The notes beneath the pieces were generated by a model. The model searched no databases, was not told the origin of the DNA, and saw only the letters and a list, made by a program, of their open reading frames with translations. The translations under genes and the position numbers were made by a program. Below are positions 1-64,000 of a stretch of DNA of 64,000 nt, piece by piece; position 1 is the first letter of the stretch, and every line of letters starts with the position of its first letter. The stretch comes from Daucus carota subsp. sativus (Eukaryota; Streptophyta; Magnoliopsida; Apiales; Apiaceae), in NCBI RefSeq assembly GCF_001625215.2, contig NC_030383.2, positions 59,758,949-59,822,948 on the forward strand, read 5' to 3'.

Positions 1-3000
1 CTCGAGCACTTTCATCAGTACCTGAAGTTGCTGACCAGCTCTATACAGTGGAACCAATATATCTTTTAGAAAACAAGGAACAGCAACGCCTTGTTCCTGG
101 AGGTGAGTATTTTAGGTAGTAACATCAGTATCTAAAGGATGAAGAATAGCGCCACCCATAATTTCCCTAAATTGAAAGCAGCGTAATTTGTTTGGAAATA
201 TTACCCTGATGGTGGCTAAGGCAAAGTCAGCAGAGACTCCAGTGCTGCTCACTTCAAAATGCGACAGATTTTCAGGATATTCCACTACGAACTCATTATA
301 AGGATCACTAAATTTAGCTTCATATATCCATGATCGAATGAACTCAGAGTATGGTTCAAATGATCGAACAAAAAGAAATTTGAGCACGCCGCTATGCACT
401 GGGTCAGAGACCTGCAATACATTGGCATAATCACTCGCTATATATTAACAAAACTAGAACAGCACAGGTTTAAAGAAATATGCAGAAAGTTACAGAGCAA
501 GGGCAATGTATCTTATAATCTGATATACAATTATATTGCAGTCAAGCTTGACGTAAACTCTCTGCTGATTAAGATACAACAATCCTACTTTTTTAATTAA
601 AAAAAAAAAAGCACAACATCATGCAGAGTTTGTCTTAACTTAGTTTCATCACGGGGAGATTCTCTATCACTGATTCACTGCCACTATTCTTTCAGGTTTT
701 AGAAGTTCAAGAACTATCTTGCTTTCACATTTGCATGTCAAGACCACAGTATCCAACTTTATAGTTCATACAAATCCTTCAATGTTCTAATCAATACCAT
801 TAGGGATTTAAAAAAGGTAGTTTTCACTTTCAATGACCGTTATGACTACATAAGTACTACATATTCCTCACAAAGTCTAGTGTTCTTCTCCCAGACATTA
901 GGTAGTTCTACTTCAGTGAACATCACTTTTACTTGAATGTATATAAATGATGTACTGAATCTAACGGTGTTGAGAATGCTAGTCAAATTGGTGCACATGC
1001 AAAACACATTAAAAGCAACATGGAAAATTTGGAACAAGCAAACCTTGAGCTGGATATACAAATAGGTAAGTAAATCTCCACCGATAGGGAAGTCAGTGAA
1101 CTTTCTTTCACTGCCTAACTCTTCCAAACACGATGCTGAAAGACAGAGATCTACATCATGTATATTGCAGATGTTTCCTAAAGCCTCGATCTGAGTCCGT
1201 AATCCTTCAGTGTGCAGGTAAACCTCTAAAAGTGTGACTTCAGAATGAGCAACACTTGTGAGCAAGCCCACCCCAGGAGAAGCACACGAAGACATATCAA
1301 AAGTTTTTGATGAACGTCTCATAGTCGCAGAGGCATGCAATGTATCGAGAGCAGATGTATAGCCTTCTAAAATCTTACCAACAGAAACCGCGAATGCCTG
1401 ATTAACAAGACTGTACAGAGGACGTTCTCCAGCTTCCCTCAAAGCATTTTCATCAAACTTTAAACCGTTCTGTTCCCTTATATCTTTGTTGAACTCTATA
1501 ATTTTGAAATAATCAACAAATCGGAGAAGTTGATAAACAATATAGCCTGAACGGCATATGGTTTTAAGTATCCTTCCTAAAGCCACTGTACTCAAAGTTC
1601 GGTTCCAGAGACTTGGGATTCGATGATAAGTCCTGTCAGCTGGATCAGAAAAGAACAATGTACAGATCTTATTGATACTTACAAGAGCAGATTCAACGCC
1701 TTGTAATGCGTTAATTGCTAATCTCACTACACTAGCCTCCTGTATGAAGTTAAAAAAGTATTAAAAACAATTGGTGATGGATGTAGAGACATTATTATGT
1801 TACAAACAAAATTGACAACGAGGGTGCCTAGCTACATGATGCGGAACAAATGATAAAAATATTAATTTGTATTTACTTTACGTTATTATTTAATATAGGT
1901 TTGATTTTAATTCTTTATAAACTTCAATTATATTATACATAAATTGATAGATATATTCTAGATTATTTAAGAGAATAAATAAAGGATTTGTTTCTTTTAT
2001 TAGGAAGATTTACTTGGTCCTTAAGTTTGTCTATCTTACTCCTATATAAGAAGATGTAATTTATCATTATTTTAGGAATTTGATTATTAATAAATTGAAA
2101 ATTTTCTCTCATGTCATGGGTTGCTATCCATGTAGTTGACTCTCTTCTGCGGTCAAGAAATCCTAGGGGAAGTGGTTCTTCTTCGGTTGGGTCACCTTAG
2201 GGTCTGGGTCTCCTAATATAATTTTATGGCCCAACTTACATTAGAAAAAAACGTTATCATCCTTCGGGATTGTTTGATTGGTATCGGGTTAAGGTGGTAT
2301 ACGGTTGATGTATTATTATTGATATCATGTGTTTGGTTGAGTGCTGGAATAGATATTTTTGAGTCATTAATTTAAATTTACTTAAAATATTAATTTAATT
2401 ATCATTTTTATATATTTTGAGTTATTTACATGTAATTAAATAAAAAATGATAAAAAAAAATGACTCCTCATACCCACCTCCCCTTTGGTATCAAAGACTC
2501 AAACACTTCCTCCTTGGGTATCAAAAACTCATACCATGAGGGATTTAGATATGGGTTATAAACTAGTTTTTCCTTTGCCAAACACCAACGCCATGTTTGG
2601 GTTTGGAATAAACAAAACTCACAGCTAATACCTCAAGAGCCCCAACCAAATGAACCCTGAATTACAAGCGTCAATCAAATATATTAAAAAGACCTATATA
2701 TAATTAGAAAAGACTAAAGTGAAGAAAACCTACTTATCAAGGAAATTTCATGGAAATGATAATTATAAAAAACGAGGTTTGATTAAAACATAGCTTCACA
2801 TTTGAACATATGAAAAAGAATATACATGCAACTACACACACATAAACACTCAACTGTGTGACTCACTCACTCTCCACTCGACATTAAATACCCGCCAAGT
2901 ATGTTTTATACACATCCACAATCACATATTAACTCTGTTTTAAAACAAAACACGTTGATCCGTGTTTCATTATTCTGCAGGCTCCAAACATATACATACA

Positions 3001-4323
3001 AAACTGTAAGAAAAAACTCTAAGAAAGATGTTCAACATTAATCATTCCAAAGTCTACATGCAAATAGACAACACATGATAGAGTTTATGTACAGTCATCC
3101 ACCACTGCAATCAACTATAATATAGGAAGCATAGACTACTTATTTAGCTCCATAATTAGTTGATTACTTAATCATTCAACTAGCTTGTAATGCATCAGTT
3201 ATGTTATCGAGTAATTATTATGTAAATTATTAAAGATGATAAACTTATTTATTTGACCACACATCTTTAGGGGGTCGTTTGGTTCGAAGAGTGGTATCGG
3301 GTTGGAATGAGTAATCGGGTTAAGCTGGTATGGGTTTGAGATATCATATCTGATATCATGTGTTTGGTTGAGTGCTGAAATCAATATATACAATTTTTGT
3401 AAAAAATAAGTTATTAATTTATATTAATTGAAAAAATTAATATAATTATTATTGTTATATATTTTTGCATCATTGATTTGATTTTGTATAAAACATTAAT
3501 ATTTGATTACTTAAATAGAGACAAAAAAATCAAAAATGAATGGATTCCCATACCTCCATCTCATACCCACCTCCCCACCTATGTATCAAAAACTCATACC
3601 TTGACGGTTTAAGGTATGGGTTTGAGATTTTATTTTCACCAACCAAACACCAGGTATGGGTTTGGAATAGACAAACCCCATACCTGATTCCACATACCCA
3701 TGAACCAAACAACCCCTAGGTGCTTTGACTAGATAGTTAAAATTATTATTTTAAAAAAAATCTGAATAAAAACATGTAATCAAAATTTTAATTCACAAAA
3801 AAATTAATCATAAATAATTAATCTTACAATTAATCAAAGCATCTAAAGTTGCATGCCAAAAGTCAAAACGATAATAAAAAAACCGAGCAAGTATTTTAAA
3901 ATTTGCCCAACCCCTGTATTATTAAATTTCGATGAATTTCCCTTACCTCGCACCAGCACCCACACTCATGCTTTCTAGACTGTAATATTAGAATAAAATG
4001 CAGTTATAAATCCCACTTTGAGCTCCAATCAACAAACACATAAAGCAAATACTCCGTGCTTCAAAATTTACATACATTGTCTCTACTACGCAATGAATTA
4101 TCATTATCGAGATTATTAATTTATCGAGACGGGGACTTACGGAGAGAGTGGAAGTGTCGTATAACGAAGGAGGCTGAGGAATTGAGGAGAGGGTTCTAGA
4201 AGGTCCGCTTTCGGAAGGGATCGATTCCCATGGTCGAGAGAGGAGAATGCACGGCGGATCTTTGGGCTGTACGGCGTCGTTTAAGCTCTTTAGCCACCGC
4301 TCGGAGCTCCAATCTACAGCCAT
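1..4323 (-). CDS. GCP6: Gamma-tubulin complex component 6-like (Spc97/Spc98 family), 5' part; gene runs off the left edge
   Basis: Four exons read on the minus strand: 4323-4141 (start MAVDWSSERW), 1739-1044, 411-205 and 96-1. All three introns are phase 0 with GT..AG ends (GTAAGT at 4140, GTTTGC at 1043, GTAATA at 204), giving 394 residues before the window edge. Recognisable family segments are PRPWESIPS-like text in exon 1, then EASVVRLAINALQGVESAL, DPADRTYHRIPSLWNR, LVNQAFAVSVGKILEGY and LLTYLYIQLK, then KFLFVRSFEPYSEFIRSW, and RAGQQLQVLMKVLE at the edge. In plants such proteins are subunits of the gamma-tubulin ring complex that nucleates microtubules. Intron 1 is 2.4 kb and carries two MITEs. 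The reading frame looks intact. I choose component 6 over component 5 from remembered similarity to plant GCP6; the Spc97/98 family call is firmer than the paralogue call. Confidence 0.82.
2266..2657. mobile_element. Degenerate MITE in intron 1 of the GCP6-like gene
   Basis: The ends form an imperfect inverted repeat: GGGATTGTTTGATTGG at the left and CCAACCAAATGAACCC at the right. Its interior (GGTATCGGGTTAAGG, then a GATATCATGTGTTTGGTTGA stretch) matches the elements at 3271-3716 and 50419-50865. I see no clear target duplication, so it is probably an older copy. No coding sequence. Confidence 0.6.
3271..3716. mobile_element. Tourist/Harbinger-like MITE in intron 1 of the GCP6-like gene
   Basis: A 446-bp element with terminal inverted repeats GGGGTCGTTTGGTTC and GAACCAAACAACCCC, flanked by TAG on both sides (3268-3270 and 3717-3719). 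A 3-bp duplication and G-rich ends fit PIF/Harbinger-type MITEs. It sits in the 2.4-kb first intron and does not disturb the splice sites. Confidence 0.75.
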
Positions 4324-4530
4324 CGACACTGTGATTGTGATCAATTTGAATTGAAATGAGCAAGTGCTTGTTTAGTGGGTATGGTACCCTAGATTTATTT
4401 AGGCGGGTTTCGTAGCTTGGTTTATAAACTTATTTAAATTTTGGGTCAATTTTGTTGTTTTAATATTTTTTTGAAATTATAATGAAGACACAAATTTATT
4501 TGGTTTTAAGGGCAAAACGGAGGGTGTCAA

Positions 4531-4533
<3 letters not shown>

Positions 4534-4587
<54 letters not shown>
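4534..4587. repeat. (AT)n microsatellite
   Basis: An uninterrupted run of 27 AT dinucleotides, about 210 bp upstream of the GCP6-like start codon. It is likely length-variable between individuals. Confidence 0.97.
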
Positions 4588-4589
<2 letters not shown>

Positions 4590-5105
4590 TTGTCAATATA
4601 TTATTTAAATGTTTTTTTACGAAAATCAGTGATTTAATTTATTTTTATTTTTATTCGATTAGGTCATATTTTAGATGTCGTATAGCTCTTTGAACGAAGG
4701 AATTAACTACTATCAGTAACAAATTAATTAATTTTGTATTTATAGATATTTTTATTCTTGAATACAAACTTGATTCTATATAATTATTTAATTTTACATG
4801 TCACTATTTTTTAATTAAAAATATTCTGTTTTAAAAAATATTTAACATAATAGATTAATAATTTTTTGAAAAAAATAACTTGTCACTAATTACTATATTA
4901 CTAATTAGTGGGGTGTTTCATAAATATCATAATTTTATATTTTTTTTCAAAAAAATTTAGATTTTTTTTAAAAAATACCTTTCACAAAAATGCGGTTTGT
5001 AACGGTTGCAACCATATTGCAACCAATCAATCACAAATACAATTTTCAAAATTTGATATTACAAATTATTTTTTTAAGAGAAATACTTGAAAATCTAATA
5101 ACATA
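4590..5105. other. AT-rich intergenic stretch, no gene seen
   Basis: Low-complexity AT-rich DNA between the GCP6-like promoter side and the first MITE. Short open frames here have no recognisable protein features. Confidence 0.5.
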
Positions 5106-5479
5106 AGAGCATCTCCGATGGAGCTCTTAAACAAGCTCCTATCCTTCAATTTAAAGAGCAAATCAAAAAATAGTGCTCCAATGGACTCCTAGATGCTCTT
5201 TAAAAATTTAAAAGCCTACCATTTCTCCTCTCTTTTGAAGAGCATCCAGTAGCTCCTAACTAATATTATATTAATTTTTCTCCCACTACACATCCAACCT
5301 TTCTCTCTCTTTTCACTTCTCTCTCTAATTTATATGAATAAAATAAGAATAGAGAGCATGTATAAAGAGGAGCATTGGAGTTGGAATATTTTTCAATGTC
5401 TTAACTCACTAAAAGCCACATATTATATTATTATATTATATTTTAAAGAGTGATTTAAGAGCATCATCGGAGATGCTCT
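5106..5479. mobile_element. MITE with AGAGCATCTCCGATG ends
   Basis: A 374-bp element bounded by inverted repeats AGAGCATCTCCGATGG and CATCGGAGATGCTCT, AT-rich inside and without coding capacity. The GAGCATCTCC type of end recurs at 32618-32992. No clean target duplication is visible. Confidence 0.65.
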
Positions 5480-5489
5480 AATACTAATA

Positions 5490-5669
5490 GGAAAATGCTT
5501 GGTGCACATAATTGTGTACAAAAACATGTACATAATGACATGTGGTGGATTTTAATTGGATGGCCCATCTGCATTTACACCAACCACCCCAATTAAAATC
5601 CACCACATCACTTGCCACATCATTATGTGCAAATTTTCTGTACACAATTATGTGTATCTAGCACTACTC
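5490..5669. mobile_element. Short foldback MITE of Mutator type
   Basis: A 180-bp element whose two arms pair over most of their length (CACATAATTGTGTAC at the left, GTACACAATTATGTG at the right). It is flanked by an exact 9-bp direct repeat, ATACTAATA (5481-5489 and 5670-5678). A 9-bp target duplication indicates Mutator-superfamily mobilisation. It lies immediately beside the preceding MITE. Confidence 0.82.
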
Positions 5670-5852
5670 ATACTAATAACATGTTTGCATCCTTAAATAT
5701 AAAGATTATATTACACACCATTCTCACTCTTTTTCTCTCTCCCCATGAAAACATGACCCGTCAGAATCCGACAGTCTCCACCTGTCACAGACCCTCTACC
5801 TTTCTCGCCTAGCAATCAAATTATGTCTGCAATCAATGCACACCGATACATA

Positions 5853-5947
5853 CTCTTTCCGTCTTTCATTTATTTACGGGTTTTTTTTCCACAGCTCGAC
5901 ACAGTCGAGTATTCTAAGACTCTTACAAAATATAATTTCATAACTTA
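5853..5947. mobile_element. Left half of a Stowaway-like MITE, cut by the LINE
   Basis: Starts TA-CTCTTTCCGTCTTTC and aligns along its length with the complete Stowaway element at 53761-53992, up to the shared AACTTATTTT. There it stops at the poly(T) of the LINE. The right half is not found beyond the LINE. Confidence 0.55.
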
Positions 5948-7472
5948 TTTTTTTTTTTTGAAATAACCGTACTTGCATATATTAATACTCCTCCGAAATC
6001 AGATTACAATGAATGAACTCTGGAGCGGTATGAAACCATTCCATATGACCTGTCATAGAAAATGCAGCTCGAGCTAACATATGAGCTACATTATTCGCAG
6101 ATCGATGTTCATACACAACTAACACATTCTCAAAATGTTGAAGTAAAGTCACACAATCATCTATAATACTATGAAAGTTCGATCTTCCTGTGTTATTATA
6201 GATAGCCTCCACCACCAGCTTTGCATCCAACTCAAATATGCAGTTCGTAGTTCTCCATTTTTGCATCCATGTTAGTGCATCTCGAAGTCCCACCGCTTCT
6301 GCCTCTCTAATCTGTGTATACCCCCGACAATTAGAGCTTCTAGCACCCAGGAACCTTCCCCTGTCATCACGAGCCACACATGCCACTCCGATATTCTCCG
6401 TATGACCCTGACTTGCAGCATCTACATTGATTTTTATCCAACCCTCAGGTGGTCGACTCCATTTCTTTGTCACTGGTTGCTTCTGCCTCACACCTCCCAC
6501 CCCACATTCATTAGCATTTCTCCATTCTCGCATCAGGTTCAAAGCCATAGACCGAACACCAAAAATTGACATGTTCTTTTTGTTCCATACCCATTCATTC
6601 CGCCGAACCCACAAGCTCCAACTAATGACACCCAACATAATACATTGTTCCATGTTACCACAGTGAAACGCATGTTTGAGCACCTGCATCCCCGTCATAC
6701 CCTCCTCGACTTTCACCACCTCCTGCAATCCCACTGTACTCCATAACTCACGAGCAAAACAACAAGAGAATAGCGTATGTACTGTATCCTCAACCTGCAG
6801 ATGACACCATGAACACATCTGTTGAACCTGCACACCCTTTTTAATTAATTCATTAGTTGTAGGCAACACATTTCGACAAACCCTCCACAGAAAATTTACT
6901 ATCTTTCCTGGTAAGTTTAAGCTCCACAGTTTCTTCCAAAATCCTCTATCCTGACTCTCCCTCTCACCCCTGAGCTGTCTATAGCAACTCTTAACCGAGA
7001 ATTCCCCTTTATCGTCTAGCAACCAGTACCAAGAATCCCTAATATTTCTACAAGGAACATGAATTTGCTGTATCAAGTTCTTATCTCGTTCATTACAAAT
7101 ATCATTCAACACCTCTATATCCCATTTTTTCTGTCCCTCAATCATCAGTCCATCAACAGTTGCATCTTGAAGACCAACATGAGCATTACTAGTAAGAAAT
7201 CCATTTTCTATACAAGGTAACCACGGACTCGTCCACATATTAGTATCTCGCCCATCTCCTATTTTTCGCCTACACCCTCGTTTTATTACCTCTTGTGACT
7301 CCATGATACTCCTCCACATATAACTAGGATTCGAACCCAATTTTGCATTTAAGAAGTCAGTATTTGCGTAGTACCTTGCCTTCATAATTGCAGCCACCAG
7401 TGGATTGGAGTTATTTATTAATTTCCGAAATATTGTCTTAGTTACGTAGTTCAAGCATGAGTATGGAGAGAT
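5948..7472 (-). mobile_element. 5'-truncated L1-type LINE retrotransposon
   Basis: The 3' end is marked by a 12-base poly(T) on the plus strand (5948-5959), which is a minus-strand poly(A) tail. The body encodes the C-terminal part of ORF2. The 5' boundary near 7472 is where the sequence becomes homologous to 12498 onward, the leader of the next CNL module. Loss of the 5' end is usual for target-primed LINE insertion. I could not define a convincing target duplication. Confidence 0.85.
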
Positions 7473-7526
7473 GTATATTATATGTAGTAGATAATTTATA
7501 CAGAGGTTTGCCAGGTTGTTTTGCAT
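5982..7526 (-). pseudogene. LINE ORF2 C-terminal part: RT zinc-binding domain plus RNase H
   Basis: An open frame of 514 codons; only about the last 485 are element-derived, the rest reading into host DNA. The middle has the plant zf-RVT domain (LNLPGKIVNFLWRVCRNVLP, then CSWCHLQVEDTVHTLF). The C-terminal third is an RNase H fold with acidic residues in INVDAAS, REAEAVGLRDAL and FELDAKLVVEAI. Endonuclease and polymerase regions are absent, so the element cannot move by itself. The frame has no stop, which suggests a fairly young insertion. Confidence 0.88.
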
Positions 7527-7626
7527 TTATATTGCTGTAGCGTGGCCATGTCTAATTGTCTATATTAAAGTCAACTACGATAAATTTGTCACCAGTACTC
7601 TGACAAAGAAGGGTAAGAATTCCAAA

Positions 7627-7738
7627 TGGCTGAAGCAGTAGTGTCAATTGTTGCAAGCCTTACTGATTTATTGATTGAATAACCACAGCTTCTTCATGGA
7701 TTGAAGAGTCATATTTGTTTTGTTTTGACGAATGTTAT
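7627..7738 (+). pseudogene. Relic of a CNL 5' end
   Basis: ATGGCTGAAGCAGTAGTGTC opens a frame resembling the CNL N terminus (MAEAVVSIVA-LTDLLIE) and stops after about 18 codons at TAA. The 60 bp upstream match the leaders of the other CNL genes. The same relic recurs at 12651, so it was part of the duplicated unit. Confidence 0.75.
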
Positions 7739-7962
7739 GCAGCCATGAGCTCCTCAGTGGTTGAATTTCACACCCACATGCTTATAATTTATAGAAAAAC
7801 TTGCTTATCTAGAAGCATACACACTGTATACACTATTAATTATTGAGCCCTTACGATATTACTTGTTGCATTGAATATTTCTTTTATTTCAGGAAAAAAA
7901 AAACCTTATCGACTCAGTGCCAGGATGCTCATAAACTAATATGCCATGTTTCTAATTCAAAT

Positions 7963-7973
7963 CTATATTAAAG
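7963..7973 (+). promoter_or_regulatory. Candidate TATA element of NLR1
   Basis: CTATATTAAAG lies about 85 bp before the NLR1 start codon and recurs at the same distance in NLR2. The position suits a TATA box with a short leader, but no transcript start is visible from sequence. Confidence 0.35.
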
Positions 7974-8053
7974 TCAACTACCATAAATTTGTCACCAGTT
8001 CTCTGAATTTTAGCGATATAGGTGATACTGACGAAGAAGACTAAGAATTCAAA

Positions 8054-11000
8054 ATGGCTGAAGCAGTAGTGTCAATTGTGGTGGCAAGGCTTACTGATTT
8101 ATTGAATGAAGAACCCGTGGCTCTTCATTCACTGAAGGATGAAATTCAACAAGTGGTGAGCAAGCTCGAGTTGATGAAGACATTCTTACGGGATGCTGAT
8201 TCCAGGATAAGTGAGGATCAAGTTCGGACTTTGGTTGCTGAAATACGAGCACTTGCTTATGATGCTGAACATGTTGTTGAAAGCTTTATTGTTAAAGCTT
8301 CATCCTCTGCAAGAAACAGAAGGAAACAAGCAATCAAGATCAAAGATATACAAAGCAAGATTGCTCTACTCTCTGATCGCATTCGTGATAATAATATTAA
8401 GTCAACATCAGAATCATCAAATTCATCGTCTGAAGCACCTGGAAAGCTAAAGCGATTTCACTCCTTCACAACCATGGAGCCAGAGATATTTGTTGGATTT
8501 CATGGAGCCGTTGATCAACTGGTGGGACATTTGGTGGATGGAAGTGATGATCGTTACCCGCTTATCTCTATTTGTGGAATGGGTGGTCTAAGTAAGACAA
8601 CTCTTGCTCAAAAAATATATAATCATCCAACCATTAAAGCATCCTTCGCTGGTTTAGCCTGGGTTTCCATTTCGCAGAAGTGGCAAAAGAAACTTGTGTT
8701 GCAGCGAATACTGATATGTCTCATCCATGAAAAGAAAGAGGAAATTCTTACTTGGGACGATGACAAGTTAGTGGAGAATCTGCTAGAAATTCAGCAGAGG
8801 AAAAAATGCTTGATAGTCCTTGATGACATATGGACTACTGATGCTTGGGATTCTATGAAATCGGCCTTCACAACTGAAACATCTCTGAGCAAATTAATGC
8901 TTACCAGCCGTAATGTGGAGGTTGCTGAGCATGTAAATCGAGAAGGATTCATATACCAACCAGAACGCCTAAATGAAGAACAGAGTTGGGAGCTACTTAA
9001 GTTGAAAGCAGTTCCCAGAGGATATCATCTAGGTAGATACTTTACTTGCATTTATTATGTTTCATTCACTAGTACATATAGGTACACATCCACTACAAAG
9101 AATGAAGTTCAAGAATATACTAGATCTGTTTCAACTCAGATGACATATGTGAAGTTAATAGTGTAGACTTGGAAATTCCAGATTTAGTCTAGTATAACTT
9201 GTTTCGTGATTTTAAACTTGCAATTACAAAAGCTGTTTAAAAACCTATCGACAAGTAATTTTTTTACTAAGAAAAGAGGGTGAAATATCTTCGACATTCA
9301 ACCCTTGATTACATTTAGTGGTTCATCTATTATAAAGGCATAGCGAGAAATTATTTTATTAGTCTATATGCATTTGTCTGCACATAATATGTATGTGTTT
9401 GTGATTCTTTGTTCTTGTGTGTTACAGATTCCAAAGAAATTTTGTCAGAGATGGAAAAATTGGGAAGAGAAATGGTTAAAAAATGTGCCGGTCTTCCACT
9501 AGCTATAGTCATTTTAGGCGGAATTCTTGTAACAAAACTTTCACTGATGGAGTGGGAGACGGTTTATACTGATAGTTTAAGTCCCCCGGAGAAGGGAAAA
9601 GGATTGGGAGAAGTTCAGCAAAGAGAATTATTTCATGTTCTACTTTGGAGTTACAATGATTTACCCCCACAATTAAAGCCATGTTTTTTGTATTTAGGTA
9701 AATTTGGTGAAGATGAACAGATAGAAGCAGAGACTCTATATCAGTTATGGATTGCAGAAGGGATGGTACTGTCGACTGATAAAAGGGAAGGAGAGACAAT
9801 GATGCAAGTAGCTGAATCGTATATGGGGGAACTGGTCCATAGGAGTATGGTTCAAGTGACATATCAAGATATGGAAAACTCGTGTACAAAGATAAAATCT
9901 TCCTCACTTCATGACCTTATGAGAGACCTATCTCTGTACCAAGCGAAAGCAGAAGATTTTTTTGAAGTTCTTGATCTTCGAAAAAGAAACGATTTGCATC
10001 CCACTCCTTCGACAGATTTCAGGTCGGTTGACACTCAACAACTTGTAGTTTATTATGATGAGGTACAAATAAGCAAAGAAATTGAATCCTACTTTGTTAA
10101 GAAATCCGATCAACAATATCGTTCAATGTTCCTGTTAAGCGACGGTGTATTCACTTGCTTTAGGTGGCCACTTTTGCCGAAAGTAGTTGGGTCACATGTT
10201 GCCAATTTCAGGTTCCTCAGAGTTTTTTCCTTGGAAAATGCTAAAGTAGATGGTATACTTTATCCTAGAAGTTTTGTGAGAGCTTTAGGAAGTCTTTTGT
10301 ACTTGAGATATCTCAGTGTAAGCATGGTGCTACTCCAAACTCTCAAACTAAGAGGGGTGTATTGGATTGGGATTTTAAAGCATTTTTTTGCATTCATAAA
10401 ATCCGAGGTTATTCGATTGGGATTGTTTGAAATCCATTAAAATCTTGAGGTATTCAATTGGGATTTTAAATTATGCTACAAAATCCGGTGGTATTCAATT
10501 GGGATTTTAAATTATGCTTTAAAATCCGATGGTATTCAATTGAGATTCTTTAAAATCCATTAAAATCTGATGGTATTCAAATGCTGATGGATTTTTTTGC
10601 ATTTCATAAAATGATGGATTTTGTGGCATTCTTCAGTGTATTTTAAGTTTTTTGAAATCCCATCAAAATCAATGGGATTTTGAAGCATTGTGCTTAAATC
10701 ATATAAACTCTGCGACATTTTATTAAGAATCCGCACAAAATCAAAATCACACGCAATCCATTAAAATCCATAGACTAAAAACAATCCATTAAAATCCCAA
10801 TCGAATACACCCCGTAAATCTATTCGATCGTATATCTATTCCATCATGGTTTTCAAGAAATATTCTGGGCAAGATGGGACATTTGCGGCATTTGTACTTG
10901 CCTCATACTTCTCTTACATCTATAAATGATCAAAAATTAGGGTTTGATGGGTTGGGCAAGTTAGAGACACTGGAGAACTTCAGTAATCTGTGGTGTGAGG

Positions 11001-11731
11001 CTAAGGATCTTCCGAAACTAATCAATCTTCAGAAACTAACATTAGTAGTAGCCGGTGTTCATGATGATGTGGAAGAGACCATGAAAAATCTGGCAGCATT
11101 AGCCTTGTCATCATCTTCAAATCTCCGGTACTTGGGCCTTTCTCTTTTTCTAGTTGATCAACCGGGAGATAAAGTGAGAGAGTTGTTTTGGGATTATAAT
11201 TCCATCCTTCAGAGATTAAGCATAAGTGGTCGGCTTGCAGAATTGGCTCAATTATTTGAGAACCAACCGGGGAATATTATGAATAATCATGTTGAAGAAT
11301 CTTCAATTCGTATCACTTCCTTGAGGCTATGGTTATCGCTCCTGGGAGATGACCCAATGCCAGTACTGGAGAAGATTCCTACACTGCGTATTCTTGGTTT
11401 ATTCACAGATACATTTTTGGGGAAGGAGATGGCGTGCTCGGCCATGGGTTTCCCTAAACTAACCGATCTTGTACTGGCCGACCTCCCCAACTTGGTTAAA
11501 TGGAATATAGAGGAAGGCAGCATGCCCGTTCTCACCAAGTTAAAGATTAGGCGTTGTTGGATGTTAGAGGAGCTTCCAGAAGGTCTGGTATTTCTCACTT
11601 CCCTTCAGCGTATAAGGTTCTACAATATGCCTACAGATTTCATACAGAAATTCCACATGGAAGATGGCAAACAAGGACAGGACTTTTACAGAGTTGCTCA
11701 CGTTCCTGAGCTTGCTATTTTGAGTGAGTAG
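8054..11731 (+). pseudogene. NLR1: CC-NB-ARC-LRR immune receptor, interrupted by a MITE in the LRR exon
   Basis: Exon 1 8054-9032, intron 9033-9427 (GT..AG), exon 2 from 9428. The CC domain starts MAEAVVSIVVARLTDLL and has AYDAEHVVESF as its EDVID-type motif. The NB-ARC has KCLIVLDDIW (kinase 2), GLPLAIVILGG and LHDLMRDL (MHD position). The P-loop reads GMGGLSKTT, with Ser for the glycine before the catalytic Lys, so nucleotide binding is doubtful. A MITE at 10352-10814 breaks exon 2. Reading through it, the frame ends at 10440 after the first LRRs, a product of roughly 660 residues. Beyond it the LRR frame resumes in phase and runs to 11731. Before the MITE, about 13 residues present in the paralogues (NVWLALIPSIKN region) are deleted. 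A truncated CNL could still be made. Confidence 0.88.
10352..10814. mobile_element. 463-bp Tourist/Harbinger-like MITE inside NLR1
   Basis: Ends are GGGGTGTATTGGATTGGG and CCCAATCGAATACACCCC, flanked by TAA at 10349-10351 and 10815-10817. Internally a GGTATTCAATTGGGATTTTA unit is repeated in tandem. The uninterrupted site is preserved in NLR2, NLR3, NLR4 and NLR5. Removing the element with one TAA keeps the NLR1 frame, so the coding sequence was probably open when it inserted. Confidence 0.93.
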
Positions 11732-12079
11732 ATTCCCAGAACCTATTAATTTCCTATCTTGTGTTACTCATAAAGGGGGTTTCTCCTTTAATGTGGGTTT
11801 TTTTTTATCAAGATTGTGGCAAATCCGGTATATTCTCGTTGTATAATAAGTTGGCCCAACATTATTTTAATTTACAGAAAAGGTGGCTAATGACCAATGT
11901 TTTGATAAAGAAGAGTCGTCTTTTGCCATGGGAAAAATGGTCTTTAGACATTTTTTTGAAACATAAAAAGATTATTGTATTTTGATTGATTTCGAGAGAG
12001 ATTAACGGTCTAGATTTTCTGAAAACTCATGTAATTTTGATGAAAGAGAATAAAAATATAGGCCACGATGCAAAGCATG
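11732..12079. other. 3' flank of NLR1
   Basis: Non-coding sequence homologous to the 3' flanks of NLR5 (around 37060-37260 and 38240-38360) and, shorter, of NLR2 and NLR4. It preserves the uninterrupted CATTATTTTAATTTA site into which the Pack-MULE beside NLR5 inserted. Confidence 0.6.
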
Positions 12080-12450
12080 ACGATAAATGTCATGTCCTCT
12101 TGATGATGGCACTATAAAAATTAACATAGACGGGGCTCTATTTTATGAAAAGCAGAGTTAATAGTTTCTCTGGCGTCGCTACGAAATATTTGAGCCATTC
12201 ACGTCTGATTGGATTACAGCATACCATAATAACTTAGAACTAGGGAATGGGACTACCATAAACACCTGATAGTGCAAATCAAGTGATACTAGCTCCTCCA
12301 GGTTACTCATATACAATACTCAATCATTGATTGGCGACAAATAACTTTCGATATGGATTCATTATCAACTTTAATCTGTTCCAAGAATCAGTATCAGATC
12401 AAGCTGCACAGAGAGAGCATCAAAACCAAAGGCTTGTTGAATAGGATTAT
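12080..12450 (-). pseudogene. Collapsed remains of the RNase H fragment and an F-box B gene
   Basis: 12090-12135 matches the plus-strand RNase H-like fragment (DGTIKINIDGAL-type sequence). From about 12165 to 12300 the minus strand matches F-box B, including the region that gives ESKSLWTL-like residues in intact copies, and 12410-12440 matches its middle. Large internal deletions leave no frame. It shows that the NLR1 unit once also carried the F-box part of the module. Confidence 0.65.
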
Positions 12451-12650
12451 AGGTGATAAGTGAAATTGACTTGTAAGGAAAAATACAATGAGTTTTATAT
12501 TATATGTAGTAGATAATTTATACAGAGGTTTGCCAGGTTGTTTTGCATTTATAATATTGCTGTAGCGTTGCCATGTCTAATTGTCTATATTAAAGTCAAC
12601 TACGATAAATTTGTCACCAGTACTCTGACAAAGAAGTGTAAGATTTCCAA

Positions 12651-12776
12651 ATGGCTGAAGCAGTAGTGGCAATTGTTGCAAGACTTACTGATTTATTGAT
12701 TGAAAAACCACAGCTTCTTCATGGACTGAAACATGAAATTTCAGAAGTCGAGACCAAGCTCCAGTTGATAAAATAA
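12651..12776 (+). pseudogene. Relic of a CNL 5' end
   Basis: Reads MAEAVVAIVARLTDLLIEKP, continues for about 40 codons and ends at TAA. The same relic, shorter, lies at 7627 ahead of NLR1. Upstream sequence (12498-12650) matches 7475-7626. Confidence 0.75.
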
Positions 12777-13043
12777 TTGTGGCTCTTTATTAAACCCTCT
12801 TCTGCATGTTTGTCTTTCTCATGTAGAGTCATATTTGTTTTGTTCTGACCAATATTATGCAGCCATGAGCTCTTCAGTGGTTGAACTTAGCACCCACATG
12901 CTTATAGTTTATAGTAACGACTTGCTTATCTAGAAGCATACACACATGTATACACTATTAATTATTGAGCCCTTACGATATTACTTGCATTGAATATTAG
13001 TGCCAGGATGCTCATAAACTAATATGCCATGTTAGTTTCAGAT

Positions 13044-13054
13044 CTATATTAAAG
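13044..13054 (+). promoter_or_regulatory. Candidate TATA element of NLR2
   Basis: CTATATTAAAG about 85 bp before the NLR2 start codon, at the same relative position as in NLR1. Confidence 0.35.
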
Positions 13055-13134
13055 TCAACTACCATTAATTTGTCACTAGTTCTCTGGATTTTAGTGATAT
13101 AGGTGATTCTGACAAACGAGGCTAAGAATTCTAA

Positions 13135-16100
13135 ATGGCTGAAGCAGTAGTGTCAAAAGTTGTGGCAAGGCTTACTGATTTATTGGTTGAAGAACCGGTG
13201 GCTCTTGATGGACTCAAGGATGAAATTCAACAAGTGGTGAGCAAGCTCAAGTTAATGAAGACATTCTTAAGGGATGCTGATTCGAGGATGAGTGAGGATC
13301 AAGTCCGGACTTTGGTTGCTGACATACGAGCACTTGCTTATGATTCTGAACATGTTGTAGAAAGCTTTATTGTTAAACCTTCATCCTCTACAAGAAACAG
13401 AAGGAAACAAGCGATCAAGATCAAAGATATAGAAAACAAGATTTCTCTACTCTCTGATCGCATTCATGACAATAATATTAAATCAACATCAGAATCATCA
13501 AATTCATCGTCTGAAGCACCTGGAAAGCTAAAGCGGTTTCACTCTTTCACAACCGCGGAGCCAGAGATATTTGTTGGATTTCATGGAGCCGTTGATCAAC
13601 TGGTGGGACATTTGGTAAATGAAAGTGATGATTGTTACCCGCTTATCTCTATTTGTGGAATGGGAGGTCTAGGTAAGACAACTATCGCTCAAAAAATATA
13701 CAATCATCCAACCATTAAAGCAACCTTTGCTGGTTTAGCCTGGGTTTCCATTTCGCAGAAGTGGCAAAAGAAACTTGTGTTGCAGCGAATACTGGTATGT
13801 CTCATCCATGAAAAGAGAGAGGAAATACTTACTTGGGACGATGACAAGTTAGTGGAGAATCTGCTAGAAATCCAGCAGAGGAAAAAATGCTTGATAGTCC
13901 TTGATGACATATGGACTACTGACGCTTGGGATTCTATGAAATCGGCCTTCACAACTGAAACATCTGTGAGCAAATTAATACTTACCAGCCGTAATGTGGA
14001 TGTTGCTGTGCATGTAAATCCAGCAGGATTCATATACCAACCAGAATGCCTAAATGCAGAACAAAGTTGGGAGCTACTTAAGTTGAAAGCAGTTCCCAGA
14101 GGATATCATCGAGGTAGATACTTTACTTTGCATTTATTATGTTTCATTCACTATAGTACATATAGGTACACATCCACTACAATGAATGAAGTTCAAGAAT
14201 ATATAAGATCTGTTTCAATTCAGATGATATATGTAAAGTTAATAGTGTAGACTTGGAAATTCCAGATTTAGTCTAGTATAACCTGTTTCGTGATTTCAAA
14301 CTTGCAATTACAAAAGCTGTTTGAAAACCTATAGACAAGTAATTTTTTACTAAGAAAAGAGGGTGAAATATCTTCGACAGTCAACCCTTAATTACAGTGT
14401 ATATGCATTTGTCTGTACATTATATGTATGCGTTTGTGATTCTTTGTTTTTGTGTGTTACAGATTCCAAAGATATTTTTACAGAGATGGAAAAAATGGGA
14501 AGAGAAATGGTTAAAAAATGTGCCGGTCTTCCACTAGCTATAGTCATTTTAGGCGGAATTCTTGTAACAAAACCTTCAGTGATGGAGTGGGAGAAGGTAT
14601 ATGCTGATAGTTTATGGTCCCTGGAAAAGGGAAAAGGATTGGGAGAAGATCAGCAAAGAGAATTATTTCATGTTCTACTCTGGAGTTACAATGATTTACC
14701 CCCACAATTAAAGCCATGTTTTCTGTATTTAGGTAAATTTGGTGAAGATGAACAGATAGAAACAGAGACTCTATATCAATTATGGATTGCAGAAGGGATG
14801 GTACTGTCGACTGATAAAAGGGAAGGAGAGACAATGATGCAAGTAGCTGAGTCGTATATGGGGGAGCTGGTCCGTAGGAGTATGGTTCAAGTAACGTATC
14901 AAGACATGGAAAACTCGCGTACAAAGATAACATCTTCCTCACTTCATGACCTTATGAGAGACCTGTCTCTCTCCCAAGCAAAAGAAGAAGATTTTTCTGA
15001 AGTTATTAATCTTCGAGAAGGAAAAGATTTTCATCTCAATCCTTCAGCAGATTTCAGGTCGGCTGAAACTCGACAACTTGTAGTTTATTATGATGAGGAA
15101 GATATAAGCAAACAAATGAAATCCTACTTTGTCAAGAAATGCAAGCAACAACAATATCGATCAATGTTACTATTCAGTGAGGGTGTATTCACTTACTGTT
15201 GGTGCCCACGTTTGCCGAAAGTAGTGGGGTCACATGTTGGCAATTTCAGGTTCCTAAGAGTTTTTTCCATGGAAAATGCTAGAGTAGAAGGTGCACTTTA
15301 TCGTAGAAGTTTTGTGAGAGCATTAGGAAGCCTTGTGTACTTGAGATATCTTAGTGTGAGGAATGTGTGGTTGGCTTTGATTCCATCTATAAAGAACATG
15401 GTGCTACTCCAAACTCTCAAATTAGATCTACGCCTTCCTATATCTATTCCATCATGGCTTTCAAGAAATATTCTGGGCAAGCTGGGACATTTGCGGCATT
15501 TGTATTTGCCTCCTAGTGAATGGACAGCTCCAAAGAAACAAAAATTAAGGTTTGATGGGTTGGGCAAGTTAGAGACATTGGAGAACTTTAGAAATATGTG
15601 GTGTGAGGCTCAGGATCTTCCGAAACTAATCAATCTTCAGAAACTAACATTAGAAGTAGCCGGTGTTTATGATGATGTGAAAGAGGCCCTGAAAAATCTG
15701 TCAGCACTAGCCTTGTCATCATCTTCAAATCTCGCCTACTTGGGACTTTCTCTTGTTTTATACAATCAACCAGGAGAGAAGGCGGGAGAGTTGTGGGATT
15801 TTAATTTCATCCTTCAGAAATTAAGCATAACTGGTCAGCTTGTAGAATTGGCTCAATTATTTGAGAACCAACCGCGGAATATCATCAATAATCATGTTGA
15901 AGAATCTTCAATTCGTATCACTTCCTTGACGTTACGTTCATCGCTCCTGGCAGATGACCCAATGCCAGTACTAGAGAAGATTCCTACGCTGTGTAATCTC
16001 GATTTATTCTTAGACTCATTTGTGGGGAAGGAGATGGTGTGCTCGTCCATTGGTTTCCCGAAACTCACCAGTCTTAAACTGCTGCACCTCCCTAACTTGG

Positions 16101-16330
16101 TGAAATGGAATATAGAGGATGGCAGCATGCCCCTTCTCACCAAGTTGTACATTGATTGTTGTTGGATGTTAGAGGAGCTTCCAGAAGGCATAATATTTCT
16201 CACTTCCCTTCAGCATTTTGAGTTACGCGATATGCCTGCAGATTTCATACACAAACTCTGCACGGTAAATGGCAAACAAGGACAAGACTTTTACAAAGTT
16301 GCTCACGTTCCTGACTTGTCTATTATCTAA
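13135..16330 (+). CDS. NLR2: CC-NB-ARC-LRR disease-resistance protein, intact
   Basis: Exon 1 13135-14113, intron 14114-14462, exon 2 14463-16330; the join after GYHR restores a GAT codon and gives 948 residues. Order: CC domain (1-110, EDVID-type motif AYDSEHVVESF), NB-ARC with P-loop GMGGLGKTT, kinase 2 KCLIVLDDIW, RNBS-B KLILTSRN, GLPLAIVILGG, RNBS-D CFLYLGKF and MHD-position LHDLMRDL, then an LRR domain over roughly the last 400 residues. It belongs with RPP13/RPP8-like CNLs, cytosolic pathogen sensors that trigger hypersensitive cell death. Two oddities: Lys at residue 8 in the otherwise hydrophobic N-terminal helix (MAEAVVSKVVARL), and TSVSKLIL where NLR3 has TSGSKLIL. No stop or frameshift. 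Confidence 0.93.
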
Positions 16331-17169
16331 GAGTAGAATAAGGAGCTGATCACATCCATCATTGTATTTTGATTAATTCAAGAACTCAAGAAGTTGTAAT
16401 TTTGATGAAAGAAAGTAAAAATATAAGCCACGATGAAAAGCATGAAAATAAATGTTATATTCCGTATTATAAACAAGAGGTAATTTCGAAATGTAGAGCC
16501 ACTGATTAGTGAAGAGCTTTTAAAGCCTTGGATCAGGTTTCAAAGGAGTGTCTAGAATATTAGGTACATGTTATCGATGGTTGATTTTAAAAATTGGTAC
16601 ATTTATGTTGATGTTGAAGTGAGGAATTATGGTTCGAGTATTGAATGTTGGTTTATAAGTTTTGTAAGAAATAAGATTATAAAACTTTTGATAGTTACAT
16701 GATTGATGCTGATAAAGCATTTTTTAAGGAGTATAAGACGAAGAACATAGTAAAGTTTTTGTGTTATGCTGCCTGGGTGAGGAATGAGACGGTGATTTTT
16801 GAGATCAACTCGGAAGGCAGTGAGGAAAACTGAGGAGAAAGGTAGAGGGTTCGGGAAGGTCAAGAAGCCCAATCAACGTTGTATTTTGTGACCGATTTGG
16901 ATCCAAATTTGGAGATTTGATTTTCAAAATTTATTTCTAGGCGAAAATTGATGAGGAGGGTGCTGAGTTTTATTTGATTCTGAAGATAATGAAACTGGAG
17001 CCAATATGTTTGTTCGGTGAAAGAGATGTTGTCCGGACGTGAGAAGTTCCAAGTACCGCAAGACACACTTGGACTTGTTTTTGTTGAAGCACAGTTTATT
17101 TCTAGTTCTTCTATATGAACTACACACACAAAATGTATTTTCATAATATGTTTGAGATTGCTACACATC
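16331..17169. other. NLR2 3' flank, no gene seen
   Basis: Non-coding sequence shared with 38370-39250 (beside NLR5) and partly with 28600-28740 (beside NLR3). A possible coding relic near 16731-16830 (KEYKTKNIVKFLCYAAWV) is frameshifted in the other copies, so I do not call it a gene. Confidence 0.55.
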
Positions 17170-17725
17170 CCTGAACTTATTACACTCGAATCTCACACAA
17201 GTTTTAGATGATAATAGTACAATCACAAACCAGCTAGCTAGCTCCAACGGAATTCAGATTCAGAGCATAAAACGAAACCTTTTTCTTTATTGTCAGATAG
17301 TTTAAATAAAACCTTAAAGTAAAACCAGCAATTAATTAAACTGCCATGCATATGAGAAGTGCAGGTACAGAACACCTGTGTGTCTAACAAGATACGCCCA
17401 TCAATAAGTTTTAAAGCATCCAACTATTGCGAACCCCGAACTTATTATACTCGGATCTAACTCAAGTTTGAGGTGATAATAATACAATTACAGAGCAGCC
17501 AACCCCAACATCAACAATATTCAGCAGGGCAATCAGAATTTAGAAAACAGTTCAAACGAAACCTTAAAGTAAAACCAGCAACTAAATTACCTTGAATATG
17601 AGAATTGCAGGTAAAAAACACCAGAAATGAAACTCCTGAACTTATCTGCAACGTTAATTCGCTATGTGTCTAACAAGATACGCCCATCACTCAATAAGTT
17701 TCAAAGCATCCAACTATTGTGAGGA
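17170..17725. repeat. Tandem duplication of the F-box A 3' region
   Basis: Two diverged copies of about 260 bp (17170-17430 and 17435-17725). Each runs from CTGAACTTATTA-like sequence to TAACAAGATACGCCCATCA and AAGCATCCAACTATT. The second copy leads into the FB-A1 stop codon. The arrangement is repeated beside FB-A2 (39250-39828) and partly beside FB-A4 (54050-54560), so it predates the module duplication. Confidence 0.75.
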
Positions 17726-18823
17726 TAGAAAATTACCGAACCTGGTAATTATAAGCGGTTTAGAACCTTTGATTGAAGCACCGGTCTCTGTGTATTTAAA
17801 AAATGTTTTCAGCCCCGCAACTGGAACCGGAATATGTTTGTACTCTTTCTTCCGGTAGTCATACAAGAAGAGTTCCTCAGGACACTCAAACTCGAAGAGT
17901 TCATCATCAGGACACACAAACTCTTTCACTCCAGAAAACAGTCCACCACCCAAATAAGAATATACCCAGATTATTTCACCTAGTTCAATATTTAACTTCT
18001 TAGTCCAAGAAATTTTGCCATCAATATGATCTAATGTCCATAGACATATTTCTGATCTTTCCCCAATGGATTCAAAGATGACCCCTGCAGAACCTTCAAA
18101 ATCCAAAATCTTTGAGTAATATGACACGGAACAAGGTAGTGGGACCACCGTACACACCTCATTGTGCAAATCAAACGAAACTATATCTCTGTGACCACCT
18201 GCATACAACGCTCCATTTATCACAGGACCAAGTTCAAAAGTTAAGTCACAGATGCTAATGATGTCATGACAATGAATCTCTTTCCAGGAATCACTATTTG
18301 TTGAATATATCTGCAAAATTGGTGCATCACTAGTAAAAATGTTTTCGTGTAGAAAGCGGACAACCTTGTAGTCATCGTAGATGCTATCAAAAGCAAATGC
18401 TAGGGTACCGTGAACATCGTCTCCCAAAGCCCTGGCATAACGGGGAAATCTAGGAAGTTCCTTGCACTGCTTGGTTGTTGGGTTCCAGAGGTAACAGTAT
18501 ATATCGAATACTAGACATATAATGCCATTAGAGGAACCAATAACTGTGAACAGGCGCGGCTTAAGTAGATAACATTTATAGCTGGGACAGACTAGTCGAG
18601 TAATGTCTGTCAAAACCGATGGTTCACCAATCATCAACACTGAAGCTTCCTCGTCCGCTCTAATACGTCTGTAGTACGAGAGTGTTTTAATAAATTCGGG
18701 GTCTGAGATAATAGATCGCCACGACTTGCAGACCGAGCTGCACCTCGTCAATGACTTGGCGGGAAGCCGATAAAATATTTCAGTAACCATCTCATCAGGC
18801 AAAACAAACTTTGAGCATGCCAT
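17714..18823 (-). CDS. FB-A1: F-box protein with F-box-associated (FBA) domain, intact
   Basis: A single 369-codon open frame. The F-box is at residues 6-46 ([35 protein letters not shown]). The rest is an FBA-type domain: [73 protein letters not shown]. By family such proteins bind SKP1 through the F-box and hold substrates for an SCF E3 ubiquitin ligase; Arabidopsis CPR1 is one that controls NLR levels. The substrate here is unknown. It is convergent with NLR2, with its stop 1.4 kb from the NLR2 stop. Relative to FB-A4 it has 10 extra residues from a small duplication ([16 protein letters not shown]). Confidence 0.92.
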   Translation of the reverse strand: MACSKFVLPDEMVTEIFYRLPAKSLTRCSSVCKSWRSIISDPEFIKTLSYYRRIRADEEASVLMIGEPSVLTDITRLVCPSYKCYLLKPRLFTVIGSSNGIICLVFDIYCYLWNPTTKQCKELPRFPRYARALGDDVHGTLAFAFDSIYDDYKVVRFLHENIFTSDAPILQIYSTNSDSWKEIHCHDIISICDLTFELGPVINGALYAGGHRDIVSFDLHNEVCTVVPLPCSVSYYSKILDFEGSAGVIFESIGERSEICLWTLDHIDGKISWTKKLNIELGEIIWVYSYLGGGLFSGVKEFVCPDDELFEFECPEELFLYDYRKKEYKHIPVPVAGLKTFFKYTETGASIKGSKPLIITRFGNFLSSQ

Positions 18824-18863
18824 TATGTTCCAAGACGGTCGTCGAGCTCACGAAAAATTACAC

Positions 18864-19464
18864 CTGTGGAAACAAAACCAGAGCAAATTTCGAGGCCAGT
18901 TGAAACAAGAAAATCAATTTGAACTTCAATGCCACACAACAGTGTAACGAATCATATACCCCATCATATAACAAAGCCAAAATTCAGAAATTTAATAAAT
19001 CCCTACTTCAAGCCCTAAATCTTAATAAAACATCAACACACGTATACCTATACAACTTCAGGATCATATACCCCCACATGTATACACAAACCATAGTTAC
19101 AAATAACCGGGATTACCAATATATACCAAATATAATCGAGGCTAAATTCAGATTTAGTTAACTTTTTTCACGTCAGATCAATTAGATCTTAAAATATTAT
19201 TTTTACCAATTTTTAACTAAAAGTCAAAATTCAGAAAAATCATCTATTAAAGTTTGGAATTGAGTTGGATCTTCACCGGTCCTGGACGCCATCGTACACA
19301 AACATTTTTATAAAAATAATTGAACATAGAACTTCGACATATTACAAATGAAAAGCTCAATAAGTTACGAATTTTGAGATAACAACGTCAAGATGTGAAA
19401 TAAAATGTAAACGCACACATAAATTTGCAAAAATTAGGGTTTCACAAAATGAAAAGTTAATTAC
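18864..19464 (-). other. Predicted 5'-UTR intron of FB-A1
   Basis: On the minus strand AAG|GTAATTAAC at 19464 looks like a donor and TTTCCACAG|GTGTAATT at 18864 an acceptor, about 40 bp before the ATG. Both sites are kept in FB-A2, FB-A4 and the FB-A fragment at 46673-47203. This is inference from splice-like signals and conservation. Confidence 0.5.
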
Positions 19465-19496
19465 CTTCAAATCTGGAGTGTAGACGATGCTTTGAA

Positions 19497-19650
19497 GTCT
19501 CCAATTAATTCAATTGTATTGCCAGGGTCAGTGCTTTTTATCGGGCGACGTACTAATTGAGAATTGACGAGGTCTCCAATTAATTTCAACTGTATTGCCG
19601 GGGTCGGTGCTTTTTATCGAGCGGCGTACTAATTGAGAATTGAGTATCGG
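19497..19650. repeat. Two tandem copies (period about 77 bp) upstream of FB-A1
   Basis: A unit starting GTCTCCAATTAATT and ending TACTAATTGAGAATTGA occurs twice in a row. The pair recurs upstream of the other F-box A genes at about 42216, 47869 and 56277. It lies just outside the predicted leader intron, so it probably covers the promoter or first non-coding exon. Confidence 0.8.
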
Positions 19651-20039
19651 TTAAGCATTTGTGCTTTGAGTATCAAAACATGGTTAATATTTTCCTATAT
19701 ACTCATGTGTTACACACGTGATGTGACGAGACTAATATAGCTTTTTTAAAGTTACTTTATTGAGTTTCGATCAAAAAAAAGAAAAAAGTTACTTTATTGA
19801 GTTACACATTTGTCAAAGGTGTATCGTATGTAAGATGAAAGTTGAATACCATAGTAATTAGGTGAAGAGAATGCCAAATTATATTGGGCTTATTTAAATT
19901 TGAAAATTATATGTGATATTGTTTAATATTTTTTTTATTGACATTTAAAGACTCTTTAAGAGTTTTCTCTTTTCATGTGATTAAAGTGTTAATAAATTTT
20001 TCGTGTAAAATATGAAGATATCTTAGCTCTTGTCGCGAA

Positions 20040-20262
20040 TTCAAGGTGGTAATGGACTTCCTCATGTACCCAATGAATATATCTCAATCGAATTTGTTCT
20101 CCAGGATTCGTTTGTGTTTTCAAGGGTTAATTTTTGTTGATCTTACACCTCTGTGCTGCGTCATGAGGGCAGCTAAACTGGTAGTACAGCAGTGGCAAAA
20201 TGCTCGGAGCTTTGAAGTTTTGCACTATTAAAATTAACATGGACGGGGCTCTATTTTTTTAA
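20040..20262 (+). pseudogene. RNase H-like retroelement fragment (module marker)
   Basis: Reads FSRIRLCFQGLIFVDLTP and MRAAKLVVQQWQNARSFEVL, then a shortened match to the KINMDGAL sequence seen at 42960. The longer copy at 42743 reads AATWSCPPDDGTIKINMDGA, typical of the start of plant RNase H domains in non-LTR elements. It occurs at the same place in every F-box module (also 42720, 48360 and 58090). Confidence 0.6.
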
Positions 20263-20490
20263 AAGCAGAGTTAATAGTTTCTCTTGCTTAAGTCTAACCC
20301 CAAGGGATCCAAAATCCAAAATCTCTGGGTATCTTTCCATGGATCTAGGGATGGGGACTACCGTACACACCTCATTGTGCAAATCAAATGAAACTATGTC
20401 TCCCTGATGACCCGTGTACAAAACTCCAGGATCAGTATTTGTCGAATATAGCTGCAGAACTAGAGGCAACATGTTGTCTAATTAGGGATG
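20263..20490 (-). pseudogene. F-box C fragment
   Basis: Minus-strand frame with [29 protein letters not shown] and CTVVPIPRSMERYPEILDF, an FBA-domain piece diverged from subfamilies A and B. The F-box and most of the protein are missing. Paralogous fragments lie at 45091, 48640 and 58393. Confidence 0.75.
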
Positions 20491-20889
20491 AGTATCGTGT
20501 CACTTCAAGACCTCTATTATGGCAAGTTCAACAATATCCTAAAATGAGGTACTAAATCAACAGTTCCATTTTCCAAACCTTATAATTTTGTGCCGCTGTG
20601 AATGCTAGCTACATGTAAATGCTTTTCATGAAATGCACGGAAGCCATTCTTGGATTACAAACGCGTGCCTACTTGATAGGTTTACTTAAATTTACATAAA
20701 CAATTTAACTTAGATTCAAAAATTAGACCACAGTACGAAAGTAAAACCTGAAGTGCAGAATGGAAAGGAAAACAGAAGCACCTTATATGTGAGGATTTAG
20801 GTGCAGAACTCCTAGGACTAGTTTTATAGACTTAAACACATGTCTAATAACGTATATATATATGATATGACTTCTAGCACTTGGTTGAA

Positions 20890-22206
20890 AGATAGAAATC
20901 ATTGAAACACTTGGTTTGAACCCTTCGATTGAAGATAAGGTCTCTGTGTATTTAAGGAATGATTTCCGTCTCCTACCTCGACTAGTTTAAAAGCTTCTCT
21001 TTGTATAATCATACAAGACTGTAGTATGGCCTTCAAGTCATTCTCTGCCCCAAAAAAGTCCACTACCTAAGTAAGACTTTATCCATGGTAACTTATCATG
21101 CATAATGAGCTTTCTAGTCCAAGAGGCTTCGCCATGAATATTATCTAGTGTCCACAGACTTTTCGAGCCATTCTCATCTGATTGGATCACAGCAACAGAG
21201 CCATTGAATTCCGAAACATCAGACATTAAGGTTGTGTTCACTTGGATGGAATGGAATGAGAGGAGAATGGAATGAAAAATTATATAGAAATTTTATGGAG
21301 AAACAAGAAAGTATGAGCTAATAGTGACTAAATATGAATGAGTTAATTTTTTTTGTGATTAAGATTGTAAAGAAATATGATGTAGAGATGGAATGAGCAT
21401 TCCTTCCAAAACATGTGGGGTAGAATTCTAGTTAAAATAGTATGAATGGAATGATTGAAGGAATGAAAATTGTATACATTTTGTTAGATCAACACCATTT
21501 TTGAGTACAAAATTCATTCCATTCTCCCTCCATTCCATTCACTCCAAGTGAACACAACCTAATAACCTAGAATAAGGGAATGCATGCACTGTAAACACCT
21601 CATAGTGCAAATCAACCGAGACAAGCCGTGCCTCATGACCCATATACAATACTCCATCAATGACAGGACCAAATTTCAAACGCGGCTCAAGCAGCTCTCT
21701 AGATATGGACGTATCACAAACATGAATCTCTTTCCACGCATTAGTATTTGCGGAATCTGGTACAAAATTATCAGCGATAAAGACAGAATCGAGTAATAGA
21801 ATGCCTTCTAGGAGTGAATGAACCTAAAAACCTAATAACTTTGTAGTCATTAGAGAGAGAATCAAAACCAAAGGCCATTCGATGAACTTGATACATATAA
21901 TACCATTACACGAACCAACAACCTCAAAACGGTGTGCTATATTTCGGATATAATATATAGCAGAGTCTTTAGAGACAAATTGAAGCTGTTGATAATCATC
22001 AACTTCCCCAGAAATCGATAGTAGTGAAGCATTCTTATTAGCCCTAAATTGGGTGTAATCCATGTGAGCCTTAATGAAATTCGGTTCGGATATAATGGAG
22101 AGCCATGACTTGCAAACAGACCTAAAGCGGAGCAATGTCCTCACGGGAAGCCAACAAAGTATTTCAATACCATCTTTTCCGGCAAAACGTACTTCAATCT
22201 TGCCAT
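20890..22206 (-). pseudogene. F-box B pseudogene, first copy
   Basis: The N terminus starts at 22206, and WLPVRTLLRFRSVCKSWLS is the F-box helix region, followed by VVGSCNGIIC. About 100 bp coding for the WNPSTRQAKR region is deleted, frames shift several times, and a 329-bp MITE (21231-21559) sits in the 3' half. The C-terminal part continues down to about 20890. It is the first of three F-box B copies; the others are at 49276 and 59403. Confidence 0.82.
21231..21559. mobile_element. 329-bp Harbinger-like MITE in an F-box B pseudogene
   Basis: Ends GGTTGTGTTCACTTGGA and CCAAGTGAACACAACC, flanked by TAA (21228-21230 and 21560-21562). The paralogue near 49660 keeps the empty site (CTTAATAACCTAG). 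A second copy of the same length lies at 58444-58772. Confidence 0.92.
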
Positions 22207-22356
22207 TGGGTGTCAAGCTAAATTTTATATATACTACACAATAGCTGGGTTTTATAAAGCAAACACAATGAGGGATATCTTGCAGTTGAATGTTAAAGCT
22301 GAAGATATGTACGTATGACTAGATAACAATTTTAAAACAAAAGAGTTTAAAACCTA

Positions 22357-22705
22357 CTCCCTCCATCCCGTTGGATTCTTTATGATTTCGTATTTTCACT
22401 TTCACTCATTTCTTTACATTACAAACACTCTTAAAATAATTAATGGGTCCCACCATTAGTCTGTTGTTCCTGCCTTTTCACACTGCTTATACTCTATTAT
22501 ATCACTTTTATATATCAAAAATCAATGAGGCCAACCATTTTTTCATTTTTCCTACCTTTTCACACTACCTTTACTCTATTATACCTCTTTTATATACTAA
22601 AAATCAATGAGTTCTACCACTTCATCCACTTTTCTACTACTTTATACGTATTTTTTAATCTTCGTGTCCAAACCCAATCTAATAAATTGGGTGGGACATA
22701 GGGAG
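22357..22705. mobile_element. Stowaway-like MITE
   Basis: Bounded by CTCCCTCCATCCC and GGGACATAGGGAG with TA on both sides, the usual Tc1/mariner signature. Interior repeats (TTTTCACACTRCYTWTACTC) are typical of this MITE group. 349 bp, non-coding. Confidence 0.8.
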
Positions 22706-24380
22706 TATGTATCACAGACTCATAGTACCAGGCTTATGTGTTATGTCTATTCTCTTGAGCTACCCAGGCCACTAGGATGAGCAAAATTGAACGATAAACT
22801 AAAACCGTACAAAACTGTACCAAACAAAACCACACCAATTGGAAACCGAACCAGATAAAAACCGAACAAATAATATGATTTTTATTTGGTTTTAAATTTA
22901 TTAAAACCGAATACAAACTGAACCGAATCATGATAATAATTATTATAAAAATGATATTTTATATAAAATAATATAGTTATATAAATGAGAAAAAGGTATA
23001 TCAGATTAATTTGATATAAGTAGTGTGTATATATGAGGTTAAACGGCAAGGTGCATTTGTTTTTAAATGTACCTAGATTGTCGTTTCATGAGAAACCTAT
23101 TATTCCACCTTCAATTCCTTATTTCTTTAAGAAATCAAGGAGACAAAACTATATACATATGTCGTATAATTGTGTAATCAGGAGGTTTTATATGTCATAT
23201 TACACACAATTAGGACATGTCCACAAAAAATAGTAACAACAACGTGCAGCGATCAGTTTTATGGTTTCACCTCATATAAGCAGTATCAGGTTAACCTGAT
23301 ATTCCTTTTACTCTATATAAATATATAAAGTAATATAATTATATAAATAATATTATATGAATAATGTCTGCAACACAGAAATAGCTTCATGTGTGATTAG
23401 TCTGTTCCTTTATTAGTATGCTCTCCTTTCCTGTTCAATTCATCTATTCATTTATTTACTAGTATCATTGATTCAAGTGTTTCATCTAAGATATGACTTC
23501 TGTACAAGAACACGCTAAATTTCTTTGGAATTGGGAACTTAACACCTACTTGCAAGGATATAGTTGTAACCTTTTAGTAAGTCTACCCCCAAATTAGATA
23601 GTAAATATATTAAAAAGCATTTTATAAAATTGATTTTAAAACCGAAACCGAATTTCAAAAACCGAAACCGAACCATTTACATGGTTTGATCTTTGGTTTC
23701 TAGTTTAGAAACCAAATTAATATGGTTACCGCTTACCGTACACCGCCCCAAGCCACCCTACGCTCATGTCTACTGCCCACCTCCAGCTTGCTTCTTTTTA
23801 TTAACTCAAAGTTACCCAACTATCAAAAACAATTCTTGATAACAATAAGTACATTAGATAATCGGCTACTAGTTAATTGGGTATGGGCTTATGATGAGCA
23901 GCGCCTGCGTGTTCTGTTCTTCCTTCTCCGGGCTCCGACAAATCCATGGATTTTGCTTCTTCTGCAGAGTGTATGTTTATATTGTGTATCTATATATATT
24001 TGTTGTTTTAATTGAAATTATCAGGTCATAACTAGGTTAATTGTTATGTTTTATTATGTGTTCAATCAGTAAATTGGTCTTTATTTGTATATATAATCTG
24101 TGTAGTTGTGTTGATTGCCCAATTTTAATATTCTATTGCTTTGTTTAGCAGCAAAAAGTTGAAAAATTATTCACTGGACAGTAGCAGTCTAACAGGAAGT
24201 TGAAAGAAAAGTGGGAATTCTGTGATTACAACATTTAGGTATGTTAATATCGTTTTACCTGTATATTTTTCCCCTGCTGTAACTTTGTAGGCCTTTATCT
24301 ATTATCTGGATATTAGAATTGATAGTTAATATTTGATACTTAAAATGCCAACCTTATATTTGTTAAGCAGTTAATCAATC
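22706..24380. other. AT-rich repeat-derived DNA, no gene seen
   Basis: 22770-22935 and 23630-23720 are rich in AACCGAA/AAACCGA motifs, as in the hAT-type elements further right, and may be the two sides of an old element. The stretch between is AT-rich. 23722-24015 has a short open frame with no recognisable domain. Confidence 0.4.
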
Positions 24381-24387
24381 ATGCATC

Positions 24388-24635
24388 GATTTGATAAAAA
24401 AACTCCGAACATCTCCCCCGTCATCTCCAACACCTCCCCAGCCAGTAATAGATGAGCCTCCAATTGGCAGTGTTCCTGAATCTTCCCCACCAGATTTAAA
24501 CCCAGAAATTGTTGTTGATGAACTTGAAGCCGGGCCAGGGTTGCGAAAGAATGTAAATATTGTTGCTCCAGATGAGAGAGAGAGATAGAATTCGAAGGGC
24601 ATTCTTGCTAAAAGGACCATTTTGTATTTAAGAAA
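24388..24635 (+). pseudogene. N-terminal fragment of a hAT transposase (MYM/TTF-type zinc-finger family)
   Basis: Pro-rich start SPPSSPTPPQPVIDEP, then DLNPEIVVDELEAGPGLRKN, and after a one-base frame change RDRIRRAFLLKGPFCI. The D-PGLRK and IRRA-LLKGP motifs are typical of the region before the TTF zinc finger in plant hAT transposases annotated as zinc finger MYM-type protein 1-like. The catalytic part is missing. Confidence 0.7.
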
Positions 24636-24822
24636 AACTTCTGGTTGTCAATATTTCTGCTCCTGTATACTTTAGTAAGAACATGTTAATATATTAAGAA
24701 AATACTTTGGTGAAATATTTTGGTGCCCCCTCTAAAATTAGATCCTAGATCCGCCCCTGAGCTTGCCCATGTCTATATTAAATTCAATTACCACTAAGTT
24801 ATAGTATAGGATAAGAATTCCA

Positions 24823-24866
24823 AATGGCTGAAACAGTAGTGTTAATTATTGAGCCCTTAAGATATT
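24823..24866 (+). pseudogene. Very short CNL 5' relic
   Basis: ATGGCTGAAACAGTAGTGTT matches the CNL start, then joins unrelated sequence. It mirrors the relics at 7627 and 12651 that precede NLR1 and NLR2. Confidence 0.6.
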
Positions 24867-25085
24867 CTCTCTTTTTTTGCCACCAGCCCTTATAATATTA
24901 CTTGAATTGAATATTTCTATTATTTTAGGAAAAAAAACCTTATCAACTTAGTGCCAGGATACTCATAAACAAATATGCCATGTTTGTTTCAGATCTATAT
25001 TATAGTAAACTACCATAAATTTGTCACCAGTTCTCTGAATTTTAGAGACATAGGTGGTTCTGACCAAGAAGACAAAGAATTCCAA

Positions 25086-28000
25086 ATGGCTGAAGCAGTA
25101 ATGTCAATTGTTGTGGCAAGGCTTACTGATTTATTGATTGAAGAACCCGTGGCTCTTCATGGACTCAAGGATGAAATTCAACAAGTGGTGAGGAAGCTTG
25201 AGTTGATGAAGACATTCTTACGGGATGCTGATTCGAGGACAAGTGAGTATCAAGTCCGGACTTTGGTTGGTGACATACGAGCACTTGCTTATGATGCTGA
25301 ACATGTTGTAGAAAGCTTTATTGTTAAAGCTTCATCAACTGCAAGAAACAGAAGAAAACAAGCAAACAAGATCAAAGATATAGAAAGCAAGATGTCTCTC
25401 CTCTCTGATCGCATTCGTGATAATAATATTAAATCAACATCAGAATCATCAAATTCATCATCTCAAGCACCTGGAAAGCTAAAGCGATTTCACTCTTTCA
25501 CAACCGTTGAGCCAGAGATATTTGTTGGATTTCATGGAGCCGTTAATCAACTGGTGGGATATTTGGTCAATGAAAGTGATGATCGTTACCCGCTTATCTC
25601 TATCTGTGGAATGGGCGGTCTAGGTAAGACAACTCTCGCTCAAAAAATATACAATCATCCAACCATTAAAGCATCCTTTTCTGGTTTAGCCTGGGTTTCC
25701 ATTTCGCAGAAGTGGCAAAAGAAACTCGTGTTGCAGCGAATACTGATATGTCTCATCCATGAAAAGAAAGAGGAAATTCTTACTTGGGACGATGACAAGT
25801 TAGTGGAGAATCTGCTAGAAATCCAGCAGAGGAAAAAATGCTTGATAGTGCTTGATGACATATGGACTACCGATGCTTGGGATTCCATAGAATCGGCCTT
25901 CACAACTAAAACATCTGGCAGCAAATTAATTCTTACCAGCCGTAATGTGAAGGTTGCTGTGCATGTAAATCGAGAAGGATTCATATACCAACCAGAATGC
26001 CTAAATGAAGAACAAAGTTGGGAGCTACTTAAGTTGAAAGCAGTTCCCAGAGGATATCATCTAGGTAGATACTATACTTGCATCTATTATGTTTCATTCA
26101 CTATAGTACATATAGGTACGCATTCACTCCAAAGAATAAAGTTCAAGAATATTATTGAAAATGTCCAAATCCATGATACTAGATCCTTTTTCAACTCAGA
26201 TGATATATGTAAAGTTAATAGTGTAGACTTGGAAATCCAGATTTAGTCGAGCATAACTTGTTTCATGATTCTAAACTTGCAATTGCAAAAGATGTTCGAA
26301 AACCTATTTAACAGTAAGTAATTTATTACAAAGATAAGAGAGCGAAATATCTTGGACAGTCAACCTTAATTACATTAGAGGTTTATCTACATAAAAGGCA
26401 TGGCGAGAAATTATTTTAGCCGATTATAAAATTAAAAAGAAATAAATTTTAGTCTATATGCATTTGTCTGACATAATATGTTTTTGTTTGTGATTCTTTG
26501 CTTTTGTGTGTTGCAGATTCCATAGATATTTTTATTGAGATGGAAAAATTGGGAAGAGAAATGGTTAAAAAATGTGCCGGTCTTCCACTAGCTATAGTCA
26601 TTTTAGGCGGAATTCTTGTAACAAAACCTTCACTGATGGAGTGGGAGAAGGTTTATGCTGATAGTTTATGGTCCCTGCAGAAGGGAAAAGGATTGGGAGA
26701 AGATCAGCAAAGAGAATTATTTCATGTTCTAGTCTGGAGTTACAATGATTTACCCCCACAATTAAAGCCATGTTTTCTGTACTTAGGTAAATTTGGTGAA
26801 GATGAACAGATAAAAGCAGAGACTCTATATCAGTTGTGGATTGCAGAAGGGATGGTACTGTCGACTGATAAAAGGGAAGGAGAGACAATGATGCAAGTAG
26901 CTGAATCGTATATGGGGGAACTGGTCCATAGGAGTATGGTTCAAGTGACATATGAAGATATGGAGAACTCACATACAAAGATAAAATCTTCCTCTCTTCA
27001 TGACCTTATGAGAGACCTATCTCTGTCCCAAGCAAAAGCAGAAGATTTTTTTGAAGTTCTTGATCTTCGAAAAGGAAACGATTTTCATCTCAATCCTTCA
27101 GCAGATTTCAGGTCGGTTGACACTCGACAGCTTGTAGTTTATTATGATGAGGAACATATATGCAAACAAAGTAAATCCTACTTTGTCAAGAAATGCAAGA
27201 AACAACAATATCGATCAATGTTACTATTCGGTGATGGTGTATACACAGATTTGCCGAAAGTAGTGGGGTCACGTGTTGCCAATTTCAGGTTCCTAAGAGT
27301 TTTTTCCATAAAAAATGCAGCAGTGGATGGTATACTTTATCCTAGAAGTTTTGTTAGAGCATTAGGAAGCCTTGTATACTTGAGATATCTTAGTGTGAGG
27401 AACGTTGACTTGTTATTGGTTCCATCTATAGAGAATATGGTGCTACTCCAAACTCTCAGATTAGATCCATTCAATCGTATATCTATTCCATCATGGCTTT
27501 CAAGAAATATTCTGGGCAAGCTAGGACATTTGCGGCATTTGTATTTACCTCCTCATGATTGTACAACTCCAAAGAAAGAAAAATTAAGGCTTGGTGGATT
27601 GGATAAGTTAGAGACATTGGAGAACTTCAGTAATCTGTGGTGTGAGCCTAAGGATCTTCCAAAACTAATCAATCTTCAAAAACTAACATTAGAAGTAGCC
27701 GGTGTTGATGATGATGTGAAAGAGAGCATAAAAAATCTGTCTGCACTAGTCGTGTCATCATCTTCAAATCTCACGTACTTGGGACTTTCTCTTTTTTTAG
27801 ATGATCAAGCAGGAGAGAACGCTAGAGAGTTGTTTTGGGATTATAAATCCATCCTTCAGAAATTAAGGATAAGTGGTCGGTTGGCAGAATTGGCTCAATT
27901 AGTTGAGAACCAACCGCGGAATAATCATGTTGAAGAATCTTCAATTTGTATCACTTCCTTGAAGTTACAGTACTCGCTCCTGGTAGATGACCCGATGCCA

Positions 28001-28390
28001 GTACTGGAGAATATTCCAACGCTGCGTAATCTCGATTTATCCTACGACTCATTTCTGGGGAAGGAGATGGTGTGCTCGTCCGTGGGTTTCCCGAAACTCA
28101 CCAGTCTTGTACTGCGCAGGCTCCCCAACTTGGTGAAATGGAATATCGAGGAAGGAAGCATGTCCGTTCTCACCAAGTTAGAGATTGATCGTTGTTGGAT
28201 GTTAGAGGAGCTTCCAGAAGGTCTGATATTTCTCACTTCCCTTCAGCATTTATCGTTTTTCTGGATGGCTACAGATTTCATAAACAAAGTCCGCACGGTA
28301 AATGGCAAACAAGGACAGGACTTTTATAGAGTTGCTCACGTTCCTGACTTTTCTATTTTCAATGGGACTGACTGGCAATATGTAGAATAA
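25086..28390 (+). CDS. NLR3: CC-NB-ARC-LRR disease-resistance protein, intact and most canonical
   Basis: Exon 1 25086-26064, intron 26065-26516, exon 2 26517-28390, giving 950 residues. I start at the MAEAV codon because it matches every paralogue; the longer upstream frame is leader. N terminus MAEAVMSIVVARLTDLL is MADA-like. CC motif AYDAEHVVESF, P-loop GMGGLGKTTL, kinase 2 KCLIVLDDIW, RNBS-B SGSKLILTSRN, GLPLAIVILGG, CFLYLGKF and LHDLMRDL are all present. The LRR domain follows and ends near IFNGTDWQYVE. Of all copies this has the fewest departures from consensus, so it is the best candidate for a working receptor. Function is inferred from family only. Confidence 0.94.
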
Positions 28391-28765
28391 GGAGCTGGTC
28401 ACTTCTAGAATCCCACAACCGGTCAATTTCCTATTTTTCGTTATCCATAAATGAATATTCTTCTTTAATGTGTTTTTTTTTTTTATCAAGGTTTGCAACA
28501 AATATGATATATTCTGGTTGCATAATTTAATATCTATTCTGTTTGTATAAACGAATGTTCGAAATATTAGGTATGTGTCATTGTTGGTTGATACAAGTTT
28601 TATAGATTTTGTCTGAAACAGGATAAAACTTTTGATGTTTACACAACCAATGATGATAAAGTACATTTTTAAGGAGTATAAGAGGAAGAAATGAGTAAAG
28701 GTTTTGCCTTATGCTGCTTGGGTGAGGAATAGGTCGTTGGGTTTTGAAACCAATACCAGTTATTT
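28391..28765. other. NLR3 3' flank up to the recombination point with NLR4
   Basis: 28391-28765 is CNL 3'-flank sequence like 11732-11880 and 16640-16790. At about 28765 it switches abruptly to CNL exon 2 sequence (TTATTTAGGTAAATATGGTG). Confidence 0.6.
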
Positions 28766-30380
28766 AGGTAAATATGGTGAAGATGAACAGATAGAAATAG
28801 AGACTCTATATCAGTTATGGATTGCAGAAGGGATGGTACTGTCGACTGATAAAAGGGAAGGAGAGACAATGATGCAAGTAGCTGAATCGTATATGGGGGA
28901 ACTGGTCCATAGGAGTATGGTTCAAGTGACATTTCAAGATATGGAAAACTCGCGTACAAAGATAAGATCTTCCTCACTTCATGACCTTATGAGAGACCTA
29001 TCTCTCTCCCAAGCAAAAGCAGAAGATTTTTCTGAAGTTATTGATCTTCGAGAAGGAAATAATTTTCATCTTAATCCTTCGGCAGATTTCAGGTCGGATG
29101 ACACTCGACAACTTGTCGTTTATTATGATGAGGAACATATAAGCAAACAAATTAAATCCTACTTTGTCAAGAAATGCAAGCAACAACAATATCGATCAAT
29201 GTTACTATTCGGTGATGGTGCATACACAGATTTGCCGAAAGTAGTGGGGTCACATGTTGCCAATTTCAGGTTCCTAAGAGTTTTTTCCGTGGAAAATGCT
29301 GAAGTAGATGGTAAACTTTATCCTAGAAGTTTTGTGAGAGCACTAGGAAGCCTTGTGTACTTGAGATATCTTAGTGTAAGGAATGTTTCCTTGTCAATGA
29401 TTCCATCTATACAGAACATGGTGCTACTTCAAACTCTCAAATTAGATCTATTCAGACCTATATCTATTCCATCATGGCTTTCAAGAAACATTCTGGGCAA
29501 GCTGAGACATTTGCGGCATTTGTATTTACCTCTTAGTGCTGATTGGACACCTCCAAAGACACAAAAATTAAGGTTTGATGGTTTGGGCAAGTTAGAGACA
29601 TTGGAGAACTTCTGTAATTTGTGGTGTGAGGTTGACGATCTTCCGAAACTAATCAATCTTCAGAAACTAACATTAGAAATATACAGTGTTCGTGATGATG
29701 GGAAAGAGACCATGGAAAATCTGTCCTTGCCATCATCTTCAAATCTCGGGTACTTGGGACTTTCTCTTAATTTTTACGATCAACCAGGAGAGACTGTGAG
29801 AGAGTTGTTTTGGGATTATAAATCCATCCTTCAGAAATTAAGCATATGTGGTCGACTTGCAGAATTGGCTCAATTATTTGAGAACCAACCGCGAAATATT
29901 ATCAATAATCATGTTGAAGAATCTTCAATTCGTATCACTTCCTTGAAGCTATGGTTATCGCTCCTGGTAGATGACCCAATGCCGGTACTCGAGAAGATTC
30001 CTATGCTGCGTAATCTCAATTTATCTGTAGACTCATATGTGGGGAAGGCGATGGTGTGCTCGTCCATGGGTTTCCCGAAACTCACCACTCTTGAACTGCG
30101 CAAGCTCCCCAACTTGGTGAAATGGAATATAGAGGAAGGCAGCATGTCTGTTCTCACCAACTTAACGATTACTAGTTGCTTGATGTTAGAGGAGCTTCCA
30201 GAAGGTCTGACATTTCTCACTTCCCTTCAGCATTTATCGTTACGCTATATGCCTACAGATTTCATATACAAACTCCGAACGGAAGATGGCAAAAAAGGAC
30301 AGGACTTTTACAAAGTTGCTCACGTTCCTCTCTTTTCTATTTTCAATGGGACTCCCTGGCAATATGTAGAATTAGAATAA
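28766..30380 (+). pseudogene. NLR4: 5'-truncated CNL, from the end of ARC2 through the LRRs
   Basis: Starts abruptly at YLGKYGEDEQIE (RNBS-D region) and runs without stop or frameshift to 30380. CC, P-loop, kinase 2 and GLPLA are missing. An upstream in-frame ATG at 28704, in flank sequence, opens a 558-codon frame, so a protein with the winged-helix end plus the LRR could be made if transcribed. It contains SSLHDLMRDLSLSQ and a complete LRR domain ending FNGTPWQYVELE. It sits 375 bp behind NLR3 in the same orientation, probably from unequal crossing-over. Either a decaying remnant or an LRR donor for gene conversion. Confidence 0.85.
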
Positions 30381-30933
30381 GGAGCTGATAGAATCCCAGA
30401 ACCTGTTAATTTCCTATTTTTCGTTACTCATAATTGAGTTTTCTTCTTCAATGTGGTTTTTTAAAACATAAATACAATATTTGACCGTAATATTGTAAAT
30501 TTGAAACCCGGGCTACCAAAGATGTAAAAATAGATAAAATTGTGCTTGAGAGACCAAATGAACCAATTTATTTTTTAAATTCCGCTTATATGATTTGTTC
30601 TTCGACTAGCTTAGAGCGACTTATCGTAGGACTATCAATGTACTGAAAAGGATTATAGTTATCCCTTATCTGTAATTCAAGGGATGCATATATAGATAAA
30701 TTACTGTACCTCAAACTCTACTCTGTTTTTATGGTAGTTGACATTTATTTGGGTGAAAAATGCAGATAATTTAAACAATTTATTTGTAATCCTTCTATAT
30801 GAACTACACAAACGAAATGTATTTTCCTGAGATGTTTAAGCTTGTCACGCATCCCTGAACTTATTATACTCGGATCTCACACAAGTTTAAGATGATAATA
30901 ACAGAACTACAGAGCAACCAACTCCAACTTTGA
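30381..30933. other. NLR4 3' flank, no gene seen
   Basis: Non-coding. From about 30840 it matches the F-box A 3' region (CTGAACTTATTATACTCGGA), marking the transition to the F-box part of this module. Confidence 0.5.
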
Positions 30934-31328
30934 GAGCAACTCCAATGCAATGCTATACTTGGTTCTATTGCTATATTATAGCATCAAAAGTAAAAAAACT
31001 CAACTCCAAAGGGGTGCTATATTTGGATGCATCCATGCATAGATGCATCCTTGGTTCTATATTTGAAACCAAGGATGGATCCATCCATGTTGCCACATCA
31101 TCAAGAGCTAGAAATTGGAAACTAGTTAATGAGTTAATGAGTTAGGTAAAAGTTAATGAGTTTGTTCTATATACAAGTTAGGTAAAAATTAATGAGTTGG
31201 TTAAATTTGAAACTAGTTATAGAACTTGGCATTGGAGTGCAAGTTTTATTTTAGCACCAAAAAACACTTTTTGGTGCTATATTATAGCAATAGCAATAGA
31301 TATATAGCATCTAGCATTGGACTTGCTC
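30934..31328. mobile_element. Harbinger-like MITE, TGA target duplication
   Basis: Ends GAGCAACTCCAATGC and GCATTGGACTTGCTC, flanked by TGA (30931-30933 and 31329-31331). The homologous flank at 54137-54170 has the uninterrupted site. 395 bp, non-coding. The end sequence resembles the element at 60545-60918. Confidence 0.82.
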
Positions 31329-31515
31329 TGACAATTTAGAATTCAGAGTATAGTTGAAACGAAAACTTAAAGTACAACCAGCAACTAAACTACCTTGCAT
31401 ATGAGGATTGCAGGTACAAAACTCCCGAAACGAAACTCCTGAATTCATCCCGAACGTTACTCGCTATGTGTCTAACAAGATAAGCCCATCAATCAATAAG
31501 TTTCAAAGCATCCAA

Positions 31516-31965
31516 CTATTGCGAGGATAGAAAATTACCGAACCTATTAATTCTAAGCGGTTCAGAACCTTTGATTGAAGCACTGGTCTCTGTGAATTTT
31601 AAAAAAAAAATCAGCCCCACCACTGGAACCGGAATATGTTTGTACTCTTTCTTCATGTAGTCATACAAGAAGAGTTCATCAGGACACAAAATCTCTTTCA
31701 CTCGAGAAAAAAGTCCACCACCCAAATTAGAATATACCCAGATTATTTCACCTAGAGCAATATTTAACTTCTTACTCCAAGAAATGTTTCCATCAATATG
31801 ATTTATCGTCCATAGACATATTTCTGATCTTTCCCCAATGGATTCGAAGATGACCCCTGCAGAATCTTCAAAATACAAAATCTAGGAACTTCCTTGTACT
31901 GCTTGGTTGTTGGGTACATCACCAGTAATAATGTTTTCGGGTAGAAGCTGGACATCCAGGTAAAA
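31516..31965 (-). pseudogene. F-box A C-terminal fragment
   Basis: Frame 31516-31878 encodes [20 protein letters not shown] to [10 protein letters not shown], the last third of an F-box A protein. Upstream it breaks off and short out-of-order pieces of the middle follow (31880-31920 matching QCKELP, 31925-31965 matching the NIFT-D-P region). The F-box is absent. Confidence 0.85.
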
Positions 31966-32036
31966 GAGCGAGTATTTTTTTCAGGATTATGTGAAAAGTA
32001 CGAAGTATAAGAGCAAGCATCTCCTTGTACATATTT

Positions 32037-33020
32037 ATTAGCTATAATATGATATACAGATAATCATCTAAAATTATAACTAAGCATCTCGAAGGGTAGT
32101 ATATGCATATTTATTAGTTATAATATGATATATGGATAATCATCTAAAATTATAGCTAAGAGGTCCTAGATTCACTCCAATGGTGTTATCTATAATTATA
32201 TTATCTAAAATTATAAATAATAGCTTTAGAGGTTTTACAAATGTAGCTACTCCAATTTTAGTTATCTATATTTTTTTGCTAAGAGGTAATGGTTGGAGTG
32301 CTTAACTTTTTACATAATATCTAAATAGTGTCACTAGATGCCAAATAGATGCCATGTAGATAATTTAGCTTATGGTTTTAGTCCCTTGGAGATGCTCAGG
32401 TCTTAGATTCACTCCAATGGTGTTATGTATAATTATATTATCTAAAATTATACATAATAGATTTAGAGGTTTTACAAATGTAGCTACCCCAATTTTAGTT
32501 ATCTAAACTTTTTTGCTAAGAGATAATGGTTGGAGTGCTTAACTTTTTACATAATATCTAAATAGTGCCACTAGATGCCAACTAGATGTCATGTAGATAA
32601 TTTAGCTAATGGTTTTAGAGCATCTCCAGCAGCTTCCATATATGGTGTCCTAAGCTATTAATACAAGGAATATAACATAAAACACAACTACAGCAGAGTC
32701 CTAGCCATCCCTTAAAAAGTTAGGATGACCACTTCATTCCTCATTTTTAAGGACTGTGGAACCATTCCTCATACTATTTTGAAGAATAAAATATTCACTT
32801 TTCTCTTTTCCCCCCTCTTTCCCTCCTTTCTCTCTCCTACTTACAAGTTGAATATAATATTATAATAATAATAGGGAATAGAAATAGGGAATGTTGTTGG
32901 AGTTCCCACTCAATAAAATGTAGTAATCCCTTAAAAAATGAATATTTTATTATATATTTAGGGAACATGTTAGGACTCTGCTGGAGATGCTGTTAGTCCC
33001 TTGAAGATGCTCTAAGAAGT
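32037..33020. repeat. Nested MITE-type tandem repeats
   Basis: Two direct copies of a unit of about 237 bp (from 32168 and from 32405) start TAGATTCACTCCAATGGTG and end with GGTTTTAGTCCCTTG plus GAGATGCTC. Ahead of them a unit of about 75 bp is doubled (32037-32160). The second 237-bp copy is split near its end by the MITE at 32618-32992 and resumes at 32996. Confidence 0.72.
32618..32992. mobile_element. MITE nested in a tandem repeat, TTA target duplication
   Basis: Ends GAGCATCTCCAGCAG and CTGCTGGAGATGCTG, flanked by TTA (32615-32617 and 32993-32995). The intact neighbour copy of the host repeat (TTTTAGTCCCTTGG) gives the empty site. 375 bp, AT-rich, non-coding. Confidence 0.82.
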
Positions 33021-33822
33021 CAGACTTGAAATTATCAGTAAAATCAAACCAAACATGCTCGCTATATATCCCGCTTAGAGGGGTCTGTTGACAAAATAAT
33101 ACTAATTCAACTTCAAGTCCGAGGAGGGTAAAACTTTAAGTGGAACTAGCTTTCTAACCCTGCAAAAGCACGGTTGTTTTAAATTATTTTATCAATATTT
33201 TTTTATATCTCTTTGTTCATCTTTTTTAAATTGAGATTATTTATATTATAAAAGTAATTTCAGTTTTATATTTATTTGTATTTTAAGTCATATTATGTTG
33301 ATGTCTGTACACACTATTATGTTATTTGTTAAAATATAAATATAAAAATATATATAATTAAATTATCACTCACAAAAAATTATTGAAAATTTGATAAAAT
33401 GAGATTTTTGACATATCAAAGATTTTGTCATATAGTTATTTATTATATACATAACTATATATACATAATTTTATCAAATCATAATAATTAAATAATTTTA
33501 AAAATCGGCCGATTAATCGATAATCGAATGGGTTTTTAAGCTGATTTGACAAAATTCGGTTAAATCAAAGATTAATTGGTCAAAATTTGAAAAATCAATC
33601 GAAAATCAGGCAGAATGTTAAAATTTACAAAAATTATGGAAAATTTTTAAAATTTTAAAAATAATTATATATATTAATAAATTAATTTTAAATAATGATC
33701 ATGTTAATCATAATGAGATGATAAGGTAAGAATAAACCTGCCAAGGTGCTCAAAAACTTATATGTGGTCTATATTGAGTCAACTACGAGTTTGGTTCTGA
33801 CCAAGAAGGCAAAGAATTCCAA
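33021..33822. other. AT-rich upstream region of NLR5, no gene seen
   Basis: Mostly A/T with AAAATTTGAAAAATC-type repeats around 33500-33660. Homology to the other CNL leaders starts only around 33740-33770 (GTCTATATTGAGTCAACTAC), so the more distant promoter of this copy was replaced. Confidence 0.5.
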
Positions 33823-36800
33823 ATGGCTGAAGCAGTAGTGTCAATTGTTGTGGCAAGGCTTACTGATTTATTGATTCAAGAACCGGTGGCTCTTCATGGA
33901 CTACTCAAGGATAAAATTCAACAAGTGATAACCAAGCTCCAGTTGATGAAGACATTTTTACGGGATGCTGATTCAAGGATAACTGAGCACAAAGTCCGGA
34001 CTTTGGTTGCTGACATACGAGCACTTGCTTATGATGCTGAACATGTTGTAGAAAGCTTTATTGTTAAACCTTCATCCTCTGCAAGAAACAGAAGGAAACA
34101 AGCAATCAAGATCAAAGATATACAAAGCAAGATGTCTCTGCTCTCTGATCGCATTGGTGATAATAATATTAAATCAACATCAGAAATTCAGAATCATCAA
34201 TTTCATTGTCTGAAGCACCTGGACAGCTAAAGCGATTTTACTCTTTCACAACCATGGAGCCAGAGATATTTGTTGGATTTCATGGAGCCGTTGATCGACT
34301 GGTGGGACATTTGGTGAATGAAAGTGATGATTGTTACCCGCTTATCTCTATTTGTGGAATGTGAGGTCTAGGTAAGACAACTGTGGCTCAAAAAATATAC
34401 AATCATCCAACCATTAAAGCAACCTTTGCTGGTTTAGCCTGGGTTTCCATTTCGCAGAAGTGGCAAAAGAAACTTGTGTTGCAGCGAATACTGATATGTC
34501 TCATCCATGAAAAGAAAGAGGAAATTCTTACTTGGGACGATGAAAAGTTAGTGGAGAATCTGCTACAAATCCAGCAGAGGAAAAAATGCTTGATAGTCCT
34601 CGATGACATGTGGACTACTGATGCTTGGGATTCTATGAAATCGGCTTTCACAGCTGAAACATCTGTGAGCAAATTAATGCTTACCAGCCGTAATGTGAAG
34701 GTGGCTGTGCATGTAAATCGAGAAGGATTCATATACCAACCAGAATGCCTAGATGCAGAACAGAGTTGGGAGCTACTTAAGTTGAAAGCATTTCCCAGAG
34801 GATATCATCTAGGTAGAAACTTTACTTGCATTTATTATGTTTCATTCACTATACTACTATAGTACATATAGGTACACATCCACTACAAAGAATGAAGTTC
34901 AAGAATATACTAGATCTGTTTCAATATTTCAGATGATATATGTAAAGTTAATAGTGTAGACTTGGAATTTCCAGATTTAGTCTAGTATAACTTGTTTCAT
35001 GATTTCAAACTTGCAATTACAAAAGCTGTTTGAAAACCTATCGACAAGTAATTTTTTACTAAGAAAAGAGGGTGAAATATCTTCGACAGTCAACCCTTAA
35101 TTACAGTCTATATGCATTTGTCTGTACATTATATGTATGCGTTTGTCATTCTTTGTTTTTGTGTGTTACAGATTCCAAAGATATTTTTACAGAGATGGAA
35201 AAAATGGGAAGAGAAATGGTTAAAAAATGTGCCGGTCTTCCACTAGCTATAGTCATTTTAGGCGGAATTCTTGTAACAAAACCTTCACTAATGGAGTGGG
35301 AGAAGGTATATGCTGATAGTTTATGGTCCCTGGAGAAGGGAAAAGGATTGGGAGAAGATCAGCAAAGAGAATTATTTCATGTTCTAGTCTGGAGTTACAA
35401 TGATTTACCCCCACAATTAAAGCCATGTTTTCTGTATTTGGGTAAATTTGGTGAAGATGAACGGATAGAAGCAGAGACTCTATATCAGTTATGGATTGCA
35501 GAAGGGATGGTACTGTCGACTGATAAAAGGGAAGGAGAGACAATGATGCAAGTAGCTGAATCGTATATGGGGGAACTGGTCCATAGGAGTATGGTTCAAG
35601 TGACATTTGAAGATATGGAAAACTCGCATACAAAGATAAAATATACCTTTCTTCATGACCTTATGAGAGACCTATCTCTGTCCCAAGCAAAAACAGAAGA
35701 TTTTTTTGAAGTTCTTGATCTTCGAAAAGGAAATGATGTTCATCTCAATCCTTCAGCAGATTTCAGGTCGGTTGACACTCGACAACTTGTAGTTTTTTAT
35801 GATGAGGAACATATGAGGAAACAAATTGGATCCTACTTTGTCAAGAAATGCAAGCAACAGAATATCGATCAATGTTACTGTTCAGTGATGGTTTCCACAC
35901 AGATTTGCCGAAAGTAGTGGGGTCACATGTTGCCAATTTCAGGTTTCTAAGAGTGTTTTCCATGGAATATGGTCAAGTAGATGGTATACTTTATCCCAGA
36001 AGTTTTGTGAGAGCATTAGGAAGCCTTGTCTACTTGAGATATCTTAGTGTAAGTTGCGTTTCCTTGTCATTTATTCCATCTATACAGAACATGGTGCTAC
36101 TCCAAACTCTCAAATTAGATGTTTTCAATACTGTATCTATTCCATCATGGCTTTCAAGAAATATTCTGGGCAAGCTGGGACATTTGCGGTATTTGTATTT
36201 ACCTCCTATTTATGATAGGAGTAGACCTCCAAAGAAACAAAAACTAAGGTTTGATGGATTGGGCAGGTTAGAGACATTGGAGAACTTCAGTACTGTGTGG
36301 TGTGAGGCTAAGGATCTTCCGAAACTAATCAATCTTCAGAGACTGACATTAGAAGTAGACGATGACTATGGTGATGTGAAAGAGACCTTGAAAAATCTGT
36401 CATCATCTTCAAATCTCAGGTACTTGGGACTTTCTCTTAAATTATATAAACAACCAGTAGAGAATGTGAGAGGGGTTTTTTGGGATTATAGTTCCATCCT
36501 TCAGAAATTAAGCATAAGTGGCCGGCTTGAAAAGTTGGCTCAATTATTTGAGAACCAACCGCGGAATCTTATCAATAATCATGTTGCAGAATCTTCAATT
36601 CGTATCACTTCCTTGACGTTACAGTTTTCCCTCCTGGAAGATGACCCAATGCCAGTACTGGAGAAGATTCCTAGTCTGCGTAAACTTGATTTATCTGTAA
36701 ACTCATTTGTGGGGAAGGAGATGTTCTGCTCGTCCATGGGTTTCCCGAAACTCACCAGTCTTGAACTGTGGCAGCTCCCCAACTTGGTGAAATGGAATAT

Positions 36801-37017
36801 AGAGGAAGGCAGCATGTCCGTTCTCACCAAGTTAGAGATTATTAGTTGTCCGATGTTAGAGGAGCTTCCAGAAGGCCTCATATTTCTCACTTCCCTTCAC
36901 AGCTTATGGTTAGGCGGTATGCATACAGATTTCATACACAAAATCCGCACAGTAAATGGCAACCAAGGAGAGGACTTTTACAGAGTTGCTCACGTTCCTG
37001 TATTATCTATTTCCTAA
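33823..37017 (+). pseudogene. NLR5: CNL pseudogene with three disabling lesions
   Basis: Same two-exon layout: exon 1 33823-34812, intron 34813-35171, exon 2 35172-37017. Lesions against the paralogues: an 8-bp insertion near 34186-34193 (frameshift in the CC-to-NB linker), a TGA at 34362-34364 replacing the Gly after GM in the P-loop (GM-stop-GLGKTT), and a 1-bp deletion near 35858 at the start of the LRR region. One Leu codon is added in LHGLLKD. The rest of the NB-ARC and LRR is well preserved, so inactivation is fairly recent or gene conversion maintains it. The intact start could yield only about 135 residues (a CC-only product). Confidence 0.93.
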
Positions 37018-37262
37018 GAGTAGAATAAGGAGCTGATCACAATCATCGCTTCTAGATTCCCAGAACCTGTTAATTTCCTGTTTCTCATTACTCATAAATG
37101 TGTTTTCTTCTTCAAGGTGTTTTTTTTTATCAAGATTGAGGCAAAGCTGGTGTATTGTCGTCAGTTTAATTAAATCTCGAAAATACTAAGCGGTAACTGA
37201 ACCTAATCTATTTTCATATTTAATTTGATGGCCATATTAGATGTTGCCAAACATTATTTTAA

Positions 37263-38231
37263 GAGTTAATTGCAAAATGCACCCCTAAACTTCGGTACAA
37301 ACGCACTTCAATCAACATACTTTAATTAATTGCACTGTGCATCTCCCTGGTAATTAGCGCGCTGCAAAGTACACCTTTTCCGTCCAAGTCCGTTAAGTGT
37401 CAGGGATTAAGTGTGTTTAACGTTACTTGTCAGGGATTAAGTCAGGGGCATAATAGGAAATTCAAGTTTAAACATTCTTCTCCCCCAAAATCGCCGGAGA
37501 ATAGTCCTGCTGGTGGTATATGTATGTTTTGCCTTCAAGAAAAACTGGGAAAACTAGCAGTTTCTTCTTCTTTCCCTCTTTCAAACACTACTGTCAACTT
37601 TAATTCTTCTTCCTCCTCTTCTCCTTCTCCTCCGTTTACCTCTAGTAAAAAGTCAAGAATCCCATTTCTCTCCGGCAAGAAAAAAAATGACCCCCTTCCT
37701 CTTTAGCCCCCTACAACTCCAAAAATATCAGTTTTAACCGCAGTAAATCGTCGGTCATGCCTCGGGCTTTTGGCCCTAATTTTACAGAAACTAGCGAAAC
37801 GGATGGTTTAAGGACACCCCAGAAGTCAAGATTTTGGAAAATCGTTCAATTCTCTCAGCGGCAAAAACACAAACAGTTGGTGTGCTCGAAGAAAAATAAT
37901 TTCAGAGCAATAATAGAGAATGAAAGTCCACTCAACTGCAAGATTATGAGATCTAGATCTGTTGGGTGTGGGAGCCTGAGCTTCTTCGGCGATTTATTAG
38001 ATTTAGATTAAAAGCTCTTAATCTCTTTTAATTAAATGAGGGTTTAATGTTTTTTAATTTTAATTGCCGCACTTGCCATTTAATTGTTAACGGTTCGTTA
38101 TTTTTGGACGGAAAAGGTGTACTTTGAAGCGCGCTAATTATTACCAGGGGGATGCACAATGCAATTAATAAAAGTATGCTGACTAAAGTGCGTTTGGGCC
38201 GAAGTTTAGGGGTGTATTTTGCAATTAACTC
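37263..38231. mobile_element. Pack-MULE carrying gene fragments, inserted behind NLR5
   Basis: Long inverted ends, GAGTTAATTGCAAAATGCAC at the left and TTTTGCAATTAACTC at the right, continuing inward with ACTTCGG/CCGAAGT and TTAGCGCGCT/AGCGCGCTAA. Flanked by a 9-bp duplication with one mismatch (TTATTTTAA 37254-37262, TTGTTTTAA 38232-38240). The NLR1 3' flank keeps the empty site. The interior is not transposase but host-gene-like coding sequence. Confidence 0.85.
37440..38011 (+). pseudogene. Captured host-gene fragment inside the Pack-MULE
   Basis: Two frames, 37413-37706 and 37757-38011, look coding: PKSPENSPAGGICMFCLQEK with a Ser-rich stretch and SRIPFLSGKKK, then FWKIVQFSQRQKHKQ and RSRSVGCGSLSFFGDL. 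They look like N- and C-terminal parts of one small plant-specific protein (Cys-containing ICMFCLQEKLGKLA and RSVGCGS blocks). I recognise the style but cannot name the family. The parts are in different frames with no obvious intron, so the capture is probably decayed. Confidence 0.6.
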
Positions 38232-39249
38232 TTGTTTTAATTTATCGAAAAGGTGGCTAGTGACCAATGTTTTGAGAAAGAAGAGTAGTCTTTTTCCATG
38301 GGAAAAATGGTCTTTAGACATCTTTTTGAAACATAGAAAATTATTGTATTTTGATTAATTCGAGAGAGAGATTAAAGGTTTTGATTTTCCGAGAACTCAA
38401 AGAAGTTGTAATTTTGACAAAAGAGAGTAAAATTATAAGTCACTATGAAAAGCATGAAAATAAATGTTATATTCCGTATTATAAACAAGAGGTAATTTCG
38501 AAATGTAGAGCCACTGATGAGTAAAGAGCTTTTAAAGCCTTGGATCACGTTTAAAAGGAGTGTCTCGAATATTAGGTACGTGTTATCGATGGTTGATATA
38601 AGTTTTAAAAATTGGTACATTTATGTTGATGTTGAAGCGAGGAATTATGGTTCGAGTATTGAATGTTGGTTTACATATAAGTTTTATAAGAAATAGGATA
38701 AACCTTTTGATAATAACGCGATTGATGCTGATAAAGCATTTTTTTAAGGAGTATAAGACGAAGAACATAAAGTAAAGTTTTTGTGTTATGCTGCCTGGGT
38801 GCGGAATGAGACGGTGATTTTTGAGATCTAATCGGAAGGCAGTGACAAAACTGAGGAGAAAGGTAGAGGGTTCGGGAAACTCAAGAAGCCCAATCAACGT
38901 TGAATTTTGTGACCGATTTGGATCCAAATTAGGAGATTTGATTTTTAAAATTTGATTTTTAGGCGCAAATTGATGAGGAGGGTGCTGAGTTTTGTTTGAT
39001 TCTAAAGTTGATTGAAACTAGAGCGAATATGTTTGATCGGTGGAAGAGATGTTGTCCGGACTTGAGAAGTTCGAAGTACCGCAAGACACACTTGCACTTG
39101 TGTTTGTTAAAGCACAGTTTTAAACACTTTATTTGTAGCTTAAAATAGCTTTACATATACTTGGGTGAGAAATGCAGATGATCTAAACACTTTATTTCTA
39201 GTTCTTCTATGTGAACTACACACACAGAATGTATTTTCATGAGATGTTT
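38232..39249. other. Continuation of the NLR5 3' flank, no gene seen
   Basis: Matches 11850-12000 beside NLR1, then 16380-17170 beside NLR2. Non-coding; short open frames are not conserved between the copies. Confidence 0.55.
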
Positions 39250-39828
39250 GAGATTGCTACGCATCCCTGAACTTATTATACTCGAATCTCACACAAGTTT
39301 TAGATGATAATAGTACAATCACAAACCAGCTAGCTAGCTCCAACGGAATTCAGATTCAGAGCATAAAACGAAACCTTTTTCTTTATTGTCAGATAGTTTA
39401 AATAAAACCTTAAAGTAAAACCAGCAATTAATTAAACTGCCTTGCATATGAGAAGTGCAGGTACAGAACACCTGTGTGTCTAACAAGATACGCCCATCAA
39501 TAAGTTTTAAAGCATCCAACTATTTCGAACCCCGAACTTATTATATTCGGATCTAACTCAAGTTTGAGGTGATAATAATACAATTACAGAGCAGCCAACC
39601 CCAACATCAACAATATTCAGCAATCAGCAGGGCAATCAGAATTTAGGAAATAGTTCAAACGAAACCTTAAAGTAAACCAGCAACTAAATTACCTTGAATA
39701 TGAGAATTGCAGGTAAAAAACACCAGAAACGAAACTCCTGAACTTATCTGCAACGTTAATTCGCTATGTGTCTAACAAGATACGCCCATCACTCAATAAG
39801 TTTCAAAGCATCCAACTATTGTGAGGAT
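39250..39828. repeat. Tandem duplication of the F-box A 3' region (second locus)
   Basis: Near-identical to 17170-17725, with the same two-copy organisation leading into the FB-A2 stop codon. Confidence 0.75.
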
Positions 39829-40925
39829 AGAAAATTACCGAACCTGGTAATTATAAGCGGTTCAGAACCTTTGATTGAAGCACCGGTCTCTGTGTATTTA
39901 AAAAATGTTTTCAGCCCCGCAACTGGAATCGGAATATGTTTGTACTCTTTCTTCCGGTAGTCATACAAGAAGAGTTCCTCAGGACACTCAAACTCGAAGA
40001 GTTCATCATCAGGACACACAAACTCTTTCACTCCAGAAAACAGTCCACCACCCAAATAAGAATATACCCAGATTATTTCACCTAGTTCAATATTTAACTT
40101 CTTAGTCCAAGAAATTTTGCCATCAATATGATCTAATGTCCATAGACATATTTCTGATCTTTCCCCAATGGATTCAAAGATGACCCCTGCAGAACCTTCA
40201 AAATCCAAAATCTTTGAGTAATATGACACGGAACAAGGTAGTGGGACCACCGTACACACCTCATTGTGCAAATCAAACGAAACTATATCTCTGTGACCAC
40301 CTGCATACAACGCTCCATTTATCACGGGACCAAGTTCAAAAGTTAAGTCACAGATGCTAATGATGTCATGACAATGAATCTCTTTCCAGGAATCACTATT
40401 TGTTGAATATATCTGCAAAATTGGTGCATCACTAGTAAAAATGTTTTCGTGTAGAAAGCGGACAACCTTGTAGTCATCGTAGATGCTATCAAAAGCAAAT
40501 GCTAGAGTACCGTGATCATCGTCTTCCAAAGCCCTGGCATAACGGGGGAATCTAGGAAGTTCCTTGCACTGCTTGGTTTTTGGGTTCCAGAGGTAACAGT
40601 ATGTATCCCATGCCAGACATATAATGCCATTAGAGGAACCAATAACTGTGAACAGGCGCGGCTTAAGTAGATAACATTTATAGCTGGGACAGACTAGTCG
40701 AGTAATGTCTTTCAAAATCGTTGGTTCACCAATCATCAACACTGAAGCTTCCTCGTCCGCTCTAATACGTCTGTAGTACGAGTGTGTTTTCATGAATTCG
40801 GGGTCTGAGATAATAGATCGCCACGACTTGCAGACCGAGCTACACCTAATCAGTGATTTAGCAGGAAGCCAATAAAATATTTCAGTAACCATCTCATCAG
40901 GCAAAACAAACTTTGAGCATGCCAT
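39816..40925 (-). CDS. FB-A2: F-box/FBA protein, intact, near-duplicate of FB-A1
   Basis: 369 codons. F-box [18 protein letters not shown] with [17 protein letters not shown], then the FBA-type domain ([56 protein letters not shown]). Predicted SCF substrate adaptor, target unknown. The C-terminal two thirds are almost identical to FB-A1, including the 10-residue [16 protein letters not shown] duplication. The N-terminal third ([24 protein letters not shown]) instead matches FB-A4 and the fragment at 46673-47203, which suggests gene conversion. Convergent with NLR5. Its predicted leader intron (40963-42183) is enlarged by a 614-bp MULE. Confidence 0.92.
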
Positions 40926-41097
40926 TATGTTCCAAAAAGGTCGAGCTCACGGAAAATTATACCTGTAGAAACAAAAACAGAGCAAAATTTCGAGGCCGGT
41001 TGAAATGAGAAAATCAATTTGAACTTCAATGCCAGACAACAGTGTAACAAATCATATACTACATCATAACAAAGCAAAAATTCAGAAATATAATAAA

Positions 41098-41711
41098 GGG
41101 AAAATTAATTCTAAAGTCCCTGAACTATAGGCACTTTTTTTTCTAGGTCCCTGAACTATAAATGTCAATTCATAAGTAATTCAACTCTTGATTTTTTCCT
41201 ACCTGGGTCCTTCCGTTAGATCTGGTTTGACGCCGTTAGTTCTTCTTAAGTTCATGAGAATCAATGAAAACTTTGAAGGTGATTCCGGTATCCAAATTTG
41301 AAGCTTGAGTGATCAAATTGCTCGTTTTCCAATCCTCTATCCATCTATACCATCAAAATTTAGTTTGGTAATTTTCGAATTTTGAGTTGAATATTAGTTT
41401 TCATTTTAATAGCTTTTATTCGAATTATAATGATGTAGATTGATAGATCGTGTGATTATGAGCATGTTCATATAATTTCGTGATTTTTAATGTTCAAATT
41501 AGCCTCGTCGGAAAATTGAGCTCGCCGGATTTGAGCTTTTCCGACCAAGTTCGCCAGAAAAACTAACGGCGTCAAACCAGATCTAACGGAAGGACCCAGG
41601 TAAGAAAAAATCAAGAGTTGAATTACTTATGAATTGACAAAAAGTGCTTGTAGTTCAGGGACCTAGGAAAAAAAGTGCTTGTAGTTCAAAGACTTTAGAA
41701 TTAATTTCCCC
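41098..41711. mobile_element. 614-bp non-autonomous Mutator-like element in the FB-A2 leader intron
   Basis: Ends GGGAAAATTAATTCTAAAG and CTTTAGAATTAATTTCCCC, with an exact 9-bp duplication TATAATAAA (41089-41097 and 41712-41720). FB-A1 and FB-A4 have the uninterrupted sequence here. The interior has a second inverted block (CTAACGG/CCGTTAG with ACCAGATCTAACGG). No long open frame. Confidence 0.92.
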
Positions 41712-42215
41712 TATAATAAATCCCTAATTCAAGCCCTAAATCTTATTAAAACATCAACACACGTATACATATACAACTTCAGGATCATATACACCCACAT
41801 GTATACACAAACCATAGTTACAAATAACCGGGATTATCGATTTATACCAAAAGTAACCGAGGCTAAATTCAGATTTAGTTAGCTTTTTTCACGTCAAATC
41901 AATTAGATCTTAAAATATTATTTTTACCAATTTTTAACTAAAAGTCAAAATTCGGAAAAACCATCTATTAAAGTTTGGAACTGAGTGGTTCACCGGTCCC
42001 GGGCGCCACTTTACACAAACATTTTTATAAAAATAATGAAACATAGAACTTCGACATATTACAAATGAGAAGCTCAACAAATTATTTCGAATTTTGAGAT
42101 AAGAGCGTCAAGATGTGAAATGAAATGTAAACACACACATAAATTTGCAAAAATTAGGGTTTCACAAAATGAAAGTTAATTACCTTAAAATCTAGAGTGT
42201 AGACGATGCTTTGAA

Positions 42216-42362
42216 GTCTCCAGTTAATTCAGCTGTATTGCCAGGGTCGGTGCTTTTTATCGGGCGGCGTACTAATCGAGAATTGATGAGGTCTCCAATT
42301 AATTCAACTGTATTGCCAGGGTCGGTGTTTTTTATCGGGCGGCGTACCAATTGAGAATTGAG
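42216..42362. repeat. Two tandem copies (period about 75 bp) upstream of FB-A2
   Basis: Same GTCTCCARTTAATTC...GAGAATTGA unit as at 19497, in two copies just beyond the predicted donor site of the FB-A2 leader intron. Confidence 0.8.
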
Positions 42363-42719
42363 TATCGGTTAAGCATTTGTGATTTGAGTATCAAAACATG
42401 GATAATTTCTTCCTATATACTCATGTCGTACACACGTGACATGACGAGAATAATATAGCTTTTTTTAAGTTACTTTGTTGAGTTACGCATTTGTCAAAGG
42501 AGTATCGTATGTAAGATGAAAGTTGAATACCATAGTAATTAGGTGAAGCGAATGCCAAATTTATTGGGCTTATTGAAATTTTAATATTATATGCAATATT
42601 GTATAATATATTTTTTATTGACATTTAAAGACTCGTTAAGAGTTTCCTCTTTTCATGTGATTAAAGTGTTGATGGATTCTTTGGGTAAAATATGAAGATA
42701 TCTTAGTTGTTGTCGTGAA

Positions 42720-42996
42720 TTCAAGGTGTTAATGGATTTCTCATGTACCAAATGAATATATCTTTATCGAATTTGTTCTCCAGGATTCGTTTGTATTTTC
42801 AAGGGTTGATTTTTGTTGATCTCACACCTTTGCGCTGCGTCATGAGGGCAGCTAAACTGGTAGTACAGCAGTGGGAAAATGCTCGGAGCTCTGAAGTTTT
42901 GAATTCTGCTGTAAATTTTACTGCAAAGGATGATGCAGCAACTTGGTCATGTCCTCCTGATGATGGCACTATAAAGATTAACATGGACGGGGCTCT
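42720..42996 (+). pseudogene. RNase H-like retroelement fragment, best preserved copy
   Basis: Reads AAKLVVQQWENARSSEVLNS, then DAATWSCPPDDGTIKINMDG in one frame. The W-PP-G-IKINMDGA signature marks the start of an RNase H domain of plant non-LTR retroelements. It is cut at 42996 by the CACTA insertion. No catalytic core remains. Confidence 0.65.
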
Positions 42997-45078
42997 CACT
43001 ACAAGAAAAGCGGGCATTTCCGAACGCCAAAATCGGTCGGAAATAATCAAAATCGGTCGGTTTTGAGGTCATTTCCGACCACCGACTGACTGACCACGTC
43101 GGTCCCTTTAAACCGAGTCGGAAATGACGTATCGGTCCGAAATGAGTTATATAACCGACCGATCTGTCGGTCGGAAATGTGTTTCCATGTCCATATACAC
43201 CTGGATTGTATCTGATAAATCTGGCCCACCGTTGACGTGTCATACACGTGAATTGTCTCAAAACCGACCAATGACGGTCGGAAATGTGTTAAAATTGAAC
43301 CCGCGACACCCTGAGTACCAAGTACAATGCTCAACCATCAAACCAGCCACAACATTAAGTTAAAATTGAAGGGACTTATATATACCTACCTTTATTTTAC
43401 AAAATAAGATAAATAAAAAATAAATTTTCATTATAATATTCTTTCAACTAATGTTCAAAATGAATGATTTTAAGGACCAATATAAGTTAAGTAATTATAT
43501 TCATATCTGTACGGTTGGATCATTTAAATTAATTATTTAATTTTTTTTTTAAAAATAACCCTACGTTCATATTTAAGTATAACCTAATATTTTCACTATA
43601 ATATCTCAACAAATAAAATCCTATTGACTTGATTTTTGGTATATAACTACGATGAGTACTTAATTTACGATCTGTACGGTTGGATCGCCTAAAAAACAAA
43701 TTTATTTATTTGTAAAAAAATAACCATACGTCTATATTTAAGAATAACATAATATTTTCGTTATAATATCTCAACAAATAAAATCCTATTGACTTGATTT
43801 TTGGTATATAACTACGATGAGTACTTAATTTACGATCCGTATGGTTGGATCGCCTAAAAAATAATTTTATTTTTTTATATAAAAATAACCCTACGTCTAT
43901 ATTTAAGAATAACATAATATTTTTGTTATATTGTCTTAACAAATAAAATCCTATTGGCTTGATTTTTGGTATATAATTACGATGAGTACTTAATTTACGA
44001 TCCGTACGGTTGGATCGCCTAAAAAACAAATTGATATTTCGGAAGTGTACAACCTAAGATAACTTCATATGAAATTCAAACCCTGAACTCCAACATTCAC
44101 GGCAATGCATGATTCGTAAAGCGTCTTTATAATTTATTTTATATTTTTCATCTTTTGCTATTATGATTAGTACCCTAAATTAGACCATATCACAAAGATT
44201 CTACATTTTTCTGTTGTTTGAATAATTAATTTGAAATTAGTTAGTTAGTATTTATAATTTGTTATGAAAATAAAAATATTTTAAAAATCAAATATTAAGT
44301 GATGAATAATTTTTTATTAAATTATTAACTGATTAAAAGCTAGTTTCAAAATTTTTCAATTTTTTTAAATAGTTTTCTTAGCCGAATAAAATTTTATTAT
44401 TTTTCTCACAAGTCATAACCGACTGCCAAGGTTTTACATCGGTCGGAAATGACGGTTTTATTGGTCGATTTTCTGCACTTGAGTGAATGGTCGGAAATGG
44501 TTTAAATTTGGTCGGTTTTCTGTGTTAAAATTATGAGTTTGGTCGGAAATGTGTTGCATGTGGTCGGTTTTCTGTGTTAAAATTATGAGTTTGGTCGGAA
44601 ATATATTGAATGTGGTCTGTTTTCTGGATGTGCAATGTTTTTAGTTTTTTTTAATAGTTTACTTAGTCGAATAGAATTTATTGTTTTTCTAAGAAGTCAA
44701 AACCGACCGCCAGGGTTTCAATTCGGTCGGAAACGAAGCAAGTCATTTCCGACCGCCGTCGGTCGGAAATAAAGCTGGCTCCACCACGTCTCCACTCAGC
44801 CAATCACAAGGCGACAACAAGTAAGAAGCTGACTAATTATTTTAAACCAGTCGGTTTTAGCGACGTGGCGTCCATGTCAGCTGAAGGACGTTGGTGAGCG
44901 GGACCCACGACCCTTATAACTGACCGATTTTGCGCGGTCGGTAATGGCGGTCGTAAATGACCCGAGTTTTTACGACCGATCTCGTTTGGTCGGTAAGTCG
45001 GTCGGAAATGCTCGCTTTTTTCCGACCACTTTGGTCGGTTGGAAATTTTGGTCGGAAATGCCTGCTTTTCTGGTAGTG
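42997..45078. mobile_element. Non-autonomous CACTA (En/Spm) transposon
   Basis: 2082 bp with ends CACTACAAGAAAAGCGGGC and CCTGCTTTTCTGGTAGTG and the 3-bp duplication TCT (42994-42996 and 45079-45081). The paralogue at 20252 shows the empty site GGGGCTCTATTTT. Subterminal regions (43004-43290 and 44415-45060) are packed with CGGTCGGAAAT and its complement, which pair across the element. No transposase frame is present, so movement needs a helper. Confidence 0.95.
43505..44035. repeat. About 165-bp tandem repeat, three units, inside the CACTA element
   Basis: The landmark GTACGGTTGGATC recurs at about 43509, 43674, 43839 (with one change) and 44004. Intervening text such as CAAATAAAATCCTATTG and GATGAGTACTTAATTTACGA recurs in each unit. 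Confidence 0.88.
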
Positions 45079-45090
45079 TCTATTTTATTA

Positions 45091-45745
45091 TTACAGCAGA
45101 GTTAATAGTTTCTCTTGCTTAAGTCTAACCCCAAGGGTATGACAAAAAAAAAAAAGTCTAACCCCAAGGGATTCAAAATCCAAAATCTTTGAGTATCTTG
45201 CCGTGGAACAAGGGATGGGGACTACCGTACACACCTCATTGTGAAAATCAAACGAAACTATATCCCCCTGACAATCCGTGTAAAACACTCCAGGAATCAG
45301 TATTTGTTGAATATAGCTGCAGAAGTACTGGTACAGCACCAGTAATAGTGCTCTCGCATAAAAGTCGAAGAACTTTGTAGTCACCGGAGATATTATCAAA
45401 AGCAAATGCTTGATTACCTTGATGTTTGCTATTGTAAGCCTTCGTGTAACGGGAAATCCTGGAAGTTCTTTGCACTGGTTGGTTAATGGGTTCCAGAGAT
45501 AACAAAGTATATCACATACCAGACATATAAGGCCAATACAGGTACCAATAACTGTGAGCTGACTTGTACAGGAACCAAAAACTTTGAAAGGGTTTGGCAT
45601 ATAAAGATAACATTTGTAGCCTGGACAGAGTAATCGAGAAGAGCTATCCAAATGCGAGGTAGCAATCATCATTAGTGAAGCTTCCTCATCTGTCATAATC
45701 TGTCTAGTACGATTGAGTTCCTTGGTATAACAGTGTTCCTTGCTC
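45091..45745 (-). pseudogene. F-box C pseudogene, longest copy
   Basis: Minus-strand sequence with DEEASLMMIATSHLD, LCPGYKCYLYMPNPF, CYLWNPLTNQCKELPGFP, AFDNISGDYKVLRLL, LYSTNTDSW and [19 protein letters not shown], all FBA-domain text, but spread over at least two frames and without an F-box start. It defines a third F-box subfamily in the cluster. Confidence 0.82.
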
Positions 45746-46173
45746 TCTATACGGAGGTAGACGGTTGAAATTAAGGGTGTCTAGGTACGCCTAATTATTA
45801 GAATAAATAAAGATGATGATATATTGCTTCTACGTTTTTCAAGTATTGTATATCAGAAGATCTTCTGTATATCATCGCTATGGGCCAGTTCAACAATATA
45901 ATAAATGATGTCCTAAATCAAAATTTTTGGTTGTGGCTCCTTGTTAAACCCTCTTATCCAAGTCTGACTTTTTCATGCCAAGTCATATATATGAGCTAAT
46001 CAGTAATTGAACTTTGCACTCACATGCCAAGATGCCAACTTAGCGCAAAATGCTCATAGACTAATATGCCATGTTTGTTTCAGATCTATATGAAAGTCAA
46101 CTACCATAAGTTTGTCACCAGTTCTCTGAATTTTAGCGACATAAGTGGTTCTGACAAAGAAGGCAAAGAATTT
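45746..46173. other. Spacer and CNL leader before NLR6
   Basis: Non-coding. From about 46040 it matches the other CNL leaders (ATGCCATGTTTGTTTCAGAT, CACCAGTTCTCTGAATTTTA). Confidence 0.55.
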
Positions 46174-46672
46174 CAAATGGCTGAAGCGATAGTGTAAATT
46201 GTTGTGGCAAGACTTACTGATTTATTGATTTAAGAACCCGTGGCTCTTCATGGACTCAAGGATGAGATTCAAGAAGTGGTGACCAAGCTCAAGTTGATGA
46301 GCACATTCTTACGAGATGCTGATTCGAGGATAAGTGAGTATCAAGTCCGGACTTTGGTTGCTGACATACGAGCACTTGCTTATGATACTGAACATGTCGT
46401 AGAAAGCTTTATTGTTAAAGCTTCATCCTCTGCAAGAAACAGAAGGAAACAAGCAATCAAGATCAAAGATATAGAAAGCAAGATGTCTCTGCTCTCTGAT
46501 CGTATTCGTGATAATAATATTAAATCAACATCAGAATCATCAAATTCATCGTCTGAAGCACCTGGAAAGCTAAAGCGATTTCACTCTTTCAAAACCATTG
46601 AGCCAGAGATATTTGTTGGATTTCATGGAGTCGTTGATCGAATGGTGGGACATTTGGTGAATGAGAGGTATC
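46174..46672 (+). pseudogene. NLR6: N-terminal CNL stump fused to an F-box fragment
   Basis: Begins with the CNL start (MAEAIV), has TAA after six codons and another early stop (LLI-stop-EPVAL), then is open from the CC domain to the start of the NB-ARC ([18 protein letters not shown]). It stops at about 46672, where sequence changes in mid-exon to the minus-strand F-box A gene. P-loop onward is lost. Confidence 0.88.
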
Positions 46673-47203
46673 ACTATTTGCTGAATATATCTGCAAAATT
46701 GGTACATCACCAGTAAAAATGTTTTGGGGTATAAACCGGACAACCTTGTAGTCATCGGAGATGCTATCAAAAGCAAATGCTAGAGTACCGTGATCATCGT
46801 CTTCCAAAGCCCTGGCATAGCGGGGGAATCTAGGAAGTTCCTTGCACTGCTTGGTTTTTGGGTTCCAGAGGTAACAGTATGTATCCCATGCCAGACATAT
46901 AATGCCATTAGAGGAACCAATAACTGTGAACAGGCGCGGCTTAAGTAAATAACATTTATAGCTGGGACACACTAGTCGAGTAATGTCTATCAAAACCGAT
47001 GGTTCACCAATCATCAACACTGAAGCTTCCTCGTCCGCTCTAATACGTCTGTAGTATGAGTGTTTTTTCATGAATTCGGGGTCTGAGATAATAGATCGCC
47101 ACGACTTGCAGACCGAGCTACACCTCATCAGTGATTTAGCAGGAAGCCAATAAAATATTTCAGTAACCATCTCATCAGGCAAAACAAACTTTGAGCATGC
47201 CAT
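46673..47203 (-). pseudogene. F-box A N-terminal fragment fused tail-to-tail with NLR6
   Basis: The reading frame starts at 47203 with [17 protein letters not shown] and stays open through YSANSDT, about 177 residues containing the complete F-box and the first part of the FBA domain. It then runs into NLR6 antisense sequence, adding about 27 foreign residues and stopping at 46589. The predicted leader intron and the tandem repeats upstream are intact, so this truncated F-box protein might be expressed. Confidence 0.85.
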
Positions 47204-47868
47204 TATGTTCCAAAACGGTCGAGCTCACAGATCAGAAAATTACACCTGTGGAAACAAAACCAGAGCAAAATTTCGAGGCCAGTTGAAACGAGAAAATCAA
47301 TTTGAACTTCAATGCCACACAACAGTGTAACGAATCATATACCCCATCATAACAAAGCAAAAATTCAGAAATTTAATAAATCCCAAAATTTTATTAAAAC
47401 ATCAACACACATATACATATACAACTTCAGGATCATATACACCCACATGTATACACAAACCATAGTTACAAATAACCGGGATTACCAATATATACCAATA
47501 ATAACTGAGGCTAAAATTACATTTAGTTAACTTTTTCCACGTCAGGTCAATTAGATCTTAAAATATTTTTTTAACTAATTTTCAACTAAAAGTCGAAATT
47601 CAGAAAAATTATCTATTAAAGTTTGGAACTAAGTTGGGTCTTCACAGGTCGCAGGCGCCACCGTACACAAACATTTCTATTAAAATAATTAAACATAGAA
47701 CTTCGACATATTACAAATGAGAAGCTCAATAAGTTATTTAGAATTTTGAGATAACAGCGTCAAGATGTGAAATGAAATGAAAACACATACATAAATTTGC
47801 AAAAATTAGGGTTTCACAAAAGGAAAAGTTAATTACCTTTAAATCTGGAGTGTAGACGATTATTTGAA

Positions 47869-48015
47869 GTCTCCAATTAATTCAACTGTATTGCCAGTCG
47901 GTGCTTTTTATCGGGCGGCGTACTAATTGAGAATTGACGAGGTCTCCAATTAATATCAACTGTATTGCCACGGTCGGTGCTTTTTATCGGGCGGCGTACT
48001 AATTGAGAATTGAGT
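47869..48015. repeat. Two tandem copies (period about 73 bp) upstream of the F-box A fragment
   Basis: Same unit as at 19497, 42216 and 56277. Confidence 0.78.
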
Positions 48016-48359
48016 ATCGGTTAAGCATTTGTGATTTGAGTATCAAAACATGGTTAATTTTTTCCTATATACTCATGTGGTACCTATGTGACGTGACGAG
48101 AATAATATAGCTTTTTTTATTGAGTTACGCATTTGTCAATGGAGTATCGTATATAAGATGAAAGTTGAATACCATAGTAATTAGGTGAAGAGAATATAAT
48201 GCCAAATTTATTGGGCTTATTTAAATTTGAATATTATATGTGATATTGTATAATATGTTTTTTTATTGACATTTAAAGACTCTTTAAGAGTTTTCTCTTT
48301 TCATGTGTTTAAAGTGTTAATAAATTTTTCGTGTAAAATATGAAGATATCTTAGCTCTT

Positions 48360-48635
48360 GTCGCGAATTCAAGGTGGTAATGGATTTCTCATGTACCGAA
48401 TGAATATATCTTAATCGAATTTGTTCTCCAGGATTCGTTTGTGTTTTCAAGGGTTAATTTTTGTTGATCTTACACCTCTGTGCTGCGTCATGAGGACAGC
48501 TAAACTGGTAGTACAGCAATGGCAAAATGCTCGGAGCTCTGAAGTTTTGAATTCTGCTGTAAACTTGGTCATGTCCTCCTGGTGATGGCACTATTAAAAT
48601 TAACATGGACGGGGCTCTGTTTCATTAAAAGCAGA
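48360..48635 (+). pseudogene. RNase H-like fragment (module marker)
   Basis: Matches 42720-42996 with internal deletion: GGATTCGTTTGTGTTTTCAA, the ACTGGTAGTACAGCAATGG part, then ATTAACATGGACGGGGCTCT. No open frame. Confidence 0.6.
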
Positions 48636-48639
48636 GTTA

Positions 48640-48905
48640 ATAGTTTCTCATGCTAAAGTCTAACCCCAAGGGATCCAAAATCTCTGAGTATCTTGCCATG
48701 GAACTAGGGATGGAGACTACTGTACACACTGCATTGTGCAAATCAAACGAAACTATATCTCCCTCATGACCCGTGTACAACACTCCAGGAATCAGTTTTC
48801 GTCGAATATATCTGCAGAACTGGTACACAGGTACAGCACCAGTAGTAGTGCTCTCGCATAAGATACCAAAACTAGAGGCAACGCATTATCTAATCAGGGA
48901 TGAGT
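48640..48905 (-). pseudogene. F-box C fragment
   Basis: Encodes [20 protein letters not shown] and CTVVSIPSSMARYSEI on the minus strand. Paralogous to 20263-20490 and 58393-58970. Confidence 0.72.
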
Positions 48906-49275
48906 CTTGCGTCACTTCAAAACCTCTATTAGGGAAAGTTCATCAATATCCTAAATTGATGTCCTAATCAACAGTTCCATTTTCCAAACCTTATAATTTG
49001 TGCCATTGTGAATGCTACATGTAAATGCTTCAGAGTGTTGATAGTGGACAATGTTCGAACCTACAATTTCATGAAATGCACGGAAGCCATTCTTGGATTA
49101 CAAACGCATGCTTACTTGATAGGTTTAGGCCACAGTACGAAACTAAAACGTGAAGTGCGAAATGGAAAAGAAAACAGAGAAGCACCTTATATGTGAGGCT
49201 TTAGGTGCAGAACTCCTAGGACTAGTTTTATGGACTTAAGCACATCTCTAATAACGTATGATATGACTTCTAATA

Positions 49276-50403
49276 TCAATTCACAGCAGGATTTAGATCT
49301 TTTTCCCTCAAGGAATGAGGATGAAAGATAGAAATCATTGAAACACTTGGTTTGAACCCGTCGATTGAAGCTAAGGTCTCTGTGTATTTAAGGAATGATC
49401 TCGTTCTACCTTGTATAGTTTCATAGCTTTTCTTTGTATAATCATACAAGACTGTAGTATGTCCTCCAAGTCCTTCTCTGCCCCAAAAAAGTCCACAACC
49501 CAAGTAAGACTTTATCCATGGTAACTCATCATGCATAATGAACTTTCTAGTCCAAGAGACTTCGCCATGAATATTATCTAGTGTCCACAGACTTTTCGAG
49601 CCATTCACATCTGATTGGATTACAGCAACAGAGCCATTAAATTCCAAAACATCAGACCTTAATAACCTAGAACGAGGGAATGTGAGCACTGTAAACACCT
49701 CATAGTGCAAATCAAATGAAACAAGCCGTGTCTTATTACCCATATACAATAATCCATCAATGACAGGACCAAATTTCAAACGTAGCTTAAGCAGCTCTCT
49801 AGCTATGGACGTATCACAAACATGAATCTCTTTCCAAGCATCAGTATTTGCGGAATATAGCTGCAAAACTGGTACAAAATTATCAGCGTTAAAGATAGGA
49901 GTAATAAAAGGCCTTCTACGAGTGAATGGACCTAAAAACCTAATAACTTTTTAGTCATTAGAGAGCAAATCAAAACCAAAGGCCATTTGATGAACTTGAT
50001 ACATACAATTCCAATCCCTCTGATTCTTCAAAATTTTGGTTGTTCTTTTGGCTTGCATGGTTGAAGGGTTCCAGAGGAGAAAATGTACATTGTCAACTAG
50101 TAGACAAATAATACCATTACACGAACCAACAATTTCAAAACCGTGTGGTTTATTTCGCAGATAATATTCAGAGTCTTCAGAGACAAATTTAAGCCGTTGA
50201 TCATCAAGTGTCCCAAAAATTATCCGTAGTAGTGAAGCATTCTTATTAGGCTTATCCATGTGAGCCTTAATGAAATTGGGTTGGGATATAATGGAGAGCC
50301 ATGACTTGCAAACAGACCTAAAGCGGAGCAATGTCCTCACGGGAAGCCAACAAAGTATTTCATTAACCATCTCTTCCGGCAAAGCGTACTTGAATCTTGC
50401 CAT
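49276..50403 (-). pseudogene. F-box B, second copy: one nonsense codon
   Basis: ATG at 50403 (MARFKYALPEEMVNEILCWL), F-box helix LLRFRSVCKSWLSIIS, then VGSCNGIICLLV, LLWNPSTMQAKR and FGFDLLSND. At 49951-49953 the Tyr codon of the conserved NDYKVIRF segment is TAA. Beyond it the frame is open to DLNPAVN at 49276. A single substitution therefore separates this copy from a full-length FBA-type F-box protein of about 375 residues. If the read is correct the product is a 150-residue stub with the F-box. Confidence 0.88.
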
Positions 50404-50418
50404 TGAGTAAGAAGGTAA

Positions 50419-50865
50419 GGGGTCGTTTGGTTCAGGCTTCTTTGGTGTCAGGTATGGGTTTTGTTCATTCCAAACCCATACCTGGTGTTTTATTGAGAAT
50501 TTTATTTCATTAAACCCATTCCTCAAACCCACAAGGTATGAAAATTTCATACCAATGGGGGAGGTGGGTATGAAACATGGGTTTCAGGAATCAAAATTGT
50601 TTTCTTTTATTTTCATTATCATTTATATTATTTTTTGTAAATTTTTAACACAAAATGTACTTAATGACTTAAAAATGTATATAAATATTAATTTCATGAT
50701 ATTTTAAATTTATTACAATTAATAACTCATAAATATTATAATTCAACCATATTCATTCCACCACTCAACCAAACACCTGATATCAGAAATGATACCTTAG
50801 CCCCATACCATCTTAACCCGATTCCTCATTCCAACCCGATACCCCCTCTCCAACCAAACGATCCC
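50419..50865. mobile_element. Tourist-like MITE just upstream of F-box B copy 2
   Basis: Left end GGGGTCGTTTGGTTC after TAA, right end ACCAAACGATCCC. It is the same family as the elements in the GCP6-like intron (3271-3716). It lies 15 bp from the F-box start codon, so it replaced or displaced the promoter. No clear right-hand TAA. Confidence 0.75.
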
Positions 50866-50930
50866 GTTGTATGCTACAATACCTGGGTTTTATAAAGCAA
50901 ACACAAAGAGGGATATGTATAGGCTGAAGA

Positions 50931-51666
50931 TAGGGATGACAACGGGTCGGGTTGGGTTTCTTGAGATCCAGACCCGATCCATTATATATCGGTTCGGGTC
51001 GGGTCCGAGTCCGGGTCTGGAAAATGAAGATCCAGATCCGATCCGTTGGGTTTTTCCGGGTTTCGGTTCGGGTTCGGGTCTAGTTCAGATACTTAAAAAA
51101 TAAAATTAAATAAAAATTAAAAATTATATATCTATAAAAAATTTTGATGATTGATTTTTTTAAAATTTAGGAATATAAAAAAGGGTTTTACAAGTTTCAT
51201 TTAGTACAATAAACACGTGAAACATGTTAACTTAATTGTATACAATCTTTCAACTTATCATTTATATTTTATATTTTTATTATATTTAGATTTTTTAATG
51301 CACAATAGTTGAGAAAAATATTGATGAAATGAATATAAATTATGTACTGGGCATATAAAATTAAGTAAAATGTTAATATTCATACCTAATAATTCATAAT
51401 ATTTCAATATATATACTTTTGCATTAAACATATAAAATATATATATATATATGTATATATAATATTTTGTATCGGGTTTCGGGTTCAAATCGGGTTTAAA
51501 TCAGGTTTCGGATTTCGGGTCGGGTCTCGGTTCGGAATACCTGAGATGCAGATCCAGATCTAAACTCTTTCGGGTCTAAAAATAAGATCCAGATCCAAAA
51601 AAATCAGGATCGGGTAGACCCAATCGGATCGGATATCCATCGGGTCGGGTAAAACTGCCATCCCTA
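50931..51666. mobile_element. Non-autonomous hAT element with exact 8-bp target duplication
   Basis: Ends TAGGGATGACAACGGG and TGCCATCCCTA, flanked by GCTGAAGA (50923-50930 and 51667-51674). The empty site is kept at 60952-60965. Subterminal GGGTCGGGT/ACCCGA repeats lie on both sides of an AT-rich core. 736 bp, no transposase. Confidence 0.93.
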
Positions 51667-51674
51667 GCTGAAGA

Positions 51675-53200
51675 TGGGCATGTACGTACCTCTGGAAAAT
51701 ATTAGGGCACAAGGGAGTGTCAGGCTCCACGAGTCCATGATCTTATATGGGCTTATATATGTTGGAAGTTTTTCTTGATAACGGGGCTTATTTTGTTGTG
51801 ATTATTTGATAATTTGGGGTTGTATAAAAAAATATATGAAAAAAATTTAGGGAACGTATTAGGAATGTACATATTAAAATATATGTGATAATTAAGATTT
51901 ATTAAAATATATAAAAGATTGCAGCTTGGTAAAAAAAAGACCACTCGACTGACTCAAAAAAAAGGTCCGGAAACTACATGAAAGCATCTCATTTCGACCG
52001 ATAATAACTGGTCAAAATTTACTTATTTTCAACCGAAATTGGCCACATTTGAATAATTTCGACCACTCGAGACTAGTCGAAAATAGGCTACTCGAAAATA
52101 GATAGACTAGTTGATTTTTTTTTTTTTCCAATTGAATAACTTCGACTATTTTATCAATTGTCTATTTTTAACTGGCCTGTGTTTATTTTTAGGGAATTCA
52201 CTAAAATTATCATTTTTTCCAAGTTTTTTCGATGATCGCGTATAGTTCCATGTGGTTGCAATGGGTGGCATACAGTATTTTTGCAAATATTTTTCCAAGA
52301 TATTTATAAGAGATGTAATATTCTTACAGAAAGTGTTTTGGACTTGATTATTTATGATAAATCCCTTATTTTTATTCACAAAAAATATTTTAAAAATTAT
52401 CTTTAATTATATGATCAAAATACTTATATTCAAAAGTGGAAGGAGTAATCCTCTGTTTTTTTTTTAAGATCAAGGAGTAATCCTCTTGATAACATTTGTC
52501 ATAGCGGAAACTGAAGAAGGAAACAAAAATTGTTCGAAAAAGCAATAATAACAAACAGCGTTAAGTACGCATGCAGGGACGTTTAGTTAAATTAGAAAAA
52601 ATTATGTAAAATTAGAAAAAGGAAATGAATTATAAATAAAAAACTAATTATAACTTATAAGATTTAAAAATATTGAAATATAGTAATATATAAATTATTA
52701 AAACTTTATAATAATAAAATTTATTTTTTATCTTTTACCTTCAATGGTCCATTAGAAACTCTCTTTTTTTTTTTTTTATCAAAACGGCCGTTAAAATCGT
52801 GTGAATGTATTTTTTAACACATTTTCAAGAGAGAGCATCCAAAATAAACACGGGCCGAAAAAGTGCCCTTAAAACCGGTGAGAAGACGCATATAAGGAAT
52901 GCGTATACACGACACATATGAATGGAAATGTTAAAACACTTGAATCTGTACCTAACAACAGATTTTGATTACAGATTATTGACTTCGATTACGCATTCTA
53001 ATAAGCGAGTACCTGGCACACGTATATCCAACATGTGTGCATCTTCTTATTCCCTGTATTCTTTTGTTGACACAAGAATGCAAATCTAATACAGTACACA
53101 CATTTGGTGGATATTAATCCAACTTGTATGTATATAACAATCCTATTCAGTAAATGGCCACTCAGATCCTTAAACTCACAATAAAGAAAATAGTGACGGC
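51675..53200. other. Non-coding flank shared with 61640-62990
   Basis: GTGTCAGGCTCCACGAGTCC and following text recur at 61640, continuing through a TTTCGACCGATAATAAC region to about 52790. This shows that the F-box B module and at least 1 kb of flank were duplicated together. No open frame with recognisable content. Confidence 0.65.
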
Positions 53201-53204
53201 TAAT

Positions 53205-53273
53205 GTCATCAGTGGAAGCCAACAAAGTATTTCAATTACCATCTTTTCCGGCAAAACGTACTTGAATCTTGCC
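53205..53273 (-). pseudogene. F-box B 5' relic
   Basis: Encodes MARFKYVLPEKMVIEILCWL from 53273 downward, then leaves the homology. It is only the first part of an F-box. Confidence 0.75.
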
Positions 53274-53760
53274 ATTATAATATTTATATATAATTTTATC
53301 ACTTATATTTTAATTTAATTGAAATACAAACCGGTCATACTAATCGAAGTTTTACATATTTTGAATTAATTGATAATAAAAAGTTTATTAAAACACATTA
53401 TATAGACTCGTAGAATTATACAACCGGCGTATAAAACTCGACCGATAAATAAAATTATTAATATTTCCGTTTCAATATAATAGTAATAATAATAAAATGA
53501 AAAATCTGTGAAGGGATAGTGTGCTAAAGCATCGAAAAAAAGTATGTAAATAGCCCCATAAGATGAATATACATGAATATTTAAAAAGAAAAACAATCCT
53601 ACCAAGGAAGCAATTCCATTAAAGAATAAAAGAAAAAGAAAAAGAATCTTGCAAAATGTATCTAAGGCAAAAACTGGATTTAAATAGAAATAATTAAAGA
53701 ATTCATCCTACTTTATTTGGGGAGCTACGATAATCACACTTGACAGCAAAATAAAAAATA

Positions 53761-53992
53761 CTCCCTCCGTCCCTCTCATTTCATTTTTATACAGTTTTTT
53801 TCAACTACTCGACACACATCTTAGAACTCTTATAAAACATAGTTGCGTAACTTATTTTAGAATTTTTCTTTTTGTGTATAAAAATTCAAACACCAAATTT
53901 TCATTTAAAAAAGATTGAAAAATAAGTTATGGAACTATACTTTTAATCAAACTCTCGTCCACAAGGTAACCTAGCTAGGAGGATAGATGGAG
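53761..53992. mobile_element. Stowaway-like MITE
   Basis: CTCCCTCCGTCCCTCTC at the left and GGATAGATGGAG at the right, with TA on both sides (53759-53760 and 53993-53994). 232 bp, non-coding; same family as the half element at 5853. Confidence 0.8.
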
Positions 53993-54049
53993 TAACAATC
54001 ATACTTAAGATCAAAATCAAATCGATTTAACAGTGACGAGAAGGATAAG

Positions 54050-54556
54050 ATCACTGAACTTATTATACTAAGATCTCACACAAGTTTCAGATGATAATAA
54101 TACAATTACAAAGCAGCCACCTCCAACTTTAACAATTCAGCTGGGAATTCAGAATTCAGAGCATAGTTGAAATAAAACCTTAAAGTTAAACCATCAATTA
54201 ATTAAACTGCCTGGCATATGAGAATTGCAGTTACAGAACACCTGTGTGTCTAACAATATACGCCCATAAACAATACAGAGGATAAGAATACAATTACAGA
54301 GCAGCCTTTGAGGTGATAATAATAATACAATTACAGAGCAACCAACCCCAACATCAACAATATTCAGCAGGGCAATCAGAATTTAGAGAATAGTTTAAAC
54401 GAAACCTTAAAGTAAAACCAGCAACTAAATTACCTTGAATATGAGAATCGCAGGTACAAAACACCAGAAACAAAACTCCTGAACTTATCTGCAACTTTAC
54501 TTCGCTATATGTCTGACAAGATACACCCATCACTCAATAAATTTCAAAGCATCCAA
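54050..54556. repeat. Duplicated F-box A 3' region (third locus)
   Basis: Two partly rearranged copies of the sequence described at 17170-17725, leading to the FB-A4 stop codon. Confidence 0.65.
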
Positions 54557-55636
54557 CTATTGCGAGGATAGAAAATTACCGAACCTATTAATTCTAAGCC
54601 GTTCAGAACCTTTGATTGAAGCACCGGTCTCTGTGTATTTAAAAAATGTTTTCAGCCCCGCCATTGGAACCGGAATATGTTTGTACTCTTTCTTCCGGTA
54701 GTCATACACGAAGAGTTCATCAAGACACACAAACTGTTTCACTCCAGAAAACAGTCCACCACCCAAATAAGAATATACCCAGATTATGTCACCTAGTTCA
54801 ATATTTAACTTCTTAGTCCAAGAAATTTTGCCATCAATATGATCTATTGTCCATAGATATTTTTCTGATCTTTCCCCAATGGATTCAAAGATGACCCCTG
54901 CAGAACCTTCAAAATCCAAAATATCTGAGCTATATGACACGGAACAAGGTAGTGGGACCACCGTACACACCTCATTGTGCAAATCAAACGAAACTATATC
55001 TCCTTGACCACCTGCATATAACGCTCCATTTATCACAGGACCAAGTTCAAAAGTTGAGTCACACATGTCAATGATGTCATGACAATGAATCTCTTTCCAG
55101 GTATCACTATTTGCTGAATATATCTGCAAAATTGGTACATCACCAGTAAAAATGTTTTGGGGTATAAACCGGACAACCTTGTAGTCATCGGAGATGCTAT
55201 CAAAAGCAAATGCTAGAGTACCATGATCATCGTCTTCCAAAGCCCTGGCATAACGGGGAAATCTAGGAAGTTCCTTGCACTGCTTGGTTGTTGGGTTCCA
55301 GAGGTAACAGTATGTATCCCATGCCAGACATATAATGCCATTAGAGGAACCAATAACTGTGAACAGGCGCGGCTTAAGTAGATAACATTTATAGCTGGGA
55401 CAGACTAGTCGAGTAATGCCTTTCAAAACCAATGGTTCACCAATCATCAACACTGAAGCTTCCTCGTCCGCTCTAATACGTCTGTAGTATGAGTGTGTTT
55501 TCATGAATTCGGGGTCTGAGATAATAGATCGCCACGACTTGCAGACCAAGCTACACCTCATCAGTGATTTAGCAGGAAGCCAATAAAATATTTCAGTAAC
55601 CATCTCATCAGGCAAAACAAACTTTGAGCATGCCAT
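54557..55636 (-). CDS. FB-A4: F-box/FBA protein, intact
   Basis: 359 codons. F-box at residues 6-46 ([35 protein letters not shown]), then [73 protein letters not shown] and the end [10 protein letters not shown]. It lacks the 10-residue acidic duplication of FB-A1 and FB-A2 and so probably shows the ancestral length. Predicted SCF adaptor, substrate unknown. No CNL lies directly downstream; that part of the module is missing here and the flank instead holds a MITE and an F-box B relic. Predicted leader intron 55655-56244, ending 19 bp before the ATG. Confidence 0.92.
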   Translation of the reverse strand: MACSKFVLPDEMVTEIFYWLPAKSLMRCSLVCKSWRSIISDPEFMKTHSYYRRIRADEEASVLMIGEPLVLKGITRLVCPSYKCYLLKPRLFTVIGSSNGIICLAWDTYCYLWNPTTKQCKELPRFPRYARALEDDDHGTLAFAFDSISDDYKVVRFIPQNIFTGDVPILQIYSANSDTWKEIHCHDIIDMCDSTFELGPVINGALYAGGQGDIVSFDLHNEVCTVVPLPCSVSYSSDILDFEGSAGVIFESIGERSEKYLWTIDHIDGKISWTKKLNIELGDIIWVYSYLGGGLFSGVKQFVCLDELFVYDYRKKEYKHIPVPMAGLKTFFKYTETGASIKGSERLRINRFGNFLSSQ

Positions 55637-56276
55637 TATGTTCCAAAATTACACCTGTGGAAACAAAACCAGAGCAAAATTTCGAGGCCAGTTGAAACGA
55701 GAAAATCATTTTGAACTTCAATGCCACACAACAGTGTAACGAATCATATACCCCATCATAACAAAGCCAAAAATTCAGAAATTTAATAAATCCCTAAATC
55801 TTATTAAAACAACACACATATACATATACAACTTCAGGATCATATACACCCACCTGTATACACAAACCATAGTTACAAATAACCCGGATTACCAATATAT
55901 ACCAATAATAACTCAGGCTAAAATTACATTTAGTTAACTTTTTCCACGTCAGATCAATTAGATCTTAAAATATTTTTTTAACTAATTTTCAACTAAAAGT
56001 CGAAATTCTGAAAAATTATCTATTAAAGTTTGGAACTAAGTTGGGTCTTCACCGGTCGCGGGCGCCACCGTACACAAACATTTCTATTAAAGTAATTAAA
56101 CATAGAACTTCGACATATTACAAATGAGAAGCTCAATAAGTTATTTAGAATTTTGAGATAACAGCGTCAAGATGTGAAATGAAATATAAACACATACATA
56201 AATTTGCAAAAAAATAGGGTTTCACAAAAGGAAAAGTTAATTACCTTTAAATCTGAAGTGTAGACGATTCTTTGAA

Positions 56277-56425
56277 CTCTCTAATTAATTCAACTGTATT
56301 GCCCGTCGGTGCTTTTTATCGGGCGGCGTACTAATTGAGAATTGACGAGTTCTCCAATTAATATCAACTGTATTGCCAAGGTCGGTGCTTTCTATCGGGC
56401 GGCGTACTAATTGAGAATTGAGTAT
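56277..56425. repeat. Two tandem copies (period about 73 bp) upstream of FB-A4
   Basis: Same unit as at 19497, 42216 and 47869, with slightly more divergence. Confidence 0.75.
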
Positions 56426-56528
56426 CGGTTAAGCATTTGTGATTTGAGTATCAAAACATGGTTAATTTTTTCCTATATACTCATGTGGTACACATGTGAT
56501 GTGACGAGAATAATATAGCTTTTTTTAG

Positions 56529-57844
56529 GAGTAAATGACAGATTGTGTACCTGAAATTTCTGATATATCCGATGTTTGTACCTGCATTTCTGATTATAGC
56601 AAAGCGTGTACACCAACTTTGACAAATTTTACTAAGTGTGTACAAACGTTAATTATTGCTTAACTCCGTTAGTTGGTTTTTCAAAAGGCTGGTGAGTAAA
56701 GTGTAGTTATACCACTTAACGACTAACACACCGATATAACACAAAACCTGTGATCAAACCCGGTCATTTCTTCCTCAAATTGAAAAACCCATGAGTAAAG
56801 TGTATTTTCCTTTGAAAATAATTAATTATAAATTATAAATTATTTATAAATCAATTTTATTTTTATTATTATATTTTTAATAACCTGTAAAATATTAATA
56901 AGTCAAAATTACTCAAACAGATATTTTAACCTCCCAGCTTATCAAATAAGTCACGTTAAGTCATAAATAATCATGTTTAAAATTACTTATAAACGATAAA
57001 TTATATATAAATTTTGGTGATCGATGATATTATTTATGATTAAATTTAAATATCATGAATAATACATTAAAATATAGTTTAAATGTGAGTATTATTCCCA
57101 TTGACTAATTATATCAAGAATAATTATTTTGATTGAATAATACAAAATGGGACGCGGATGTTTCAAGTTTTATATTCAATATTCTTATTTTGATTTTACT
57201 AAACAATTTAACATATAGTATTTATGATATATCACACAAAAAAAAAAAAGAAGAAAAAATTGAACATCTTGTCGTAAAATTTAATTTTGTTAAAAATCTA
57301 GTATAATATTAATTGATAATATAAACAAAGGTTTTAGTTCATCTCACATTATATATCCAAATAAATTTATGTTAGAATATTAAGAACCACATTATAATTC
57401 TTTATAATTATGCAAAAATTTCAAATTCTTCTAATTTATTCTATTATAAGTCTATGAGACTATTTTTAACAAAATAGTCTAATTAAATTATGTACATAAA
57501 GATTTTAATTTTAAAATTTAAATTATAGGATTGCTTTCAATATTCGAAATACCATACAATCACAAAGACAATCTCAACTGAAATATGTGCAACATGAAAA
57601 AGCACCTTGGAAACCTTGTATGCAACAATTTCACCGTGGTGTTTTCTTTTGTAAATTTTCTTGAAGTCTACCCGTGAAACCCACCCGCCTCTGTTAATTA
57701 CAAACGGCTCTATCACAAAACTGACCGTAGTACACGTATAGTACGCTATTTCAAACTTCGTATACACACTTTGCTATATACGAAACTACAGGTACACATA
57801 TTGAATATATGACAAACTTCAGGTACACAATTTGTAATTTACTC
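56529..57844. mobile_element. 1.3-kb non-autonomous Mutator-like element
   Basis: Ends GAGTAAATGACAGATTGTG and ACACAATTTGTAATTTACTC, flanked by TTTTTTTAG (56520-56528) and TTTTTTAAG (57845-57853), a 9-bp repeat with one mismatch. The paralogous flank at 48113 and 42463 is uninterrupted. The inverted ends extend inward (AGGTACAMAC-type text). A 76-codon frame at 57537-57767 lies in the right part and matches nothing I recognise. Confidence 0.8.
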
Positions 57845-58089
57845 TTTTTTAAGTTACTTCATTGAGTTACGTATTTGTCAAAAGAGTATCGTATATAAGA
57901 TGAAAGTTGAATATCATAGTAATTAGGTGAAGAGAATATAATGTCAAATTTATTGGGCTTATTTAAATTTGAATATTATATGTGATATTGTATAATATGT
58001 TTTATTATTGACATTTAAAGACTCTTTAAGAGTTTTCTGTTTTCAAGTGTTTAAAGTCTTAAAAAAAAATTCGTGTAAAATATGAAGAT

Positions 58090-58392
58090 ATCTTAGCTCT
58101 TGTCGCGAATTCAAGGTGGTAATGGATTTCTCATGTACCGAATGCGGAATGCATATATCTTAATCGAATTTGTTCTCCAGGATTCGTTTGTGTTTTCAAG
58201 GGTTAATTTTTGTTGATCTTACACCTCTGTGCTGCGTCATGAGGACAGCTAAACTGGTAGTACAGCAATGGCAAAATGCTCAGAGCTCTGAAGTTTTGAA
58301 TTCTGCTGTAAACTTGGTCATGTCCTCCTGGTGATGGCACTATTAAAATTAACATGGACGGGGCTCTGTCTCATTAAAAGCAGAGTTAATAG
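58090..58392 (+). pseudogene. RNase H-like fragment (module marker)
   Basis: Fourth copy of the fragment described at 42720 and almost identical to 48360-48635, including the same internal deletion. This dates the deletion before that duplication. Confidence 0.6.
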
Positions 58393-58970
58393 TTTCTCTT
58401 GCTAAAGTCTAACCCCAAGGGATCCAAAATCCAAAATCTCTGAGGCTGTGTTCACTTCATGGAATGGAATGAGGGGAGAATGGAATGAAAAATTATATAG
58501 AAGTGTGAAGGAGAAAGAAGAAATCATGAGATAATAGTTACAAAATATGAATGTAGTTAATTTTTTTGTGAGAAAGATTGTGAAGAAACATGATGTTGAA
58601 ATGGAAAGAGCATTCCTTCCAAAACATGTGGGTTAGAGTTATAGTTAAAATAATAAGGTTGGAATGATTGAAGGAATGACAATTATATACATTTTCTTTG
58701 ATCAACATCATTTTAGAGTACAAACTTCATTCCATTCTCCCTCCATTCCATTCACTCCAAGTGAACACAACCTGAGTATCTTGCCATGGAACTAGGGATG
58801 GAGACTACCGTACACACCGCATTGTGCAAATCAAACGAAACTATATCTCCCTCATGACCCGTGTACAACACTCCAGGAATCAGTATTCGTCGAATATAGC
58901 TGCAGAACTGGTACAGAACCAGTAGTAGTGCTCTCGCATAAGAATCAAAAACTAGAGGCAACACGTTGTC
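58393..58970 (-). pseudogene. F-box C fragment split by a MITE
   Basis: 58776-58970 encodes [35 protein letters not shown] and SIPSSMARYS; 58393-58443 is its continuation on the other side of the MITE at 58444-58772. The unsplit paralogue is at 48640-48905. Confidence 0.78.
58444..58772. mobile_element. 329-bp Harbinger-like MITE in an F-box C fragment
   Basis: Ends GGCTGTGTTCACTTC and AAGTGAACACAACC, flanked by TGA (58441-58443 and 58773-58775). The paralogue at 48677-48690 (TCTCTGAGTATCTTG) is the empty site. Same family and same length as 21231-21559. Confidence 0.92.
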
Positions 58971-59402
58971 TAATCAGGGATGAGTATTGCGTCACTTCAA
59001 GACCTCTATTAGGGAAAGTTCATCAATATCCTAAAATGATGCCCTAATCAACATTTCCATTTTCCAAACCTTATAATTTTGTGCCATTGTGAATGCTACA
59101 TGTAAATGCTTCAGAGTGTTGATAGTGGACAATGTTCGAACCTACAATTTCATGAAATGCACGGAAGCCATTCTTGGATTACAAACGCATGCTTACTTGA
59201 TAGGTTTACTTAAATTTACATAAACAATTCAACTTAAGATTCAAAAATTAGACCACAGTACAAAACTAAAACATGAAGCGCAAAATGGAAAAGAAAACAG
59301 AGAAGCACCTTATATGTGAGGATTCAGGTGCAGAACTCCTAGGACTAGTTTTATGGACTTAAACACATGTCTAACAACGTATGATATGACCATTTTCTAA
59401 CA

Positions 59403-60537
59403 TCAATTCACAGCAGGATCCAGATCTTCTACCCTCGAGGAATGAGATTGAAAGATAGAAATCATGGAAACACTTGGTTTGAACCCTTCGATTGAAGCTA
59501 AGGTCTCTGTGTATTTAAGTAATGATCTCCGTCTCCTACCTCGACTAGTTTCATAGCTTCTCTTTGTATAATCATACAAGACTGTAGTATGGCCCTTCTC
59601 TGCCCCAAAAAAGTCCACTACCCAAGTAAGACTTTATCCATGGTAACCTATCATGCATAATGAACTTTCTAGTCCAAGAGACTTGGCCATGAATATTATC
59701 TAGTGTCCACAGACTTTTCGAGCCATTCACATCTGATTGGATTACAGCAACAGAGCCATTAAATTCCAAAACATCAGACCTTAATAACCTAGAACGAGGG
59801 AATGCGAGCACTGTAAACACCTCATAGTGCAAATCAAATGAAACAAGCCGTGCCTTATTACCCATATACAATACTCCATCAATGACAGGACCAAATTTCA
59901 AACGTAGCTTAAGCAGCTCTCTAGCTATGGACGTATCACAAACATGAATCTCTTTCCAAGCATCAGTATTTGCGGAATATAGCTGCAAAACTGGTACAAA
60001 ATTATCAGCGTTAAAGATAGGAGTAATAAAAGGCCTTCTATGAGTGAATGGACCTAAAAACCTAATAACTTTGTAGTCATTAGAGAGAGAATCAAAACCA
60101 AAGGCCATTTGATGAACTTGATACATACAATTCCAAGCCCTCTGATTCTTCAAAATTTTGGTTGTTCTTTTGGCTTGCCTAGTTGATGGGTTCCAGAGGA
60201 GAAAACGTATTTTGTCAACTAGTAGACAAATAATACCATTACACGAACCAACAATTTCAAAACGGTGTGGTTTATTTGGAAGATAATATACAGAGTCTTT
60301 AGAGACAAATTTAAGCCGTTGATCATCAAGTGTCCCAAAAATTATCCATAGTAGTGAAGCATTCTTATTAGGCTTAATTTGGGTGTAATCCATGTGAGCC
60401 TTAATGAAATTGGGTTGGGATATAATGGAGAGCCATGACTTGCAAACAGACCTAAAGCGGAGCAATGTCTTTACAGGAAGCCAACAAAGTATTTCAATAA
60501 CCATCTCTTCCGGCAAAACGTACTTCAATCTTGCCAT
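59403..60537 (-). pseudogene. F-box B, third copy: frameshift near the C terminus
   Basis: ATG at 60537 (MARLKYVLPEEMVIEILCWL), F-box helix LLRFRSVCKSWLSIIS, then VGSCNGIICLLV, LLWNPSTRQAKR, FGFDSLSNDYKVIRFLG, LYSANTDAWKEI and LWTLDNIHGQVSWTRK. An 8-bp deletion near 59589 shifts the frame after GLFWGRE, so the protein ends at 59572 (322 residues) instead of about 59403. The lost tail (HTTVLYDYTKRSYET to DLDPAVN) is still readable in the next frame. The F-box and most of the FBA domain are intact, so a near-complete protein could function; I call it a pseudogene with reservation. Confidence 0.85.
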
Positions 60538-60544
60538 TGAGTAA

Positions 60545-60918
60545 GAGCAAGTCCAAGAGTGCCTCAAATTGTTGTCCTAAGTTAAAATTTAGGGCATTTG
60601 ATAAAAAAGACTACTCCAACAATATCCTAGTGATGCCTTATATCACTAGGACAACTCCTTCAAGCCCCATATTTGAGGCACTATCTCCTTGCCCTATCCC
60701 ATATTTTATAATAAATTTCTATCTACAGTCTCTTTCTCTCTCTATTTTATATTATGTTTTAATGATGAAAGTGAACTTTTAATAATAAAATATTAAACAA
60801 AGAGAGAAAATAAGGCGCATTGTTGGAGTTGAAGTTGGTTGAATATGTCCTAAACTACTGGGACATAATTTTTTATATTATATTTAGGGCTTCAACTAGG
60901 ACACTGTTGGACTTGCTC
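60545..60918. mobile_element. Harbinger-like MITE, TAA target duplication, at the F-box B start
   Basis: Ends GAGCAAGTCCAAGAGTG and CACTGTTGGACTTGCTC, flanked by TAA (60542-60544 and 60919-60921). It lies 7 bp upstream of the F-box B3 start codon. In F-box B2 a different MITE occupies almost the same place (50419). Confidence 0.87.
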
Positions 60919-61003
60919 TAAGAAAGCACACGAGGGATATGTATGACTATAAGCTGAAGATGGGCATGTCCGTACCTCTGGAAAATATTAGGGCACAAGG
61001 GAG

Positions 61004-61632
61004 TAGGGGTGTACGGGGTCAGGTCTGCCCGGTTTAGGTTTTTTATCGACCCAACCTATTAAATTCGGTTTGCTAATTTTCGAACCGAACCCATTAAAAT
61101 TAATTTATAACCCAGCACAATTTGTCATACTTCGGTTTGGGTCGGTTTGACAAGTTCGTAACTATTAAATCACATAATTTGTAGCTTTAAAATTGCTACA
61201 CAACATATAGAGCATTAAAATAGACTCGGATTTTTAAAAGATAGTAGCTTCACTATCGAACTCTCAAAAGGCAAGGAAACGAATGACAAATGTGCAGGAA
61301 AGATATTTTGAAGGAAACTCGAGGAAAGATACCAATGTTATAGTTCAGTTTTATCACACTAAATGTTATAATTTCAATTGGGTAGCTATATTTTATATAT
61401 ATACAGTTTTGTTAGGTGTATATATTATATATATAATATATTTTTATTAAAATACCCTCGGGTTGGGTTGGGTTGGCCAAATAAAATCTAAAACCATGCT
61501 CAACCCATTAAAATCGGGTTGGAGCCGATTCAACCCAATTAAAGAACGGTTTAAAATTTTCGGTTTGGTTCGACCGAAAATAGAGCCGGTTTGGGTCGGT
61601 TTAAACGGTTTGGGCAACCCGTGTACACCGTA
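61004..61632. mobile_element. Non-autonomous hAT element, 8-bp target duplication
   Basis: Ends TAGGGGTGTACGGGG and CCCGTGTACACCGTA, flanked by CAAGGGAG (60996-61003 and 61633-61640). The paralogue at 51709-51720 (CACAAGGGAGTGTCAGG) is the empty site. GGGTTGG and TCGGTTT repeats lie near both ends. No transposase. Confidence 0.92.
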
Positions 61633-61758
61633 CAAGGGAGTGTCAGGCTCCATGAGTCCATGACTCTATACGGGCTTATATATGTTGGAAGTTTTTCTTG
61701 ATAATGGGGCTTATTTTGTTGTGATTATTTGATAATTTTGGGTTGTATAAAAAATATA

Positions 61759-62004
61759 GGGCTTTTTTTATTCATAACCACATTTTCAATCTTATTTTCA
61801 AAAAAACTACCTTCTCCAATCTTATTTTCAAAAATATTACCTTCTCTAAAATATTTTCAAAAATACTGTGGTCGATTCCAAACTGAATACTATATATATT
61901 ATTTTGAAAAAAATTTAGAGAAGGTAGTACTTTTGAAAATAAGATTGGACAAGATAGTATTTTTGAAAATAAGATTGAAAAAACAGTATACAAGATAATT
62001 CTCC
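61759..62004. mobile_element. 246-bp foldback MITE of Mutator type
   Basis: Flanked by the exact 9-bp repeat AAAAATATA (61750-61758 and 62005-62013). Inverted arms contain TTTTCAATCTTATTTTCAAA and its complement. The empty site is at 51825-51840. AT-rich, non-coding. Confidence 0.82.
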
Positions 62005-62013
62005 AAAAATATA

Positions 62014-63142
62014 TGGAAAAAAATTAGGGAACGTATCAGGAATGTACATATTAAAATATATGTGAAAATTAATATTTATTAAAATATATAAAAGATTGCA
62101 GCTTGTCAAAAAAAAGACCACTTCGAACGACTCGAAAAAAGTGTCCGAAAACTATATGAAAGCAATATCTCATTTCGACCGATAATAACCGATCAAAATT
62201 TACTTATTTTCAACCGAAATTGACCACAATTGAATAATTTTGACCACTCCAGACTAGTTGAAAATAGGCTACTCGAAAATAGATAGACCGTTGATTTTTT
62301 ACTTTTTTCTTCAATTGAATAACTTCGACTATTTTATCAATTGTCTAATTTCGACATGTCTGTGTTTATTTTTAGGGAATTTACCGAAATTATCATTTTT
62401 TCTAAGTTTTTTCGACTGGCATCTGGTTCATGTGGTTGCAACACGTCACATACAGTATTTTTACAAATATTTTATAAGATATTTGAGAAAGATGTAATCT
62501 TTTTACAAAAAGTGTTTTGGACTTGATTATTTATGATAAAATCCCTTATTTTTATTCAAAAAAAAGATTTTAAAATTTATCTTTAATTATATTATCAAAA
62601 TACATAAATATATGTGTGTGTACTGAAACTCAAAAGATATGTTGGCAAAAAAAAAAAACTCAAAAGATATATTCAAAAGTGGAAGGAGTAATCCTCTTCT
62701 TTTTTTTTTTTCTGAAGATGAAGGAGTAATCCTCTTGATAACATTTGTCATAGCGGAAACTGAAGAAGGAAGTTTAGTTAAATCAGAAAAAATTATGTAA
62801 AATTAGAAAGAAAAAAAATGAATTATAAATTAAAAACTAATTATAACTTTTAAGATTTAAAAATATTTAAATATAGTAATATATAAATTATTAAAACTTT
62901 ATAAGGAAAAAATTTATTTTTTATCTTTTACCTTCAAAGGTCCATTAGAAACTCTCTTTTTTTATCCAAACGGCCCGTTAAAATCATAAACCCCAAACGC
63001 CATCATTATATAGTAATTTAATCATATTAAACACATCAATATTTTCAAAAATATTAATCCTTTCTTAAAACATACAATTTTAATTATAACTTTACTTTTC
63101 TCTTTGATTGTCTCTGTCTAGATAGTTCCCCGCTGTTAGCAT
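62014..63142. other. Non-coding flank shared with 51830-52790
   Basis: Duplicate of the sequence downstream of the F-box B2 module, up to about 62980, with scattered short insertions and deletions. After that, AT-rich sequence. No gene seen. Confidence 0.6.
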
Positions 63143-63925
63143 TAGGGGTGATCGCGGTGCGGGCGGTGCGGTTTTTGGCTAAAACCGCAAACCAAACCGC
63201 GTATGCGGTTTTGCCAATTTCTCAAACCGCAACCGCACCACGAAAAGTTAAAACCACATAAACCGCACCACGAAAATGCGGTGCGGTTGCGGTGCGGTTT
63301 ATGCGGTTTATATATTATTATATGTTAAAATTAAATTATAAAATTTGTCAATAATTAAATTTTTTTCTGAGAAAATATAATATGATAAAAATGGAAATAC
63401 GAATACTAAAAGCCAAGGCCTGAAGAAATGAATTGAAAGCAAGCAAACCTGTCAAGATGTTTTATATAAAGTTCAGCATAAAATGCCTTAATTATTCATA
63501 TTAAATGCTTTCAAATAAAGTACATATAATTTAATATATTAAGAAATGATTTTAACAGATAGGTAAAAACTAAAAATAAACAAAATAAACAGTAGGCAGA
63601 ACATATACACATCCTTACATTCCAGACCACCTGAGGCCCAAATTGATATCTAATAAAGTAGCATACTAATGCATATATCCTCTAATATATATATATATAT
63701 TTATATATATAGTTAATATATTTTATTATATAATATATCAAATGCGGTGCGGTGCGGTTTTAACCGCATTTTGTAAAATAAAAACCGCAACCCGCACCGC
63801 ACCTTGCGGTTTGACAAATTTTCAAACCGCAACCGCACCACAAAAATTAAAAACCACGTATCGCGGTGCGGTTTGGTGCGGTGCGGGCGGTTTTTGCGGT
63901 TTATGCGGTTTGATGATCACCCCTA
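63143..63925. mobile_element. Non-autonomous hAT element, exact 8-bp target duplication
   Basis: Ends TAGGGGTGATCGCGG and GATGATCACCCCTA, flanked by GTTAGCAT (63135-63142 and 63926-63933). Subterminal GCGGTGCGGTTT/AAACCGCACC repeats on both sides of an AT-rich core. 783 bp; the short open frame inside is only the GC-rich repeat. Confidence 0.94.
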
Positions 63926-64000
63926 GTTAGCATAAACAAAATCTCTGTGTTCTGCAAAATTTAAGTACTGCATCAACATTAACAAGGTCTTTTTAATTTA

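Follow-up and report, generated by a model that had tools for sequence, protein, structure and literature searches.

A tandem array of CNL receptor genes and F-box genes on carrot chromosome 3, with linkage that probably reflects shared duplication

Results

The CNL and FBA-type F-box genes clustered on carrot chromosome 3 probably form a mixed birth-and-death cluster like that at potato R1, in which the F-box genes are under independent selection and their linkage to the receptors is mainly hitch-hiking. The window, meaning the whole stretch of DNA that was analysed, comprised 64,000 nucleotides (Daucus carota DH1 v3, chr3:59,758,949-59,822,948), and all positions given below refer to it. No report of this locus was found in a search that covered mainly the open literature.

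Organisation of the array

Within the window, CNL genes on the plus strand alternated with FBA-type F-box genes on the minus strand, with CNL and F-box A placed tail to tail. The order CNL, F-box A, dead RNase-H-like scrap, F-box C and F-box B recurred in whole or in part. This recurring order had been predicted from the sequence of the window, and it was confirmed by the coordinates and by the non-coding DNA between blocks, which was colinear at 82-97% ungapped identity, far above chance. The repeat at 54-61 kb lacked a CNL: tblastn (E up to 0.001) detected no CNL piece downstream of 46665 in the window, and none beside the F-box A copy A6. The CNL genes were as follows.

8054..11731, plus strand: CNL1, with Rx_N, NB-ARC, winged helix and LRR
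13135..16330, plus strand: CNL2, intact, 948 aa
25086..28390, plus strand: CNL3, intact, 950 aa, with an intron of 452 bp
28761..30380, plus strand: CNL3b, a 3' half alone, with winged helix and LRR
33823..37017, plus strand: CNL4 pseudogene, both exons frame-broken, stop at codon 177
46177..46665, plus strand: 5' fragment of CNL5, with two in-frame stops

The CNL exon frames matched Rx_N, NB-ARC, WH_DRP and LRR_14 above cut-off, as CNL-type NLRs do, and their best PDB matches were the solved CNLs NRC4, NRC3 and NRC2. P0001 contains the P-loop-like motif GMGGLGKTT. Only CNL2 and CNL3 were intact in the window; CNL2 consists of exon 1 (13135-14113), a phase-1 intron (14114-14462) and exon 2 (14463-16330). 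In CNL1, an unrelated stretch of ~490 bp (10323-10814) interrupts exon 2, and the predicted product ends at 663 aa. The CNL5 fragment directly abuts a truncated F-box A at 46666. Alignment of the copies at their 5' and 3' termini gave no support to capture of a CNL by a defined mobile element: judged by eye, homology faded outside the gene without a common end.

The F-box A copies in the window were as follows.

17714..18823, minus strand: A2, intact, 369 aa, with F-box and FBA_3 / F_box_assoc_1
31519..31938, minus strand: A3, fragment with an in-frame stop
39816..40925, minus strand: A4, intact, 369 aa
46667..47203, minus strand: A5, fragment, residues 1-179
54557..55636, minus strand: A6, intact, 359 aa

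Four F-box A copies were intact in total, three in the window and one in the second arm described below; A3, A5 and A8 were truncated, interrupted or stop-bearing. The proteins have an F-box at the N terminus and, behind it, an F-box associated domain, and are thus of FBA type. A2 and A4 scored 46-47 bits for the F-box and 27 bits for FBA_3, A6 reached 20.5 bits for FBA_3 (slightly under the cut-off of 20.7), and TIGR01640 (F_box_assoc_1) was above cut-off in A2, A4, A6 and B6. Solved structures matched the F-box A sequence weakly and at the F-box end only (best E 0.00047), and structure prediction for six sequences gave a mean pLDDT of 44.8, too low for a fold search.

The F-box B and C copies were mostly truncated, interrupted or stop-bearing.

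12188-12340, minus strand: F-box B scrap behind CNL1
20293..20430, minus strand: F-box C fragment, module 2
21041..22168, minus strand: F-box B pseudogene, module 2
45091..45780, minus strand: F-box C, an F-box-A-like frame without a Pfam F-box match
48673..48828, minus strand: F-box C fragment, module 5
49342..50403, minus strand: F-box B (B5), with one in-frame stop
53201-53275, minus strand: F-box B piece
58755..58949, minus strand: F-box C fragment, module 6
59572..60537, minus strand: F-box B (B6), open frame of 321 aa

Behind CNL1 (12090..12340), no F-box A was found apart from a weak 35-residue match within the F-box B scrap. The remaining recurrent element was the RNase-H-like LINE scrap.

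12090-12152, plus strand: RNase-H-like scrap behind CNL1
20049..20253, plus strand: RNase-H-like LINE scrap, module 2
42719..43063, plus strand: RNase-H-like LINE scrap, module 4, the longest frame (P0006)
48367..48619, plus strand: RNase-H-like LINE scrap, module 5
58109..58371, plus strand: RNase-H-like LINE scrap, module 6

The P0006 frame recurred between F-box A and F-box C in the window and, inverted, in the second arm. A recurring RNase H fragment had been predicted; its recurrence at this place held, whereas its identity as RNase H is weakly indicated. Pfam gave no match to the scrap, and two pieces of the LINE ORF used as queries returned no module copies. A more permissive search with the full-length LINE ORF led to the P0006 frame and then to the module copies, and a one-sequence search matched 17 residues of P0006 to the LINE ORF at 5985-7526 (E 0.001).

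The array extended beyond the window. About 200 kb downstream, a second arm was found as a mirror image with identical relative order. The two arms are separated by ~190 kb with no CNL or F-box matches, and the 10 of its 15 long frames that were scanned all belonged to unrelated families. The spacer between CNL and F-box A was homologous across both arms (82-84%), which points to one ancestral composite block that would have been duplicated and inverted. NLR genes and F-box genes, each tandemly arranged, thus alternate along DNA that has been rearranged, which is the make-up of a mixed R-gene cluster of the potato R1 kind.

Joint duplication and later divergence

To compare the histories of the two families, synonymous distances and trees were examined. 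For CNL pairs, dS was mostly 0.13-0.19 in a star-like pattern that included a copy on chromosome 1, and for F-box A pairs it was 0.04-0.13, apart from the old fragment A3. The F-box A tree resolved two clear arms (arm clade support 100/100). The CNL tree was without resolution, and clades of CNLs that correspond to the F-box arms were not rejected (AU test: arm-2 CNLs, p 0.178; C2+C4, p 0.444; C7+C8, p 0.181). Conversion-like tracts lay over F-box A in two of the three block pairs scanned (0/2000 permutations each); none was seen between modules 5 and 6. In a recombination test, no permutation out of 500 was as low for F-box A, and the CNLs were borderline (28/500). When the distance matrices of CNL, F-box A and spacer were compared, the four modules available gave no power. 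The tracts and trees suggest that gene conversion may have homogenised part of the F-box A copies inside each arm.

The original prediction that both families were duplicated together was therefore upheld by the order, the spacer and the inverted arm, but not in its strict timing, given the dS values, the trees and the conversion-like tracts. Under the preferred birth-and-death reading, one CNL would once have come to stand beside three F-box genes of FBA type, a defunct LINE scrap separating F-box A from F-box C. The composite block was evidently duplicated in tandem several times, an inversion would have generated the second arm, and the partial modules could have arisen by unequal crossing-over and deletions. 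The CNLs would then have diverged star-like, the within-arm F-box A copies being partly homogenised, and both families would afterwards have lived and died independently. The linkage would be mainly the product of shared duplication and not of a receptor-adaptor pair.

Selection on F-box A

For selection analysis, F-box A was split at residue 55, the Pfam domain limit; a further bin, residues 56-260, was chosen post hoc. The F-box domain gave an omega of 0.30 (2dlnL 8.49 vs omega 1) and the part outside it, which would bind targets, 1.81 (2dlnL 6.78 vs omega 1). With no more than five copies, some pairs of which show conversion-like tracts, the omega estimate is fragile. Pairwise dN/dS over the whole gene averaged 0.99, and three of the six single pairs tested were without excess. 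When the four intact copies were compared, every indel in the coding sequence was a multiple of three. The flanks were compared at fixed lengths and some were poorly aligned (68-77%), so the firm part of that comparison is the in-frame coding indels only.

Judged from these sequence patterns, F-box A appears to be functional and to diversify, and a role in immunity is possible. With the F-box conserved and the target-binding part diversifying, the intact proteins have most likely kept a role as SCF adaptors, with changing targets. Pathogen-related or other fast-changing proteins are more likely targets than one private neighbouring CNL. The locus thus suggests that an F-box family within an NLR cluster can remain functional and diversify, not merely decay.

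A narrower form of the preferred reading, compatible with birth-and-death, is that the F-box genes constitute a defence arm of their own, with SCF adaptors whose diversification is directed at pathogen proteins or at other fast-changing targets, both families thriving in a recombination-rich, variable region. The contrast between the two parts of the protein and the kept frame speak for it, and a similar general contrast is reported for unstable plant F-box genes in the accessible text of PMC3719486. However, that pattern is described there as less consistent in FBA than in kelch domains, and the small number of copies, the conversion-like tracts and the pairs without excess all weigh against it, leaving this form possible but the less probable one. 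It is unlikely that the F-box genes are purely neutral passengers heading to pseudogenes. Such decay would fit the damage in A3, A5 and A8 and in the majority of F-box B and C copies, as well as the whole-gene ratio, but it is disfavoured by the F-box domain omega and does not sit well with four intact F-box A frames carrying in-frame indels only.

Pairing of receptor and F-box genes

It had also been suggested that the linkage could be functional, each receptor standing beside its own turnover adaptor. Six modules held both families: one had both partners intact (CNL2/A2), two an intact CNL only, two an intact F-box A only and one neither. Across this small number, intact CNL and intact F-box A showed no association and partners were not co-retained. 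Since F-box proteins can work in trans, however, a single intact adaptor could be enough for many CNLs, and the two partners need not survive together in each module. Among the matches listed, the closest CNL outside the locus was the intact copy on chromosome 1, with no F-box A detected beside it, and one of 52 F-box clusters elsewhere in the genome lay within 50 kb of an NB-ARC match (random mean 1.02). That count used start coordinates, with extra exon matches of one gene collapsed, entries unchecked individually and one end coordinate counted as an additional NB-ARC point; the genome searches score best candidates (for F-box A the best 109 of 751), so the lists are lower bounds. The copies thus do not behave as matched receptor-regulator pairs, and the proposal gained no support from module survival, from the chromosome 1 CNL or from F-box kin elsewhere, which among the matches listed lie near NLRs at chance level. 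The CNL LRR gave an omega of 0.88, near neutral, which together with a diversifying target-binding part would be compatible, too, with co-evolution between F-box and linked CNL genes; no positive evidence points to the neighbouring CNL as a target.

The carrot F-box genes carry TIGR01640, a domain that CPR1 has as well. RPS2 is a CNL of a different type. CPR1/CPR30 of Arabidopsis is described in the available part of PMC6032283 as an F-box protein that acts on NLRs, its loss raising SNC1 and RPS2. By analogy, F-box A and B, which carry F_box_assoc_1, would ubiquitinate the CNLs of the cluster and lower their level, so that receptor and brake are co-inherited and the linkage itself is selected. 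The tail-to-tail placement of CNL and diversifying F-box A would suit this model, which would also explain F-box genes at some resistance loci and make it worthwhile in breeding to transfer the two jointly. It nevertheless appears improbable, given the partners that were not co-retained, the chromosome 1 CNL and the F-box kin unlinked to NLRs among the matches listed; moreover, according to the same part of PMC6032283, CPR1 acts on more than one NLR and its choice of NLR is unclear. The target SNC1 is given as a TIR-NLR in the accessible text of PMC10885650, whereas the carrot receptors are CNLs. Quite doubtful, too, is selection on the composite block as a unit, in which a diversifying F-box A pool would act in trans on the CNL family or on CNL-recognised effectors, conversion keeping the pool coherent within an arm and selection separating the arms, so that the cluster would encode receptors and a matched degradation system.

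The locus offers a natural test case, with the CNL2/A2 module intact, several single-partner modules and the unlinked chromosome 1 CNL as a control.

Comparison with known clusters

The potato R1 homologues are presumably of CNL type. In the accessible part of PMC3225836, the R1 hot spot on potato chromosome V is described as NBS-LRR R1 homologues mixed with at least 11 F-box genes and with pieces of RNase H retroelements, in a setting of tandem duplication where an inversion has a breakpoint inside the variable region. The carrot locus shares this combination of NBS-LRR genes, F-box genes, RNase-H-like pieces, tandem duplication and a probable inversion. In potato, the F-box genes were on the R1 contig and none was found on r1 (PMC3225836, same part). 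Compared with that account, a composite module repeated in fixed order and the selection on the F-box genes are features of carrot. Unstable land-plant F-box genes have been described, in the available text of PMC3719486, as arising in waves of duplication, with a purified F-box and a diversifying target domain. Carrot F-box A resembles the unstable FBA genes in its repeated duplication and in both parts of the protein, but its copies travel in a block with CNLs.

The repeated module and its CNL copies

Comparison of the window with itself revealed colinear blocks extending across non-coding DNA, in which the order CNL, F-box A, RNase-H-like scrap, F-box C, F-box B recurred. The repeated module of the original prediction was confirmed and extended to a second, mirror-image arm of the cluster downstream on chr3. 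Modules 2 (13-22 kb) and 5 (46-50 kb) were the fullest in the window, partly as fragments; modules 1, 3, 4 and 6 each lacked one or more members. The segment 18286-21229 was 93.3% identical (ungapped) to 46666-49662, and the spacer between CNL2 and the F-box A copy A2 (16367-17097) was 93.5% identical to 38379-39120. At position 46666, a CNL 5' fragment abuts a truncated F-box A, which is a clean deletion junction. The RNase-H-like scrap was one degenerate frame common to modules 2, 4, 5 and 6 and the second arm's first module. Its RNase H label is likely but weak, because just 17 residues tie it to the upstream LINE ORF.

A domain search identified Rx_N, NB-ARC, winged helix and LRR domains in the CNL copies of the window:

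CNL2, 13135-16330, plus strand: 948 aa after clean splicing, with a phase-1 intron inside the NB-ARC region
CNL3, plus strand: 950 aa product
CNL1, plus strand: interrupted by an unrelated stretch
CNL4, plus strand: disrupted, with frame breaks as well as a stop
CNL3b and CNL5, plus strand: partial copies

The omega values of the CNLs were 0.35 for the coiled coil, 0.38 for the NB-ARC part and 0.88 for the LRR, the last indistinguishable from 1 (2dlnL 2.99). For most of the unrelated stretch in exon 2 of CNL1 (~490 bp, window 10323-10814; the part 10345-10811), a 91.6% copy was present between the two arms, ~194 kb downstream. Directly upstream of CNL1, a 514-aa open frame (window 5982-7526) with zf-RVT and RVT_3 domains is the 3' part of a LINE.

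The second arm and duplication history

The second arm was located as follows:

Second arm, chr3:60.015-60.053 Mb: minus-strand CNLs, plus-strand F-boxes

Its first module ran B, C, A, CNL, the inverse of the window order. Two more CNLs of this arm, the stop-containing C9 and the truncated C10, were adjoined by F-box B scraps only, or by nothing. The CNL-F-box A spacer was homologous between the arms (82-84%), and the adjacency of the two genes is therefore older than the arms. A tblastn search of the ~190 kb separating the arms gave no match to either CNL or F-box. Ten of the fifteen long open frames there were covered by the domain scan; nine matched ordinary families (GDSL lipase, PRA1, PX, multicopper oxidase, Na/H exchanger, GH17, ALOG, ubiquitin-activating enzyme and sugar transporter) and one matched none. 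The simplest account of the second arm would be an inversion with one breakpoint inside the cluster.

The joint origin of the CNL and F-box block was upheld by shared adjacency and order. These favour duplication together; the divergence of the two families favours later separate histories. The 55 CNL pairs took in an intact chr1 copy; 53 of them had enough codons, and their dS was mostly 0.13-0.19 (range 0.107-0.230, both extremes coming from the 161-codon fragment C5). F-box A pairs gave 0.037-0.129 with the old fragment A3 left out, and 0.19-0.28 for pairs with A3. No inner branch of the CNL tree was starred; the F-box A tree split the two arms with support of 100/100.

Divergence was also uneven along the modules. 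Between modules 2 and 4, 17184-18184 was 99.2% identical and the rest of the block 93.6% (0/2000 permutations). Modules 7 and 8 of the second arm showed an F-box A tract of 96.7% versus 86.5% (0/2000), and module 6 and the second arm an F-box B tract of 99.5% versus 94.5% (0/2000); no high-identity F-box A tract was found between modules 5 and 6 (241/2000). In modules 2 and 4, the CNL end (85-88%) was more diverged than the adjoining spacer (~92-95%), which is not expected from a single joint duplication. The pattern matches what repeated ectopic exchange would leave, and may also have another cause.

Linkage elsewhere and known clusters

The genome searched comprised 441,086,747 bases in 11 contigs, with the window at chr3:59,758,949-59,822,948. 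Among the matches listed there were 137 F-box places, 13 within the locus and 124 outside; of the latter, one lay within 50 kb of an NB-ARC match, or one of 52 when counted as clusters (random mean 1.02). Outside the locus, the most similar F-box A relatives among these matches (chr3:5.97 Mb, 54-55% identity) had no listed NB-ARC match within 1.8 Mb.

Both CNL and F-box A were present in six modules (2, 3, 4, 5, 7 and 8) and both intact only in module 2; the CNL alone was intact in modules 3 and 8 (where A8 is interrupted), F-box A alone in modules 4 and 7, and neither in module 5. From module survival and the linkage counts, the linkage therefore appears to be peculiar to this locus, whose members do not act as matched pairs. 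The proposed one-to-one functional pairing of CNL with F-box was not supported, with both intact in one of six modules and linkage elsewhere no commoner than at random among the matches listed. CPR1 is described in a portion of PMC6032283 as an F-box protein able to lower NLR levels, whereas nothing here ties the carrot F-box genes to that role.

An intact CNL of 948 aa with the intron kept was found on chr1 (C1:35712200 stretch, 6201-9412). Its divergence from each cluster member was similar to that among the members themselves, and it is a DNA-level dispersed copy. No F-box A was present in the 10 kb examined, which extended only ~0.6 kb beyond the CNL end, or nearby among the matches listed. 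Among the matches listed, a large CNL cluster at chr2:10.72-13.07 Mb, mostly 59-70% identical to the locus CNLs, had a single distant F-box relative (10.78 Mb) and lacked any close F-box A.

The carrot locus belongs with an already known kind of cluster. A close precedent is R1 on potato chromosome V, where PMC3225836 describes a hypervariable patch with an inversion, R1 homologues, at least 11 F-box genes and pieces of RNase H retroelements. On the r1 contig, according to that paper, no F-box was found.

Integrity and selection of the F-box genes

Pfam and NCBIfam searches identified an F-box and an F-box associated domain in A2, A4 and A6 (minus strand), the latter domain of A6 falling slightly below the Pfam cut-off. 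F-box B was ~45-48% identical to F-box A; F-box C is an A-like frame in which the Pfam search gave no F-box match. A2, A4, A6 and the second-arm copy A7 had open frames. Indels in their coding part were of 3, 3 and 30 bases; the flanks included indels of 1, 2, 4, 5 and 7 bases besides.

The pairwise dN/dS of F-box A over the whole gene was 0.99. A codon model of five copies, A8 counted in despite being split by an insert, gave the following values against omega 1 (kappa on a grid; P from chi-square, one degree of freedom):

Residues 1-55: omega 0.30, 2dlnL 8.49, P ~0.004
Residues 56-369: omega 1.81, 2dlnL 6.78, P ~0.009
Residues 56-260: omega 2.42, 2dlnL 10.36, P ~0.001
Residues 261-369: omega 0.86, 2dlnL 0.13, not significant

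For residues 56-260, bootstrapping of codons across the ten pairs gave the same result (P 0.002). Among the six pairs run singly, A4-A7 (0.005), A6-A7 (0.004) and A6-A8 (0.0006) carried the signal; A2-A6 (0.12), A4-A6 (0.22) and A7-A8 (0.47) showed no excess. The diversifying signal therefore lies between arms, not within them. For unstable F-box genes, PMC3719486 reports purifying selection on the F-box together with diversification of the target domain, a contrast described there as less consistent for FBA domains. The locus likely holds functional, diversifying F-box genes within an NLR cluster. One second-arm F-box A copy, otherwise without stops, was split by a 4.14-kb insert (chr3:60,024,842-60,028,984).
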